Shown here piece by piece: positions 1 to 64,000 of a stretch of DNA of 64,000 bases; the stretch's first letter is position 1; each line of letters begins with the position of its first letter. This DNA comes from Agrypnia vestita (taxonomy: Eukaryota; Arthropoda; Insecta; Trichoptera; Phryganeidae), in the NCBI GenBank assembly GCA_016648135.1, contig JADDOH010004264.1, positions 1 to 64,000 of the forward strand. Direction: 5' to 3'. The notes below the pieces were generated by a model. The model did no database searches. It was not told the DNA's origin and saw only the letters and a list, made by a program, of their open reading frames with translations. The translations under genes and the position numbers were made by a program.

Positions 1-158
1 AATTTCAATTTCAATTTCAATTTCAATTTCAATTTCAATTTCAATTTCAATTTCAATTTCAATTTCAATTTCAATTTCAATTTCAATTTCAATTTCAATT
101 TCAATTTCAATTTCAATTTCAATTTTAATTTCAATTTCAATTTCAATTTATTTTTTAT
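1..158. repeat. Hexanucleotide microsatellite (TTTCAA)n, tail of a minus-strand LINE
   Basis: About 26 near-perfect copies of AATTTC/TTTCAA run from the window edge, with one TTTTAA variant near position 124. Read on the minus strand this is (GAAATT)n, and it lies directly downstream of the 3' UTR of the LINE fragment at 259-845. Several LINE clades end in short tandem repeats instead of poly(A), so it is best read as the element's tail, possibly expanded later. It continues off the left edge. Confidence 0.9.
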
Positions 159-845
159 AAACATTTACATTACAGCATAAAATTTAATTCGTAATAAGTT
201 AGAATTATGTAAGCACATATATACAAAAGCAAAAATTAAACATAATATATAAAATCATTCACATCCTGCTTAGGAATACCCTCTCAGAGACATGGAACAG
301 ATCGATATCCAGAGTAATATTGTTCAGCATAGCAGTAGCTCTTCCAACAGGCATAACCATTGGCAGGTTGGTCCTGTATATTGGAATGTGAAACAATCCA
401 TGCTGACGCTGTCTTAGGTAATTATCGGGAACATACAAACCAATACTCCGCATAATTTCAGGATTATCGATCATACCGCGCAACAATCGATAAAAATACG
501 TAATCAGATACACATTCCTTCTAGTCTCTAAACTGTTGTAGCCAAGCATACCCTGGAGGAACTTGGCTGGGTACAGCCAAGGATAATGCCCGTACTCTCT
601 CATGTAGAGATATCTTACAAACTTTTTTTGTACTTTCTCTACCATAAGTGAGTACTTAAGCTCATGTGGCCCCCAAATCATCGAGCCACTCTCGAGTCTA
701 CTTCGCACCAAGGAGTTGTAAAGAGTTCTCAGTACGCGGGTATTTTCGAAAACCCTGGCTGTACGTAGAACAAATCCTAACATGTTGCTCTGTCTTGCGC
801 TGCTTCTGTATGAGTCAATTAGTCTAGACCCATTCTGTTTTTGTA
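159..845 (-). pseudogene. 5'-truncated LINE: C-terminal reverse transcriptase region and 3' UTR
   Basis: An open minus-strand frame from 783 to 259 encodes about 174 residues. They have the features of the region after the polymerase core in CR1/Jockey-like LINEs: LYNSLVRSRLESGS, IWGPHELKYSLMVEKVQKKF and the ending VSERVFLSR. The frame stays open upstream of the first ATG, reading DSYRSSARQSN before MLGFV, so the real 5' limit is truncation near 845, not a start codon. No RNase H follows. A short 3' UTR (258-159) leads into the (GAAATT)n tail. It is a dead fragment of a polymerase gene; the clade is uncertain. Confidence 0.85.
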
Positions 846-871
846 CACATTTTTCTGTTGTCTCTCCCAGC

Positions 872-1066
872 TTAATCTGGGCGACCCACCGGCTGTCTTC
901 CTTTCGAGATTGCCAGGGGGATTATTCTCGGTATTCGTTCCTTTGGCATTATTAGCACATGTCCAAGCCACCTCAATTGTAATTTTTCTATGTGAAGGAA
1001 TAGGGATTCCATGTCGAGTGTGGTGTTATGTCGACACTTCTCACTCTGTCCATCCATTCTTTCCAA
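872..1066 (-). pseudogene. Relic of a second LINE, C-terminal end
   Basis: The minus strand reads LQLRWLGHVLIMPKERIP followed by SKGRQPVGRP. This combination (RWLGHV, then GRxPVGRP) recurs at the extreme C-terminus of many arthropod LINE polyproteins. About 64 codons remain. It abuts the fragment at 159-845 in the same orientation, but the sequence type differs, so it is probably a separate insertion. Confidence 0.6.
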
Positions 1067-1356
1067 ATTTTAAATTTTTTATTTTTAATGTTTATGCTTC
1101 GATTTTTTATTTTATATTTGATAGTATACATTTTATCCAGACAAAGGGATCATTGGCCCTGAAATATATTGATATTTTCAATATATAAGTGGTGAAAACA
1201 AAGTGTATTTTAATTAGTTATATATATAAATAAAATATTGATAAGAGTGGTCGTTTTTTTTAATTTCATTTTATTATTTATAAAAAAGTGCATGGAGCGA
1301 CAGACAGTAGGCATAAACTTGGTTATGCTGTTACCAAATATATAAAATATATTTAA
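1067..1356. other. AT-rich intergenic sequence, nothing recognised
   Basis: Low-complexity AT-rich DNA with no convincing ORF, hairpin or repeat relationship that I could see. Confidence 0.4.
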
Positions 1357-1657
1357 ACAGGTGTCTCATATCTAGTAGCAAAAACTTCACACAAATCAAA
1401 TAATAGTATTAAAGTGAGGTTTTTGTCAACCTATTTCACTTGTATAAAAGCGAATGTACCTACTCGTATTTTTTTTATTCCGTATAAGATATCATTTTAA
1501 GGAAAACAAGTCAGAAATATTGAAAAAAATGCAAGCTTTGATGTTGCTCATCTCCGTAACTTTAAACATTTCACCCAAAGTGTAGAGAATTTTCCATTCA
1601 AATTTTCATGAAGACGGCTTCCTCGAACTTTTTGCTACTAGCTGTTAGTCAGCCTGT
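1357..1657. mobile_element. Foldback element, ACAGG-ended family (copy 1)
   Basis: The left end starts ACAGGTGTCTCATA with CTAGTAGCAAAAACTTC inside it. The right end is its inverted counterpart, with GCTACTAGCTGTTAG and a final CCTGT. The middle holds the TTGAAAAAAATGCAAGCTTTG stretch shared with the copies at 9111, 17099, 25829 and 33380. It has no coding capacity and is a non-autonomous element of unknown superfamily. Confidence 0.6.
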
Positions 1658-1981
1658 ATACCCTTTTTTATGTACTACTGAAAAATATTTTAAATGTATA
1701 AAGACGATTTAGGTAGGTATATATAAATAAATCGAAAATTGGACTTTTTTCAAGTATACCTTTCTTTTTGCTATAAAACAAAACAGTGGTGAATCAAAAA
1801 TTTTGTGATATCATCGATTACAATATCATCCTAATAAACTTACGTATAATCATCTTGCATATATAATGTTTAAAAACTTACATTAACGGAAGTTTATTTA
1901 CAAATTACCATAAAGTATTCATATAAACATAGCTCGTTTTGTATTAATTTTTGATTGAGAATTTTATTCGGATTCTACTGT

Positions 1982-2525
1982 ATTTACTTCCTTTCTTTTA
2001 ACTCGTGGCGTCTGCTTGCTTGCCGTCGAAAAACTTTGGATCGATTTTTAACCCTTTTCCAGAGATCCAATCGAGCTGAAACTTGGCAAGTAGACTCGTG
2101 GCATTGATCAAGAAGATCTATCATTTTTTTTGTTTAAAAACAATAATAATTATAGTATAATTTCGGATTTTTAGAAATTTTATTGGTTTTTTCAAATTGG
2201 AATCATTAGAAAAGTTTGATTACTAGCAACGGCGGCCCGATAACTTCGCGGAATATTTTCTAAATTTTAATTACTCCGTCGGTATACATAATAGATACTT
2301 GACAAAGAATGTCGAAAATCTAAATTGACTGACAAACGTTTTTAGAATTTAATCTTCAAAGCATGAAGTGTCTTATCAAAGCTCAAAACATCTGACATTT
2401 TAGAAATATATTAAATTACTGTAAGTTTAGTGTCTTGTTATATGTTTTAATTCGTCTTTAATTGTTGTTATATTTTACAAAGAAAGGAAGTATAATAAAA
2501 ACTTGATTTTTATGGGTTACTTTTG
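1982..2525 (-). mobile_element. Dispersed ~0.5-kb repeat, family B (copy 1, reverse)
   Basis: In forward orientation this family begins GTAACCCATAAAAACCAAG and ends with CGAGTTAAAAGAAAGG. It carries subterminal inverted motifs (ACTCCCTTTCTTT near one end, AAAGAAAGGGAGT near the other). This copy is reversed and nearly complete. Related copies lie at 5155, 13769, 20551, 39165 and 46107; three have internal or end deletions. There is no ORF. It is a non-autonomous element, class unknown. Confidence 0.7.
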
Positions 2526-2725
2526 TATTGAAAATCTCTTTTTGAAAAACGGTGTATTTATTTTTAATCTTATTTTTTTTATTATCTTCTCTTAATGGTA
2601 CTGGTAAGTGGTAAGAAAAATAAATTGTAAATGGCTGGAGGACAGAAATAGGTAGCAGTGGAGTTGAGTATCTGTTGAGAAGGCAAAGAACAAAGAAGAT
2701 CATAGTTACATGATATTGATGATGG

Positions 2726-2775
2726 TCAAAAAAGGGAGTATGATAAAAACTTGGTTTTTATGGGTTACTTTTTTT
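2726..2775 (-). repeat. Isolated terminus of family B
   Basis: A second copy of only the terminal ~45 bp of family B (AAAAACTTGG, then TTTTTATGGGTTAC) lies 200 bp beyond copy 1. This suggests a nested or rearranged insertion. Confidence 0.6.
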
Positions 2776-2779
2776 AATT

Positions 2780-3174
2780 TCTCAGCTGTCGTAGCGAAGT
2801 CTTGAAGGAACCTTCACATATTTAACCTACTAGATCGTTAAGGCAATTATACGCGGTATCAAAGTTAAGTACCGACTAGAACCGCTTTGCAATGTCGATA
2901 AACTGCAACGCTGCGTGAATAAAAAGGCAGTAAAATTTAAGGATTTCAAAAACATGAGAACCCGGTCGTTAAAAAGGAGCCTTAATAAATGTTTAATCGT
3001 TGCGATGAATTATATGGAGGTTTTACAGATGTGTAGGGTGGGGAACTTGAGTGTCCCACAAGCTTATTAGGGGTCAGTGCCTAAACCTTAAGGCACGAAC
3101 GGGACAACCAATCAATGAGGTGACCCGACAAAGTCGTGAAATAAATATAAAAATTAGGTTAGGTTAGGTTAGGT
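2780..3174 (+). mobile_element. Retroelement 3' end with a TTAGG-type tail
   Basis: About 370 bp of moderately GC-rich sequence ends in AAATATAAAAA and then just over four TTAGG units (3154-3174). The body includes CAAAGTTAAGTACCGACTAG and a block around GTGTCCCACAAGC. There is no open frame. The layout (body, short A-rich run, short tandem tail) is that of a LINE or SINE 3' end. TTAGG is also the insect telomere unit, so the tail could be a telomere-like sequence or simply this element's own tail. It is not a telomere, since ordinary sequence follows. Confidence 0.45.
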
Positions 3175-3897
3175 AAGGCTCTACATCTATATAGGTTTTT
3201 TTTGTACAATAATAACTGCCCAGGTTCAGCGACATTACTGAAGTAATTATATTATAATACGATTGATAAGCTGCCCACAAAATAAAATAAATGACATTAA
3301 AGAAACATTTTCTTTTAATTTAATTTAATTTTATTATTTTGATTCGCGCGGCAATGTCACCGATATTGTCGGCGCGGCTTTGTCCTGCGCGGCTTTGTCG
3401 GGGTGCCAAAGGCTACGAACGATTCTGTCCTAGGCCTTCTTTTTATTATTTTTCATTTATTATATTTAGTTAATAATACAATTTATCATTAATTATACAC
3501 ATTTTAACAATGCATATATTTAATTTTACATAATAATTATATATGTTTATACTTTTATACGACATCTGCATTCCTTCTTGAACGTGCTAATATTTTAATT
3601 TAAAATATGATTTTTATATAAACTTTGGACTACACACAAATATGAGTTATTTATTACTACTATAGTTTCGAGAGGAGCAGTCTCTCTCATTATCATATAG
3701 GTATAGGTAACAACCGTAAAGTTAAAAAAATTATCACAATATTTTTTTAATTATAAACCGTAGATAATGTTTTAGTAAGACGCGAAATGCAAAATTTGAA
3801 CTAAATTGGCTGAATAGTATTTTAAGATGTCATATTCACCAGTCTAAAAATAAAGTTTTGATAAAAACACAATAGATTAATGTAATTCTTTTAAAAG
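3175..3897. other. AT-rich sequence with a small GC-rich patch
   Basis: Mostly featureless. Around 3343-3430 there is a GC-rich patch in which GCGCGGCTTTGTC occurs twice within about 30 bp. No gene is visible. Confidence 0.4.
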
Positions 3898-3898
3898 T

Positions 3899-4051
3899 TA
3901 AAACCAAATTTATTAATCAATTACAATACATGCAGAAAATAGTAATCAACGAAAAATATTTTGGCTGCTATCGGGAATCGAACCCACATATCCTCTCTTT
4001 CCAGGAAGGTGTGTTACCATTACACCACATCAGCCTGGTACCTTTCCGCCT
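3899..4051 (-). mobile_element. tRNA-derived SINE, minus strand (left arm of an inverted pair)
   Basis: On the minus strand 4035-3962 reads as a tRNA-like body. GGCTGAT can pair mostly with AGCAGCC at the other end. An A box lies in TGGTGTAATGGTAACACAC and a B box in GGTTCGATTCCC. The anticodon arm does not form a proper stem, so it is not a functional tRNA. The features look most like a glycine-type tRNA ancestor. A ~65-bp tail ends TTGGTTTTAA. It pairs with the plus-strand copy at 4210-4362. Confidence 0.75.
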
Positions 4052-4209
4052 GTATATCGAGCTTATCTGTAAGTCTCATTTATTAATTGATTAACTTATA
4101 GTATCCATTTTAAGAAAACCACTTTTTAATGCGATAGTTACAAATTACTTCGTATATCTGCCGCTAGAGGACGCAAGAATTAAGATATAGCGAAAGGTCG
4201 ATATATTGA

Positions 4210-4362
4210 CGGAAAGGTACCAGGCTGATGTAGTGTAATGATAACACACCTTCCCGGAAAGAGAGGAGATCTGGGTTCGAGTCCCGATAGCAGCCAACAT
4301 ATTTTTCGGTGATTTGATTTTTCTGCATGTCTTTCTAATTGATTAATAAATTTGGTTTTAAA
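4210..4362 (+). mobile_element. tRNA-derived SINE, plus strand (right arm of an inverted pair)
   Basis: Same element as 3899-4051 in opposite orientation, tRNA-like body 4223-4296 with B box GGGTTCGAGTCCC. The tail TCTAATTGATTAATAAATTT matches the left copy. Copies differ at scattered positions (for example GTGGTGTAATGG versus GTAGTGTAATGA), so they are not a recent perfect duplication. About 160 bp separate them. Confidence 0.75.
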
Positions 4363-4376
4363 TTTCACTGAACTTT

Positions 4377-4530
4377 CAAGTTTGTGTTTACTGGGGTATT
4401 ATGCCGTGTTGTTACGACCTTTCGGGCCGACGTTTCGGATCCCATTGCAGGGTCCATCATCAGGGCTGATGTTTTGTAGCTGATACATATATGTAGCATA
4501 TAGAGTGGCCGTGAAAACCTAAGAACGTTC
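4377..4530 (-). mobile_element. Small retroelement carrying a hammerhead-ribozyme-like motif, 13-bp target duplication
   Basis: The 154-bp unit is bounded by perfect direct repeats TTCACTGAACTTT at 4364-4376 and 4531-4543. On the minus strand it starts GAACGTTCTTAGG and carries the hammerhead-like core at 4463-4432. It ends in CCCAGTAAACACAAACTTG. Related sequence occurs at 11690-11885, 12530-12665, 22580-22740 and 43190-43300. It has no coding capacity. Such cores are established in Penelope-like retroelements and in small non-autonomous retroelements; the assignment here is inference. Confidence 0.65.
4432..4463 (-). ncRNA. Hammerhead-like ribozyme motif, ACGU class
   Basis: Minus strand, in order: box I CTGATGA; stem II GGACCC pairing GGGATCC with one bulged A around a short loop; box II GAAAC. 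Stem III is the self-complementary ACGU. The predicted cleavage nucleotide is the C of GUC. GGC after it can pair with GCC before box I as stem I. One extra U sits between box I and stem II, which could weaken activity. Because stem III is only a palindrome, cleavage would probably need two RNA copies or a tandem transcript. Confidence 0.55.
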
Positions 4531-4543
4531 TTCACTGAACTTT

Positions 4544-5154
4544 GTTCTGAAAAAGATGCAACTTCACAATACGATAATAATGTGTTCTTTAATATAATAT
4601 TTAGGTTTAAAAGTTCACCAACCACGCATCAAATGGCTCAAACTCAGCCGATTTTTGAAGTTTTTGAATAAAGGATGACTTAAATTATTGTCCAAAATTT
4701 AAGGTATAAGATAAAGTGTAAGAAAATGTTGTTAGAAGATATTAAGATGGCGCAATATACTTCTTATACCAATTTCATACATGTTCTAATAAAAAAATTG
4801 TTTTGAAATGTTTAAGGCTCTCAAGGCAGTGTTTGGAAGGCTCTCAAAGCAGGTCAGCGGGATATTTCCTCAAAATTGTAAATTAGGGATGTGCCGTCGT
4901 CAATCTGCAACTGGCGATGCATCCGGCCAATTTTAGATATTAGCGGATGATCCGGTTATTCCGGTCGAACTTTACTAAACGGATTGCAATCGGTGGCTCG
5001 GTGGCCAGACTACTCGGGTGAAAAATTGACTGTTGGAGCTGACCCACCTCCGGACAGTCAGTCCACCATTAACAGCGCGCGTGTAAGAAATTGTTCGTTT
5101 AATAAAGTGTAATTGTATAATTCAAAAATTTGAATTATAGAATTACACTTTATT
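4544..5154. other. AT-rich sequence with a possible hAT end fragment
   Basis: Around 4885-5060 the sequence GGGATGTGCCG is followed by repeated CCGG-containing motifs. This resembles the end of the hAT-like element at 22863, but I find no matching right end or duplication. The rest is featureless. Confidence 0.3.
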
Positions 5155-5443
5155 TATTACTCCCTGTATATTAACCGTCAACAAAAACTTTGGATCGATT
5201 TTTGACCCCTTTCCCGTGATCCAATCGAGCTGACACTTGGCAAGCAGACTCGGGCGACGATCAAGAAGATCTATCAAATTTTCGTTAAAAAAAATTAATA
5301 ATTATAGTATAATTTCGGATTTTTAGAAATTTTATTGGTTTTTTTCAAATTGGTATCATTAGAAAAGTTTGATTACGGCGGCCCGATAACGTCGCGGAAT
5401 ATTTTCTAAATTTGAATTACTCCGTCGGTATACATAATAGGTA
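5155..5443 (-). mobile_element. Family B repeat (copy 2, reverse), interrupted
   Basis: Contains the family B segments AACTTTGGATCGATTTTTG, GATCCAATCGAGCTGA and CTCCGTCGGTATACATAATA. The copy breaks at 5443, where the pogo-like transposon begins. Family sequence CTTCACTATGAAT resumes at 6517. An uninterrupted copy at 46107-46392 shows the same junction intact. Confidence 0.7.
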
Positions 5444-6514
5444 GGGTAAGCGGGGCTAGAAGTCCGGCGGGTAAGAAAACCCGAAATACATAACTCACTA
5501 AAGAACAGTGTTAGAAACAAATGCTACAGGAGGTTAGGAGAAGGATTAGGAGCGAGTACTATGCTGCGAGTCGGCGTCGAACGCACATTTGAGTAAGATG
5601 TCTATCAGAATTTTTTTGCGCCAAAAAGTAAAAAAAAAGTTGGATAGAAATTCTTTTATAAATCCACACAGAAGGTACAAAAAAGGTTAAGGTAAGTTCG
5701 TATTAACATCTTATTAAGTCCATAAGTAATGCATGATAGAACGTTTTACTAATTGCTTACCGTTTTTATTTTATAACCAAGCGAATCACTAGATGTAGGT
5801 ATGTGGCAAGAAATGCATTGACGGGAATTCTGGCCCCGCATAAAAACTTTTTGCCCCTGTATATTTTAATGCAGTGATATGATCAAATAGTAAATTTTTT
5901 GCTTTTTCAGAATGCGTAATTTAAAAAAAAATAGAGGAACCATACCCCTGAATATTATGAAATAGGCGCAGATTCCGTCATTAAATGTGATTAGAAGTTG
6001 TGTCGAGCTGCAAAGGACTACGGCATCTGTAGGAAAGCTATTAAAAGGTTTATTGTACAATATAAGATAGATCCAGGTAATATACGTTTTGGCTGCCTTC
6101 CCACACGCTAAGTTTTTACTGAGGATCAAGAAAAAAATCTGTATGTTTAAATTCTATGTTGATTATGCTTACTATATTTGTATTGTTAAATTATTGTATT
6201 AAAAGAAATTGGTTTAAATTTAATGGATTTTAATTACCCCCGAAATGGTCGCAAATACCCAATTTGTTAGTCACTAGGATTAATGAACTTCTTACCCCAA
6301 GGTTCGAACTTCTTACCCCGTCAGAGGGACAAAAAGTCCATAATTTCATTTTGCATTTCTCCCAAACGAAAAAATTAAAAACATTTTTGTTTGTTTGTGT
6401 GTCAAGCTGATTCGTATACAGTCTCGTAAAACCTTTTTAGTTGACAATAAATACTTGATTTTAAGGATTACAAAGCTTGAAATGAAAATTGGGACTATGA
6501 GCCCCGCCCTACCC
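5444..6514 (+). mobile_element. pogo/Tc1-mariner-type DNA transposon, decayed, TA target duplication
   Basis: The 1,071-bp element has imperfect terminal inverted repeats. The left starts GGGTAAGCGGGGCTAG and the right, inverted, GGGTAGGGCGGGGCTC. TA flanks both sides (5442-5443, 6515-6516). Removing element plus one TA restores the uninterrupted family B sequence, which confirms the boundaries. Inside, the plus strand around 5990-6140 keeps transposase-like codons in one frame: RAAKDYGICRKAIKRF, then VFTEDQEKNL, with in-frame stops. This resembles the Psq-type helix-turn-helix at the N-terminus of pogo-like transposases. It is too short for a full catalytic domain, so it is an internally deleted copy. 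Confidence 0.8.
5905..6140 (+). pseudogene. Remnant of a pogo-like transposase N-terminus
   Basis: Frame from MRNLKKNRGTIPLNIMK through CRAAKDYGICRKAIKRF to VFTEDQEKNL, broken by stops and a frame change. The residues fit a basic start plus helix-turn-helix DNA-binding region that recognises the transposon ends. The DDE catalytic domain is absent. Confidence 0.6.
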
Positions 6515-6653
6515 TACTTCACTATGAATTTAATACTTATTTAAGCAATTGTCTTTAATTTTTTTATCAGGACATTCAATTATATCAATTATATTAAGGA
6601 TGACCTGTTATATAGGATTTAGCCATAACGTTCACCAATTCCATCCATGATAG

Positions 6654-7205
6654 TACAATATTGCGATTAACGAGTTATATATACCTTTTAGAGGTAAAAC
6701 TCGTGAATAGCTATATTGGGCAAAATAAGTTATGAATACAAATATTCATATTTTTCTAACTCTATTCGAGGTAAAAATCACTAAGTGAAAATTTCGTGTC
6801 TATTTATAGATATTTAGAAGTAAAAACATATTTTGAACATTTTAAATAATTTTAATATCACATTTAAATATTAAATCTCTTTAGAGGTCAAACTCACTAA
6901 GGCTAAGGCCCGGTTAAATCAAATTGAATTAAAGTAAAAATTCATTTAAAGCATAGATTTTTGCGTTCTCCACCAATAAAACAACCCGTTTCCATAAAAA
7001 TCCATGACATTGGAGTTGTTTTGAGTTAACGAGGTAAAACATTAAAAAAATAATTTAAAAATTGTTAATTCAAATTATGATTTTTACCACTAAATGATTT
7101 GAAAAAAACACTGAATATTCGCATACTAATTTGGCCAACATTGCGGTTAGTGAGTTTTACCTCATTATCTCAAAAGTCACTTAGTGAGTTTTACCTCTAA
7201 AGTAG
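6654..7205. repeat. Dispersed short motif GAGGTAAAACTCACTAA, six copies in both orientations
   Basis: Copies lie at 6691, 6768, 6884 and 7031 (forward) and at 7148-7163 and 7181-7197 (reverse). They are spaced irregularly across about 550 AT-rich bases. Such clusters occur as subterminal protein-binding repeats in DNA transposons, or as binding-site clusters in regulatory DNA. No terminal repeats or ORF were found. Confidence 0.55.
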
Positions 7206-8090
7206 CGATATGTGAAAATTGCCCTGAAGAAATTATAAAAAGCACAAATAAACTCAATCTGATTCATATGGGGTGTAAAATTCAAACATTTCGGAAAATT
7301 TTTGATCACACCGCGTATGTACATGTATCCCACTATCGTAAGAGTTGTAAAAATAATGGTAATTGCTTCGTCTGAGAGGCCATTGCGTAAAACTAGTCAC
7401 GCTGATGGCTTTAAAAGTTTCTAAAGCCGTCATCTTATGTAATTATCGTTCATATCTGGTCCGCTAGATGCTGGAGTAGGAAGTTACATTACCGACCGGA
7501 TGTTAATCTTATCCGAGCATTATGAAAGGTTTGTAAAAGAGGACAATGTAATCTCTTTCACAGAGTCGTACTTGGAAAGATTTAAAATCTTAAGACATGT
7601 TTCAATTTAAATTTAAATATGAAAACAACTAAAAAGGATAGATTTTTTTCACAGCCATAGCCATACTAAATTGACTAGTTAAATCGAAAACGTGGGAAAA
7701 TTTCTTCTTGACCAAAGATACATTAAAAATTTGATAAATGTAATCTGGCAATCGTTGGGGATTAAAAAAAGCACCACACTAAAAGGTTACATATACTGTA
7801 GTCGCTCTTAGCTGTTGATTTTTTTTCTCTTTAGTAATATTTTATAAAAATGACTCTTAACATTATATTATTTATTCTTTTTAATCTTCGACATATTCTA
7901 TTTTGTGATCAATTATTCTCAATACTCAAACTTCTTTTAAAAAAATACAAATCGTCAGATGTCTCTGGCATGTAAAATATCCGATAAAATAACGAGTTGG
8001 CATTTCAAATCGTTTTTCAAATAATTTAACTAGTTATTAATTATTAATAATGATTATTATAGTGTCATCCGGAATATGTCTTCCTGACAT
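7206..8090. other. No gene or clear repeat recognised
   Basis: AT-rich DNA. A short open frame (7184-7375, plus) has no recognisable motif and is probably chance. Around 7400-7440 GATGGCTTTAAAAG and its near-inverse lie 20 bp apart, giving a small hairpin. Confidence 0.3.
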
Positions 8091-8440
8091 ATTTTAGAGC
8101 GATTTTTGGTTAGGAAGTGGATCAAAGAAGTCTACTGAGAACATCGGAAATGAAAACCTTAAGAGCAATCACAGGGAGAACTCTTAGGTCCGAATACAGA
8201 GACAATACTTAATGATTAAAAGGTTAAAGTATGCTTTAAACGCGTAATTTGCAGCAAAAAATAGAACTTTTAAAGCGTATCTTAATCTTTAAATAATTTA
8301 AGTATTTTCTCTGTATTCGAACCTTAGAGACCGAATCCGCAATGAAGAAATAAGACGGACTTATGGCACAGAACATATTGTGCAATGGAAGAAAGCCAGA
8401 AGAAGATTCTGGGGAGAACATGTGACCACAATGTACAACT
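8091..8440 (+). pseudogene. LINE relic, C-terminal region, with a snapback insertion
   Basis: Plus-strand frames read MKTLRAITGRTLRSEYRDN near 8150 and, after an interruption, LRDRIRNEEIRRTYGTEHI then ARRRFWGEHV near 8325-8425. This is the LRDRIRNEEIR-type motif seen near the C-terminus of arthropod LINE polyproteins. Between the parts (8184-8332) the sequence folds back on itself: GAATACAGAGACAATACTTAA on the left has an inverted match on the right. The snapback therefore duplicated part of the LINE. Confidence 0.6.
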
Positions 8441-8744
8441 TCATCCTACCTGGTACTTGCCTTCTTAGAAGACCGCCTAAACGATGAAGGGGAAGTTGTA
8501 AACTAGAAGTAGTATAAAATTTCTGCTAGAACAGATCAACAGATTTAGAAGAAGTAGGAGTAACAAGAAATAGAAGAAAAAATATAACAAATTGTAAATA
8601 TTTTCTGGAATTATATTAGGCGTAAATTCTCCACTGCTCTTCGAACGTAAGATCTGATGAAATATATTTGGAGCTGAGAATGAAATCGGGGTGTGGCTCA
8701 TACGCTTCAGTCACGAACCACATACACAGATACAGAGTTTGGTA

Positions 8745-8960
8745 AACTCGGCATCGTCTAAGCAATAAACATATAGTGGCTGAGGTGGGTTGGTCACGTT
8801 CAACACTTGACGGCTCGAACGGGCCAGCCAAGAAAGCGCTTTGAGCAAAACCCAGTGGAAGGAGGAGTATTGGAAGACACAAGTTGGACAGCGTTATTTC
8901 CTTCGCTAGATATGCACTAGGCAACACAGGTACACCAAACCGATTTGACATAAACATAAG
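8745..8960 (+). pseudogene. LINE relic, C-terminal tail
   Basis: Plus strand reads VGHVQHLTARTGQPRKRF, then QNPVEGG. This is the degraded form of the RWLGHVxRM...GRP ending common in LINEs, and frame changes are evident. The open minus-strand frames here are antisense shadows. Confidence 0.5.
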
Positions 8961-9110
8961 AAGAAACTTGAGGGTCCATTTTACAAAACGGTTGATTAAA
9001 ATGAACTCACCTAATCTGATAGCGATAATATCAAAAATTCTTGTTAATAAATGACATAAATATTTAATTAATCATACCCTTTCTTAGCAGCACCTCACAT
9101 ACAGGGTGTA

Positions 9111-9627
9111 CCAGAGCTAGCAGCTGAAACTTTGCCGGTAGACTCCTGCCTATGTTATGAGTCTAAAATGTTCGAGCAACCATGGCCTAATATCAATAGT
9201 TATGGAGATATGCAATATCAATGTTTAAATTTTTTTCAATATTTCTGACTTGTTTTTTGTAAAAAGTTGAACTATTATTACAGTAACTTATATCGATTAT
9301 GAAAAATTCATTTGCTTTAATAACACTTAAATAAAATGATAAAAACTTTGTAAAAAATAACTTTTTTTCAATTTTTGCAAGGTTTATATCATTTTATTCG
9401 ACTTGTATTAAAGCGAATGAATTTTTCATAATCGATATAAGTTACTGTAATGATAGTTCAACTTTTTGCAAAAAATAAGTAAAAAATATTGAAAAAAAAT
9501 GCAAAATTTGATATTGCATATCTCCATAACTCTTGATATGAGGCCGTGGTTGCTTGAACATTTTAGACTCATAACATAGGCAGGGGTCTACCGGCAAAGT
9601 TTCTGCTGCTGGCTCTGGTACACCCTG
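9111..9627. mobile_element. Foldback element, ACAGG-ended family (copy 2)
   Basis: This copy begins ACAGGGTGTACCAGAGC and ends, inverted, GGCTCTGGTACACCCTG. Arms of about 240 bp match throughout, including CTCCTGCCTATG, TATGGAGATATGCAATATCA and TACAGTAACTTATATCGATT. A short A/T-rich loop separates them. There is no coding capacity, and no clear target duplication was found. It is the best-preserved copy of the family. Confidence 0.8.
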
Positions 9628-10218
9628 AATAACTCGTAAAATGGCATAAATCGCTCTTTGAAGGCGGATTGCCTAATTCTTAGAAGAAGAGAAGAATCAG
9701 TATTTGAGATTGAGAATATATCATACAAAAATCGGCCCATATTTGGGTTGCAACATGCCACACGGTGGTACTCCAAGCATCAAATTCCAAGATCAACGAT
9801 ATTGCAGATATGTTATCTCCACGCGATACAACGCTTATCTAAAATCCATTCTCCGTTGTTCGTGGAAAGTCGCGATTGAATCTTGATTTGAAGCGTTTAG
9901 AAAGTTTTCTGAATAGATCGTAGAAATGTCTAGATTGGAGATTAGCCATACAATATATATATATCAGTGTTTTCGTGCTTCCAGCGGGTACATGAACATT
10001 CTTTTGATGAACAACGATTCTTAACGTGACGATGCTAAACTCAGATAATATTGTTTATGAATAACATTGCGTTAAACTTCAACCAACTTAAATATTTGAT
10101 ACTAGCTGATATATTGCACACCCAACGTAAGACTATGTTTCATCTTTTCAAAACACGCATTCTGAGATAATGCAGATAAAGTTTTTTGCTCTCGTAATAT
10201 AAATAGTACCGTAAGCAT

Positions 10219-10685
10219 ATTTTGAGTATGTCCAAATTTTTCAGATCAGAACTGGACTTTTGCAACAGGGACATCATTAATCAATCAATGTATATTATAG
10301 ATGTCTCACAGAGACGAAACTGTGTTTTTTTATTACACATATAAAGTATTTTCATTACACAGATAAAGTATATTGCTCACAAAAACTCCAAAATCAATAT
10401 AGATGTCTCATTAGCGACATCTGTGGTCATTTTAGGGGAATGAAAAAGCTTTGGTGCCGGCCGCGCTAAGGATTGTTACAACTCATATATACAACTTCCA
10501 AAAATGAGTAGACATGGTATTCTATCATGGGTGAAAATGGCGAACGTTACATTGTGTAAAGTGATCACTTAAGCCAGCCGTACGATAGGTTGTAAGCCCT
10601 ACGTACACCTAAAAGACTTCTTTACCTAGTTTCCCATAAAAAAATACAGTTTCGTCTCTGTGAGACATCTATAATATACATTGAG
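10219..10685 (-). mobile_element. GATC-palindrome foldback element (copy 1), 12-bp target duplication
   Basis: Direct repeats TACCGTAAGCAT flank it (10207-10218, 10686-10697). The tail end (ATTTTGAGTATGTCC) is on the left and the TATAATATACATT end on the right. Inside are the two facing CACAGAGACGAAACTG modules, a GATGTCTCATTAGCGACATC hairpin and one AAGTGATCACTTAAGCC. No ORF. Mechanism is unknown; see findings. Confidence 0.75.
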
Positions 10686-10840
10686 TACCGTAAGCATTGA
10701 AAATGCTTCATTTGCGTATAAACACGACAAAATGTCATTATTATTTTTACTTTTCTTATAATAAAACACATTTTAAAACAGCACTTTCTTTTTTTCTTCT
10801 TTAATCACACAATTTAAGGAAAAATGTACCAAATGCAAAT

Positions 10841-10940
10841 ACAGGGTATAACAGAGCTAGTCCACAATACTTTACAGGTGGATTCCTGCCTTGATTATGA
10901 GTACAAAATGTTCAAGCAACCACGAACTGTATAATTTAAA
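10841..10940 (+). mobile_element. Single arm of the ACAGG-ended foldback family (copy 3)
   Basis: ACAGGGTATAACAGAGCTAG is followed by GGATTCCTGCCTTGATTATG and AATGTTCAAGCAACCACG, matching one arm of the copy at 9111. The second arm is missing. Confidence 0.6.
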
Positions 10941-11689
10941 TTCAAATTGTCATTTTAAATTTAAAAAAAATAATGGTGACATTTTTTCATAATGTTGTTT
11001 AAAAAAAATTACAGATTCATAAATATTTCAAGGAGATATTACGCAAACAGTGAGGCATAATTTTTTCAAACGGACCTTGAAAATGCTCTTGATATACATA
11101 TATATTGTTTATTAATTATTTTAGTCACGTTAAAAATCAATGAATTATATGCGATTTTTATTTTATCCTATACTTTACTATTTACCCTAAAAAATAACAA
11201 AGCACGCCTTCTATTTTACTTTAAAGATTCTATAATAGAGCAGAAATTACTTTTGTAAGGTGCCTTTTTAATATTAGAAATTTTAAAAAAGAAAAAAAAA
11301 TTCATCATGTCAGTTTTAATTAACTCTAATGCAATTTAAATGGAAATATGAGAAGTAACTGTGTCTGAGAAACGGTAAGAAGACATAACAGAGATCTAGC
11401 CCAGATAAATTCCGGTTATATATGTTAGCTAATAAATGCTTGTACCTATGTGTCATAGTACATGTCTACATACGTTTATATATGACCACTTTCTTATTTT
11501 GTAGATTTTGAATTAATTACAGATGTTGTTATAATTTTGTTTAAATAATAATAACAAAATAATATTGAAAAAACTCCACTTCATCATCTTTTTGGAGAGC
11601 TACAGTGATAAAATTGATGTATTTATTTATAGTTTGATAAACTAGGAAAAAAATGTTATAAATATATTGTATGAATCTGTGTGAAAAAT
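10941..11689. other. AT-rich, nothing recognised
   Basis: No coding, RNA or repeat feature could be supported. Confidence 0.35.
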
Positions 11690-11885
11690 GGTTTGGGTTT
11701 TCCGGGATATTCTGCCGTGTTTCTGCGACTTTTCTGATCGACGTTTTGGATCCCATTGGAGGGTCCATTATCAGGGCAGATCCCGAAAGGATCCGAAACG
11801 TCGGCCAGAAAGGTCAAATATACTGCAGAATATCGCATAATGGTCAAGCCAGAAGATTTCGAAAGGCCGTAAAAACCTAAGAAAA
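11690..11885. mobile_element. Hammerhead-element relic, palindromic arrangement
   Basis: The left part (11690-11775) is the minus-strand hammerhead element in decayed form: box I CTGATAA, box II AAAAC, cores at 11774-11743. The right part (11776-11885) repeats the box II side on the plus strand (GGATCCGAAACGTCGGCC) and ends GGCCGTAAAAACCTAAGAA. The two halves face each other, so this is a snapback or head-to-head double insertion. Neither half has an intact core. Confidence 0.6.
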
Positions 11886-12529
11886 TTATTGTATCTATTT
11901 TTTAAACCAATAATAGCTTACGGTCGCCATGTACAAGAGGCACAGAACTAGAAAGCCTGGAAAATAAATAATAAATATAATTGGCGATCTGCAATGTTAA
12001 GACTAGCGAAGATATTGAAGAACCAATCTACAGGCACTTAAAATTACAAATCGTTCTTTCTTTTTGTTTGTGCTTTTAGGTTTAACGAACATTATCGACC
12101 ATGATCGTTAAAATGGATGGAAAACATAAACTTTTTTATCTCTGCTTGAGTTAAATTATATTTTATATTTACTATTCGAGTATCTAGAGTATCAGAATCT
12201 CTCGTAGACCGGGGAAGTACTCAACTGACTGCATCAAAATAAAGATTTTTTAAATTTATATGGTTAAGGTGAAAAAACACATAATTAATTAAATAGGTAC
12301 TGACAAAAGGAACCGCAGTTACTGTAGGGGGTTGTACTAGGAATATTGAAAGAAGAGGAGAAGATTTTGTAAAAGGAACATTGTGAAACAAATTATTTTA
12401 TTTATTTGTTAACATTAAAATTATTCATTTCATTACCCTTACTGGCGTCAGGGTGAAGTTGTTGAATGGTAAATGAATGAAAAAATATTTACTTTCCATG
12501 ATGTGGCTCGCGAATTAAGAAAATTTTTA

Positions 12530-12665
12530 TTATTGTAACTACACATCGGCCCTGATGATGGACCCTGGAATGGGATCCGAAACTTTCGCCAGAAAGGTCG
12601 TAGAAACGCGGCAGAATATCTCAGAATATTCAAACTAAAGATTATGGACGGCCGTGAAAACCTAA
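12530..12665 (+). mobile_element. Hammerhead-element relic, plus strand
   Basis: CTGATGA (12552-12558), stem II GGACCC/GGGATCC and GAAAC (12579-12583) are intact. The ACGUC cleavage segment has become ACTTTC, so it should not cleave. Downstream GCGGCAGAATATCTCAGAATA and GGCCGTGAAAACCTAAGAA match the other copies. Confidence 0.65.
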
Positions 12666-12814
12666 GAATATTTTTAGCAAGCCTAACCATATTCTTAAAA
12701 TCGAAGGAGTTCCTAAGAATTTAAAAAGAAAAGTCTTTGAACTTACTACCAATTCCATATAAAAAAAAACTAAAATGTACGCATCGATCAACGGGAAGAT
12801 AAATGTTTTAGAAA

Positions 12815-13010
12815 CATAATTAGAATCGAAGAAATCAAACGCCGAAAAAAAATGTATTGCCAAATTGAAATGGCAATGGGTAAGTCAGGTGGCTAGACAA
12901 GGAACTAACAGATGGGCATACAGAATTTTACGAAGGAGAGCATGGGAAAAAAAGAGACACAATAGATGTCAAAAAGCGGGTCGATTTTTGGGAGGGGGCG
13001 AACTCATATT
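12815..13010 (+). pseudogene. LINE relic, C-terminal region
   Basis: Plus strand reads WQWVSQVARQGTNRWAYRIL then RRRAWEKKRHNR. This resembles the 'GHVARxxxxRW...W.P...KR..GRP' C-terminus of an arthropod LINE, about 50 codons. The 32375-32590 relic is of the same type. Confidence 0.55.
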
Positions 13011-13079
13011 TTAAAAAAAATATTTAATGTAATTTTCTAGCAATAGATCGCGACACACAACACCTAGACTTGAAAAATT

Positions 13080-13175
13080 CACATAAATGTATTGTGATCT
13101 CACCATAAATCGAACCCAGAACCTCTGGTATGAAAAAAATCTTTTGTACACTTGACTACGTTAGACGCCCGTATT
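13080..13175 (-). repeat. Possible tRNA-derived SINE fragment
   Basis: On the minus strand, GGTTCTGGGTTCGATTTATGG contains a B-box-like GGTTCGATT. An A-box-like TAACGTAGTCAAGTG lies about 45 bp upstream. A similar arrangement occurs at 50375-50455 (minus). Acceptor pairing is poor. Confidence 0.35.
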
Positions 13176-13768
13176 ACACGTTGTTTTTTTTTTAATTTTA
13201 ACGTCAAGTTGACCGTTACGTAAATAAACAAATACGACCCATCTGACCTTGGAAAAAATTGACAAAATCGATGACTCATGTCGCCAATTGAATCGAAGAA
13301 CTGTGAACCGAAATCAATGTCACCAACACTACTCGACCGTTTCTTGCTCGGCTCAGCTGATTACGTTGTCCGAAGACGTCACAGAAGCGAAAGTACTTTT
13401 CGCAATCGTACGCGGAAAAACACCGAGTTATTTTGCATACTCCATTTTTTAGTAGGAAAATTTCTTGCCATTAACATGTGGAATTTGTAATTCAACAGTA
13501 GCGAAATGGGTCTTACTATTAAAATAATAATTGTACCGACAGCATAGCAACAGGTCAGACTTAACACTAATAGTAATAATTGAGAGGTCGCGAAGTTATA
13601 CGTAAAGTTATACATCAGACACTCTAGTATAGTACAGTTTGGTAGATTCAATTATAAACCACGGCTTAAACAGTTGCATAAGATTCTGACTTACTTTTCA
13701 ATCAAAATTAAACGAAGTGAAACAAATTTAAATAAATATTGTAAAACTATAGCAAATAAAAAATAAAA
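13176..13768. other. No feature recognised
   Basis: Mixed-composition DNA with several overlapping short chance ORFs on both strands, none with a recognisable motif. Confidence 0.3.
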
Positions 13769-14253
13769 AAGTAACCCATAAAAACCAAGTTTTCATTATA
13801 CTCCCTTTCTTTGTAAAATATAATAACAATTAAAGACGAATTAAAACATATAACATAACACTAAACTTACAGTAATTTAATATATTTCTAAAATGACAGA
13901 TGTTTTGAGCTTTGATAAGACACTTCGTGCTTTGTGTAGTAAAGTACCTATTATGTATACCGACGGATTAATTCAAATTTAGCCGCCGTTGCTAGTAATC
14001 AAACTTTTGTAATGATTCCAATTTGAAAAAAATATTAAGAACTTGAAAAATCCAAAATTATACTATAATTATTATTATTTTTTAACGAAAATTTGACAGA
14101 TCTTCTTGATCGTCGCCACGAGTCTGCTTGCAAAGTTTCAGCTCGATTGGATCACGGGAAAAGGGTCAAAAATCGATCCAAAGTTTTTTCGACGGCAAAC
14201 CGGCAAGCAAGCAAGCAGACGCCACGAGTTAATATAAAGGGAGTAAAAAGGAG
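13769..14253 (+). mobile_element. Family B repeat (copy 3, forward, nearly complete)
   Basis: Starts GTAACCCATAAAAACCAAG and ends near GACGCCACGAGTTAATATAA, AAGGGAGTAAAAAG. It contains GCTCGATTGGATCACGGGAA and GCAAGCAAGCAAGCAGACG. An internal segment around CTTTGTGTAGTAAAGTACC is shorter than in copy 1. Confidence 0.7.
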
Positions 14254-14655
14254 CAGTAAAAACCATCCTGATAATCTATTTAAAATGTGTTAAATCTTAC
14301 TGATACAAAAACAATTTCATTCACAAACTGATACTAGAAGAGTATTCGAAGTTTAGATTTAAAAAATAAACACAGTACAGTTATGTGAAACGATAAATAA
14401 CGAATAAAAAATTAGAAATAAAAAATTCTAATATTTTTACGGACCAAACAGTAGTAAACTATTTAGTACATTAGCGGACGAACAAAGAATATTGGAATAT
14501 TTTTAAAGAAATACCACAGTGTACTGTGAAATATGTATAATATATAACATGTACTATAATGTATTCTTACGCACAAACTGCATAAACAGTTTTGAAAGAT
14601 GTCGAAAAGAATATAAATGTAGGTACATATTATCGATTATTATAGATTATTTTGT

Positions 14656-15109
14656 CCATTCAGAATATTTTGAGTTTGTTCAAATCTTTCAGAACAGTGC
14701 TGGATTTATGTCACAGAGACATTATTAATCAATTAGTGTATATTATAGATATCTCACAGAGACGAAACTGTATTAAAATCAATGTAGATTTTCTCATTAG
14801 CGACATCTGTGGGGATTTAGGGGAATGAAAATGGCTTTGTACAGGCCGCATGGAAAAGGCGCTTACAACTCATATATGAAAGCTCTCCACGCAATTTGAA
14901 CATATATACAACTTCCAAAAAATGAATAAGCATGGTATATTCTATCATGGGTGGAAATGGCGAATGTTACAATTGTGTAAAGTGATCACTTAAGCCAACC
15001 ATAAAAAGACAGGTCATAAGTCCTGTGTACACCCAAATGACTTCTATACCTACTTTCCCATAATTAATACAGTTTCGTCTCTGTGAGATATCTATAATAT
15101 ACACTAATT
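14656..15109 (-). mobile_element. GATC-palindrome foldback element (copy 2), 11-bp target duplication
   Basis: GATTATTTTGT occurs at 14645-14655 and 15110-15120. The order matches copy 1: tail end (CAGAATATTTTGAGTTTG) on the left, CACAGAGACGAAACTG, the inner GACATCTGTGGGG block, AAGTGATCACTTAAGCC, then the inverted CAGTTTCGTCTCTGTG. No ORF. Confidence 0.8.
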
Positions 15110-15120
15110 GATTATTTTGT

Positions 15121-15375
15121 ATACAGTACCCGGAGTTTTACGATTGAGACCATGGAACATGAAAAGACGAATAGGCTGGCCTCAGAAAAGGCCTCAAAAA
15201 TGGTATTGTCCACGTTGCAGGTAACAGATGGATAAGAAAAGTCCAAAGAAGAGTGGATTAGAAAACATAAGAAGAGGCCTTCAGCATATTCAGCAGCGGG
15301 GAGATGGCTGAGGAAGAAGAAGATAGAAAACATCACCAGGTTTTTCAATTTCGCCCACTTCAGAAAATTTCGCAC
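15121..15375 (+). pseudogene. Weak LINE relic
   Basis: Plus strand near 15236-15320 gives KVQRRVD then FSIFSSGEMAEEEED and overlapping frames. This loosely resembles LINE C-terminal endings with a run of acidic residues and a GAAGAAGAAGATAG tail. Evidence is thin. Confidence 0.3.
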
Positions 15376-15379
15376 AGGT

Positions 15380-15840
15380 ACTTAACACTTTGCTTGTCTA
15401 TGCTTACTTGTTTCTATCGCTTGTTTATTGTCTTCGCTTCGATGACTTCGCCAAATGTCAAAATAAGACATCTGCGCGCACCGCACCGAAAAATATGCAG
15501 TGCGAATATTTATGCGAAATATCATTTTCTTGTATCTTCCGGTATATCTCGTTGTATTCTATCTATTTCCAGTTGTTTCCAATTTATTCTACGCGTTTTA
15601 AAATAACTTAAACCGTTAGGAAATCCTCGATTATTGTATTAGTTGTAATCATTATTATATTACAATTAGTATTTTTCGTGTGGGATGCTATTGAGTTCAG
15701 TTGGTTTCAGATCTAAGGACATATAAAAGCGCGATAGAATCTTTATTTAGAATCATTGCTTTCAATAATGATCTGAAGTTCATCATAAGAAATTGAAATT
15801 AAATAGAAATAATATACATGTCTGATTAAAGTAATTTTTA
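15380..15840. other. Possible decayed LTR sequence
   Basis: TGTCTATGCTTACTTG, CTATCGCTTGTTTATTGTC and GACTTCGCCAAATGTC resemble the second half of the LTR-like sequence at 42659. Further right is ACATATAAAAGCGCG (TATA-like), about 60 bp from the start of a T-rich stretch. No flanking duplication was found, so the LTR call is tentative. Confidence 0.3.
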
Positions 15841-16392
15841 TTGATCCTTTCCCATATAAAACATTTCTACATCGTTATACGATTAGAAAATTAATAAAAT
15901 CTGGGTATAATACACCATCAAAGCGAGGATTTTCATAACAGTAATCTACCCAATATATCTATCGATCTGAGACATAGACACTGAGGTAGAAAAAAGGGAG
16001 GAATATTGATGCATTGGAGTTGTGGTGCAAATATTATGCACAGCTCACAGAGCAAACTCCATTTTACAAGGAATAAATGTTGAGCAATGTCTATCTGTCT
16101 GTTGACTCTGGTGTTGTAGCTATGAGTGAAGAAGAAAAAGAAGGAGTGGAATATACAAGCCACGCGCATTATACAGCGACACGTGTAGCATGTTGCGTGA
16201 CACACATTAATTACAATGAACAATAATACGTTTCTCTGACTGGCTGGTTCTATGGAATGCCTGGCACTTCTAGTTACTTTTAGATGCACGCATTGTATGA
16301 GATTTTAGATACCGTATCCGAGAACTCTTTAATAAATTTGTTAGATTAATTAATATAGTAACTATCTGAACATTCGTGTAAAATCACGGGAC
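15841..16392. other. Unassigned sequence with a 118-codon minus-strand frame
   Basis: The minus frame 16289-15933 is open but has a biased, low-information composition and no motif I recognise. It may be chance. Nothing else is visible. Confidence 0.3.
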
Positions 16393-16780
16393 ATAAATAA
16401 ATTAATTAATTAAGGAAAATAAAAAATAATCTTAATCTAAACTTTAACCCTTTTTACATTAAACAATTATTCTACACATATTTACACTTGGACTTATGAC
16501 TCACTCAACTTACCACTAACATTGCACGTAATACTTTGTAGATACATAATTCCTATCTTATGAAAATAAATATTACTGACGAATTAAAAAAAAATATTAT
16601 AATTGTGTTCTATAACGCCACTCTGGGACAGGCGTAGCCTAGTAGAGTGGCGTAATCCACAAATTTAACAACAACAAAAAAATGTGTAATTTATCTTATA
16701 TTCTTATTATTAAATTAGTATTAAGTACCTGTATTTGTAAACAAGGATTTTTTTTTTTGAAATAAATAAAAAAAAATAAA
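16393..16780 (+). mobile_element. LINE 3'-UTR-type repeat with conserved hairpin (copy 1)
   Basis: Matches 36715-37085 closely over about 350 bp, including CACATATTTACACTTGGAC and GTTCTATAACGCCACTCTGG. It ends in an A-rich AAATAAATAAAAAAAAATAA tail. Hairpin: CGCCACTCT (16616-16624) pairs perfectly with AGAGTGGCG (16644-16652), with an inner AGGC/GCCT stem. No coding sequence precedes it, so it is truncated within the 3' UTR or is a SINE built from it. Confidence 0.7.
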
Positions 16781-16904
16781 AATAGTAATTGCAGGATTTT
16801 GAAGCTGAATATTCATGTATAGAAAACCATTTGTTTTTTTAAATGGACTTTACTAGCTTAAATCTAAAACTAATTATAATAATAATATTAAAATGTCAAT
16901 TGTT

Positions 16905-16995
16905 GGAGGCGGCGACACTTGAACCCGTGCTGTTTGAGTGTCACAATCTAATTATCTGAAGTTGTGATTCCAGTAATTTACGGACGCTATAGACC
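16905..16995 (-). repeat. Possible tRNA-like sequence
   Basis: The minus strand contains GCACGGGTTCAAGTGTCGCC, a B-box-like GGTTCAAG, with TCACAACTTCAGATAATTAG upstream. A tRNA-derived fragment is possible. The stem pairings are not good enough for a gene. Confidence 0.25.
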
Positions 16996-17098
16996 GACAG
17001 ACAGACGACAAAACTGTTATATTTAAATAATAGTCAAAATGCGGTAGCTTTTGAAAGAATTTATTAAGGATAGTTTTAAGTTCTAAGCAATTCTCTTG

Positions 17099-17646
17099 AT
17101 ATACGGGTTATTTGGAAAACATTAATAACCTCGCAGAACGATACTCCTTCCTTGATAATGAGTCGAAAATTTTCAAGCTATTATGACCTAATATCAATAG
17201 TTAAGGAGATATGCGATATCAAAGTTTGCATTTTTTTTTCAATATTTCTGACTTATCTTTTGTAAAACGTTGGACTATCATTACAGTAACTTATATCGAG
17301 TATGAAAATTTCATTTCCTTTAATACAAGTCAAACAAAAAATAAAAACCTTCGAATTCCATTTGGAAAACATTCCAATTAGAATTTTTTCAGGGTTTTAA
17401 TCTTTTTATTCAACTTGTATTGAAACGAATGAATTTTTCGTAATTGATATAACTTACTGTAATGATAGTCCAACGTTTTACAAAAGATAAGTCAGAAATA
17501 TTGAAAAAAAAATGCAAACTTTGATGTCGCATATCTCTATAACTATGGATATTAGGTCATGAGAGCTTGAATATTTTCGACTCATAATCAAGGCAGGAGT
17601 ATAGTCCTGCGAGGTTATTAATGTTTTACAAATAACCCTGTATACG
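17099..17646. mobile_element. Foldback element, ACAGG-ended family (copy 4)
   Basis: Left end TATACGGGTTATTTGGAAAA; right end CAAATAACCCTGTATA. Arms of about 250 bp share TTAAGGAGATATGCGATATC, ATTTCTGACTTATCTTTTG and AACTTATATCGAGTATG with the copies at 9111 and 25829. The terminus differs from copy 2 after the first seven bases, defining a subfamily with 25829-26382. Confidence 0.75.
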
Positions 17647-18240
17647 GCAAAAAAGATAAAAGTCAGGCTTGTAATACGCGTTAACCTTAGAGGAAAAACT
17701 ATCAATATTCAGTTTTGTTCGGAGGACCACTACTTATCGTATGATATACATACGAACTTCACAACACTTGCGAGGCGATATTGTTCTCTACAACACATGG
17801 ATTCGAGTCAGTATTATGTTCCGTATCTCATTTGATTGAGGCCACAATATTATATATGAAAGAGGAAAGAAGCATCAAAAATTATATGAAAATGTGCACG
17901 ATAAGAATAATTTTGTCCGGAAATTCATGATGTGAAATTAAAACACTATATTTTTATCGAAGATTTCGATTCACGCCATCGCATGTGCACGACACACAGC
18001 CAATCACTTACAAGTTAGAAATGTTGCATTCTTGCATATGAGGGGTTGCCATTCGATTTTTCTTAAAAATTTACATGTTTCCACTACGAAGTGACGAAGC
18101 AAGCAGGTGTATGACAACATAATGTTCCTTTTTAGGTTTTTAGTTGCGTTTTAAAGTCTGTTCAATATATGATATATCAATCAACCATAACCATGGAGAA
18201 AAAGTGCTAGATTGGTACATACCCAACAGGGGAAGCTGAT
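17647..18240. other. No feature recognised
   Basis: Mixed AT-rich DNA. The minus frame 17705-17478 lies in the foldback arm and is a shadow. Confidence 0.3.
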
Positions 18241-18244
18241 GTAT

Positions 18245-18470
18245 GAAGTATGTATCAGGCCTCAGATACACATGCTTAGTGTGTATCTGAGGTATGTATC
18301 AGGCCTCAGATACACGTGAGCATGCACAGTATCGACCTTCTCTAGGCCTTGCTTATTAGTGGCATGTGTGTACGCGCATTGCTAGTAACGAGCATGCCAC
18401 TAGCCATACAACAGCCGGTTGATTTATGAGCATGCCACTAAGTGGCATGTGTATCTGTACCTTCATGCAA
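18245..18470. repeat. Cluster of short direct and inverted repeats
   Basis: TGTATCAGGCCTCAGATACA occurs at 18251 and again 44 bp later at 18295. Between the copies lies the inverse GTGTATCTGAGG. Further right, AGTGGCATGTGT, GAGCATGCCACTA (twice) and TAAGTGGCATGTGTATCTG form an inverted set. The block could fold into several hairpins. No promoter or gene can be tied to it. Confidence 0.6.
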
Positions 18471-18801
18471 TAGACTTCTTAGACACTGAAGATAATAAAC
18501 ATAATAATAATCTCTAATTGATTTTTTGAGAATCGCCATCAGCCAAGGAGACGTTTCCTCTTGGTCACAATGATCTTCTACCTGAAGAGAGGTGTTTCTC
18601 TCTTATCGCAACTTATCACACAAAACGCATTTGATCCTTTTATATGGATCTGAAGGGGATATTTACCTTGTCGCAGATGTCACCAAAATGACTTATAAAA
18701 CTTCTTCTTCAAATATAGCAAATTTATTTTGTGGTGACATTTTTATAATTTATATAAATTAACTTTGTGAACACCACTTGTTTATTGAAAAAAATCAACA
18801 T

Positions 18802-18829
18802 GTTTCGAAGCCAATGGCTTCTTCGTCAG
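18802..18829 (-). ncRNA. Hammerhead-like ribozyme motif, ACAUGU class
   Basis: Minus strand: box I CTGACGA (position 7 is free in the consensus), one A, then stem II GAAGCC-ATT-GGCTTC with six perfect pairs, then GAAAC. Stem III is the palindrome ACAUGU, followed by U as the candidate cleavage nucleotide. GAU after it can pair with AUC before box I. The best-paired core in the window. The same flank type recurs at 32782. Confidence 0.55.
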
Positions 18830-18839
18830 GATAACAAAA

Positions 18840-19640
18840 ATAATATTTAAAAATCGAAGTATAGATCAAAAAATTATATATTGAAAATGATAATATAAAG
18901 TACCTACTGAACATGAAAATAAACTTAAAAGATAACTATTTGCAAAAAGGACCTGATTATTTATAACATTCAATTTACTATTTACACTCTTTCTTATTTC
19001 CAAAATTTCTAATTTATCAAATTGTGATTCTGTATAATTTGTATGTAAAATTTGTAAACCCTTAAAACGTTTGAAATGAAAGAGATGTTTCTACTTACAG
19101 TTATTTAAGATCTGTATCTGATTGTAATTGATTGATTGCCAACTAAGATTTAAAGTACCTACCGATAGTTGCCCGTCAAATTGCAAAAAAAAATCAAATA
19201 ATGGTTAGTTTGTCACCTGTTAAAGAACCATAATTAGTAAATTAAAGAAACCGAAGTATGAAAAAAAAGGAAAAAACGGAAAAAAATTATAGAAAATTCA
19301 AGACTAAATTGAAAAATCTTCTACAAAAAACCATCACAATAACGCAATGAAAAAATCTTATCAAAAAGAATCTATATATACTTTTAACTGTCATTACAAT
19401 ACCTTCTTAATTATTAATTTTTATAACTTAATTTATTGTATCCTTGTGTATACCTTATCTACTTATTCTTATGTCTCACATTTTTGTATTCTTGTATTGT
19501 TTATATCTTACTTACTTAATTTAATGTCTTAATTTTTATAACTTAATCTAATGTTTATTTTTCTATATATTACTTATTTAATATAATGTCTTACACTAAC
19601 GATTTCATTAATAATAGATATATACATGTGTGACAATGCC
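18840..19640. other. AT-rich, possible LINE 3' end
   Basis: Near 19285-19345 the plus strand reads FKTKLKNLLQKT, a typical final segment of CR1/Jockey-like LINE proteins. This would fit the hairpin that follows at 19641. Otherwise unassigned. Confidence 0.3.
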
Positions 19641-19682
19641 CCCACTTTTAAACACGAGAATAAATTCTCATTTAAAAGTGGG
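19641..19682 (+). repeat. 12-bp-stem hairpin, likely LINE 3' UTR
   Basis: CCCACTTTTAAA (19641-19652) pairs perfectly with TTTAAAAGTGGG (19671-19682). The inner segment AGAAT/ATTCT pairs again. The two-level stem layout matches the LINE 3'-UTR hairpins at 16616, 36937, 41656 and 62125, with different bases. Confidence 0.6.
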
Positions 19683-19689
19683 TAAGCGT

Positions 19690-20540
19690 GTAATATAATT
19701 GTGGATTAATTAAATTATATTGAATACTCTTAAGTTTGTACATTTTACCAAATAAATTTAAAAGAAAAATAAAATTTAAAAAAAAAGTAGCGTTGTGAGC
19801 TGAAAATAGTTAAGTTTACCTAAAAGTTTGCAGAAGAACTTTAATTAAAATTTTCTTTTTTTCATATTAATCGATGATGCAACGATCGTTTATTTTGTTT
19901 TGTTGCAAAATTACATATTTTGACTTTCGATTCAATTACGAGATTACCTTTACCAGTTGAAGGTTGTGCTGTTTGATCGCCTGATTGCTCAACCTAATTA
20001 TTATATTACAGGTAAACATTCTCGGCCGAGTGATTCCATTTCATTACCGGATTTACAATGCGGATGCAGCGCAGATTCGCTACGCTCCTTGACTTGGCAT
20101 TTAATTTTGTTGAGTTCGCGGATGTAACGAATCGTTAAAGCATTTAATATTTATAATTATATAAAATTATGGAAAAAACTAATATCTAATAATATATATT
20201 AAATACTGAAAGCTGAGATAGAAAACACATTCAGAGAATTATGGTCGCAAACAAAACTACTCAAGAATTTATTTATTTTAATTTGTTTGTATCTGAAAAT
20301 GTGCAATAAATTGGAAATTCGTGTAAGTGTCTACAATGCTCAGGAATATCCCAGAAGATTCGTGAAATGACGGTACAAAGGCGGGCCGCGTTATTTCTGC
20401 GCAACAGTTTGTTTTGACAAGTGATTCCAACGACAGTAAATCAAGAAAGTACCCACCGACAAGCGAGAAGTTTTCTAGCGCTAACTTGAGCGATTTAACA
20501 AACGTGCATCAGTATATGAGAGACGAGCTATTCAGGAGTG
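19690..20540. other. No feature recognised
   Basis: Slightly GC-richer patches near 20030-20110 and 20390-20480 carry no supportable exon. Confidence 0.3.
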
Positions 20541-20550
20541 ATGAAAAAAC

Positions 20551-20856
20551 TGACCCATAAAAACTAAGATTTTATTATTCTCCTTTCTGATTGAATCAGG
20601 TTTCGTTCCTACTGCACGCGTCGGGGTCATCACTCATTTGTATTGATTCCAATTTGAAAAAAACATTAAAATTTTGAAAAATCCAAAATTATAATATGAT
20701 TATTAAAAAAAAATAAACGAAAATTTGTTAGATCATTTTTATCGTCGCCACGAGTATGCCTGCAAAGTTTCAGCTCGATTGGATTACGGAAAAAGGGTTA
20801 AAAATCGATCCAAAGTTTTTCCAGACGCTACGAGTTAAAAGAAAGGGAGTAAAAAG
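20551..20856 (+). mobile_element. Family B repeat (copy 4, internally deleted)
   Basis: Starts CTGACCCATAAAAACTAAG and ends CGCTACGAGTTAAAAGAAAG, GGGAGTAAAAAG. The middle is reduced to about 300 bp, a typical internal deletion of a non-autonomous element. Confidence 0.65.
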
Positions 20857-20859
20857 CAG

Positions 20860-21614
20860 TGAAGATTCTAGAACGAATTAAATGAATTAGTGTGTAAAAT
20901 ATTATATTAAGAGTGAATTTAATAACACGCTCCAATTAAATTGGTGTTTCATTAATCAATTTCAAAGTGTTTCATTAACCTCTCGCAGCTACGATGCTGT
21001 GACAATATGTATAGTGCAGCTAGGCCGTTGTACTTTCCAAAAATAGTATGTTTGTATTATTTTCCGTGTCTAATGCAAACTAAAGAATGGATTTTGTAGA
21101 TAAAATAATCTTTGCAGGTGTGGTAAAGAGACGTTCTTTTATAAAGTTCACTAATAATTGGAATACGGGGTAATCAATACGTTTTTTCAATTTGATTCTA
21201 ATGATTATTTTCTGACTTGTATACATAAGTATTAAATTAGATGTATATGCTGCACACTACCCTTTATTCATATTAAAAGATGACTGCATAAATATTATAT
21301 ACCCGATCTTTTTCTATAATATTCAAATGATTCCTAGCTATTTTTTATCTATTGAAGGATCAAATGCTTTACGTGAACTGTTTAAGTAGTTTTACTTTAA
21401 AACTAATTAACTTAACTACATATTATATTATGATAAGAATATTTAAAAATAAGATGTATCATTAAACTCTTCCTTAAGCTCAAACTACCTTAACTTATCA
21501 AAGTCAATTTATAACAGCTCAGCTTTAGATTCAAACTTCTTTATCGGTGTAACTTTAAGAGGAGCTTTAGCTTATGCATACGCTTTATCCTAACAAGTTA
21601 CGTCACGATTCAAG
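20860..21614. other. AT-rich, nothing recognised
   Basis: Nothing supportable as a gene, RNA or repeat. Confidence 0.35.
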
Positions 21615-21626
21615 TAAAGTTAAAGT

Positions 21627-22226
21627 GTATATTATAGATATTTCACAGAGACGAAACTGTATTAATTATGGGAAAGTAGGTATAGAAGTCATTTGGGTGT
21701 AACAGGACTTATGACCTGTCTTTTGGTAGGCTTAAGTGATCACTTTACACAATTGTAACATTCGCCATTTCCACCCATGATAGAATATTCCACACATAAT
21801 AAAAAGGATATTGCTCCATAAATTCCGTAAAATCAATTGTAGATTTTCTCATTAGCGACATCTGTGGGGATTTAGGGGAATGAAAATGGCTTTGTACAGG
21901 CCACATGGAATAGGCGCTTACAACTCATATATGAAAGCTTCACGCAATTTGAACATATATACAACTTCCAAAAAATGAATAAGCATGGTATATTCTATCA
22001 TGGGTGGAAATGGCGAATGTTACAATTGTGTAAAGTGATCACTTAAGCCTACCAAAAGACAGGTCATAAGTCCTGTTACACCCAAATGACTTCTATACCT
22101 ACTTTCCCATAATTAATACAGTTTCGTCTCTGTGAGATATCTATAATATACACTAATTGATTAATAATGTCTCTGTGACATAAATCCAGCACTGTTCTGA
22201 AAGATTTGAACAAACTCAAAATATTC
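21627..22226 (+). mobile_element. GATC-palindrome foldback element (copy 3, long form), 12-bp target duplication
   Basis: TAAAGTTAAAGT flanks it at 21615-21626 and 22227-22238. It begins GTATATTATAGAT, keeps both long arms (each with TAAGTGATCACTT) and ends with the ~85-bp tail ...ACAAACTCAAAATATTC. The arms span about 160 bp each and are nearly identical. The middle holds GACATCTGTGGGGATTTAGG. No ORF. Confidence 0.85.
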
Positions 22227-22579
22227 TAAAGTTAAAGTACCTAATATGTTTTAGAACTCTTCTATCAACGCATCACTGTGTTCCATTCAACCTATCATTA
22301 TCAGATTAAAAAACCTATGTTTAAATTAAACTTTCTTTGCAATTAATCTGCATACCTCGTCAAATCTACTGCAGATTCATCATTTGCGTATCATATAAAT
22401 TATGAGAGAAAATAGAAATTAAATTTTATGACAGAATGCATGTATCATTTTAGAAATTAACTGTGAAAGACCTTTCCAATGCAATTACATGACTGAAAAA
22501 AATAATTAACATATTTTTTTTGTAGTGTTTGAAGCTTTGAGATCATTTTTGGGGTATAAAAGCAAAGAAAGTAATCTTT

Positions 22580-22740
22580 TGTTTGTAATTTTCTGGGATA
22601 TTCTGAAACGTATATGTGACCTCTCTAGCCTTGACCGCGTATATGCATGTGACCTCGAGGACAGATAGGTCACGTATACATGGCAGAATATCCCAGAAAA
22701 CTCCACACAGAAGATTCCAAACGACTGTGAAAACCTGAGA
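22580..22740. repeat. Relic of the hammerhead-element flanks
   Basis: TTCTGGGATATTCTGAAACG and GGCAGAATATCCCAGAAAAC face each other, and ACTGTGAAAACCTGAGAACA follows. The flanks match 43190 and 11690, but no hammerhead core remains. Confidence 0.5.
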
Positions 22741-22862
22741 ACATTTTTAAAGACAGTTATATCTAAAAAACTAAAAAAACGTTTTGAATGCAGGTATCGA
22801 GGATTACTGATTTAAAATGTACTGAATTCTATATTTTACGTGTCTATCCCTTCCAAAATTAT

Positions 22863-23563
22863 GAGAGATGTGCCGATTATGACTTTGGCCGACTAGCCGA
22901 CTAGCCGATTAGTCGGTTGTAAAAAGGCCGACTAATTGGCCGACTAGTCGGCCAAGCCGATCACGGTTTAGCTTAGAATTTTTTAAATGTTGTTTTTTCA
23001 GTACATCATGTACATCTTATCTTGGATTAATATTACTTAGTCTGTTAATAAAAAAAAATCCTGCTCTTTTACTTAAATAGTAAAAATGAGTAGCTTGTTA
23101 GTCTTGTGGTTAGGACATATATTGATGTGACACGTATTCCGTGTTCGCATCTCTATTTTTTATATAAAAAAATAAAAAAATTAAAGAAACATTTATAAAT
23201 GTTTATTGAAGATAAGAATATATTATGTTATTTTGTTTGTTAATTAAAATACTAATTTTGTTTGATAAATATCATAGATATTTTTTCTTTACAAGTAAGT
23301 AATTTTAGGGAGTGATTAGTTGATTACAAAACGAAAAGTTGCTTCTTCATTTCAAAATGTGCAGGACTGATTCTAAAATAAAAATATAAATTAACAATCA
23401 AGGTTTTTATTTAATGTAATTCCACCTATATACATTTTATTGAGAAACACATTCAAAGTAAGATGCCGGATAGTCGGCGCTCTTTGCTAAATAGTCGCCG
23501 ACTACGAAAGTGGCCGGATAGTCGGCTTTACCGACTAGTCGCCGACTAGTCGGAACATCTCTA
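22863..23563. mobile_element. Non-autonomous hAT-like element, 8-bp target duplication
   Basis: Terminal repeats GAGAGATGTGCCG (left) and, inverted, TAGAGATGTTCCG (right). Target duplication AAAATTAT at 22855-22862 and 23564-23571; 8 bp is the hAT hallmark. Subterminal GCCGACTAGTCGG-type palindromes are repeated at both ends, likely transposase-binding sites. 701 bp long, no transposase. A tRNA-like sequence at 23083-23160 sits inside. Confidence 0.85.
23083..23160 (+). repeat. tRNA-derived SINE fragment inside the hAT element
   Basis: AGCTTGTTAGTCTTGTGGTT resembles an A-box region and GTGTTCGCATCTC a B box. It matches the minus-strand copy at 43721-43791 (AACTTGTTGGTCTTGTGGTT). An A/T-rich tail follows. 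Confidence 0.5.
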
Positions 23564-23799
23564 AAAATTATATTTCCTATAAATTTACAGGCTCTGTTTC
23601 CTACAATAGGCGCGTACACGATCCGTTATTGTTTGCAATTCGGCGGGCAACTATTGGTAAAAGACAACAATCATATTTTGGTAACCAATCATCGGATACA
23701 AATCCCAAATAACTGTACCAAAAATAATCGGTTAAAATAACGGTTTGACCATCACCAGTACAAAGTTGAGTTAAGTGAAAATTTTAATAAGGAGGAATT

Positions 23800-24165
23800 A
23801 ATTAAGATATATTTCACAGAGATGAAGGGATTTATATGAGAAAGTGTGCATGAAAAAATTTTTTGGCATTTACAGAGTTTACGACCTGTCTTTGGCTGGC
23901 TTAAGTGATCACTTTACACGATGTAACGTTGACGATCCCACCCATGTATTACCACACTATCAAGTTAGGAAAGTTTTAATCACGATATTTACGGACCTCG
24001 CTTATTTTACTCAATACAACTACGCAATGGCTATTTATCAAATATAAATAGCTTCTTCGTCTCTGTGAGACATCTATAATATATCTTGATATATTATAGA
24101 TGTCTCTGGGGACAAAATCCAGTAATTGCGTTCTTAAAAATTTGAATATACCTTTACAAAATTTT
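23800..24165 (+). mobile_element. GATC-palindrome foldback element, diverged copy
   Basis: Contains CACAGAGATGAAGGG, GGCTTAAGTGATCACTTTAC, TTCGTCTCTGTGAGACATC and the tail start GTCTCTGGGGACAAAATCC. It is more diverged than the other copies. AAAATTTTA occurs outside both ends but is too short and AT-rich to count as a duplication. Confidence 0.6.
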
Positions 24166-24169
24166 ATAA

Positions 24170-24735
24170 GCAAGATTCAGTTCAGGAATTCAATTAGGTT
24201 CTACAATTTATTGTAAAATGTTTTTTATGATCACCGTAAAATAGGCTTGACCATGGCAGTATGGCGGCCAGCATTGAACGCAAAGCAGCCAGCCAACTTT
24301 CAGCTAGTAAGAATGATTGTGTTGCTTTTAAATGTTTTGATATCGCTTTCATTCTCTGTAGGGAGAAAGTACAATGAGTAATTTAAAAATGGTTCATAAT
24401 TAATAAATTTACAGAAATTAACACGGTGGCTTGAATTAGCATTTAGAAAGTTGTAGATTGTTTATCGAATGATAAACACTTGTTACGTTTAACGGATCGT
24501 TAACTTGTTGCGTATGTAATTATTTACAAAGCGGCGCGTAACGTACAAGGTATTCAGAAAAATAATTGTGATTTCATTGAGAAGAGTTTAGAAAACGCTG
24601 TGACGTCATTTTGAATAGGGTGTAACAAAAACAGTGCATAATACTTTAAAGGTAGATTATTGCCTTAAAAAAATGACAATAAGTACGCGTGGAAATAAAT
24701 GATAGCAATTTTTAAAAATTTAAAAAAAACACAAT
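24170..24735. other. No feature recognised
   Basis: A slightly GC-richer stretch near 24240-24310 (CATGGCAGTATGGCGGCC) has no supportable exon structure. Confidence 0.3.
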
Positions 24736-25149
24736 TTTGAGAGTTCCATATTTTTAATATCCAAAACCAGGACCATCGTTTTGGCAGATTACGCCATTAT
24801 CAACTGATAAACTTGGAACATTTTAGTGAGTTTATATAAAAAAATATTTGGTGAAATTATGAAAAATTACATGAATAATATTACAATCAATCTAGTTAAT
24901 GGTTTTACAATCATACTATCTGAATATGTAATTAAATGTTACTTTTAACTTAATTACCAATTCAGATGGTATAATTGTAATTGCAAAATAATGCATTGCT
25001 TGTAATTTTCATGTAATTTCCCATAATTTCACAAAATATTTTTGTATTTAAAATCACTATAATGCTCTATGTTTATCAGTTGATATTGGCATAATCTGCC
25101 GAAACGATAGTCCTGGTTTTGGACAATAAAAATATTGAACTCTCAAAAT
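24736..25149. mobile_element. Foldback element, separate family
   Basis: The left arm (TTTTGAGAGTTCC, AAAACCAGGACCATCGTTTT, GGCAGATTACGCCA) and right arm (TCTGCCGAAACGATAGTCC, GAACTCTCAAAA) are inverted over about 190 bp. The middle is AT-rich. No ORF and only this copy in the window. Confidence 0.7.
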
Positions 25150-25159
25150 CGTATATTGA

Positions 25160-25828
25160 TTTTTTATTAAAAAAAAAAATTAAAATGGAGTTCTTTACAA
25201 TAAATAACATCAGTGTACAAAAAGTTAAAATAAATTACAGTAATGCTAGCTTTTTTTCCCAATATTTCTAAATAATCTTTTATAAAACGTTAAGTTATCA
25301 TGAAAGTCAATTGTAAATAATATTATAAATGTTTATTCGATTCGAAGTCAAATAATATTTAGAACGTGATTTTTTGTACAAGGTTTTGTTTATTTTATTT
25401 GACTTGTGTAAAAGAAAATATATTTTAAATATTCAAAATAAGTTACTCTCTAAGTAGTTCAAAGTTTTACAGGAGATAGTCATGTATATGTAAGGATTCT
25501 ATGAGAAATGTTAGGACATCTATCGAATGCTTAAAATAGAACGAACCATTATAACCCGTCAAAAATGACGTATTTTTATTATATATATCGGAAGCCATTT
25601 AAGGCTGTGAAAACGGCGCTATATAGAATAGCGTAGCGTCTTGAAAACGTTAGTGACTGAGATTATTAATTTTTTCCTCTTATACATCATTATTATTGAG
25701 CGTTTGTGATGGACATTGTTACATAGAGGATTATACCTTTTGTACCTCATTTATACATTTCATCATTATTCTTTCTTCTAAAAGAAAGTAATCTTCACTT
25801 CTTTGAATATTAAATAATGTATATAGTT
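25160..25828. other. No feature recognised
   Basis: AT-rich DNA. Small matches to the TTTTACTTGT and CATGAAAGTCAAT parts of the ACAGG-ended family suggest an old fragment near 25240-25480. Confidence 0.3.
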
Positions 25829-26382
25829 ACAGGGTTATTTAGAAAACATTAATAATCTCGCAGGACTATATTTTTGCCTTGATTACGAGTTGAAAATGTT
25901 CAAGTAGTCATGACCTAAATCATTGGTTATGGAGTTATGCAATATCAAAGCTTGCATTTATTTTCAATATTTCTGACTTATTTTTTAATAAAACATTGAA
26001 CTATCATTACAGTAACTTATATCGATTACAAAAAATTCATTCGTTTCAATACAAGTCAAATAAAATGCAGATATTCCAATGGTTTGTTTTCCAATTGGAA
26101 TTGGAAAGTTTTTGTTATTTGTTATTGTTATTATTTGTTATTGTTTTATTGACTTGCATTAAAGGGATTGCATTTTTCTTATTCCATATAAGTCACTAAA
26201 ATGATAGTCCAACGTTTAACAAAAAATAAGTCAATAATATTGAAAAAAAAATGCTAACTTAAATATCTAATATCTCTATAACCATTGATATTAGGTCACG
26301 GTTGCTCGAACATTTTCGGCTCATAATTCAAACAGGAATAACACAGTACTGCGAGGTTTTTAATATTTTCCAAATAAACCTG
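25829..26382. mobile_element. Foldback element, ACAGG-ended family (copy 5)
   Basis: Left ACAGGGTTATTTAGAAAACA and right TTCCAAATAAACCTG are inverted. The arms match copy 4. The middle has TTGTTATTTG repeats. The plus frame at 25996-26199 is a chance reading of the arm and loop. Confidence 0.7.
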
Positions 26383-27078
26383 CGTAATATTTCTACGCAT
26401 TAAATAACATCCAAATGTATTTTAAAATAATCCGAACACCTCGTTTTTTAAAAACAAAATTCATACGATTTGGTTATTTTTAAACTGGCAATGCGCTTTA
26501 CCATTCCGTAGTTTTCTACGCCCTGCATAGAGCGTTTTCGAAGCAATGTTATACAAATTATCGTTTACCTTAGCGTTAGCGGAACAAATATAATTAAATT
26601 CAAAATTCAACACCGCTTGCTAAAACCCGTTTATTAAATATGACATCTCCACGAGTGAATAATTACTTAACATTGGCAAGGTGCACTTTCAAATAGCAAT
26701 TTTTTCAACACAATTATTTTCTGAAGGTCGCTGTGGACAACATCAGACGCAGTCTTTCACAATTTTTATATTTAAACACGTTTGTCGGGTACGTCACAAA
26801 TCTTCTGTCTCACGCTCGTACCTTCAAGAAGTAAAAGACTGAAGAACAGAAATGAGAATGTGATAAAAGAATGCAACAAATGAGATAAGTTACGATAGTA
26901 TTATTTAAAAAAATTTCTTTACGCGAACTGTATTTAAAATACACGACGGAATGTTATGGAAATGTTTCAATGATGAAATTGACTCAAATTAGAAAAAAAT
27001 CGAAAGAGCGTGCACCTATTCATGTACTCGATGTAGAAGTTATAATTGACATTTACATATTGGTTAAAAATGTATAAT
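26383..27078. other. No feature recognised
   Basis: AT-rich DNA with no supportable feature. Confidence 0.3.
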
Positions 27079-27101
27079 CAATATATATATATATATATAT
27101 A
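27079..27101. repeat. (TA)n microsatellite
   Basis: Roughly eleven TA units just left of the Helitron-like block. Confidence 0.85.
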
Positions 27102-27104
27102 TAA

Positions 27105-27536
27105 AAAAAGAAACCCGTGTTTCCCTATCCGCCAAATTTTCTCCACAAACAGGCACGACCACCCACCGGTGGTTATGGTGGTGGATAGCCCTTGGTGTTA
27201 CATCGAAATTATGCGAGTTTGGTGGGGGTGGCTGTGCGTGGGTGTCGAAAATGTGCTTTCTAGCACATTTTTTTGTTACGGGAAGGCCGCAAATGCTTCA
27301 GATTGTTTCAAAATAGGCGCGCCGACTGTGTGACGGTTCTAGAAAATTCCCGAAAGTTCTCTAAGGTTCTAAACTGATTGGCGGAATGTGTCGGTGTGTC
27401 TAGAAGGTTCCTGTACATTCGATAAATTTCTTGAAAGTTCTGGAAGGAAAATGTTCTAGAAGGTTCGCGAAAGTTCTATGACGATCCAAATAAGTGTACT
27501 AAAAATCTACGCGTGTGAAGCCGCGCGGGCACAGCT
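27105..27536 (+). mobile_element. Helitron-like element fragment
   Basis: GC-rich relative to its surroundings. It ends with a GAAGCCGCGCGGGC hairpin-type motif and, after ACAG, CTAGT. A short GC-rich hairpin shortly before a terminal CTAG/CTRR is the Helitron 3' signature. The 5' end is not certain, and helicase coding is absent. Heat-shock-element arrays fill 27337-27480. The plus frame 27046-27333 is probably chance. Confidence 0.45.
27337..27480. promoter_or_regulatory. Three arrays of heat shock elements
   Basis: Alternating TTC and GAA units spaced exactly 5 bp apart, the binding pattern of heat shock factor trimers. Block 1 has TTC, GAA, TTC, GAA, TTC at 27337, 27342, 27347, 27352 and 27357, with degenerate continuation to 27369. 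Block 2 runs 27403-27445 with six good units and degenerate ones between. Block 3 has TTC, GAA, TTC, GAA, TTC at 27454, 27459, 27464, 27469 and 27474. No gene start is visible nearby. Confidence 0.75.
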
Positions 27537-27544
27537 AGTATAAT

Positions 27545-28660
27545 AATAAAATGTCTGGGAAGATGATAAATATATTTGAAAATAGTTTAATATAGTAAAA
27601 TTAATTTATTAATATTAGTTTTTGAATTAATTAGTTACCTAATATAATATAACAGATAATTGTCTTTGAATCAACATCTCATGAAGATTCAAAAACATAT
27701 GATGCGACGAATCAAAAAACGTGTACATTTTTAAAAAAGTCCAAGTGACTACCCATTTTAATATTTTATCGATTTTCGATTCCGTATTAAAAAGTTTTGA
27801 AAATATATCACTTTGACAGCCGCATTGAATGTATGAACGAATGCCTTTTTTGTTTTGAAAACGAATATATAACAATTACGTCGTTTTTGCAAAAACATCG
27901 ACAATAACATACACACCTAAAATCGTAATTAAATAAACAGTTCTAATTTTCAATTCTATAACCAATCATTCGTCAGCTTTCGAATTGAACATCTGTATGA
28001 TTGGCACTCGATTCAAGATGGTCGACATTATTTATATTACTGGAACGCTAACTTCAAGTGAATACATTCATGACAGTTAATTGGATTCGCGCGCATTTCG
28101 TGGTCTTGCATTTCCGCTACAATGCGCACGCTGCACGTGCGCAGCTTCCGTTACAATATGAATGTTACCCTTAACGCGCCAAAAGAAGATAACTTCAAAA
28201 AAAAGATAAATGAAATTCTTAAATGAATGTCAAAGTGTGTCAAAAAAGTGTTGGACCTAAACAAGGGCCGATACCTGGTACCTTTAAAACTTAAAAAAAA
28301 TCAATATAGTTTTGGAATTACAAATGTTGATCCTTGTATTTCTTACGCGCTGTCATATTTCTATTCTCCCAGCAGAGTATAGTAACAAATTGTCAAATAA
28401 CTATACTTACAATGTTGATTTTTTGCGTTAGAATATAATGCGTGGATGAAAATAGTTAATAAATTTAATCTTTTTCGCTAACAGCAAAATAACTAACTTA
28501 ATGGCAACATTATTCATATTAATTAAAAGTGTTCTGTAAACTTGTATAGAAACAATATTTATTTAATTTACATGTGTTTTCCTTTCATTTGAATTAACGT
28601 ATGCTAAAAATTTAAATTCCGAGAAAAGACACAAAACCAAAAATACATATGTGGGAATAT
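27545..28660. other. No gene recognised
   Basis: AT-rich DNA. Around 28095-28150 is a short GC-rich near-palindrome (GCGCACGCTGCACGTGCGC). A short minus frame (27875-27639) has no motif. Confidence 0.3.
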
Positions 28661-28680
28661 TAATACGATATTTAATTAAT

Positions 28681-29111
28681 AAAGATATATTACATGTCTC
28701 ATAGAGACAAAATTATATTTTTTATAGTAGGAAAATAGGTACGGAAGTCTTTTGGTGTTCATAGGGCTTACGACCTATCGTACGGCTGGCTTAAGTGATC
28801 ACTTTACATAATGCAACGTTCACAATTTCCACCCATGATATAATACCAAATTTATAAAACTTTTTGATGTTGTATATATTTAAGTTTTAAACCCGTTTCA
28901 CATGTGTGTTGTATTTTTATTAGCGCGACCGGAATCCGAAGTTTTTTCATTCCCCTTAATTAAACACAGATGTCACTAATGAGATATCTATTTTTGATTG
29001 GAGTTTTTTTCATCTCTATGTGACATTTATATTATATCTCGATTAATGATGTCCGTGGGATAAAATCCAGTGCAGTGTTCTGAAAAATTTGGACAGACTC
29101 AAGATATTCTG
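28681..29111 (+). mobile_element. GATC-palindrome foldback element (copy 4), 12-bp target duplication
   Basis: TATTTAATTAAT flanks at 28669-28680 and 29112-29123. The order is CATGTCTCATAGAGACAAAAT, GGCTTAAGTGATCACTTTAC, an inner GCGCGACCGGAATCC block, TTTTTCATTCCCCTTAA, then the tail TGATGTCCGTGGGATAAAAT to CTCAAGATATTCTG. It belongs to a subfamily also seen at 31525-31850. Confidence 0.8.
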
Positions 29112-29124
29112 TATTTAATTAATT

Positions 29125-29790
29125 TTACAACTCCCATATATTTGTTTTTTGTTTTTATTAATGTATTTACTTGGGATATTAATTTTTAGTGTACATTGTT
29201 TCCTGGTAATTGGCCCCCAATTTTTTTTGGTAATTCTACATAAGAAAACATATAGATAATTAATTCTTTTTATTTGTATTTTTTTCTCTTAGTATCAAAT
29301 TTTAACATAAGTACGTAAATTTATTTTTAAAAATTATTACCTGTTGAACAGAGATTATTATATTTGTAATCTGATATCGTCACATTTGATCGATTTCTCG
29401 GTTGCGAAATAATTGTATTTCCTTATACCACGAGGATACCGGCGAATTTCCACAGCGAATTTTATTTATTTAACTAACTTAATAATTATTTTTTCGATTT
29501 AGAAAATCATTTCCTTCGCATAGGTCGTATGATACGTGCTTCTGAGACATGTAAAGAGTTTTGTTTATTATATTATTAGTTATATTTGCATTTTATATCA
29601 TTTAATTATACAGATAGAACTAGATCAAAAAAATATATTCATTTTCGGGACTCGAACCTAGAAATATCTATACATTATAGGCGTAAACGTAATAAACGTA
29701 ATAAATCGATACAATGACCATGCCAAAAATGTTCCAAATTTAATCTATACGCGCATTCAAATGAGACTTCTATATTTGTTTTAATTATCA
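29125..29790. other. No gene recognised; possible tRNA-like fragment
   Basis: Minus strand near 29720-29645 has CTAGGTTCGAGTCCCG, a B-box-like run, with TTTACGCCTATAATG upstream. The stems do not pair well. The rest is AT-rich. Confidence 0.3.
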
Positions 29791-29794
29791 TAGT

Positions 29795-30320
29795 ATTAAA
29801 TTTTGCAAAATTGTAACTTCACAATTACAATCTCTAAATTCCAAGTTCCAAAATTAGAGAATGTTTACAAAAAAACGTCAATTATACAACTAATTAAAGA
29901 AAACATAACTGCTAAATTTGAAAAAAACACATCATTAAGATTCAAAAATAATTTTAAAATCCCAATATATAATACCAAACTGTGTCAACAAAACTACATA
30001 TACTTGGGCATAAAAAACTTCAAAACCTACCTACAGATATTAAGAAAATCGATGACTTACAACAATTAAAGAAAAAAATAAACCAACACTTTAGATCGAT
30101 ACAATTTGACAGTGCATAACAAGACATATAGCTAAGGAACAAATGAACCAAATCCAAAATAAACTAATAAAGTGTAAGCCCCTCACCAAGCACATGAGCA
30201 AGTCTCATTTTTGGAGAGGCAAAGCAATAAAATAAAATGTGTCTAAGTAGATAAATAGACAAATGTATTATGATTTAAATGTAGTTTTAATATTAATTAA
30301 AAAAAATAATAAAAAAATAA
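29795..30320 (+). pseudogene. 5'-truncated LINE 3' end with hairpin
   Basis: The plus strand reads FEKNTSLRFKNNFKIPIYN, KLCQQNYIYLGIK and, after a one-base frame change, QNLPTDIKKIDDLQQLKKK to a stop near 30118. This is the C-terminal end of a CR1/Jockey-like LINE protein. In the 3' UTR, CCTCACCAA (30181-30189) pairs with TTGGAGAGG (30211-30219) except for one A-A mismatch, with inner ATGAG/CTCAT. An A-rich tail ends near 30320. Confidence 0.65.
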
Positions 30321-30510
30321 AAATGTGTCATTATAACTAGTACAATTATAACTGCAGTGCATAGTCCAAAACGATGCATCAATAACACTTTCATTACAAT
30401 TTAACACCGCCAAAAATATACTTAATACTTTCAGAAAACTTTCAAATTAGATTTTAATTTGCAATTAACGCCAAATTAGTTCATGTTGACTTTCCAATCA
30501 ACATATATTC

Positions 30511-30590
30511 AAATCGATTAACATAAATATTTATGAATATTCAGTATACAAATCGATTGACATAAATATTTATGAATATTCAGTCTACAA
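30511..30590. repeat. 38-bp tandem duplication
   Basis: AAATCGATTAACATAAATAT starts at 30511 and recurs with one change (GATTGACATAA) at 30549. Each is followed by TTATGAATATTCAGT. Confidence 0.85.
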
Positions 30591-30599
30591 ACAAAGGAA

Positions 30600-31520
30600 G
30601 AAGGTCACATAACAGTAAACAAAACACTGTTTTTGTAAATTAACTTGTATTATTATAACAATACTATTCAACAGGACTCAATGTTTGCATTTAATTCGCG
30701 ATCCTAGAATTGGTGAAATTTTCACTCTCTTCTTCAAACAGAAAAAAGGCAATTATTCTCTTTCAATTGGCTTTTTATCAATCGAGTTCAAATAGTGCGC
30801 ATTGAAAAAATTTAAAACTCCAGTATTGTAAATAAGAATCCGCAAATAAGTTATTTAAAATGGTATTTATTTAATCGATATCAGTTTTTCTTTACCATTC
30901 ATCTGGAATACATCAATTCTAATAGATAATTAACGCCACGGTATATAAAAGAAATATATTTTTGAAAAAAAAAAAACATTTTTTACGTAATTCGGCAATT
31001 TTTATTTTATATTAGAAGGTGTCCCTGTAATAAGGGTCTATTTAGTACATTACGTCACAAAGTGTATTTATGTTTTATGCACAATTTGCGGTATTTTCTT
31101 TTTCAAAATTTGAACTCATTCTTGCCGAAATTCTACCTCAAAAGTTGGCTAACATGGAAAAAATCAATATTCATATGGTGTTAAAAAATATGACGGATTC
31201 TGACAGTTCTACCATGTCACTGGGATTGCTTAACAACATGAATAAATAAAGAAAAGTTATAATTAATGTCCATTATTGGCAAGTGAATAATAAAAAATAA
31301 AAAAATAAAAATTCTAGTTATGTATTTCACAGTATTTTTTCTCTCTCCTCTCATTTAGATGCAAAAATAACAGTACATGCAGAGAAACTTTTTAGATTAC
31401 AATGAATAAATTACAGAATCGTGTATCAATAAAATGCACCACAGAATATCAAATATTTCAAATTCAAGATATAGGTAATCTGTATGTATAAACATGCCAT
31501 TTCGTAAAATACATTGTTTA
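30600..31520. other. No feature recognised
   Basis: AT-rich DNA without supportable genes or repeats. Confidence 0.35.
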
Positions 31521-31524
31521 TAGA

Positions 31525-31850
31525 TATATATTATAGGCGTCTCATAGTGACAAAATTATATTTTTTGTGGGAAAGGTAAGTCTTTGGGCGTTCGTAGGGC
31601 TTAGGACATATCATAGGGCTTGCTTAAAAAGTGATCACTTTACACAATGCAATGTTCACCATTTCCACCCATGATAGAATACCACATCTTTCAAAATTTT
31701 TGGAAATTGTACATACATATTTAAATTAAACCCGTTTCATATGTATGTTGTAATTATCTATAGCGCGACCGGCATCCAAAGCTTTTTTCATTCCCCTTAA
31801 AAATCACAGATGCCACTAATGAAATATCTATTTTTGATTGGAATTTTTTG
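31525..31850 (+). mobile_element. GATC-palindrome foldback element, truncated copy
   Basis: Contains CTCATAGTGACAAAATTATA, AAGTGATCACTTTACACAAT, CGCGACCGGCATCCAAAGC and TTTTTCATTCCCCTTAA. It matches 28681-29000 and lacks the tail. Confidence 0.65.
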
Positions 31851-31910
31851 AAAAGCAAATCTTTTATACGTTATTTATAGCGCACTTTTGATCTTGCATC
31901 TGTTTGTGAA

Positions 31911-32266
31911 TAAGCAAAAGTTTATTTTTGAAATTAAATTATTTAATTAAGGAAGAGAAAATATCCGCTGATGATGCTAAAAATGATTTTATATTCGATT
32001 TACTTTGCCAATTATCATTTTTCCGAGAAGACGTATTTTAAACTTTCGTTTTTGGTACAAGGCAAAATTATCAAGAAAACACTATTAAACGATAAGCAAA
32101 AGTTTATTTTTTAAATTAAATTATTTAATTAAGGAAGAGAAAATAACCCCTAATGATGCTAAAAATGATTTTATATTCAATTTACTTTGCCAATTATCAT
32201 TTTTCCGAGATGATATATTTTAAACTTTCGTTTTTGGTACAAGGCAAGATTATCAAGAAAACACTT
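31911..32266. repeat. Two-copy tandem repeat, period 182 bp
   Basis: TAAGCAAAAGTTTATTTTT, GGAAGAGAAAATA, AATGATGCTAAAAATGATTT and TTTGGTACAAGGCAA recur in order 182 bp apart. The two units differ at a handful of positions. Confidence 0.9.
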
Positions 32267-32374
32267 CGCCAATGTATGGAATCGGTTAATAACATAATGT
32301 ATTTTATGTTCATGCATGTTTTGAACAAATAAGTTAAGATGAACAGACGTATGGATAAGAGAAAAGAAGAATAA

Positions 32375-32595
32375 TGTAATGACAATGGACAGGCCACATC
32401 GCGCGGAGGAAGGATAATCGCTGGACGAAAGCAGTCATCCAGTGGGTATCAAGAGGCCAACAGGGCGCTCTAAAACCTGGTAACTTGACGAAATGATAAA
32501 ATTATGTGGCAGAGAATAATAATGAACAGAGAAAGTTGAAATACTTGGGGAGGCTTTCATCCAGCAATGGATAGAAAAAGGTTGATAATGATGGT
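32375..32595 (+). pseudogene. LINE relic, C-terminal end with TGATGATGA tail
   Basis: Plus strand: TGHIARRKDNRWTKAVIQWV, RGQQGALKPG and, near the end, KLKYLGEAFIQQWIEKG then stops. GHIARR...RWTKAV and the final LGEAFIQQW are typical of one arthropod LINE type. GATAATGATGGTGATG may be the repeat tail. Confidence 0.65.
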
Positions 32596-32781
32596 GATGA
32601 AAAATGCCTGAGTTAAAATGGATTAGGTACTTATCGCAAGTTTTTCCGATTCTTATCAAAATCTTTTCTGTCTGTGTATTGTTCTTTGTAATTTATATAT
32701 TTTGGTACAAATAGGGATACTTTTTATGTAAAAAAATTAAAACATTTTGTTTGAAAACACTACTTATTGAATTATCAACAT

Positions 32782-32813
32782 GTTTCGGGACCAATGAATG
32801 ATCCGTTTATCAG
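32782..32813 (-). ncRNA. Hammerhead-like motif, ACAUGU class, decayed
   Basis: Minus strand: box I CTGATAA (G to A at a conserved position), stem II GGATC/GGTCC with one wobble, box II GAAAC, palindrome ACAUGU then U. GAUA after it can pair with UAUC before box I. Homologous to 18802-18829, likely inactive. Confidence 0.5.
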
Positions 32814-32819
32814 GATATA

Positions 32820-33379
32820 ACGTATACTAAAAATTTAATTAAGGGCGTTAATAGAAATTTAATCTTTAATAACCAAATTCTTCCTGAAATAGTTTTCACA
32901 TACTACCTAATTAGTTATTCAACTTGCATATCAACGGACCTTACGGAAACTATGATATACACCAAAAATGCATTTTTTAATTCTTTGTACCAATACACAT
33001 AAAATACTCTTCTTCGCGATACAAAATTTATATAAAAAACTGCCGTAAAAGTAGATAAACACGCTCATTATGTATTTAAAGCCAAATTTTCAACAGTTCT
33101 CCTGTAAAATTGCTTTTTCGCAAGTTGTCTTTTTAATTTATATATTATTGTAAAATTAAAATTATGTCTATAATTCTAATTTTACAATAATTTTAGTATC
33201 CGTTGTTTTCTGATGAATAGTGGATTTATACAAAACGTTTTTTTTATTACCTAATATAAATCATGCTACCACAAAGTTGCTTTGCTATTACTGAAGAAGA
33301 TATTCCTGTTTCTTCTCTTTATCAATTTATATTCACGCGAGTATTCCGGTGAACTCGCCATTATTTAATAAATTAATTT
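32820..33379. other. No feature recognised
   Basis: AT-rich DNA without supportable features. Confidence 0.3.
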
Positions 33380-33767
33380 ACAGGTTATCTCATAGCCAGC
33401 AGCAAAAAATTCGGGCGAGTATTCTTTCAATTCTGAATAGAAAATATTATATATACTTTGGGTGAAATATCGACAATCACGTAGACAGACGATATCAATA
33501 TATGCATTATTTTTCCAATATGTTTGACTTACTTTCTGTTAAACATTGGTACGTAATTTTAAATTTACTTGCATTGATACAAGTCATATAAAATGATTAA
33601 AACCTTGCAGACATTAGAAAAATCATTTTATTTTAAGGCTTTACAGCAAACTCTTTTGTAGTTTATCTCCTTATTAATATTGACACTTCATCAAAAGTAT
33701 AAAGAATATTTTATATTCACAATTGTACTCCCCAAAGTGTTTTCTAGCAGCTACAAAACACCCTGTA
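33380..33767. mobile_element. Foldback element, ACAGG-ended family (copy 6)
   Basis: Starts ACAGGTTATCTCATAGCC and ends CTACAAAACACCCTGTA. Inside, TTTGACTTACTTTCTG and ACAAGTCATATAAAATGAT are shared with the family. The arms are diverged. Confidence 0.55.
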
Positions 33768-34051
33768 TAATACGTATTAATATTTAAGAAAACTCATTCG
33801 ATTATATATTATATACACAAATCACGTCTTGGATTGGTCATTCCACTACTTATTAACGGCATCACGTATAGGAAACGATAATAAATGGCGATTTTAATGG
33901 GATTAAGGTGTCGTTGCACTCGAAACGGATCCCCGAGATGCACCTGCGTCCAGCTGCATCAGAACGTTGCATCCGCGAGATGACTCTTCCACGAGCGCCC
34001 GGCGCCGCCTTTCAAATTAAATTTCTACGTACAATCAAATGAGAAACTCAC

Positions 34052-34640
34052 CCAGACAGGCGACGATTCCGTACGATCCCATGGCGAAGTTCTTTCACTT
34101 TGTCCAACGAGAACAAGACTACCGTAGCGTCTCCTCGATCTCGTGTGTCGTCTCGTCCCCCACCAGAGGTCTGCAAAATCCACGAACCGGGCCAACCACT
34201 TTTGTTTTCAACCCGTCCAGTTTAATTCAGAGCTACACCGAGAACTTTCTACTGACGCGCGAATTATTGTGCTATCCGGGAATCTCACCGCGATGACTGG
34301 CAACGCCCACCAAAAGATGTCACTAAATATATTTATATTAAATAACGAATTGATTTGTAAGTTGTTTTTTGTACCGTGAACGAATTGATTTGTAAATTGT
34401 TTTTTTGTACCGTGGTGTTGCTGCGTTCACTGGTTGAGCTGGACTGCCGCTTATGTGGTCGCGTTGGTAGTTTTTACGGCCGCTGCAGTGTGAAATGCAG
34501 GCGGAAGGAGGGATCGCCGATCGAGTCCGGCGGGGGCCGAATTCGGTGAATGTGCGGACGCCGAATCGGAAGATTGATTCGAGAGGTGAACTCTGACACT
34601 TGGATCTTTCACGGTGAGATGCGCTCAGGTATCAAGCAGC
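34052..34640 (-). CDS. Candidate first exon of a host gene (10 codons plus one base coding; rest 5' UTR)
   Basis: The minus strand has ATG at 34082 in strong start context (TTCGCCATGG). It encodes MGSYGIVACLG and runs into a consensus splice donor (G|GTGAGT, intron from 34051 downward). The start is short and rather hydrophobic, possibly the beginning of a signal peptide. The upstream part, to about 34640, would be 5' UTR. The next exon would be to the left, but I found none in the remaining 34 kb, so the first intron would be very long or lie beyond the window. The gene cannot be named, and chance is possible. Confidence 0.3.
34344..34414. repeat. 35-bp tandem duplication in the GC-rich block
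   Basis: AACGAATTGATTTGTAAGTT followed by GTTTTTTGTACCGTG is repeated immediately with one substitution and one extra T. Confidence 0.85.
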
Positions 34641-34649
34641 CCAGGTGGC

Positions 34650-35358
34650 TGGGTTCTAATGGACCTTTAATTATCACTGGCCAATGCCATTTCTGTAATC
34701 AGAATTTTGTTTTTTATTAATATCTGCTAGCAGGGGCGTGCAGTGGGTACAAGAAGCATGACTTTTTCCTAGGCATATATTTTGAAATGAAACCGAAATA
34801 AGAGATATATCATGTAATATTCAAATCATAAAAATTAACACTTTTTTCAGATTTTAATATTTCATAATATTCTGCCAGATAAATATTTTATTTCCATATT
34901 TTTTCCCAAATATACGGTTAAATAAAAGTCGTGCTTCTTATTCCCACTGCACGCTCCTGCCTACTAGGTACTTTATTTACCGTTTATTTTATTTTATGTT
35001 TATTCATGATATGCAAAAGTTTTTTCTATTATTATCTAGCTTCAGATAATTGTCTGGACGGAATCTTATAATCGATATTCCACCAGCTTCCCAATGTCCA
35101 ATCGAGCTATAATTTTACACACAGATGTGCATTCTTGATACATGAATACATGAATCAGATTATATCATTAATCTATTATAATTGATACATCAATGTTTTA
35201 TAAGAAAAATTAGTTAATGAACTCACCAAAAGATGGCGCTAGTTTCCTACTGAAAAGATTTTGTACGCTGGGTAATATTAAGACTAAAAGGTAGAAAATT
35301 ATATTACATGAAAAAAAATCAAAAAACACACTTATATTTAAAAAACATAAAATGTTAT
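34650..35358. other. No gene recognised
   Basis: AT-rich DNA. GCACGCCCCTG-like segments (34733-34765 and 34940-34970) look like a short inverted pair (GTGCAGTGGGTACAAGAAGC versus GCTTCTTATTCCCACTGCAC), so another small foldback element of ~235 bp is likely here. Confidence 0.4.
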
Positions 35359-35408
35359 GTCTCGGTCTCCAAATAAAAGCGTGGGCGCTTTTATTTGGAG
35401 ACCGAGAC
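35359..35408. repeat. Perfect 23-bp inverted repeat with 4-bp loop
   Basis: The arms 35359-35381 and 35386-35408 are exact inverse complements around TGGG. Each arm starts or ends in GTCTCGGTCTCC/GGAGACCGAGAC. The short frames crossing it on both strands encode the same MSRSPNKS start for this reason. Confidence 0.95.
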
Positions 35409-35409
35409 A

Positions 35410-36140
35410 AAAGAACTTTGCAATCTATTTCAATATCGCAAGTGCCCAGTTTTCGCTAGTAATATTTAATTTTATTAATAATATATTTACTCCGGGTAAC
35501 TTTTTAACATTGTTGTATAAAAAAAAATGTTTACAACTCTTTTCACGTCTCATTCACGCGGCAGACCGGGATTCAATTCTCTGTCAATTTTGATTATATT
35601 TTAATTTAATTAATAGAATTTATGAATGGGTTGAAACCAGAAAAATATATCTTATGTAAAGATGGCAAAACGCCTTTCTTGCTATAGTTTCATCCGCTCC
35701 TGCTAGAATAAAATTAAACGAGGATGGTTCATTGGATCCAGTCCGCCTCTGCCCTCGAACATGACTACGAGGCAGAGCCTTAGTGAATGGCTCGGACACT
35801 GCTGCTGTAGGCTTCTACGGACAATACTTTACCGCTTTACTCAAAGTTTCTCAAAACTTTCAATAGAAATTGATTGCGCTGGTCGACTTGCCAAAATTAC
35901 TTTGGGCAAAATATCACCATCTGATTTTTATGAGATAAATAAAAAACAGTATATTTAAAACTCAGGACCATCGAATAAACATGGATATTTTTTTATTTAT
36001 ATAATGTAACATACATTTTATTATTATTATTCTTAATATGTAAGGCATTAACTTTGTGGTCACTATTGCTACATGCTATTTATCTTAGTATATTCTTAGA
36101 AACTTCACATTGAACTATTATCGGAAAAACTTCTAAAACT
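35410..36140. other. No gene recognised
   Basis: AT-rich DNA with short chance ORFs. No supportable feature. Confidence 0.3.
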
Positions 36141-36144
36141 CATT

Positions 36145-36715
36145 TATCTATTTAAATCCATACGTAATATTTTTAATAAACAGCAACTCAAAACTATCTA
36201 TTATGCTCTTGCCCAGTCATTTTTGAGCTATGCGATTCCAAGTTTGGGAGGTACTTACAAAATCATATTAAAACCAGCTATGATGGCACAAAAAACCTTG
36301 CTCCGAGTCATTAATAAGAAATCATTTACATACCAATCAGACAGACTCTTCAGAGAATTTAATGTACTGGACGTTAGACAGCTGTTCGTTAAGTCTACCC
36401 TCATGTTCTACATCAAAAACACAAACCACCTAACAGCACCCAGTAACTCGCATTCACATAATACTAGACAAGCATTACGAAACCTTAACGAAATACCAAA
36501 AACTAAGACAACACATGGACGGAAAAATTACTCATAAATAGGGCCTAAAATATTTAACATATTTAAAACAGACTTCCCGGAAATCAGAATATACTCAATT
36601 AATAAAACAAAAGCTTTAGCAAACAAACTGGCTTACCTCCAATGGTAGAACAGCAACTGAAAATTTACTTACTGTAATTGCATAATAATGTCTACAAATA
36701 AAAATATATACATAT
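36145..36715 (+). pseudogene. 5'-truncated LINE, reverse transcriptase C-terminal region
   Basis: In one plus-strand frame: QQLKTIYYALAQSFLSYAI, PSLGGTYKIILKP, SDRLFREFNVLDVRQLF, SHNTRQALRNLN. One in-frame TAA at 36535 follows, then IGPKIFNIFKTDFPEIRIYS to a stop near 36648. These match the post-polymerase region of CR1/Jockey-like LINEs (the YxTRQ motif and GPKxFN ending). One stop codon and 5' truncation make it dead. Confidence 0.75.
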
Positions 36716-37085
36716 ATAAATAAATAAATAAATTAAGGAAAATAAAAAATAATCTTAAACAAAACTTTAACCCTTTTTACATTAAACAATTATTCTACAC
36801 ATATTTACACTTGGACTTATGACTCACTCAACTTTCACTAACATTACACTTGATACTTTGTAGATACATAATTACTACCTTATGAAAATAAATATTACTG
36901 ACGAATTCAAAAAAATATTATAATTGTGTTCTATAACGCCACTCTGGGACAGGCATAGCCTAGTAGAGTGGCATAATCCACAAATTTAACAAAAAAAATG
37001 TGTAATTTATCTTATACTTTATTGTTAAAATAGTATTAAGTACCTTTATTTGTGAACAAAGATTTTTCGAAAAAAATAAAAAAAA
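36715..37085 (+). mobile_element. LINE 3'-UTR-type repeat with conserved hairpin (copy 2)
   Basis: Close match to 16393-16780, beginning at the same place (AAATAAATTAAGGAAAATAA). Hairpin: CGCCACTCT (36937-36945) with AGAGTGGCA (36965-36973), 8 of 9 pairs, inner AGGC/GCCT. It follows the LINE coding end at 36648 after a short AAAT run. It may be that LINE's 3' UTR or a separate insertion. Confidence 0.7.
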
Positions 37086-37116
37086 TATAACCATTAAAAA
37101 TCTTTTCTGTCAACCG

Positions 37117-37146
37117 GTTTCGATACATAACCCGTCTCTTTGTCAC
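37117..37146 (-). ncRNA. Hammerhead-like motif, ACCGGU class, decayed
   Basis: Minus strand: box I GTGACAA (two changes from CTGANGA), GAGAC...GTATC as stem II with one mismatch, box II GAAAC, palindrome ACCGGU then U. GAC after it can pair with GUC before box I. Homologous region at 54294. Confidence 0.4.
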
Positions 37147-37256
37147 GACAACCACTACACTAGTAGGTAAATATCACTACACACCACAACCATAGTATTA
37201 TTTACATACCAACACCTTCACAAAATATTCTTCACATGCTTGTTACTCTAACTAGC

Positions 37257-37600
37257 CCAACATGCACTAAGTTTCTTATCAAAAAGGATTAAGAGTTTGA
37301 GTAGAGGAGACAGATGGAGTCTATAGAGGGTGTTGAAAAATCTTGGATTTTATATGATAATTTAAAATTAAATAGAGGGCTTAAGAGGAAATTTCTTTGA
37401 TTAATAATTATTAATCAAATAAATTTCCCCTACAGTCCATACATTAATATTAAATAATCAAATAAATTTCCCGTACAGTTTTCTGTTTGATTTAAAATTA
37501 TCAGGTTTGTCAACCCCTTATAGATCCCACCCCGTCTCTTTCTTTCCTCTACTCAAATTTTTAATCCTTTTTGATAAGAAAACTTAGTGCATTTACCTGC
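37257..37600. mobile_element. Foldback element with TGCACTAAG ends
   Basis: TGCACTAAGTTTCTTATC and AAAAAGGATTAAGAG on the left; the inverse, TTTTTGATAAGAAAACTTAG and TGCA, on the right. Arms about 150 bp. The middle has duplicated AATCAAATAAATTTCCC. A partial relative lies at 54410-54490. Confidence 0.7.
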
Positions 37601-37609
37601 ACTAAGTTT

Positions 37610-38770
37610 TTTTATTTTGATGAAGTTTTTTTGAAACGTAACACATATTTAAAAAAAACAGTATTCAATTTGATATAATTATTTCGCTTAATGCTAATTT
37701 TTTCAAATTAAAAACAAATCCATTTTTTTAAATACTTTATGAATAATGTGATAATAATATACTTTTTACTTAATTTACTTTACTTTACTTATATTTTTAT
37801 TCTTATGTACTTTATTTCTTATTTCTTATCTACTTTATATACTTTTTACTCTAAATTACTTTACTTTATTTTTCTTTTATTCTTCTAATTACGTAACCAT
37901 GAAATTAAATATTTAAATGGAGTCTCAATGAAGGGAATGGCTGCTTACCTCAGAACACGTATTTTTATGTACCTAGCGAGATAGGTAACGATAAAGGCCT
38001 GCATACAAAAATTTGTATATTGTATTTGTTGCTATCTTATTCATAAACTCTGTAAATATTCTTAACATTAATTATGTTGATGCAAGCTGTTATAAAAGTT
38101 ATTGAGCTAATAAACGCAAATTAATCGGCACTGAAACTGAATACAGATACTGAATATCTCGTATTTATTCTATGTAGATACCTATCTATGTAGATAAAAA
38201 TAAATATATTTTGTTCAAATAAATAAATAAATCAAATAAATCGCGAGGGAAAGAAAGAAACGCAAAAGCGTGTGGTCACAACAGTGCGAGAGAACGGAAT
38301 CCGTCATTTTTCTGTAGATAATGCCTGGTAGTGGTGGTTTAGAGTAGCCAGTGTCATGTCAGTGTCAGCTTCAGAAACAATAGAATCGCAATTGATATAT
38401 TTTTCGTATGAAATATTTTGACAGATGTATCATCTAAATTTGTATATACGAGTTTGCTGTTGTGAATCTTCTAGACAATCAATTTGTTGATGTCAGTTGT
38501 GTCAAAAGGTTTTAAATTATATGATATAATTTCAACATTAATCTGATATAATTTCATCATGTACAAAATTAAATATTGAAAGGGTTCGACGTGAATTTCT
38601 ATGGTTCATTAATTTTAAATTATGCCCGTTGAACAAATTGATTGCGATTTTGATGGGTTTTCATTCAACTTTACGATCCACGGGCGATTTAATGCTATTT
38701 TTAATTAAAAGCAAACTAGAGACTCGATATAATCCCTAGATTTTTGATAGCCTACTGGAAGTATCGGTCA
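37610..38770. other. No gene recognised
   Basis: A low-complexity TACTTTACTTTA stretch runs from 37760 to 37890. Near 38080-38130 GCTGTTATAAAAG, then AATAAACGCAAATT, give a TATA-like and poly(A)-signal-like pair as in an LTR, without other support. Confidence 0.3.
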
Positions 38771-38774
38771 TTTC

Positions 38775-39125
38775 ATGAGAATGTTCTTCTTTTTCCTTTT
38801 AATAGGTTCTCCAGAGAATAGCGCCTCCTGTGATATGGATTCCCTTCCATCTTCTGGGAGTTCTTTCGTGAGGGCGGGTTCCATGAGGCTGATGGTGTCC
38901 ATTATCTGTTCATTGTACAATGTCTTCAGCCTCCCTTATTACTCTTATTCTGGTGTTTCTCACGCAATCCCTCAGAGTCTTGTCTGTTATCATCATTAAT
39001 GTCATCGCGGAAGTCTTCAATGTTTTTTTTAGTCCTGATTGTGTCTACCCTTGCTTCAAAATCGTATGTTATTATAGGTCTTACGCATACTTTATGGATT
39101 CTTATTTTGTTGTTGATGGCCAAAT
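38775..39125 (-). pseudogene. LINE relic, reverse transcriptase C-terminal region
   Basis: Minus strand: IRIHKVCVRPIITYDFEARV, RTKKNIEDFRD, then LREKHQNKS. The CVRPIITY...TRTK motif is characteristic of one arthropod LINE group. Several frame changes follow toward 38775. Same group as 40340-40950. Confidence 0.65.
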
Positions 39126-39164
39126 TTTTATTTTTCCAAATTATGAATGTGAATGTAAAAAAAA

Positions 39165-39455
39165 GTAACCCATAAAAAACAAGTTTTTACAATACTCCCT
39201 TTCTCATTTTCGGGTTTTGTGTCTACCATATGCGTCGTAATCTCCATACAAGTTGTATGAAAAAACCATTAAAAATTTGAAAAATCCAAAATTATACTAT
39301 AATTATTATTTTTATAGACTTTCTTGATCGACGCCACGAGTCTGCTTGCAAAGTTTCAGCTTGATCGGATCACGGGAAAAGGGTTAAAAATTGATCCAAA
39401 GTTTTTGCGTCAAGCAAGCAAGCAAGCAGACGCTACGAGTAAAAGAAAGGAGGTA
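39165..39455 (+). mobile_element. Family B repeat (copy 5, internally deleted)
   Basis: Begins GTAACCCATAAAAAACAAG and ends GCAAGCAAGCAGACGCTACG, AGTAAAAGAAAGG. About 290 bp remain. Confidence 0.65.
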
Positions 39456-39459
39456 AAAA

Positions 39460-39985
39460 ACAAATAATATTATTAGTCAAAATTCTTTTAATTCGACAAT
39501 ACTAACGTCCGGTGTCAAGGGAATGAGACTCGATTAGATAAATCGTAGATATTTATTTGAGATGTATTTGTTAAATTTTATTACAAATGTTTATTACATT
39601 TTTTTACTACATGTTTATTACAAGTTACAGCACCGTCTACAAGTATTGAGACTATGATTTGAAGATAAGCTCATCTAAAATAGATAGAAAGGGTCAAATT
39701 CAAATCAGACTTGACAACTAGATACCATCTAGAACCATAGGTACAATGTCTATTTATTCTGAAAGCTAGACAAATAGAACGGCAAATAAATGGAACAAAT
39801 AATAAATTACAGTTAATAAATGGAACGAATAAAAAATATTACAGTTACGGTTAACGGGTTACAGCTAGTAATATAAATAAAAGTGAATGATAAAAAGGTA
39901 TATTTCCACATTTTTACTGAAACAATGTAACTGTAATTATTTCAAAGGTCATTAGCACCTGCGAGCTGACACTTTGGAAATCGCA
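39460..39985. other. AT-rich, no feature
   Basis: AATAAATGGAAC repeats two to three times near 39785-39830. Otherwise nothing. Confidence 0.35.
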
Positions 39986-40001
39986 GGGCAGTCTAATTAC
40001 T

Positions 40002-40157
40002 ATGGACATCGCGGCTCGGCCGAGCGCCGAGACCGACCAACGCCGGACTTTTTCGCGGCTAACGACGCCGCGTTACGGGCGAGAATTCTGCGTGCTCGCG
40101 TGCTACAGCGGTTCAACGCACAACGTTTCTCAGCCAGCTAATGAGGCATGCAAATGA
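40002..40157 (+). CDS. Short open frame in a CpG-rich island, hypothetical
   Basis: A GC-rich patch (about 39990-40140) contains ATG GAC ATC GCG on the plus strand. It stays open for 51 codons to a TGA, starting MDIAARPSAETDQRR. CpG is dense. I recognise no family. It could be a small exon or unique regulatory DNA; the open frame may simply follow from low AT content. Confidence 0.25.
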   Translation: MDIAARPSAETDQRRTFSRLTTPRYGREFCVLACYSGSTHNVSQPANEACK

Positions 40158-40339
40158 AAATCACTTCATATTTAGATAGCTAAAGGCTGCTCGACATTCA
40201 ATTGCTCTTGAATTGTGCTTATTTATTCATTCACTTGTATAATGAAAATGAAATTTATTTTCATTTATGAAAAATGAATAATTTATAAAGAAGAGAGCAC
40301 GCGTATAGAACTGCTTCTTTTTCTTTTAGTAGCTCTGTT

Positions 40340-40950
40340 TATCTGTACCACAGAAAACTACGCCTCCTGGGATGACGAGGTCCAACTATCCCTCCATCTT
40401 TTCGGTGGTCTTCCAGGTGGGCGTCGTCCAGAGGGGATTTCATTCGCTGTTGTATGCACGAGTCTGTCACTGTCCATTCTGGCTAGTGATCTCTTCTGGA
40501 TCTACTCCATCGTGCTATGTCCTCTATTTTGCAAGTTTTCTTTATGTCTTCATTTCGAACACGGTCACGTAGAGTTTTTCCAGTAATGGATCAATCTTCA
40601 TTTCAGATGTTTTGAGTAGTCCTTTGGTGAGGACAGTGTCAGCCCGCATCTCTACAGGGTATTTCATAATTCGCACGCAAGTCTTTTTTTACCTTACTTT
40701 CAATTTGCGTATTTTTATTTTCCCAGACCAAATTCTTGAAATGCCTTGATACAGTGGATGCTCTGTTGACTTGCTCTCGGACTTCGGTATACTGGTCGCA
40801 ATGGGTACAGATTTCTGAATCAATACTTAGCTTATACCTTGTTGGTTGTTTTGATATTGTTAGAATTTTAGTTTTTCTGATTGCTATTGACATATTAAGC
40901 CCTTGTGATGCAATGCTGAATTTGTCTTCAGTGTCCCTGCAAGTCATCTT
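40340..40950 (-). pseudogene. LINE relic, polymerase C-terminal half and end
   Basis: Minus strand: SIAIRKTKILTISKQPTRYK, REQVNRASTVSRHFKNLVW and ENKNTQIESKV. Then, after frame changes, ARMDSDRLVH and PSGRRPPGRPPKRWRDSW near 40370-40500. The order (SxxKTKxLxxSKxP, QVNRAS, then GRPPKRW) is that of one LINE type with a short C-terminus. It is broken by several frameshifts. Confidence 0.75.
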
Positions 40951-41049
40951 CAGACTCTGCTATTATCGCTAACATATGTAGTAGGCAATTTATTTTATTT
41001 TGTTTATATATTTATTCGGAAATAAAACGGATACAAGTTAATGATATAT

Positions 41050-41733
41050 ATAATATATAATGTATCAGCCAATAAATGCCAAGACAATGTTTGGACAAAG
41101 AAGTTTTTTTTACAAGGATCCTTTGTTCTTCAATGCTCTTCCCGAAAATATTAAGAGTGCAAACACTCTTGTCACTTTTAAAAAAAAATGGTTATGTAGA
41201 CTGATGGAAGTGATATCCAAATGTCTTTGGTGTCCATTCTGTCATAGTCAGTGTGGACACCCTACTCTTAACTTTTTACACAACACTATTGGAGAAGACA
41301 TTATTGTCACCTGCATTTGCACAAATACCCAACTGCCGAAAGCAGGTCATAATTTATTGCTCATTAAACTTCATTTCTTATCACTATTTAATATACACAA
41401 ACATTCATTTAATTTTCTTATATAAGTACATACCTAAATATACTTTTAACTGTGCTATTATATATACATTTTGTTACTCTCCATACATATGATTTTTTAT
41501 ATATATTACTCTCCTTTCTCTATTGTTTTTGTATTCTTATTATCCACATTTTATATTTATATACTCAATTAATTAATTAATTAATTTTATAGTTATATAG
41601 TATTTTGTTGTAGGTATATCTTTATTATTTTTTGTTCTCACTATATTGTTCAGCTGCTCATCTCGGCACAGGTTCTTCCTAGTGAGATGAGCGGCTCCAT
41701 CTTCTATGTCATGTATGAAGATGAAGATAAATA

Positions 41734-41772
<39 letters not shown>

Positions 41773-41775
41773 TAA
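41050..41775 (+). pseudogene. 5'-truncated LINE with 3'-UTR hairpin and (TA)n tail
   Basis: Plus strand: MYQPINAKTMFGQRSFFYKD, FFNALPENIKSANTLVTFKK, ending near 41210-41425. This is the usual C-terminal block of CR1/Jockey-like LINEs (FNxLPxxI). In the 3' UTR GCTCATCTC (41656-41664) pairs perfectly with GAGATGAGC (41684-41692). Outward extension gives 13 pairs including one G-U. An A-rich run and (TA)n follow at 41732-41769. Confidence 0.7.
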
Positions 41776-41822
41776 GATCATGAGTTTTCAGAATCAAACA
41801 TATTGACTTGAATATGTTTGTA

Positions 41823-42240
41823 ATATTTCACATAGAAACTAATTTGAAATATATAAAACTAGCGAATCCGACAGACATTGTCCTGCCCGAATATTTCACA
41901 TAGAAACTAATTTGAAATATATAAATCTAATTTGAAATATATAAAACTAGCGAATCCGACAGACATTGTCCTGCCCGAATATTTCACATAGAAACTAATT
42001 TGAAATATATAAATCTAATTTGAAATATATAAAACTAGCGAATCCGACAGACAGTGTCCTGCCCGAACGTTGGCTTTTCGTTTGGGTGGTATAAATCCTA
42101 GAACTCGACTGCGGCGCCACCTACCGGATCCAGTTGTGAATCTAGACCATCCAGGGACCCACTCGAACCCACACAATAAATTTTATTAAAATTGGCTCAG
42201 CCGTTTAGGAGTTCAGTGACATACACATACACAGAAGAAT
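41823..42240 (+). mobile_element. Retroelement 3' end with an 88-bp tandem repeat
   Basis: Three units at 41823-41890 (68 bp), 41891-41978 (88 bp) and 41979-42066 (88 bp). Each ends AGCGAATCCGACAGACATTG then TCCTGCCCGA. The longer units carry an internal duplication of AATTTGAAATATATAAA. Downstream, AATTGGCTCAGCCGTTTAGG and AGTTCAGTGACATACACATA are the type of ending shared by RTE-like LINEs and SINEs in insects. Confidence 0.65.
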
Positions 42241-42658
42241 TATATATGTAAAGATATAAGAAGAACAAATAATTAACAAAAGACAAAAACAGTAGTAATA
42301 GAAAGAAAAAGAGAATATAACGAAATAATGAAATAGTAATGAGGAATATTGTAATTCTAACGAATATAAAGAAGTAATAAAATAATTAAAATAAGTGACG
42401 ATAAGAGACAATAAAACAAAGACATAATTAGATACACAAGTGAAACTTCATTCAACTATTGCATTGCAGAGCATTTTATACATGTGTTTGTATATCAATT
42501 AAATGTTGAGACGCAGAATAATATTCACTTGTGTATCTATCTCGAGGCAAATAAAAAAATAAACATCGTAAGAGATTCAGTATAGGAAATCTATAGTTTT
42601 TTTTGTGTCGAACCCAGCGACGTAAAAAAATAACCTGAGTCATCAATTTCTCAAGATA
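42241..42658. other. A-rich sequence, nothing recognised
   Basis: Long purine-rich AAGAA/AATAA sequence after the retroelement end. The minus frame (42411-42205) is low complexity. Confidence 0.3.
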
Positions 42659-43090
42659 TTGTCACGGCATCGTGGGAGACAAATAAAACACTTGAAATTA
42701 TTTATCGCTTTATTTATTCACGAAAGTCACTGAATTTAATAATCGGAGCACTGTTCTCTAATTCACACCAATTTCGTAATTCGCACTAATCGTCACTACT
42801 GAATATTTCACATATACGAAGGTAGGCACTTTTCTATTTCGCTTTACTCTTGTCTATCGCTTGTTGCTTGTTATTCGTCTATATGACTTCGTCTCGCTTG
42901 TCAAAACAACAATGCCCACTGTCCGCGCGGCGGGTCTGTCATCCCTTAAATAGGTCGTTACCCGATGTTTCCAGCATCTACTAGATTATCCCAGACTTTT
43001 GTAGCTCTTTCCAATTAACTTTGAAAGGTGTAGAGTGCAGTAAAAATCCTTGATTACGTGCAATTCTCTGCGTTCCTACCATCTAGTGAC
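42659..43090 (+). mobile_element. Candidate solo LTR, TGTCACG family (copy 1)
   Basis: Starts TGTCACGGCATCGTGG and could end ...CATCTAGTGACA (TG...CA). CGAAAGTCACTGAATTTAAT and CGCTTTATTTATTC follow the start. Similar starts occur at 45119, 47280 and (minus) 62538. No matching flanking duplication was found, and no internal coding region is present. Confidence 0.45.
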
Positions 43091-43189
43091 AATTTTACTT
43101 ATTTTAAACTAGTTTTAATAAAAAAATAGGTGAAAGAATCTAGTAGGTATTAAGTAATGTTCTTTGGTTAAATCATGCAACACATCTCG

Positions 43190-43310
43190 CTTTGTTCTGT
43201 GTATAGTTTTCTGGGATATTCTGCCGTGTATATGTGACCTCTCTGGCCAACGTTTCGGATCCCATTGCAAGGTCCATCATCAGGGCTGATGATCTCGCTT
43301 TGCTGGTCGC
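43190..43310 (-). mobile_element. Hammerhead-bearing element, minus strand
   Basis: TTTTCTGGGATATTCTGCCG and TGACCTCTCTGGCC flank the core as in the other copies. Left and right limits are not defined by a duplication here. Confidence 0.6.
43252..43283 (-). ncRNA. Hammerhead-like ribozyme motif, ACGU class
   Basis: Minus strand: CTGATGA, one U, GGACCT...GGGATCC (one wobble, one bulged A), GAAAC, palindrome ACGU, cleavage nucleotide U, then GGC able to pair with GCC before box I. All core bases match; only the extra U is irregular. Confidence 0.55.
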
Positions 43311-43720
43311 TGCGCGGCCGATAGTAGCCACTGGGTAGGCATTGGTGTCTGCTATGGCCCATTTCCTGCTGTTTTTCTTTGATTCTGTTGTTCCTGTTAT
43401 TTTTTGAAACTGCCAATGGGCGCACTGCATACTTATATTCCTATCCCATACTAAGGATTTATTGTTTCTGAAATTCAATCTAAGTGTACGAGTTAACCAT
43501 AATGTGATCACTTTTTATAGAAGGAGAAATTTTGAGTTCAAATCTTGGCAATTGTATTTTAGACATTTTTTAATGTATACAAAGACAGAATTTTTCCCAC
43601 AACTAAGTTTTTTTTTAAAAATAGAGATGCGAACACGGAATTCGTGTCACATCAATATTCTTACTATTTTCAAATTAAGCTAAACGCTTGTGCTATAAAT
43701 ATAGGACTAACTTGCTTGTC

Positions 43721-43791
43721 TGAAGTGAGATTCGAACCTGCGACCATTGGATCACGAGGCGAAAGTCCTAACCACAAGACCAACAAGTTAC
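43721..43791 (-). repeat. tRNA-derived SINE fragment
   Basis: Minus strand has TTGGTCTTGTGGTTAGGAC as an A-box region and GCAGGTTCGAATCTCAC as a B box, 70 bp in all. It matches 23083-23160. The anticodon arm is irregular, so it is not a working tRNA gene. Confidence 0.6.
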
Positions 43792-43804
43792 TATTTAATA
43801 CAAT

Positions 43805-43940
43805 ACAATAGATGTCGCCGCTGCGCTGAATGACGTCCGTCTCTTGTTCCTCATCCGAGGAATCTGTTATCTGCGGATATCTCTTTAGTTATCAGTTCTT
43901 GCGGCTGGTTCATTTCGCGCTTTCTCACTTTCAAATAGTT
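43805..43940 (+). repeat. Dispersed repeat (copy 1), matches 49285-49405
   Basis: GCTGAATGACGTCCGTCTC, AATCTGTTATCTGCGGATAT and TCTTGCGGCTGGTTCATTTC have counterparts in the same order at 49285. Identity is roughly three quarters. Nature unknown. Confidence 0.55.
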
Positions 43941-43944
43941 TTGC

Positions 43945-44560
43945 ATTTCATTGTTCTTTGGCAGTTGCGCTGTTTATTTCATGTACACCAAAGAAGTATC
44001 ACTTCTAACGCACGTACAATTTTTTTCTGCGTATCTTTGTAAGTGATGCAGCTAATTTGTTTTAAGTATTAATAGTTTCAACTGCATTATTTAAATGCAC
44101 GATGCGGTTATATTGCATTAATATACGCAAAGATCATCTTATAATTAGAAAGTGTTGGATATGTTGCAGCCATTTCTTTTAAATTACTCTTAATTACATG
44201 TTAACATCACGTGGTATTCGTTACGTTAACTTACGTTAAATTAAATTTTGATATTTTGAAACATAATTGCAGTGTACTATAGAAAACCCCGATAATCGCG
44301 CGCAAGATAAATTCGATAAAAGCTCGCACAAAATTGAAATAGTAAAAAAAAAAGGTTTTTTAAACTAACCTCACTTTACTTCAATTTAATCTACCTATAG
44401 TCTACCAAAAATGGTGGAAAATTTGTGAAGCAATCCATGAAAACGTTTATCTTCAATAATGGAACACATTAATGAAAAAATTTGGTTTAAAAACGTCAAT
44501 TTTTTATTTTTTTTACTAGGATCTATTTATATATAATTTGTACACGTTTAATATAATAGT
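43945..44560. other. AT-rich, nothing recognised
   Basis: Nothing supportable. Confidence 0.3.
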
Positions 44561-44564
44561 ATAT

Positions 44565-44900
44565 ATGTATAATGATATTGTTGATATTATTGTTCTTAGT
44601 CCTCCTCACTAGGGGTTCCTGTGCTGGGGCGGACTAGTTTATACTTATTTATTTTCTATTTTTAAATTACTGCGTAGTTTTCAATACTCCTTCTAATTTA
44701 TCTGCATCGACTTGTTTTAGCCATGCTTTTATCTTTTTTTGAACTCTTCAATATTTTCAATATTTTTGAAGGTTGGGGGAAGGATGTTGTAAAGTTTTGT
44801 TGCAAAATAGATATAGCTTTTTTTTTTTTTATAAATTTCATGAAAGAAATAGAAATGATGTTTTTTCTTGTCATTATACACACTTTTGTACTAAATTTTG
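44565..44900 (-). pseudogene. 5'-truncated LINE 3' end with hairpin, minus strand
   Basis: Minus strand: TKLYNILPPTFKNIENIEEF, then KAWLKQVDAD after a frame change, a CR1/Jockey-like LINE ending. In its 3' UTR the minus-strand hairpin 44636-44597 keeps the AGCACAGG...CCTAGT inner core of the other copies. The outer stem TAGTCC/GGACTA plus neighbours has 9 Watson-Crick pairs and one wobble out of 11. Confidence 0.65.
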
Positions 44901-45118
44901 GATTATTAAAGAGAGGAAATTATAGTTTTTTGTAATATCCGTTATATTCACAATGTTATTATTATATTTAATTTCTATTTACTTTTCAGCTTTGTGAGAT
45001 TCTCTTAGATGAAATACATGGGGATTAATGTCCTTATTTACTTTTTTTTAATACATTATGCAATTGTCGAAGCTACAATTACTGGTAATTTCTTATTTTT
45101 TTAAATTAAATTTTTTCC

Positions 45119-45420
45119 TGTTATCACGTGTCATTACTAGGGATGGATGAATGAAAATATTAGAAATTAATTAGCAACTTATTAAATATTAGTTAACTAA
45201 TTTTTCGATGTAAAGACACTTAAAATGCAAGGACAATTAAACTTAACGCTATTCTTTAAGTTACACTTTTACGCAGTATATAACTCGTAAATAAACACTT
45301 GATTATCGCTGGGTATAATACGTGATGTATTTAAAATTCACGATAACATTACATCTAGTTCTCACTCGAGTATTTATCTATTTATACATATCTTAAATAA
45401 ACGTAGTACTAATCTATCTA
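45119..45420 (+). mobile_element. Candidate solo LTR fragment (copy 2, diverged)
   Basis: ATCACGTGTCATTACTAGGG, TTAAACTTAACGCTATTC, CTTGATTATCGCTGGGTATA and ATTCACGATAACATTAC match the copy at 47280 in the same order. The ends are unclear. Confidence 0.45.
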
Positions 45421-45429
45421 TCATTCCAT

Positions 45430-45785
45430 GTCAATGCTGCTTTTTAGGACGTCATTTTGCGTGTTTTGCTTACTGCTAATGTGTCTGTTCAATCCGCATG
45501 GCAATCTTACTGAACCGTTTGTTTTCCTACTGAAGCTGTATAATGGTCGAAGTATCTTTAGACTGCATGTTCACTGCGTTTGGAAAATTCATTTTTCTCT
45601 AAAGAGACTGTCTTTCTGTCTACTAAAAACTTCGAGGAATGACAACTTTTCTACTCATTCTATAGACTAAAAATATTTTTTTCGTGGTGTTTTCCAATGT
45701 TTTTTTGTATATTTTTACAATTCGTATTATTTTGACGGCTTCGATTATCTAACAAGTTAGTTAACATAACATACAAGTACATTAT
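45430..45785. other. No feature recognised
   Basis: An 80-codon plus frame (45428-45670) has no recognisable motif. Probably chance. Confidence 0.25.
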
Positions 45786-45789
45786 TCTC

Positions 45790-46105
45790 TACATATCAAT
45801 GTCCGCCACAAACGCAACAAGATGGAGTAAATAATGATGAGGAATATTAAGAAAAAAAATGTAATAATGTCCATCACTGACACCAGACGGCGCAAATAAA
45901 ATTAGATAAAAAAGCATATTTCCCTTTGTAATAATATCATTCACTTATGCTAGTAGATGGCGCTAGCAATGATGAGATAAAAAAGAAAAAAAAACATAAT
46001 CTTTCTTCTATACAGTTCTATACAATTCTCTACATACATTCTATACATATATAATCCGTCACTAACGCTAAAAGATGGAGCAAACAATAATGAGGTAAAA
46101 AAAAA
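45790..46105. repeat. Diverged tandem repeat with an AGATGG(C/A)GC motif
   Basis: Four loosely similar units, each with TCC(A/G)(T/C)CAC-type starts, AGATGGCGC or AGATGGAGC, then AATGATGAG and an A-run. Spacing varies (about 75-130 bp). The right end runs into family B at 46107. Confidence 0.55.
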
Positions 46106-46106
46106 A

Positions 46107-46392
46107 GTAACCCATAAAAACCAAGTTTTTATTATACTCCCTTTCTTTGTAAAATATAACAACAATTAAAGACGAATTAAAACATAAAACATAACATTAA
46201 ACTTACAGTAATTTAATATATTTCTAAAATGTCAACTGTTTTGAGCTTTGATAAGACACTTCATGCTTTGAAGATAAAATTCTAAAAACATTTGTCAGTC
46301 AATTTAGATTTTCGACATTCGTAGTGAAGTACCTATTATGTATACCGACGGAGTAATTCAAATTTAGAAAATATGCCGCGACGTTATCGCAG
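46107..46392 (+). mobile_element. Family B repeat (copy 6, 3'-truncated)
   Basis: Begins GTAACCCATAAAAACCAAG. It includes the segment TAGTGAAGTACCTATTATG, ATACCGACGGAG, which shows the uninterrupted target of the pogo-like insertion at 5444. It stops at CGCGACGTTATCGC. Confidence 0.75.
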
Positions 46393-46690
46393 TTGCGGCT
46401 GATTCAACCCTTGAGAGAAGTCGCAGTAAAATCCGCCGACGTAACTAGTACATATTGCACACTGGCGACCTCTATTGTAGAAGAAGAGAACACTCCACAA
46501 CAAAGTGCATACAATTTACGCCCTAGAAAGCAGCACCTAATCAGTCCGACCTCCATCTCCGCGGGTAAAGGTCGTCCTCCTGATAAGTTTTGATGATTTC
46601 GTTGGATAAGTATCCAACGAAACGTCGAGATTCGCTTCTCGGTAATACATACGGGGCGTATAAAATATCCGAAATTACAGTTAAATGTGT
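46393..46690 (+). mobile_element. Possible Penelope-like terminal region with hammerhead-like hairpin
   Basis: An open frame of about 66 codons ends ...QSAYNLRPRK...PDKF. Directly after, CGTTGGATA/TATCCAACG (46600-46619) forms a 9-bp stem followed by GAAACGTCGAGA (box II plus ACGU palindrome plus C). Box I is displaced: TGATGA lies 3 bases too far from the stem, or CTGATAA further upstream. Terminal position after an ORF fits a Penelope-like element, but no polymerase or GIY-YIG domain is seen. Confidence 0.35.
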
Positions 46691-46699
46691 CATAATATA

Positions 46700-47270
46700 A
46701 ATTATGATAATATATTAATAAATGAAATATAAATAATAAATATTTTCATTGAAATAAAATCCGTATAGCTTACATGTAGTAGGCACTGTCGGTAAGAGCA
46801 TAATCTATGTTTGTACTCACTGCACACCACTGCTCATCACGTAGAGTACAAATGCAATCTCCAACTGATCTAGAGTGCGTCCCTCCTGATATAGCAATAT
46901 CAAAACCACCCGACGTCGAATTTTTTTTTTTGTAATTAATAAATTTGTCGTAACACAAAATTGATACTTGCACATCAAAATAAAGATGATTCTTTAATTT
47001 GGAATGCAGTTGAAGGGGTTCAGAAGCGCTTGTGATGTATTGCGCAATGCATACCATAACTATTGATATTTAGTGGGCTGCTTCCTTGTGCGCAATCGCA
47101 CACAGATGTATGACACAACACGCCTCAAAGGTGAATCCGGCACAATTTTGTATCTTATATGCAGGCAATTCGTTCAGAATTATATTCATCGTACTCAGAA
47201 AACAATTTACTTGTACACAAAATCAGTATTCTATAATTTAAAAAAAAATTCGGATTATTTTTAAAGGTGC
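46700..47270. other. Unassigned; 95-codon minus frame
   Basis: The minus frame 47057-46770 contains GGFDIAISGGTHSRSVGD and ends DSAYYM. I do not recognise it. No neighbours support a gene; it may be a repeat. Confidence 0.25.
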
Positions 47271-47279
47271 CGAACATAC

Positions 47280-47725
47280 TGTCACGTGTCGTGGCTGCGG
47301 AAGGAATAAATTAAGACCCTGGAAATTAATACGCGATCTATTAATTAATGATTAATTAACTATTCGATGCACAAAGTCTCTTAAAATAAATTTAATTTAA
47401 CGCTATTCTTTTCAATCGTACTCGTAAATGATCACTTTATTATCGCTGGGTAACATGTATTTAACATTCACTAGAACATACCGTTCTCAATTCTCGCTCG
47501 TAGTGTTTATCGCATTTATTTATTACGCCAATTAGGTGCTTCGCTCGATTATTCACTTCATTTATCGCTTCACGCTGTTCACCACTGGTCACTCTGGTCG
47601 TCGTCTCGCGACTCGCGCACACTTTGCACTCAATCGACCCTTTGAAAACGACAACTCCCCGCGGCGGCCTAGATCCGCTCTATTTATATTCAAAAATTGG
47701 ATTATCGAACCTCCTAGATTTCTGT
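47280..47725 (+). mobile_element. Candidate solo LTR, TGTCACG family (copy 3)
   Basis: Starts TGTCACGTGTCGTGGCTGCG, GAAGG, like the minus-strand copy at 62538. TTATCGCTGGGTAACATG and a GC-rich CCCGCGGCGGCC lie further in. It could end at TTTCTGTCA. No flanking duplication was found, so the right end is a guess. Confidence 0.45.
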
Positions 47726-47729
47726 CAGA

Positions 47730-49280
47730 TAAATATTTGATTTTGATTTTTTTTTCCCAAAATATTTGATTATTTTTTTAAGTCATGCTTTAATTTCAAT
47801 TTTTAAGTCGTACACGCACCTGTTGTATGAATATGAGAGGCTTCCTATGAAACGGTCTCAATATTACGCGCGTAGACAGCGCATGTACTAACTTAATGGA
47901 GACTAAAATATAATTTAATTTATATTATATTATAATTTAATTATACAAAATTTTTGATAAAATTAAATAAAATTGATAGGTAAACGATTCGGGATCCTTC
48001 CTCCCAGAATGTTCGATGGAATGTTTTTGCCGTAATTCGAAAACAGCTAATTATAATTCCACTAAGTCAGTCTCTCTATTTAGTTCAATTTGTTTACAAA
48101 GGTTCTCAAATGTAAATTAATTTCCACCGATGAACACGAGAAATTTCTTCGGTGTTTAAATAAATAATGTAAAATAAAAATTACATTTTTTCTCTTCCCC
48201 GAATTTATTAAAAAACTTGACTTTAGTGGTGTTGGTAAAAGGCCGACGGTATGTTTATTAAATGGGTAGGTGCCCAGTAAAATTTATTATGGAAATTTTG
48301 GTGAAATTTTAAAATATACAATTTACCTTACCTTTTATTTTCAGCTTCACCGGCATAGAAATCAATACCTACTAGGCGCCTCCAAAAGATTGTTTATTTC
48401 AAAAAAGATTTGTAAGGCGTCGAACATCGATCCGTTTACCTTCGACACACAATGTACTAGCATTCTACCGCCTTGAGACATGTATTACACATATTTTTGT
48501 ACGAGTAGTTATCTTCTTAAGAGGCCCCATTACACGATTTTCGTATTTGCTCTCGATTTGTTAAATTTAACGTAAACTTATTAAATCATTTTGCAAAATC
48601 CATAGCTAAACAGACTTTTAATCAATTTTATTTTGATAGATCCATTTACTTTTCAAGCATTTTCTAAAAAAATATGAACAAATATATTGTTATAACATCA
48701 AAAAAATTATAAGCCCGAAACACTATTTTACTTTTCATGCAATAGTTATCTTTGGTACACTTAATCTCTATATTTTCAAATAAAGACCATATATTTTATT
48801 CGCAAATTGATTGTAAAAAACTTGAAAAAGAAGTGGTGCTATTCAGACATTAATATTTTTTGACAAGTTGTTAAATATATCGTTTTAAAAAAGACAAAAA
48901 TTAAGCGTTCTGTTTCCTATATTGCAGTATCCATAAAACCATTAATACATCGATTATACTAATTAAATTTTACATGCGTACTAAGAAAATTTCTCTGTCA
49001 TTAATATATAAATATTCAAAAAATTATACCTCATACTCAAGAATTCTAATTAATTAAATCGTATAGTCTGTTAAAAGATCATTATTCTTTCAAATCAGAC
49101 TTCGGTTGGACTCGGGCGCGCTCGGCTCCGCTCGGGGCCGGCGTATTGGAGGTGACATTTTATTTATTCAACGAAATGCGCGCGCATCACGTGACATAAG
49201 TTATTTCCTACAAATATGTTTAAACTTTATTACCGCCATCTGGCGAAATCCTCCCGATCGTTTTTAATCTCGGTATCTGC
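47730..49280. other. No gene recognised
   Basis: AT-rich throughout except 49100-49142 (GGCGCGCTCGGCTCCGCTCG), a short GC-rich patch with no gene context. Confidence 0.3.
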
Positions 49281-49284
49281 GAAG

Positions 49285-49405
49285 CTCGACTGATGTCGCC
49301 CTCTACGCTGAATGACGTTCGCCTCTTTGCTGACGTTGAACAGGAATCTGTAGTCTGCGGATATCTCTTGAGTTGTCAGTTTTTGCGACTGGTTCGTTTC
49401 ACTTT
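49285..49405 (+). repeat. Dispersed repeat (copy 2), matches 43805-43940
   Basis: GCTGAATGACGTTCGCCTC, AATCTGTAGTCTGCGGATAT and TTTTGCGACTGGTTCGTTTC align in order with the other copy. Confidence 0.55.
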
Positions 49406-49929
49406 GTACAGGATAACTAGCAAATACATAAGAAGCAAAGACTCACTATTATAGTCAAACAAAAAAAGACGAAAACAAAACATCGTGTTCTCTAATACTT
49501 CACTACTTTTTTGACATATTCTCAGTAATGGCCGCAAATAACTCCCCCTGCATTCCATGCTCTGTACTTCTACAGTTATAATACAATTATTCGATCCAAA
49601 ACTGTATTTAGTTAAATTATCATCAAAAGTTAAGAAGAATAGCATATTCTCCGCAAAAGTAGTGTTACGGCAAAAAATTCAATTAAATATCCTAAAGGAA
49701 TCCCTTCGAGAAGAATTTTGTACCGTACGTCATACTAAAGTGCTTCGAATCGTTCCCGTTCAATCTATTAGCGTCATCGAGAAAAGTCTGGAAACGCCTA
49801 GAAGGAAAAGTGTTTTTTTATTTTTTTTTAATTTACGCTTCAACAGGCCATGAGCCCCAATTACAGAAGCGAAACACGTCACAAAAAATCAGGCATGAGT
49901 AAATCACATAGATCTATGATCTGAAATAC

Positions 49930-50380
49930 CGGACCAACTGAAACTGTATACCATATAACACAACAATTAAACATCGAAAGCATTACAAAAATCGAAACAC
50001 TTAAAATCATTCACAGACTAGCAATTGGCGAAATACAAGACGAAGACATAAAATTACACAAAATACATGAAAAACATCAACACAACACTAGAATGGCTCA
50101 GAACTATCACATAACACAAGCCAAAACAAAAACAGGACAATTCCGACTAATTTGCAACGGATTAAAACTATACAATGACCTGCCACAACAGACCAAACAA
50201 CTGACCACTGACAAATTCAAAACAGATGTGACAAAAATGTTAAAACTCGGCCAACTATTAAAAAATGACTTTGTATCTAAATGATATTATTATTATTTCT
50301 TATATTGAATCATTTAAAAGTGTTATCTATAAACCTTTTAGGTTTCCATTATATTTTAAATAAATAAAAAAAAAAAATTG
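49930..50380 (+). pseudogene. 5'-truncated LINE 3' end with A-rich tail
   Basis: One plus frame reads QQLNIESITKIETLKIIHRL, HKIHEKHQHNTRMAQNYHIT, FRLICNGLKLYNDLP and stops at 50284. HNTR...LYNDLP is the C-terminal block of CR1/Jockey-like LINEs. After the stop there is a short hairpin (AAACC/GGTTT near 50331-50346) and an AAATAAATAAAAAAAA tail ending near 50378. Confidence 0.75.
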
Positions 50381-50460
50381 TGACCTCACCGGAAATCGAA
50401 ATCGGAATCCACGGTGTGAGAAGCCATTGAGGGCTCCCGTCTTACACTTTTAGAGGTATT
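50380..50460 (-). repeat. Possible tRNA-like fragment
   Basis: Minus strand includes GACGGGAGCCCTCAATGGC and CGATTTCGATTTCCGGTGAG, a degraded A-box/B-box arrangement similar to 13080-13175. Confidence 0.3.
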
Positions 50461-51320
50461 TGATTAACTTAGGTAAGCGAGCTTTGGATGGCTGCAAGTA
50501 TGTAAGACTCGGCGGGTGGCCGAGCGAGCAGTTTTCTCCTTCGCTATTCTGGACCGCAATAAATAAAGTGAAGATAGCCAACACGTTAGCCAACGACCGT
50601 TGAACGAATAGGGCACAAAAAGTAGTAGTTCATTTTTTAAAATTCAAGTTACTTTAATAAACAGGGAGTTTCGTTCAGTCCCCATCACCGCAAAGACAAA
50701 GCCAAACAGGTAATAGTATTCAGGTAGGTATTATATTCTCATTTATTATTTCACAAAGATCTTTTCTTAACTGGATATTATCTCGGCTAAAATTTGAAAT
50801 GTGAGTGATGTAATTTTTAAATAATGGTTATCAGTCACGCCTCCATATTAATGGTATTGTCTCTACGATAATGGTCGTAATGAATATTATTTATCGCTGG
50901 TGATATTTGGGAGGTCCGATTGAGAAACAAACCTTGATCTAAATTATCTTCACTACAAATATGCCAATGGTAACCATGTAATTAAAAAAATATTATAAAA
51001 CCGACCAAAAAAAATCTACCTAAATAAATAGATTTTCCTTTAACACTGCGGTATAAGTAACCTTTGACTTACTCGTAAAATTGAAGATGTCTCACTACGA
51101 TGTAAGGAAAAATAAATAAATAGTATTTTTTTATTAAACTATTTATTCATAAACTATTAAACTCCTCCTTCCCGTCGCAAGTAAGGGTGATAAAATTTAT
51201 AATTTTGAATGTTTAAAAATCAAAAGAAATTTGAACCTGGTTGAATTTGAACTTTAAATTTGCTTAACAATATTTAAGTATTGAAATAAATTCTATATTT
51301 TATACGAACCAAATGGATGT
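50461..51320. other. No gene recognised
   Basis: Unassigned DNA without a supportable feature. Confidence 0.3.
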
Positions 51321-51329
51321 GTAGAAACA

Positions 51330-51440
51330 ATTCTCGACGTTTCGCTGGATTCCTTGGAGTACGTCATTGACCTCCGCCGAGAGGGCACTCTCCTGAAGAC
51401 GCTGTGACATGACTACAGTGAGATGTCGAAAATCGTATTT
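51330..51440. repeat. Facing hammerhead-like motifs, decayed
   Basis: Minus strand at 51343-51339 has GAAAC followed by GTCGAGAA. Plus strand at 51393 has CTGAAGA (a valid CUGANGA) followed by CTGT/ACAG pairing and a changed box II, GAGA (51420-51423), then TGTC. The two face each other as in a palindromic Penelope-like terminus. Neither core is complete. Confidence 0.35.
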
Positions 51441-51544
51441 CTCCACATGCATAGATTTGTATAAAATAACGGGTTTATTTCAGTACTTGATATTACTAGG
51501 CACATTAATACCCGAGTTCAAATTTATTTTAATTTCTTAACTAC

Positions 51545-51735
51545 GACTGAAATTATGGAAATTGCACAGAGACGAAACTATTTATATGAGAAATATGTAT
51601 GGAAGTATTTTTTTAAGGATGGCCCAGGGCTTCCGACCTATATGAGCTGGCTTAAGTGATTACTTGATACAATGCAACCACCACAATTCACCATTCCATC
51701 GTAAAAACATTTCCACATTATCAAATTTTTGAAAA
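51545..51735 (+). mobile_element. GATC-palindrome foldback element, partial copy
   Basis: GCACAGAGACGAAACTATTT, GGCTTAAGTGATTACTTGAT and CACAATTCACCATTCC match one arm. The palindrome has one change (GATTAC). Confidence 0.6.
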
Positions 51736-51739
51736 TTCT

Positions 51740-52740
51740 ACGAATGCTCAAAATCTGAAAATCTCTCGTTTATTAATATGTATAAATTTAAATAAATAAA
51801 TAAAAAAATAAATTTTTAAAAATTTAAAAAATTGAACGGACTATTTTCTCAGAAAAACATGCGTACTTGTAGTTTGGACTTACGTGGACGTGAAAATAGA
51901 ACTGATAAAGGATGATAAAAAGTTTTGGAGTGACATGGAACAAAAATTAAAAAAATTGTTTAAAAATTAAAAAAAGTGTTTTACTTTGATTGATAATTGG
52001 CAGAAATAATTGACTCCAGATTAGATAGGCAAATGGAAAAAAAGGAACCTGATTACATTCTCAAAGCGATCAAAAAACGGAGATTGAAAAAATTACTAAG
52101 CGGAAGATTGATGAAAATAAAAGTTTAACAAATGCGAAACGTAAAAAGCCAACGTGAAATTAATTAATAAGCGGCCTCAAAATTGCTTTATTTATTCCAT
52201 GATGCTCCAAACTACTTTTATTATTTAAAGGATCCTAAATATTAAAGTAAGTTTTAAGTCCCGGGCAATACAATAGATTTATTTGGTAATTTGTCAGAAA
52301 AATCCTCCTTATTAATTGCAGCTATCAGCTAATTGACTTCGTTTAGGAAATAATTTTTTTTCGAAATTTTAAATTTGGTCTTATATTAAAAGTTTGTTAG
52401 CCTAACTAAACCACTCCTTAAAATGTTTGGGACCAACGGAATAGTAAATATATTAGTTTTCACACAAATAATTATTGTACCCAACACAAAACTCGCATAT
52501 TCCAAATACTTGGGTACTTTTCGCAAACAGGCGTCCGGGTTAACTAAACTTTATGTGTGCGTGACGACACATACATACAAAAATCGCTCCAAATACCTAA
52601 AGACCCACCCTCTTGATACGTTTTTGGTTTCGTTAAATATTTTTTTATTACAAGATGTTCCGGCCTAATTGGATCTAATTAGAACTCGCTTCCTGCCGAC
52701 TTCCGGTACAGCAGGAATTGAAATGTAGAGTCTAGAGGTC
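51740..52740. other. No gene recognised
   Basis: AT-rich DNA. The 81-codon plus frame (52423-52668) has no recognisable motif. Confidence 0.3.
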
Positions 52741-52749
52741 TTGCAGAGA

Positions 52750-53045
52750 GCCCCACCACAATTCCACAGCGAGGCCGCCCAATAATGAGGTGGCGGATGC
52801 TGTGAAGAGAGATGTCCTTAGATTGCAAGATCAGCCCGAATTTATCTCAAGGCAGGGATGCAGAAAGTTTTTGTGGTTAGCCTTTGAGCTAGGTGGTGAA
52901 AATTTGAATATGGAAAACGTTGTCATCATTCATAGAGGATCCTTGTCTTCTCCTACTATTTATATTTTTTTGTAATGCCGTCTAATGTAATGTAATATTA
53001 ATGATTCTGTGGAATCTCGTATACACAAATAAAGGATCATCATCA
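52750..53045 (+). pseudogene. LINE relic, C-terminal end
   Basis: Plus strand shows RGRPIMRW, then after a frame change DAVKRDVLRLQDQP. The GRPxxRW...D pattern is the LINE C-terminal type seen above. A tail of AAATAAAGGATCATCATCAT ends it. Confidence 0.45.
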
Positions 53046-53149
53046 TCTTCTTCCTCTTGTCCAAAAGATTCGACAAGGTACTTCCATGATTCCCTGTCTT
53101 GCTACTTCTACTGCTTCTGCTCGAGTCAACCTGTCCACAAAGATATAAA

Positions 53150-53395
53150 GGATATTACTTTACCATAAAAAAATTAGAGACATCTGTATTTGATGAGGGG
53201 AATGAAACAAATTTGGACGCCGTAGGCGCTAGTGATAATTACAACACACATGTGAAACGGGTTGTAAAACTTAAATATATATAATTTTCAAATATTTAAT
53301 AGATGTAGTGTTCAATCATTGGTGGAAATGGTTAACGTCACATTGTGTAAAGTGATCACTTAAGCCAGCTGTACGATGGGTCGTAAGCCCTGTGA
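53150..53395 (-). mobile_element. GATC-palindrome foldback element, partial copy
   Basis: GACATCTGTATTTGATGAGG, CATGTGAAACGGGTTG, AAGTGATCACTTAAGCCAGC and GGTCGTAAGCCCTGTGAG match the family in reverse order relative to 28681. Confidence 0.6.
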
Positions 53396-53399
53396 GTAA

Positions 53400-53910
53400 G
53401 CAACGATGAGTGGTGGCAGGTTTTTGGAATGGGCGTGTGTGGTTCGGCAGGGCCGTCACAAGAAATTAATTTGTATTACTTCTCTATCTCTTGAAGATTT
53501 TTGTCTTGACATTGACTGTTCATCTCTGTCCTGGGCTTCCCTTCGATCCTATTAATGGGGGTTTTGTGCGTGTTACTACATTTCCCTCTGCTCTTGCTAC
53601 ATTTTTAGTCCACCACAGCTTCCTCGCTTTCACTTTCCTCAGGATATCTGGAATTTTATACCTTCCCCAATGTTTCAAATTCAATAGCCTTCTCCATTAC
53701 CCGGTACAGGTATCTCGTGTTGTGCCATAAATTTTGGGCATTATTTTATTTTCGAGGACCTGTAACCTATTTTCATGCTCTAAAGCGAGAGACCAAATTT
53801 CACAACCATTTAAGAGAGCCGCTTTATGAGCAATAGCTCCCATATCGGCCCTATGCTTTCGCCACCCAATTCGGTATTTTTTAATACAAATATAGTGATT
53901 ATCGTCCACA
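53400..53910 (-). pseudogene. LINE relic, polymerase C-terminal region
   Basis: Minus strand: YRIGWRKHRADMGAIAHKAA, LLNGCEIWSLALEHENRLQ and VLENKIMPKIYG, the LLYGCExW...ENRLxxxExKIxRxIYG motif of arthropod LINEs. It continues in other frames with TKPPLIGSKGSPGQR near 53530. Frameshifted and dead. Confidence 0.75.
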
Positions 53911-54009
53911 CGCCACTTAAACTAATACCAATGCAAGCGGCGCGAGGAGGCGTCCACACAAAACTGATTCACTGTCTCTTAAGCGCAAGAATGAGGAGGG
54001 GGAAATTAT

Positions 54010-54290
54010 AGTTTATTTGTAGTAGGATATCAATAATATTTGTACATGGAAAAAAATATAATTGTAAATTTATTTCTCGAATGTTCTGGCATAATCTCGT
54101 GGATTCTATCGATTTCTAGTTGTTTCCAAATTATTCCAGATCTATGTATAGTCACGTAAATACTCAAGTACATGCAGCTCTGCTTGATTTTTCACAATAA
54201 ATTCAATATAAATAGACAATATTTTTCCTTGTGACAAAATGTTAGTTATTTTAGTATACAAGTATAACCACTTACTCAGATTTTTAGTCT
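54010..54290. other. No feature recognised
   Basis: AT-rich DNA. GATTTCTAGTTGTTTCCA near 54113 is also found at 15565 (ATTTCCAGTTGTTTCCA), suggesting a shared old repeat. Confidence 0.3.
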
Positions 54291-54293
54291 ACT

Positions 54294-54490
54294 GTTTTTG
54301 AGACGTACTCATCTCTTCGTCAGGACAATCACTACACCAGCACATAAATAACACTACACACCACATCCATAGTACTGTTAACACGTGTGCTAATTTGACT
54401 GAAAGCTAACATGCACTAAGGTGCCTACCAAAAGAGGTCAAGATTCTTAGGGGTGGAAAGAGTGAGAAGGGTGAGGTCTAAAGGGGTAAG
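54294..54490 (-). repeat. Hammerhead-like relic (ACCGGU class) with foldback-arm relic
   Basis: Minus strand core 54323-54294: box I CTGACGA intact, stem II GAGAT/GTCTC, box II changed to AAAAC, then AGTA, GAC able to pair with GUC. The next ~100 bp (CACTACACCAGCACATAAAT, CACTACACACCACATCCATA) match 37155-37200, and TGCACTAAG then matches the foldback arm at 37257. Confidence 0.5.
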
Positions 54491-54649
54491 CAGTCTTCGT
54501 AACACATATATCAATCTTGTAATTTTTCTTCGCCTACTTCTTCCTAAGTTGTTTCGATATCGGTAAGAATATACACATTTTATAATAGACTGTTTCTCTC
54601 ACAACCAAATTGGTGATCCTGATTCTACCGATGCGGCAACATTATCAAT

Positions 54650-55151
54650 TCAGAATATTTTGAGTTTGTTCAAATCTTTCAGAACAGTGCTGGATTTATG
54701 TCACAGAGACATTATTAATCAATTAATGTATATTATAGATATCTCACAGAGACGAAACTGTATTTATTATGGGAAAGTAGGTATAGAAGTCATTTGGGTG
54801 TACATAGGACTTATGACCTATCTTTTTATGGTTGGCTTAAGTGATCACTTTACACAATTGTAACATTCGCCATTTCCACCCATTGTATATATGTTCAAAT
54901 TGAGTGGAAAGCTTTCACATATGAGTTGTAAGCGCCTTTCCATTTTGAACATATATACAACTTCCAAAAAATGAATAAGCATGGTATATTCTATCATGGG
55001 TGGAAATGGCGAATGTTACAATTGTGTAAAGTGATCACTTAAGCCAACCATAAGATAGGTCATAAGTCCTATGTACACCCAAATGACTTCTATACCTACT
55101 TTCCCATAATAAATACAGTTTCGTCTCTGTGAGATATCTATAATATACATT
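54650..55151 (-). mobile_element. GATC-palindrome foldback element (copy 5, long form), 12-bp target duplication
   Basis: AACATTATCAAT flanks at 54638-54649 and 55152-55163. The tail end (TCAGAATATTTTGAGTTTG) is on the left. The two arms (54723-54883 and 54999-55151) are nearly identical inverse copies, each with AAGTGATCACTT. The loop has its own inverted GTATATATGTTCAAAT. The best copy for defining the family. Confidence 0.85.
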
Positions 55152-55269
55152 AACATTATCAATCCTCCAAGTTATCCTTTGAACAAGTATTAATAGTTAT
55201 GAGAAAACGTAGGAATAGTAATATATGCATTAGAGCACTGCAGGTAGAAAGGCTTGTTCTTGAATCCTT

Positions 55270-55480
55270 TCACAACCCAGAAACAAGTGGCCACTTCACT
55301 ACGTTATTAAATGGAGGCTTTATTGGTTTGACCCAGATTCTAAGCAGAGAAATATAAACCTTGAACCCTCCGCCTGAGCCAGTCACCAGAGTGCAAGTCC
55401 GGAGTGATGCATTATCTTCAAGGAGTGAGAAATTCAATGTTAAAATGCAACAATATTTCATTTATTTATTTATTAACACC
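55270..55480. other. No feature recognised
   Basis: Short unassigned stretch before a LINE relic. Confidence 0.3.
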
Positions 55481-55484
55481 GTGC

Positions 55485-55876
55485 GAATCTTTGGTCGATA
55501 GAGTGAGGAATGAACAAATTAGAAGTGAATGCAATGCTGGCTGTAGTGTGGTAAATAGAATAAAGAAAGGAGCGCTGAGACGGTTTGGTCATGTGGAACG
55601 TATGAACGAGGAAAGGATGGTTAAGAAAATATATGAGGCGAATGTTGAAGGCAACAGGAATAGAGGGCGTCCGCGAAAGACCTGGCACGATCAGGTACCA
55701 CAAGTATTTGAGGATGGCCCTTTTAAAAGCCGCAACAACCGTAGAACGTGTATGAGAAGATGTATGAATGTGGCCGAAGCAAAAGTGGTGTGCCAGGATA
55801 GAAGAGTGCGGCGTTCAATCCTCTCTACCTACCCCTGCAGGGAAACGGCGTGATGGTTAGTTAGTTAGTTAGTTAG
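55485..55876 (+). pseudogene. 5'-truncated LINE C-terminus with (TTAG)n tail
   Basis: Plus strand reads VDRVRNEQIRSECNAGCSVV, KGALRRFGHVERMNEERMVK, KIYEANVEGNRNRGRPRKTW and HDQV to a stop near 55853. Then (TTAG)n runs 55857-55876. RVRNE...LRWxGHVxRM...GRPRKxW is a standard LINE ending. The coding part is intact but 5'-truncated. Confidence 0.8.
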
Positions 55877-55879
55877 CGA

Positions 55880-56190
55880 ATTAGCGTTAAAAAATATATA
55901 TTTGATAACGAAGTACTGTATGAAATTATAAGCAGAAACTGTCCGAATCCATTGTAATATGTCACAATACAATGGAAGGATCGAGAAAGGCTTATAGCTA
56001 TCTAGATTGATCTACAATATTCAGGAGACGCCCGGAATAGCCTAGAAGCGACGAGAACCTTTTCCTAAATAATAGAAAGAAACAGAATCTTCTCGAGCAT
56101 TCGAAACTAACGTGATCGTGTATAAATAGCTGGTTTAGGCCGCGTGCCCAGTTGTGGAATTTCAGAGTGACAGATATCGATCGAAATAAT
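55880..56190. other. Unassigned; possible LTR promoter-like patch
   Basis: GTGTATAAATAGCTGG (TATA-like) at about 56118 is followed by GTGGAATTTCAGAGTGACAG. It might be part of an LTR. No ends identified. Confidence 0.3.
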
Positions 56191-56199
56191 CGAGCGAGT

Positions 56200-56364
56200 T
56201 CTTAATTAATAATCTCAGTAATGTACTCAGTAAAAATATCACAAAGGATTATCATTAAAGTAATACTGAACAAAAATCTACGTTTCCAACAAATGATCTC
56301 TTTAAATTGTTTCCAGTACCAAACGCAGATGATATTTTCAAGCAAGTTTCTATATTAAAAATAT
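56200..56364 (+). pseudogene. Older LINE fragment, part 1 (left of the nested insertion)
   Basis: Plus strand reads QRIIIKVILNKN and, after a one-base change, PTNDLFKLFPVPNADDIFK then QVSILKI up to the insertion point. This matches the same protein region as LRVI...SDRLFREFNVLDVRQLF in the fragment at 36145. The frame continues across the insertion into 61777. Confidence 0.7.
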
Positions 56365-56456
56365 TTTTTTTTTTTTTTTTTTTAAATTTAATGGCTTGTC
56401 ACCCAGTAAAAGGATGTTATTGCCAAAAACTAGTCAATAGGTCATCGACATAAACA

Positions 56457-59400
56457 TTACAGCTCAATGCAATTACTCTCTAAAAATCGTAGTAACACTT
56501 TCAATACTTCCCGTCGGCAGTCTGTAAGCAAGAGCTGGATATTTGTAGGGAAAGGGACATTAAGATCTGCAAGATCCTGGAGTAGGGACTGAGTACCGAC
56601 ATTTAAAATGCAATTGAAAAACAAGTGGTTCAAATCCTCCTCCTCTTGTCCACACTCACAGATTGAGGAGTTAAGAACATGAATTTTTGCAAGGTGTAAG
56701 CGGATAGAGCAATGACCCAGACGCATTCGGCAAACCATTGAAGTCTCCCTCTTGCTCAATCTGATCCTGTGAAACCAGGTTCGAGATGGGATAAGTGGCT
56801 GAATAGCGGCGTAGTGTCGACCTTTTGACATTTTAGTGAGGTCCCAATGAGACTGCCACTGAAGTGCGGCATCGTTTCTTGTAATATTGAAAAGATCGCT
56901 CACTGGAATAGTGGAAAATGTGGCATCCCCCTGTGAGATTGCATTTTTAGCCAGCGAGTCTACCATTTCATTACCAGGGATGCCTACATGACTCGGAATC
57001 CAAGCCAAAACAATTTCAAATTTATCCAAGGAAAGGTCGTGAATTATACTCCGAATTTCCATGCAGATCTGATCATCAGGGTGCCGAAAGGGGCTGGATT
57101 TAATTTTGAGCAGAGAACTTAAGGAATCTGAAAGAATAAGGCACTTCTTTGATTGTTTTGGTTTACATGATTTTAGCGCTTCTCGGATTGCCAAGCACTC
57201 AGCAGTAAAAATGGATGTCTCTTTAGGGAGTTGAAATATACCTTGGATACCATCATTTGGACAATAAAACGCAGCACCCGTACAGCCGGTTGCCTGGAGT
57301 TTGGATCCGTCAGTGAAAATTTGAGTCCAGCCATACCATTCTTTATTTATTATTTCAGAAAATATTCTCTTAGGGTTAGGAGTGAATTTGTCAATTCCCA
57401 AGGAAATGACTTTAGGGGAAAAAATGTGATTAGAAAAAGGAAATTTGTAGATAGGGAGAACAGGGTTTGATTGAACTCGAGGGATGAAACTCCCCAATCT
57501 GGAGAAGCTCCGAGTCAAAAGAGGAGGAGTTTTGCCTTTCCAATATGCACTTGACTTTGTGAGATCAAGGAGGGATTGAGAAATAGCAAGAATAGGGTGG
57601 TTGGGGACCCTGAAACACTTTATAGTAAAATTGTCAGCTAAATATTGCCTTCTGATTGCGAGAGGGGGCTCCAATGTTTCCACCTGCAATGCATTAATCG
57701 GAGATGATCTCATGGCTCCAATAATCAACCTCAAGCATTTTGACTGAATTTTGTCTAGTTTTATTCCTAAATATTTCGGAAGAGGATCAAGCAAAAAACT
57801 AGCATAATCTATATGGTTCCGGATAAAGGCATTATACATGAGTTTCAGAGTTAAAGGATGAGATCCCCACCATACACCTGATGTCGCACGGAGGAGGTTC
57901 AATTTCGTTTCGCACTTAGAGACCATGGAGTTTACTTGGGAGGCCCAATTTAATTTTCTATTGAAGATAATGCCTAAAAATTTTATTTCATTGGCGAGTG
58001 GGATACTGAAGCCATCAAATGTGACACACGTCTGGGAAATACGATGTTTTCTTGAGAAAACTATGGCCTGACTTTTTGAGGGGGCCATTTCGAGTCCATT
58101 GGAGATAAGCCAGGAGTTGAGCCCCGAGAGAGCTCTAGCAAGCTTCTTTAAAGCAACATGTATATCCTTATCAGAGCAGTAAATTGCTATGTCATCCGCG
58201 TATTGGAGTATGGAGCATATCTCTCGAATGGACTCTTCAAGGTCAGCAGTAAATAAACTATACAGAAGGGGGCTGAGGACCGAACCTTGCGGGAGTCCCT
58301 TCCAAAGATTTCTGATTAATTTATGAGACGGACCATCTATTAAGATCGTCCTTTCACATAAAATATTAAAGACTAGTTGTACTAATTTTAATGGAAGACC
58401 CAGTTTTATAAGCTTATATTTTAATAAGATAGGGCTCACATTGTCATACGCACCACGAATGTCAATAAAGGCTGCTGCAGTACACTTACCGAGAGAAAGA
58501 GATATTCTAATATCTGAGGTAAGAATACTCAGGTTGTCAAAAACAGATTTCTTTTTGCGAAAACCAAATTGAGAGGACGAAAGGAGTTCATTATGTTCTG
58601 CATACCAATCAATACGGTTTTTAATCATATGTTCAACCACCTTCAGCATGCAAGAAGATAGGGCTATTGGGCGGTAAGAGCATCCAAAATCTGGGTCTTT
58701 ATTTGGTTTTAGGATTGGGAGAACCAATTGGGCTTTCCATTCCTCAGGAATTTGTCCAGTTTCAAATATTTTATTAATGACAAATAAGTAATAATTTAAA
58801 GTGGAGGTGGGAAAATGTTGAATCATGATATAGGATATTTTATCCAGCCCGGGCGAGGAATTTTTAAGGTTTTGAAGAGGATAGGTTAATTCTTGAATAG
58901 CAAAAGGAGCATCCAACCAAGACGTGGGACTTGAAAAATGAGTTAAAGATGGAGATTCACTGATATGAGGCACATGTGGAGGTGCCAGATTGTCAGCAAA
59001 CACTCCTAGCCATAGATTGTTGGAAGACCGTTTAACGGAAGGAATAAAAGATGAGCGATACTTACGGATCATTGTCCATACAGTAGAAATAGGAGTAGTG
59101 GGGGATATAGAAGTACAAAACTGTTGCCAACCCTTTCTTTTTTTCTTTCTTAAAAATTTTTTGGTTTGAGCCTGAGTTTTTTTGACAACTAAGTAATTAG
59201 CCATACTCATATCTTTTTTGTAGGTAGACATAGCAGTTTTACGCCTTCTTACGGCCTGGGTACATTCTTCATCCCACCAGGGGGGAGAGGCGGGGAATTT
59301 TGGGTTAGGGTTTGATTTTGGGATGCTTTTGTCTGCTGCATGTTGGATAATTGAAATTAATTGAGAAAATGTTGATTGAATTTCCTCAGAGGTAATATGC

Positions 59401-60154
59401 AAAGGGAGGGGAGCGGTAGAGGATTCAAGGAGTTCGCGGAAGTGGTTCCAATTTGCTTTTTTAAAATTAAATTTAGGAACTCTTTTTACAGGAGATTTGG
59501 GTGATTTTGAGACAAATGAGAGGATTATAGGGAAATGGTCACTAGAGTGTGGATCTCCTAGTATTGACCAACTGGTTGACGCTGCTAAGGAATTGGAACA
59601 GATAGACAGATCCACCGCACTGGCTCGTTGAGACGGGGGACTGAACCTAGTGGGAGAGCCATCATTGAGGATAATTAGGTTATTATCGTCAATGAATGAA
59701 ATAATATTAGTTCCAGATCGATCACAAAACGCACTGCCCCATGACTGAGAGTGAGCATTGAGATCTCCAAGAATAAAAAAAGAAGAAGGAAGAAGAGAGA
59801 TAACTGAGTTCCAAGCATCAATGTCGAATGTGCCATTGGGGGGCAGTATACTGAAACATATCCCACATCATTGACTTTAGCACCTACTATTTGGAATGAG
59901 GGAAAGGACGGAAGAGGGATTTGAGAAAAGGAAAAGGAATTTTTTATAAGTAGGGCTACTCCGCCCTTGCCATCTGGACGGTCATCCCTGAGACAGGAGA
60001 ATCCTGGGATCTTAAACAGATAGTTCTGCTTAAACCAGGTCTCTGATATTGCTGCTATATCTATATTGTAAGTTTTTAGTAGAGAAACTATTTCATGTTT
60101 ATTACAAACAGCACTACGGCTGTTCCACTGAAGGATTTGAACATCGGAGGCCAT
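56457..60154 (-). pseudogene. LINE ORF2: endonuclease, reverse transcriptase, RNase H; one frameshift
   Basis: About 1,230 codons if read through. The start is ATG at 60154. Endonuclease (about 1-230): QWNSRSA, SETWF, GDLNAHSQSWG and SSDHFPI, the expected metal- and DNA-binding residues. Reverse transcriptase (about 400-760): SSPGLDKISY, LPQGSVLSPLLYSLF and the catalytic YADD. RNase H (about 945-1075): FTDGS, TAECLA, SDS and HVGIPGNEMVD, with all four acidic positions. The C-terminal CECG...H...C motif is near 1165-1185. A run of six C (minus strand, about 59846-59841) shifts the frame inside the endonuclease; the downstream frame picks up exactly where the upstream one leaves. Without a frameshift-correcting event no full protein is made. 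Confidence 0.9.
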
Positions 60155-61595
60155 TATGAAGGGAGTTAAGAGATGAAATTATAGAAGCAGCGTTGGACGG
60201 TAAAGAATTGCTATTAGAAATTAAATTAATGAGTATCATAAGTAAAGTCTGAATAAAAGAAGAATTTTCATTGCTAATGGCATTTGACAGGGGAGTAGAT
60301 GGTGGAAGAGTAGGAGTTTTTGATGGTTGGCTAATATTAGAAGTAATGACATTGGATGGGTTAGAACTATAAGAGAACAGTTGATCATTATGTCCTTGTC
60401 TGTCATATCCCGGAGAGCTAGGAACTTTTGATTTAGGATTATGGTATACGGTTTTACGGAAAGAGGTAGCAGGAAGATTAGGTGTAAAGAGGCAACTCTG
60501 GGGAGTTTGAGTAACGGGAGGTTGAGATGAGACATTGGCAAATGATTTTTTGGAAATCGAGAAAATTTTGGATGCTTGAAAATATGATGCATTATTGGCG
60601 GCCATATATTGTTTTATGTTTTTTTGTCTGGTTAATTCTGGACATGAAAAACTAGTCGCCGTATGATTACCTGAACAGTTCACGCAGGTGGGGACATCGG
60701 GAGGATTTGGGCATTGATTGGTAAGATGATTTTCACCGCACTTGAAGCATCGAGGAGAGGATCTACATGTCACCTTAGAGTGTCCATAGCGGAGACAATT
60801 ATAACACTGAATGGTTGGGAAAGTGTACAGTTCTACCGGCAGAGAATTGTACAAGAGATATACGTGAGAAGGAAGGGTTTGGCCTTCAAAAGTGAGGACC
60901 ACTGTTTGTGATGGTTTCCATGTGACAGTACCAGAGGAAGTATCTTTATAGTTTAGGCGTCTAGCCTTTACAACTTTACCAATATTTTGTGAAGTAGAGA
61001 TATACGAAATTATTTCTTCCTCTGAAAGATCAACGGATATGCCACGTACGAGACCCAGGCGGGTAACATTAAAGGATGGAACGTAAGCTTTGAATTTATT
61101 ATTTTGTGAGTTGCTAAAACTTGATACAAAATTGTTTGCCAAAGCTCCTGATTCAAATTCAACAGAGATTTTATATCTACCTTCTGCCTTAATACCATCT
61201 GGGCGAATGCCTTTTGTTTTTTGTTGCAAAATATGTTTACCAAAATCGATTGGGTGGATTGTACCTCGTTCTGTTCTCTGAACATAGACCAGAAAAGGGG
61301 ATACTGCTGAATCAGAGTACAACAGTTGAGGATGAGGAAGAGGACCCTGAGGAGCAGAAGAAGGCTCTAAAGCTGGGATTATTGAAGGCGTAGGGGAGAT
61401 AGGAGGAGACGCAACGATGGTAGAGGGCTTGGGTCTTATTTTTGAAGATCTTTTTTCAATTTTCCTTTTTTTAAAAGCTGAAAAAGAGGAATCCTCCGAG
61501 GAATCCGAGTCCTCCAAAGGAAAACGCGACATTCCTCCCATGGTAGATGGTGAAGGATGAGGATCAGGGGGATCCGGAGGTTTTAAGTCCTCCAT
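60114..61595 (-). CDS. LINE ORF1, gag-like nucleic-acid-binding protein
   Basis: 493 residues, intact. The N-terminus is proline- and serine-rich with an acidic DSDSSEDSS run (about residues 28-36) and a basic KKRKIEKRSSKIRPK cluster, a likely nuclear localisation signal. A conserved central part precedes three zinc knuckles at about 263-325: CYNCLRYGHSKVTC, CFKCGENHLTNQC and a third CVNCSGNH...C with a longer last spacing. The C-terminus is serine/proline/asparagine-rich. In this group ORF1 protein binds the element RNA and packages it with ORF2 protein. It overlaps ORF2 by 41 bp in another frame. Start chosen at the first ATG after the 5' UTR. Confidence 0.9.
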   Translation of the reverse strand: MEDLKPPDPPDPHPSPSTMGGMSRFPLEDSDSSEDSSFSAFKKRKIEKRSSKIRPKPSTIVASPPISPTPSIIPALEPSSAPQGPLPHPQLLYSDSAVSPFLVYVQRTERGTIHPIDFGKHILQQKTKGIRPDGIKAEGRYKISVEFESGALANNFVSSFSNSQNNKFKAYVPSFNVTRLGLVRGISVDLSEEEIISYISTSQNIGKVVKARRLNYKDTSSGTVTWKPSQTVVLTFEGQTLPSHVYLLYNSLPVELYTFPTIQCYNCLRYGHSKVTCRSSPRCFKCGENHLTNQCPNPPDVPTCVNCSGNHTATSFSCPELTRQKNIKQYMAANNASYFQASKIFSISKKSFANVSSQPPVTQTPQSCLFTPNLPATSFRKTVYHNPKSKVPSSPGYDRQGHNDQLFSYSSNPSNVITSNISQPSKTPTLPPSTPLSNAISNENSSFIQTLLMILINLISNSNSLPSNAASIISSLNSLHNGLRCSNPSVEQP

Positions 61596-61776
61596 TAAGG
61601 ATGGAGAAACGGAAATTCGTTAATATGCTACAATACAACAAAATATAAACTAAATACAAAGGGAAAAAAAGGTTATAAATATCTGTTTTATCCAAAATAA
61701 GTAATTATCCAAGAGAGCAAGCACAAACACAACTGTCACTTTGCAAATTTGCAACAATACTCCCTATTAAAAATAT

Positions 61777-62290
61777 GTAAAGAAAAAAAACCTTATAGAA
61801 AACCAGGAATATTTCAAACTTATGAGAAATGGAAACCAATTTATAATGCCTAAATGTACAACAACCCAAATGCAGCATCACTATATTTATAAAGCCATTA
61901 ATTACTATAATAACTTACCTATCGAGATACGATGCATCAGTAACCTCGCAGAGCAAATAAAAAAAAAAAAAATTTCCTCAAATCAAACTTAAATTCACAA
62001 ATCATTTAATTCAGCTTCAAAATAACTACAATACTTTTATTATCATTTTATCTTACTGTATTTATAAATAACTTGTATATGCTATGTACCTATATATTAT
62101 AATAAGGAATAAGAACTGTGGCTCCCTCATCAGACTCAAGAGCTTCTCTGTATTGATGAGGTCTACATGACTACCAAGTAATTAAAAAAAAAAGTTTAAT
62201 CTGATATGTATATATAAAAACTGTATTTGTATCATAAATTAAATAAATAAAAAAATAAAAAATAAAAATAAAATGAGAAGAAATAAATAA
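61777..62290 (+). pseudogene. Older LINE fragment, part 2, with 3'-UTR hairpin and A-rich tail
   Basis: Plus strand continues part 1: KEKKPYRKPGIFQTYEKW in the same frame, then after a frame change TTTQMQHHYIYKAINYYNNL and PIEIRCISNLAEQIK. This is the C-terminus of a CR1/Jockey-like LINE. In the 3' UTR CCTCATCA (62125-62132) pairs perfectly with TGATGAGG (62154-62161), inner AGAG/CTCT. An AAATAAATAAAAAAATAAAA tail ends near 62290. Confidence 0.75.
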
Positions 62291-62329
62291 ATGCTATTAC
62301 TACGTAAGAGGATTGGATGTAATGTTGTA

Positions 62330-62538
62330 ACGAGTGTTGAATATAGTGTTTCCAGCGATAATAAAGAGTTCACATAAGCGAGTGAAAGCTTAGGAAATAG
62401 TATAATTTAAATAATATCTGGGTAAGTTTTATTCATGTTAAGTGACTTTGTCCATTTAATAATTAATCAGTCACTAAATTGATGAATCTATGATTAATTC
62501 ACAGTATTATTTGCCTTCCGCAGCCATGACCCGTGACA
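62330..62538 (-). mobile_element. Candidate LTR fragment, TGTCACG family (copy 4, minus)
   Basis: Minus strand begins TGTCACGGGTCATGGCTGCG, GAAGG, matching copy 3 (47280). TTATCGCTGGAAACAC lies 200 bp on. The far end is not defined. Confidence 0.45.
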
Positions 62539-62689
62539 GCATGTTACACTGGGCAACACACATTTTAATGCCAGCGATTTTTTTAACTATATTTTTATAA
62601 ATGTTTGTTCAGGGAGTATAAATGTATCATTACCAGCTGCAAAATCTATTTAAACTATGTCTCTAACGTAGTCCATACGAACACGAAAA

Positions 62690-62875
62690 AAAAATTTTTT
62701 GAATATATATACAACATTAAAAAATTTGATGATTTGTAGATGTTCTACAGGTAGCATTGGTGAAAGTTGTATTGTGTAAAGTAATCACTTAAGCCAGTTC
62801 ATATAAGCTCTGGGCCACGCCCCATATAAATAGCTTCGTCTCTGTGAGACTTCTATAATTTATATTAATTTATTG
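62690..62875 (-). mobile_element. GATC-palindrome foldback element, partial copy
   Basis: TGTATTGTGTAAAGTAATCA, CTTAAGCCAGTTCATATAAG and TTCGTCTCTGTGAGACTTC match one arm. The palindrome has one change (GTAATCAC). Confidence 0.6.
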
Positions 62876-62879
62876 ATTT

Positions 62880-63885
62880 TTTAACTGTCTCCGTGTAATT
62901 TTTGGGTGCAGATTTGGTATATCAGATTTAGTTTTTGAGATATACCCTATTCGCCTCTTTTAGAATAGAATCATCTTATTTTTAACTTATGTACATTTCA
63001 CTTTAGTACTTTTACTATTTGATCCAACAGCTATTTAAAAAAATAAAATAAAAAACTTATGAGAACAAAGTTTTTATCATAAATCCTTTATTTGCGAGGT
63101 TTGTAGTTTTTTATACCTTCTTTTGTTTTCTTGACTATTTTTTATATCATTTGTATCACTTTGGTACCAAATTAAATTCAAGATAATCAGGATAATCGTT
63201 TCTTTAATATTTATATTATTTTGTTAATTATCTCTGACATTTAGATACGACGGAAGTTTTTACAGAATAACAACTAGCTTTGTTTTATAGCGATTCTAAA
63301 TAAAGATATAAATTCTAAAGTTTCCACGATTTTAATAATTATAGAATAGTACCAGAAATGAGGTACTTGCCCGAACATTTGAGATAAATTTGAATTTTTT
63401 TGTGTACCTGTGTATATGTGTGACCCTAAATGTATGTAAGAATGCATTGTCAACGACATCAAGTCGATGTGCAAAATTTCAGCTCGATTGGATGACATGA
63501 AGTATGTTGATTTGAGTTTGAATTTGCAATTAAAATAAAATACAAAGTAAGGTTTTTATTTCACATAGTAGATAAATATAATTTACCTTCCATTTATATC
63601 ACTTTTCAATTTAAAAAAAATTATATGACTTTCTAGCATGGATCGATAACTAAAAATATTCAATTATACTTACTTAAGGTTAAGTGTATGTACGTAATTC
63701 TGATTCTCTCGAAACTAGTAGTGAAAAAATAAAATAATTTTTAAAACTCAAGTAGAGATAACATTGTACAATAAATACATAGTAAATAAATATATAGTAA
63801 TGTTAATGAAAACCCATAAGAAAAAAAATAACAAAAGGAGAAAATAAAAGTTACTACTTATACAACCATATAAATATACAACACT
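62880..63885. other. AT-rich, one family B-like snippet
   Basis: TTTCAGCTCGATTGGATGAC at about 63477 matches the family B core. No other part of the family is recognisable. Otherwise nothing. Confidence 0.3.
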
Positions 63886-63887
63886 CC

Positions 63888-64000
63888 AAATTTTATAGTT
63901 GTATGGTCGATCGTGGGTGCAATTGATCATTGCATTATTTGGTGTTCGCCAGCCAATGACAGGTCGTAAGCCCTGCAAATGCCCAAAAAAGACGGAAAAA
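63888..64000. mobile_element. GATC-palindrome foldback element, diverged end fragment
   Basis: CGATCGTGGGTGCAATTGATC, GCCAGCCAATGACAGGTCGT and AAGCCCTGCAAATGCCC resemble the arm of the diverged copy at 23800. It is cut by the window edge. Confidence 0.4.

Follow-up and report, generated by a model that had tools for sequence, protein, structure and literature searches.

How a hairpin-shaped repeat comes to lie repeatedly between direct repeats is the question raised by a 64,000-nt stretch of contig JADDOH010004264.1 of Agrypnia vestita (GCA_016648135.1), to which we refer as the window. A sequence-only reading had placed five such copies here between direct repeats of 12, 11, 12, 12 and 12 bp, and we recovered all five at the same positions. 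The last four duplications are exact as claimed, whereas the maximal repeat around the first copy (e1) is 14 bp, which makes 12 bp a lower bound. When random point pairs were drawn within the window using 25-nt zones, one of 3000 gave a direct repeat of at least 11 nt and none of 3000 gave one of at least 12 nt. Also confirmed in the window copies were the AAGTGATCACTT-bearing arms, a tail of ~80 bp on one side only and the raggedness of the tail ends. Long inverted arms are present, but they are not true terminal inverted repeats; they are separately truncated head-to-head copies whose outer ends differ. All copies are cut from one unit of 538 bp, M, taken as tandem or circular, and the features below are given in its coordinates, with A and B denoting the two sites at which outer ends fall.

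10205..10218, no strand: e1 target duplication, left, AGTACCGTAAGCAT, maximal exact direct repeat, 14 bp
10214..10326, minus: e1 piece on the B side, ending outward at site B and carrying the tail; M about 69 back to 495
10350..10680, plus: e1 piece on the A side, ending outward at site A; M about 160 to 532
10684..10697, no strand: e1 target duplication, right, 14 bp
14645..14655, no strand: e2 target duplication, left, GATTATTTTGT, 11 bp
14658..14776, minus: e2 B-side piece, M 73 back to 493
14775..15114, plus: e2 A-side piece, M 204 to 538, then 5
15110..15120, no strand: e2 target duplication, right, 11 bp
21615..21626, no strand: e3 target duplication, left, TAAAGTTAAAGT, 12 bp
21624..21792, minus: e3 A-side piece, M 534 back to 362
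21792..22230, plus: e3 B-side piece, M 167 to 538, then 1 to 72
22227..22238, no strand: e3 target duplication, right, 12 bp
28669..28680, no strand: e4 target duplication, left, TATTTAATTAAT, 12 bp
28672..28984, minus: e4 piece on the A side, of a diverged subfamily and aligned in two stretches (M 6 back to 331; 260 back to 221)
29008..29115, plus: e4 B-side piece with tail, M about 502 to 74
29112..29123, no strand: e4 target duplication, right, 12 bp
54638..54649, no strand: e5 target duplication, left, AACATTATCAAT, 12 bp
54646..54943, minus: e5 B-side piece, M 75 back to 279
54941..55153, plus: e5 A-side piece, M 321 to 536
55152..55163, no strand: e5 target duplication, right, 12 bp

The window also contains six older relatives.

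23800..24157, no strand: e8, arm and tail; imperfect duplication, 9 nt exact, AAAATTTTA
31524..31849, minus: e6, tail not recognised
51552..51678, minus: e10, arm piece
53173..53395, plus: e7
62697..62877, plus: e9, arm and diverged tail start
63874..63974, plus: e11, arm piece

Most copies across the genome join head-to-head pieces of one unit

Genome-wide, we tabulated 63 distinct copies, which are a sample of a larger family. L001 (the place of e2) and L046 (the place of L014) were removed beforehand, second elements inside L033 and L049 were left out of the counts, L076 was omitted as an apparent second copy of the e1 locus, and L077-L088 are not in the table. The unit runs in the order arm-tail-X-body-arm, and some pieces exceed one unit, in the tandem or partial-tandem manner of Penelope-like elements (PLEs) with pseudo-LTRs; L032, for example, is a single unbroken 670-nt piece that runs from M 406 round to 537. 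Uninterrupted pieces longer than one unit indicate that the template was multimeric or circular, and the ragged ends of the copies follow from their being pieces cut from such a unit. The X segment is 100% identical in all 40 scored copies, which were the best of 751 first-look candidates.

In 51 of the 63 copies, outward-facing M pieces are arranged head to head and terminate at A on one side and at B on the opposite one, which places the tail at a single end, as in PLEs; none is A/A and none is B/B (A/B assignment and duplication were set by hand for L025). At the target edge, the outer ends wobble across M 531-543 at site A and across about M 67-75 at site B, which lies 72 bp beyond A, and the one-sided tail is the A-B interval of M. 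This clustering at two sites 72 bp apart is known from genomic insertions, not from the RNA reaction. Among the other 12 copies, ten have a 5'-truncated end on one side (including L036, which starts at a contig end), L022 combines B with position 48, and L048 uses neither site.

Target duplications and junctions point to priming on RNA

The proposal of copying through RNA withstood a search among the 63 copies for exact symmetrical ends, or for duplications that are scattered in length or absent. Target duplications measure 11-15 bp in 51 of the 63 (11 bp, n = 11; 12 bp, n = 22; 13 bp, n = 11; 14 bp, n = 6; 15 bp, n = 1). This count excludes L045, where the match is element sequence, and L026, which sits in a repeat array; the other 12 copies also include L032 (10 nt), L043 (8 nt, then mismatches) and several in which no duplication was found. 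Matches of at least 11 nt arose in 5 of 1240 controls with shifted boundaries at the same loci and in 18 of 1260 pairings of flanks from different copies.

We evaluated junctions in the 47 A/B copies with a duplication of at least 10 nt, without L026, of which 44 B junctions and 46 A junctions were readable. The target end matches the element by at least 1 nt at 35 of the 44 B junctions (re-paired control, about 33%) and at 32 of the 46 A junctions (control, about 36%), as expected of priming on RNA. Extra or mismatched bases occur at 9/46 A junctions and 8/44 B junctions. Across the 47 copies the target edges are similar on both strands, with AA[C/A] before and NTTT after, and AT content is 80% in the duplications versus 67% in the 500-nt flanks.

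M is non-coding and shares its layout with PLEs of the same genome

No ORF of at least 120 aa was found in the window copies, and hence no single ORF with RT and GIY-YIG, so we file M as a non-coding passenger or derivative of PLEs and not as a PLE proper. The sequence-only reading had called for a longer autonomous relative sharing both ends, and none emerged from 13 GIY-YIG loci and 13 e1-subfamily loci. Fourteen stretches around the 13 GIY-YIG loci, which represent part of the genome's PLEs, yielded no coding PLE that shares M; the best similarity to M was a weak 65% match over 91 nt (L067), and e9 had a few short weak matches there. The 13 e1-subfamily loci contain no frame longer than 151 aa, and no coding element that shares M was found among them. 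From an ATG just after A, the e1 tail reads MSLLQKSSSDLKNLDILKI and the e8 tail reads MSLGTKSSNCVLKNLNIPLQNF, and the corresponding frame is interrupted in M and e4. As read from sequence, the e1 and e8 frames are suggestive, though not proof, of former coding, and M probably descends from a PLE that retained the pseudo-LTR and ORF start and lost the rest.

Using Rfam with relaxed thresholds, we found no hammerhead in the window, the e4 tail, M as represented in L014, or the e4 and e1 arms, and four PLE loci of this genome were equally without a hammerhead hit. The predicted folding includes a stem that begins at the ATG and by eye can be likened to hammerhead stem II, and RNAalifold on nine diverged arms gave just a 4-pair hairpin. 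A Twister-P5 match in M (L014; 18.9 bits, E 0.18, gathering score 37.6) had no counterpart in e4 or e1, and we set it aside. One 20-base pattern had no exact match in viral contigs, and e2 had no match in phages. Retrozymes, like M in our reading, rely on RT supplied in trans. Animal non-LTR retrozymes resemble M in being small non-coding repeated units copied via RNA, but they are defined by type I hammerheads (PMC7761336), which were not detected in M or the window.

Five GIY-YIG loci (L064, L066, L068, L070 and L073), chosen for their long internal inverted repeats, have 12-16 bp duplications and head-to-head arms, and their two ends lie immediately upstream of an ATG and 35-42 nt downstream of that ATG. 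The layout was read at these five of the 13 loci, the others being L062 and L065, with shorter inverted repeats, and six loci without such repeats. By sequence, the PLE loci form two families, one of L064/L074, L068 and L070 and the other of L066 and L073. L073 encodes RVT_1 and GIY-YIG in one 559-aa frame, and because the frame opening at its ATG stops ahead of the RT frame, we infer the link from ATG to RT; L064 contains RT-like sequence, as judged by eye. These families share with M a comparable duplication length (11-15 bp in 51 of 63 M copies), the head-to-head layout, site A just before the ATG, site B downstream and a tail at one end. Unlike M, they carry GIY-YIG and place B 35-42 nt past the ATG, compared with about 60-65 nt in M, and they lack strong sequence similarity to it. 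Taken together, we consider it highly probable that the hairpin repeats are a non-coding retroelement mobilised by PLE proteins of the same genome through two-sided target-primed reverse transcription. Of the two versions of an RNA intermediate in the earlier proposal, LINE-like and Penelope-like, the genome copies support specifically the Penelope-like one: they have two fixed priming zones and tandem units, their head-to-head pieces are 5'-truncated, the junctions on either side show microhomology, and five PLE loci that carry GIY-YIG bear the same signature.

Alternative origins of the hairpin

A variant of this conclusion, in which the same PLE-type elements acquire the inverted arm by self-priming or template switching of one cDNA and not by priming at both cut ends, shares our main claim, and its odds fall within those of the best explanation; we consider it unlikely. 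Palindromic junctions have been used to argue for self-priming in Adineta Penelopes (PMC3846280). Among the 37 two-piece copies of M, the inner coordinates differ by at most 5 nt in three (L047, L060 and L019), by at most 30 nt in 11 and by at most 60 nt in 15, and such close coordinates could come from a fold-back copy, but they are more than 60 nt apart in the remaining 22. Furthermore, a fold-back copy should not end once more at a fixed site, whereas the second outer end falls at the other priming zone and usually has microhomology with the target.

The head-to-head layout could also arise in a SINE moved by a LINE. L1-like 5' inversion, or twin priming, makes head-to-head copies with identical junction logic, and several copies fit twin priming on one RNA, such as L018, in which the A-side piece ends at M 61 and the B-side piece spans 68 to 43; a LINE-like coding stretch was also seen by eye in the window. 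We nevertheless regard this origin, and with it the LINE-like version of the earlier proposal, as very unlikely, since there are two alternative ends, neither of them A-rich, in place of a constant 3' end, and no simple-repeat tail. In addition, the second priming site is fixed at B and not scattered, the A/B two-ended layout is the rule rather than a minority pattern, M is a tandem or circular unit, and the five PLE loci agree in layout and duplication length.

Long inverted arms with long duplications would also suit a foldback or Mutator-like cut-and-paste DNA transposon (MITE) that duplicates 9-12 bp and has long terminal inverted repeats; in Tm1, a foldback family of Mutator, the inverted repeats are reported as composite and most duplications as 8-10 bp long (PMC3169594). 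Such an origin is hardly credible for M, in which the outer ends differ (A versus B) and wobble where exact matching inverted ends would be expected, arms are truncated at differing places and junctions show microhomology. Moreover, no transposase-like frame was seen in the copies or in 13 e1-type loci (the latter judged by length only), and GIY-YIG elements of the genome bear the same signature. Finally, hairpins and haplotype contigs can be misassembled and L076 presents the e1 locus a second time, its duplication included, but an assembly or segmental-duplication artefact is almost certainly not the explanation, as target duplications differ among copies at 51 of 63 and are spread over many contigs.

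A proposed two-sided model of PLE insertion

Under two-sided target-primed reverse transcription, the PLE endonuclease would cut the target strands 11-12 nt apart, and reverse transcription of the element RNA would then start from each freed 3' overhang, at A on one side and at B on the opposite side. Both cDNAs would end at variable points and join inside, with gaps filled, to yield a hairpin-like insert with a one-sided tail, and the ragged outer ends would represent priming wobble. The sequence-only reading had described a perfect-hairpin element; the hairpin shape is there, but it looks like a by-product of two-sided insertion and not a conserved terminal structure.

Two known systems are closest to this arrangement. 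The purified Poseidon PLE of Anolis carolinensis, PAc, cleaves and extends both target strands, and it begins synthesis at two neighbouring internal RNA sites, one at either border of the tail, near the pseudo-LTR/ORF-start junction (PMC11167929). M resembles it in AT-rich targets and in a template that may be tandem, and the two sites at which its genomic ends cluster around the tail would correspond to these start sites, with both target strands again cut and extended. PAc, however, codes for RT and endonuclease and has a hammerhead (PMC11167929), whereas M is non-coding with no recognised hammerhead. PAc starts are also reported as not homologous to the cut DNA and without a difference between strands (PMC11167929), while M junctions usually match by 1-5 nt and A is paired with B in 51 of 63 insertions. 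The Penelopes of Adineta vaga are described with an inverted pseudo-LTR beside a direct one, an optional one-sided tail, short duplications, and unrelated sequences carried in trans between pseudo-LTRs (PMC3846280). They differ from M in their few, coding copies, in duplications of 8-10 bp or none, in a 31-bp tail and in self-priming being the explanation favoured there (PMC3846280).

How PLEs complete insertion is unsettled, and the Anolis study describes the steps after the first strand as yet to be validated (PMC11167929). The M family offers a natural experiment, with many near-identical copies that can be read end to end, legible duplications and junctions, and a record of the RNA site used at each side of every cut. 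These many young copies suggest that the Penelope machinery begins copying at both sides of the cut, using a different RNA site at each. Whether PLE-type integration is normally two-sided, with both 3' overhangs of one staggered break priming on RNA at A and B, we regard as evenly balanced. If so, reverse transcription would produce both flanks of the insert, without any need for a separate step of second-strand priming, the strict pairing of A with B would imply an enzyme, probably dimeric, that offers the two RNA sites to the two DNA ends in an asymmetric way, and small non-coding units with just A and B could multiply and come to resemble foldback transposons. PLE passengers, as this family shows, can take the form of foldback repeats between long duplications, and some repeats annotated as MITEs may therefore merit re-examination.

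Foldback copies in the window and in the genome

The five foldback copies of the window (e1–e5, within approximately 10205–55163) lie where the sequence-only reading had placed them and are flanked by perfect direct repeats of 14, 11, 12, 12 and 12 bp, for which the chance rate in the window is very low. No ORF of at least 120 aa was found within these five copies. The window also contains older relatives (e6–e11).

Older foldback relatives in the window
23800–24157, older foldback relative
31524–31849, older foldback relative
51552–51678, older foldback relative
53173–53395, older foldback relative
62697–62877, older foldback relative
63874–63974, older foldback relative

The host genome (1.32 Gb) was searched with e2 and with X, a 130-bp segment next to the tail of the element, which yielded 60 loci (L numbers), 2 of them repeating places already in the set. 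Forty matches were scored per search, of 278 first-look candidates for e2 and 751 for X, so the family exceeds the copies read and the sample is biased toward top-scoring copies. Each of the 40 X matches that were scored, the best of the 751 candidates, was 100% identical, and many matches to the body segment were 98–100% identical, which indicates that the foldback copies are young. Locus L076 carries the same element and the same 14-bp duplication as e1, with ~500 bp of additional mid-sequence, and probably represents the alternative haplotype or a duplication of the e1 locus.

Other repeats were also observed in the window. At 3886–4372, head-to-head inverted arms of 179 nt contain a pair of tRNA-like sequences (Rfam tRNA; 38.4 and 35.7 bits) and form a further hairpin-like repeat, in whose flanks no duplication of at least 9 nt was found. 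An inverted repeat of 236 nt (17105–17638; 90% complementary) resembles a DNA-transposon MITE of a different kind; its outer ends are similar to TATACGGGTTATTTG / CAAATAACCCTGTATA. The minus strand of 56457–61619 holds long frames with reverse transcriptase (RT), RNase H and zinc-knuckle-like sequence, which by eye represent a LINE-like element. Tandem repeats with periods of 182 and 88 bp occupy 31910–32265 and 41832–42067.

Outer ends of the foldback copies

In the younger copies, X directly follows the tail and is followed by body and arm, and the segment order arm-tail-X-body-arm corresponds to a 538-bp unit, M, under a tandem or circular reading. Unbroken pieces sometimes exceed one unit of M (e.g., 670 nt in copy L032), and comparison with doubled M revealed that most insertions are split into head-to-head pieces. 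The outer ends fall into two zones, A and B, which at the edge of the duplication correspond to M 531–543 (46 junctions) and M 67–75 (44 junctions), respectively; the alignments, in which matching target bases are included, run to M 532–551 for A and 68–89 for B. One A end and one B end were found in 51 of 63 distinct copies, a count that includes L025, which was assigned by hand, and A/A and B/B combinations were each found in 0. The remaining copies comprise 10 with one truncated end (1 of these at a contig end), L022 with B and position 48, and L048 with neither zone. The tail is seen on one side only because it is the A-B interval.

The inner ends are variable: among 37 two-piece copies, the A-side piece stops at M 200–206, a run of A, in 5 and at M 41–76 in 10. 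Recurrent inner ends at the M 201–206 run of A were observed in e2, L002, L003, L006, L009, L017 and L022, and would represent either a reverse-transcriptase stop or a favored joining site. Stops near B, at M 58–76, after a full or near-full turn are frequent (L018, L033, L034, L042, L043, L053, L057 and L059) and would represent either the RNA 5' end or collision with a second primed strand.

Target duplications and junctions

Duplications of 11–15 bp, with a mode of 12, were found in 51 of 63 copies, compared to 5/1240 and 18/1260 in controls. Both strands show similar edges of the duplicated target, with AA[C/A] before it and NTTT after it, and the AT content of the target is 80%, versus 67% in the flanks, as would be expected from one type of cut per strand. 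Element and target share 1–5 bases at 35 of the 44 readable B junctions, versus ~33% after re-pairing, and at 32 of 46 A junctions, versus ~36%. These matches suggest that the ends are ragged because priming wobbles by a few bases. One copy, L026, sits within a short array of TTAGG, the insect-type telomeric repeat, a hint that the genome is that of an insect.

Penelope-like elements of the same genome

GIY-YIG domains are abundant in the genome (at least 63 matches, with 150 scored of 4793 first-look candidates), and internal inverted repeats are present in 7 of the 13 distinct GIY-YIG loci fetched, with L074 and L064 counted once as the same locus. Five loci of Penelope-like elements (PLEs), selected for long inverted repeats, were resolved (L064, L066, L068, L070 and L073; L062 and L065 were left out) and represent two families by sequence. 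All five have 12–16 bp duplications and head-to-head arms, with one end just 5' of an ATG and the other 35–42 nt past it, and thus carry the same signature as the foldback family. In M, an ATG directly follows A, at the start of a predicted stem. L073 features direct pseudo-LTRs, an inverted pseudo-LTR, a 13-bp duplication, and RT and GIY-YIG domains that share one 559-aa frame. The frame opened by its ATG terminates ahead of the RT frame, which indicates that this copy is interrupted; its ATG is a putative ORF start. The head-to-head arms of L064, L068 and L070 are 172–566 bp long (L070: 99.6% over 566 bp), and these loci are partly palindromic PLE copies. A coding partner sharing M was not found among the PLE and e1-type loci compared, and no hammerhead was recognized in M or in the four PLE loci of this genome that were scanned.

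A published study describes a purified Anolis PLE that cleaves and extends both strands, starting at two adjacent internal RNA sites whose interval is the 'tail' of genomic copies; it found no homology between start site and cut DNA and no difference between strands (PMC11167929). Other reports describe inverted pseudo-LTRs with an optional 31-bp tail, duplications of 8–10 bp that only some copies have, and transport of unrelated sequences between pseudo-LTRs (PMC3846280), as well as PLEs with second copies arranged in tandem, pseudo-LTRs in inverted orientation and short extensions at the 3' end (PMC8969392). Titles and abstract openings among the matches listed mention no non-autonomous or miniature Penelope family, which does not prove absence.

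Class and proposed mechanism

We consider it very likely that the foldback family is a 'non-coding PLE passenger or derivative'; because it codes for nothing, it is not filed as a PLE proper. In the mechanism that we infer, a staggered cut would leave two 3' overhangs of 11–12 nt, which would anneal to M RNA by a few bases, one near A and one near B. Both annealed overhangs would be extended into cDNAs, which would stop at variable points and then be joined. Several copies (L018, L043 and L059), with an A-side piece that ends near B and a short B-side piece, look like products of twin priming on one RNA with B upstream of A; other copies need a longer template. Fold-back copying, which would generate the inverted arm by a different route, seems improbable as the alternative and shares the PLE assignment, so its likelihood is already contained in that given to the assignment. 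In 11 of 37 copies, the two pieces have inner coordinates at most 30 nt apart, a spacing that such copying could give, but in 22 the distance exceeds 60 nt, which suggests that fold-back copying could explain a minority and not most copies. For priming near A and B on M RNA, the strict A/B pairing is a new point and argues that the two sites are used in an ordered or asymmetric way.
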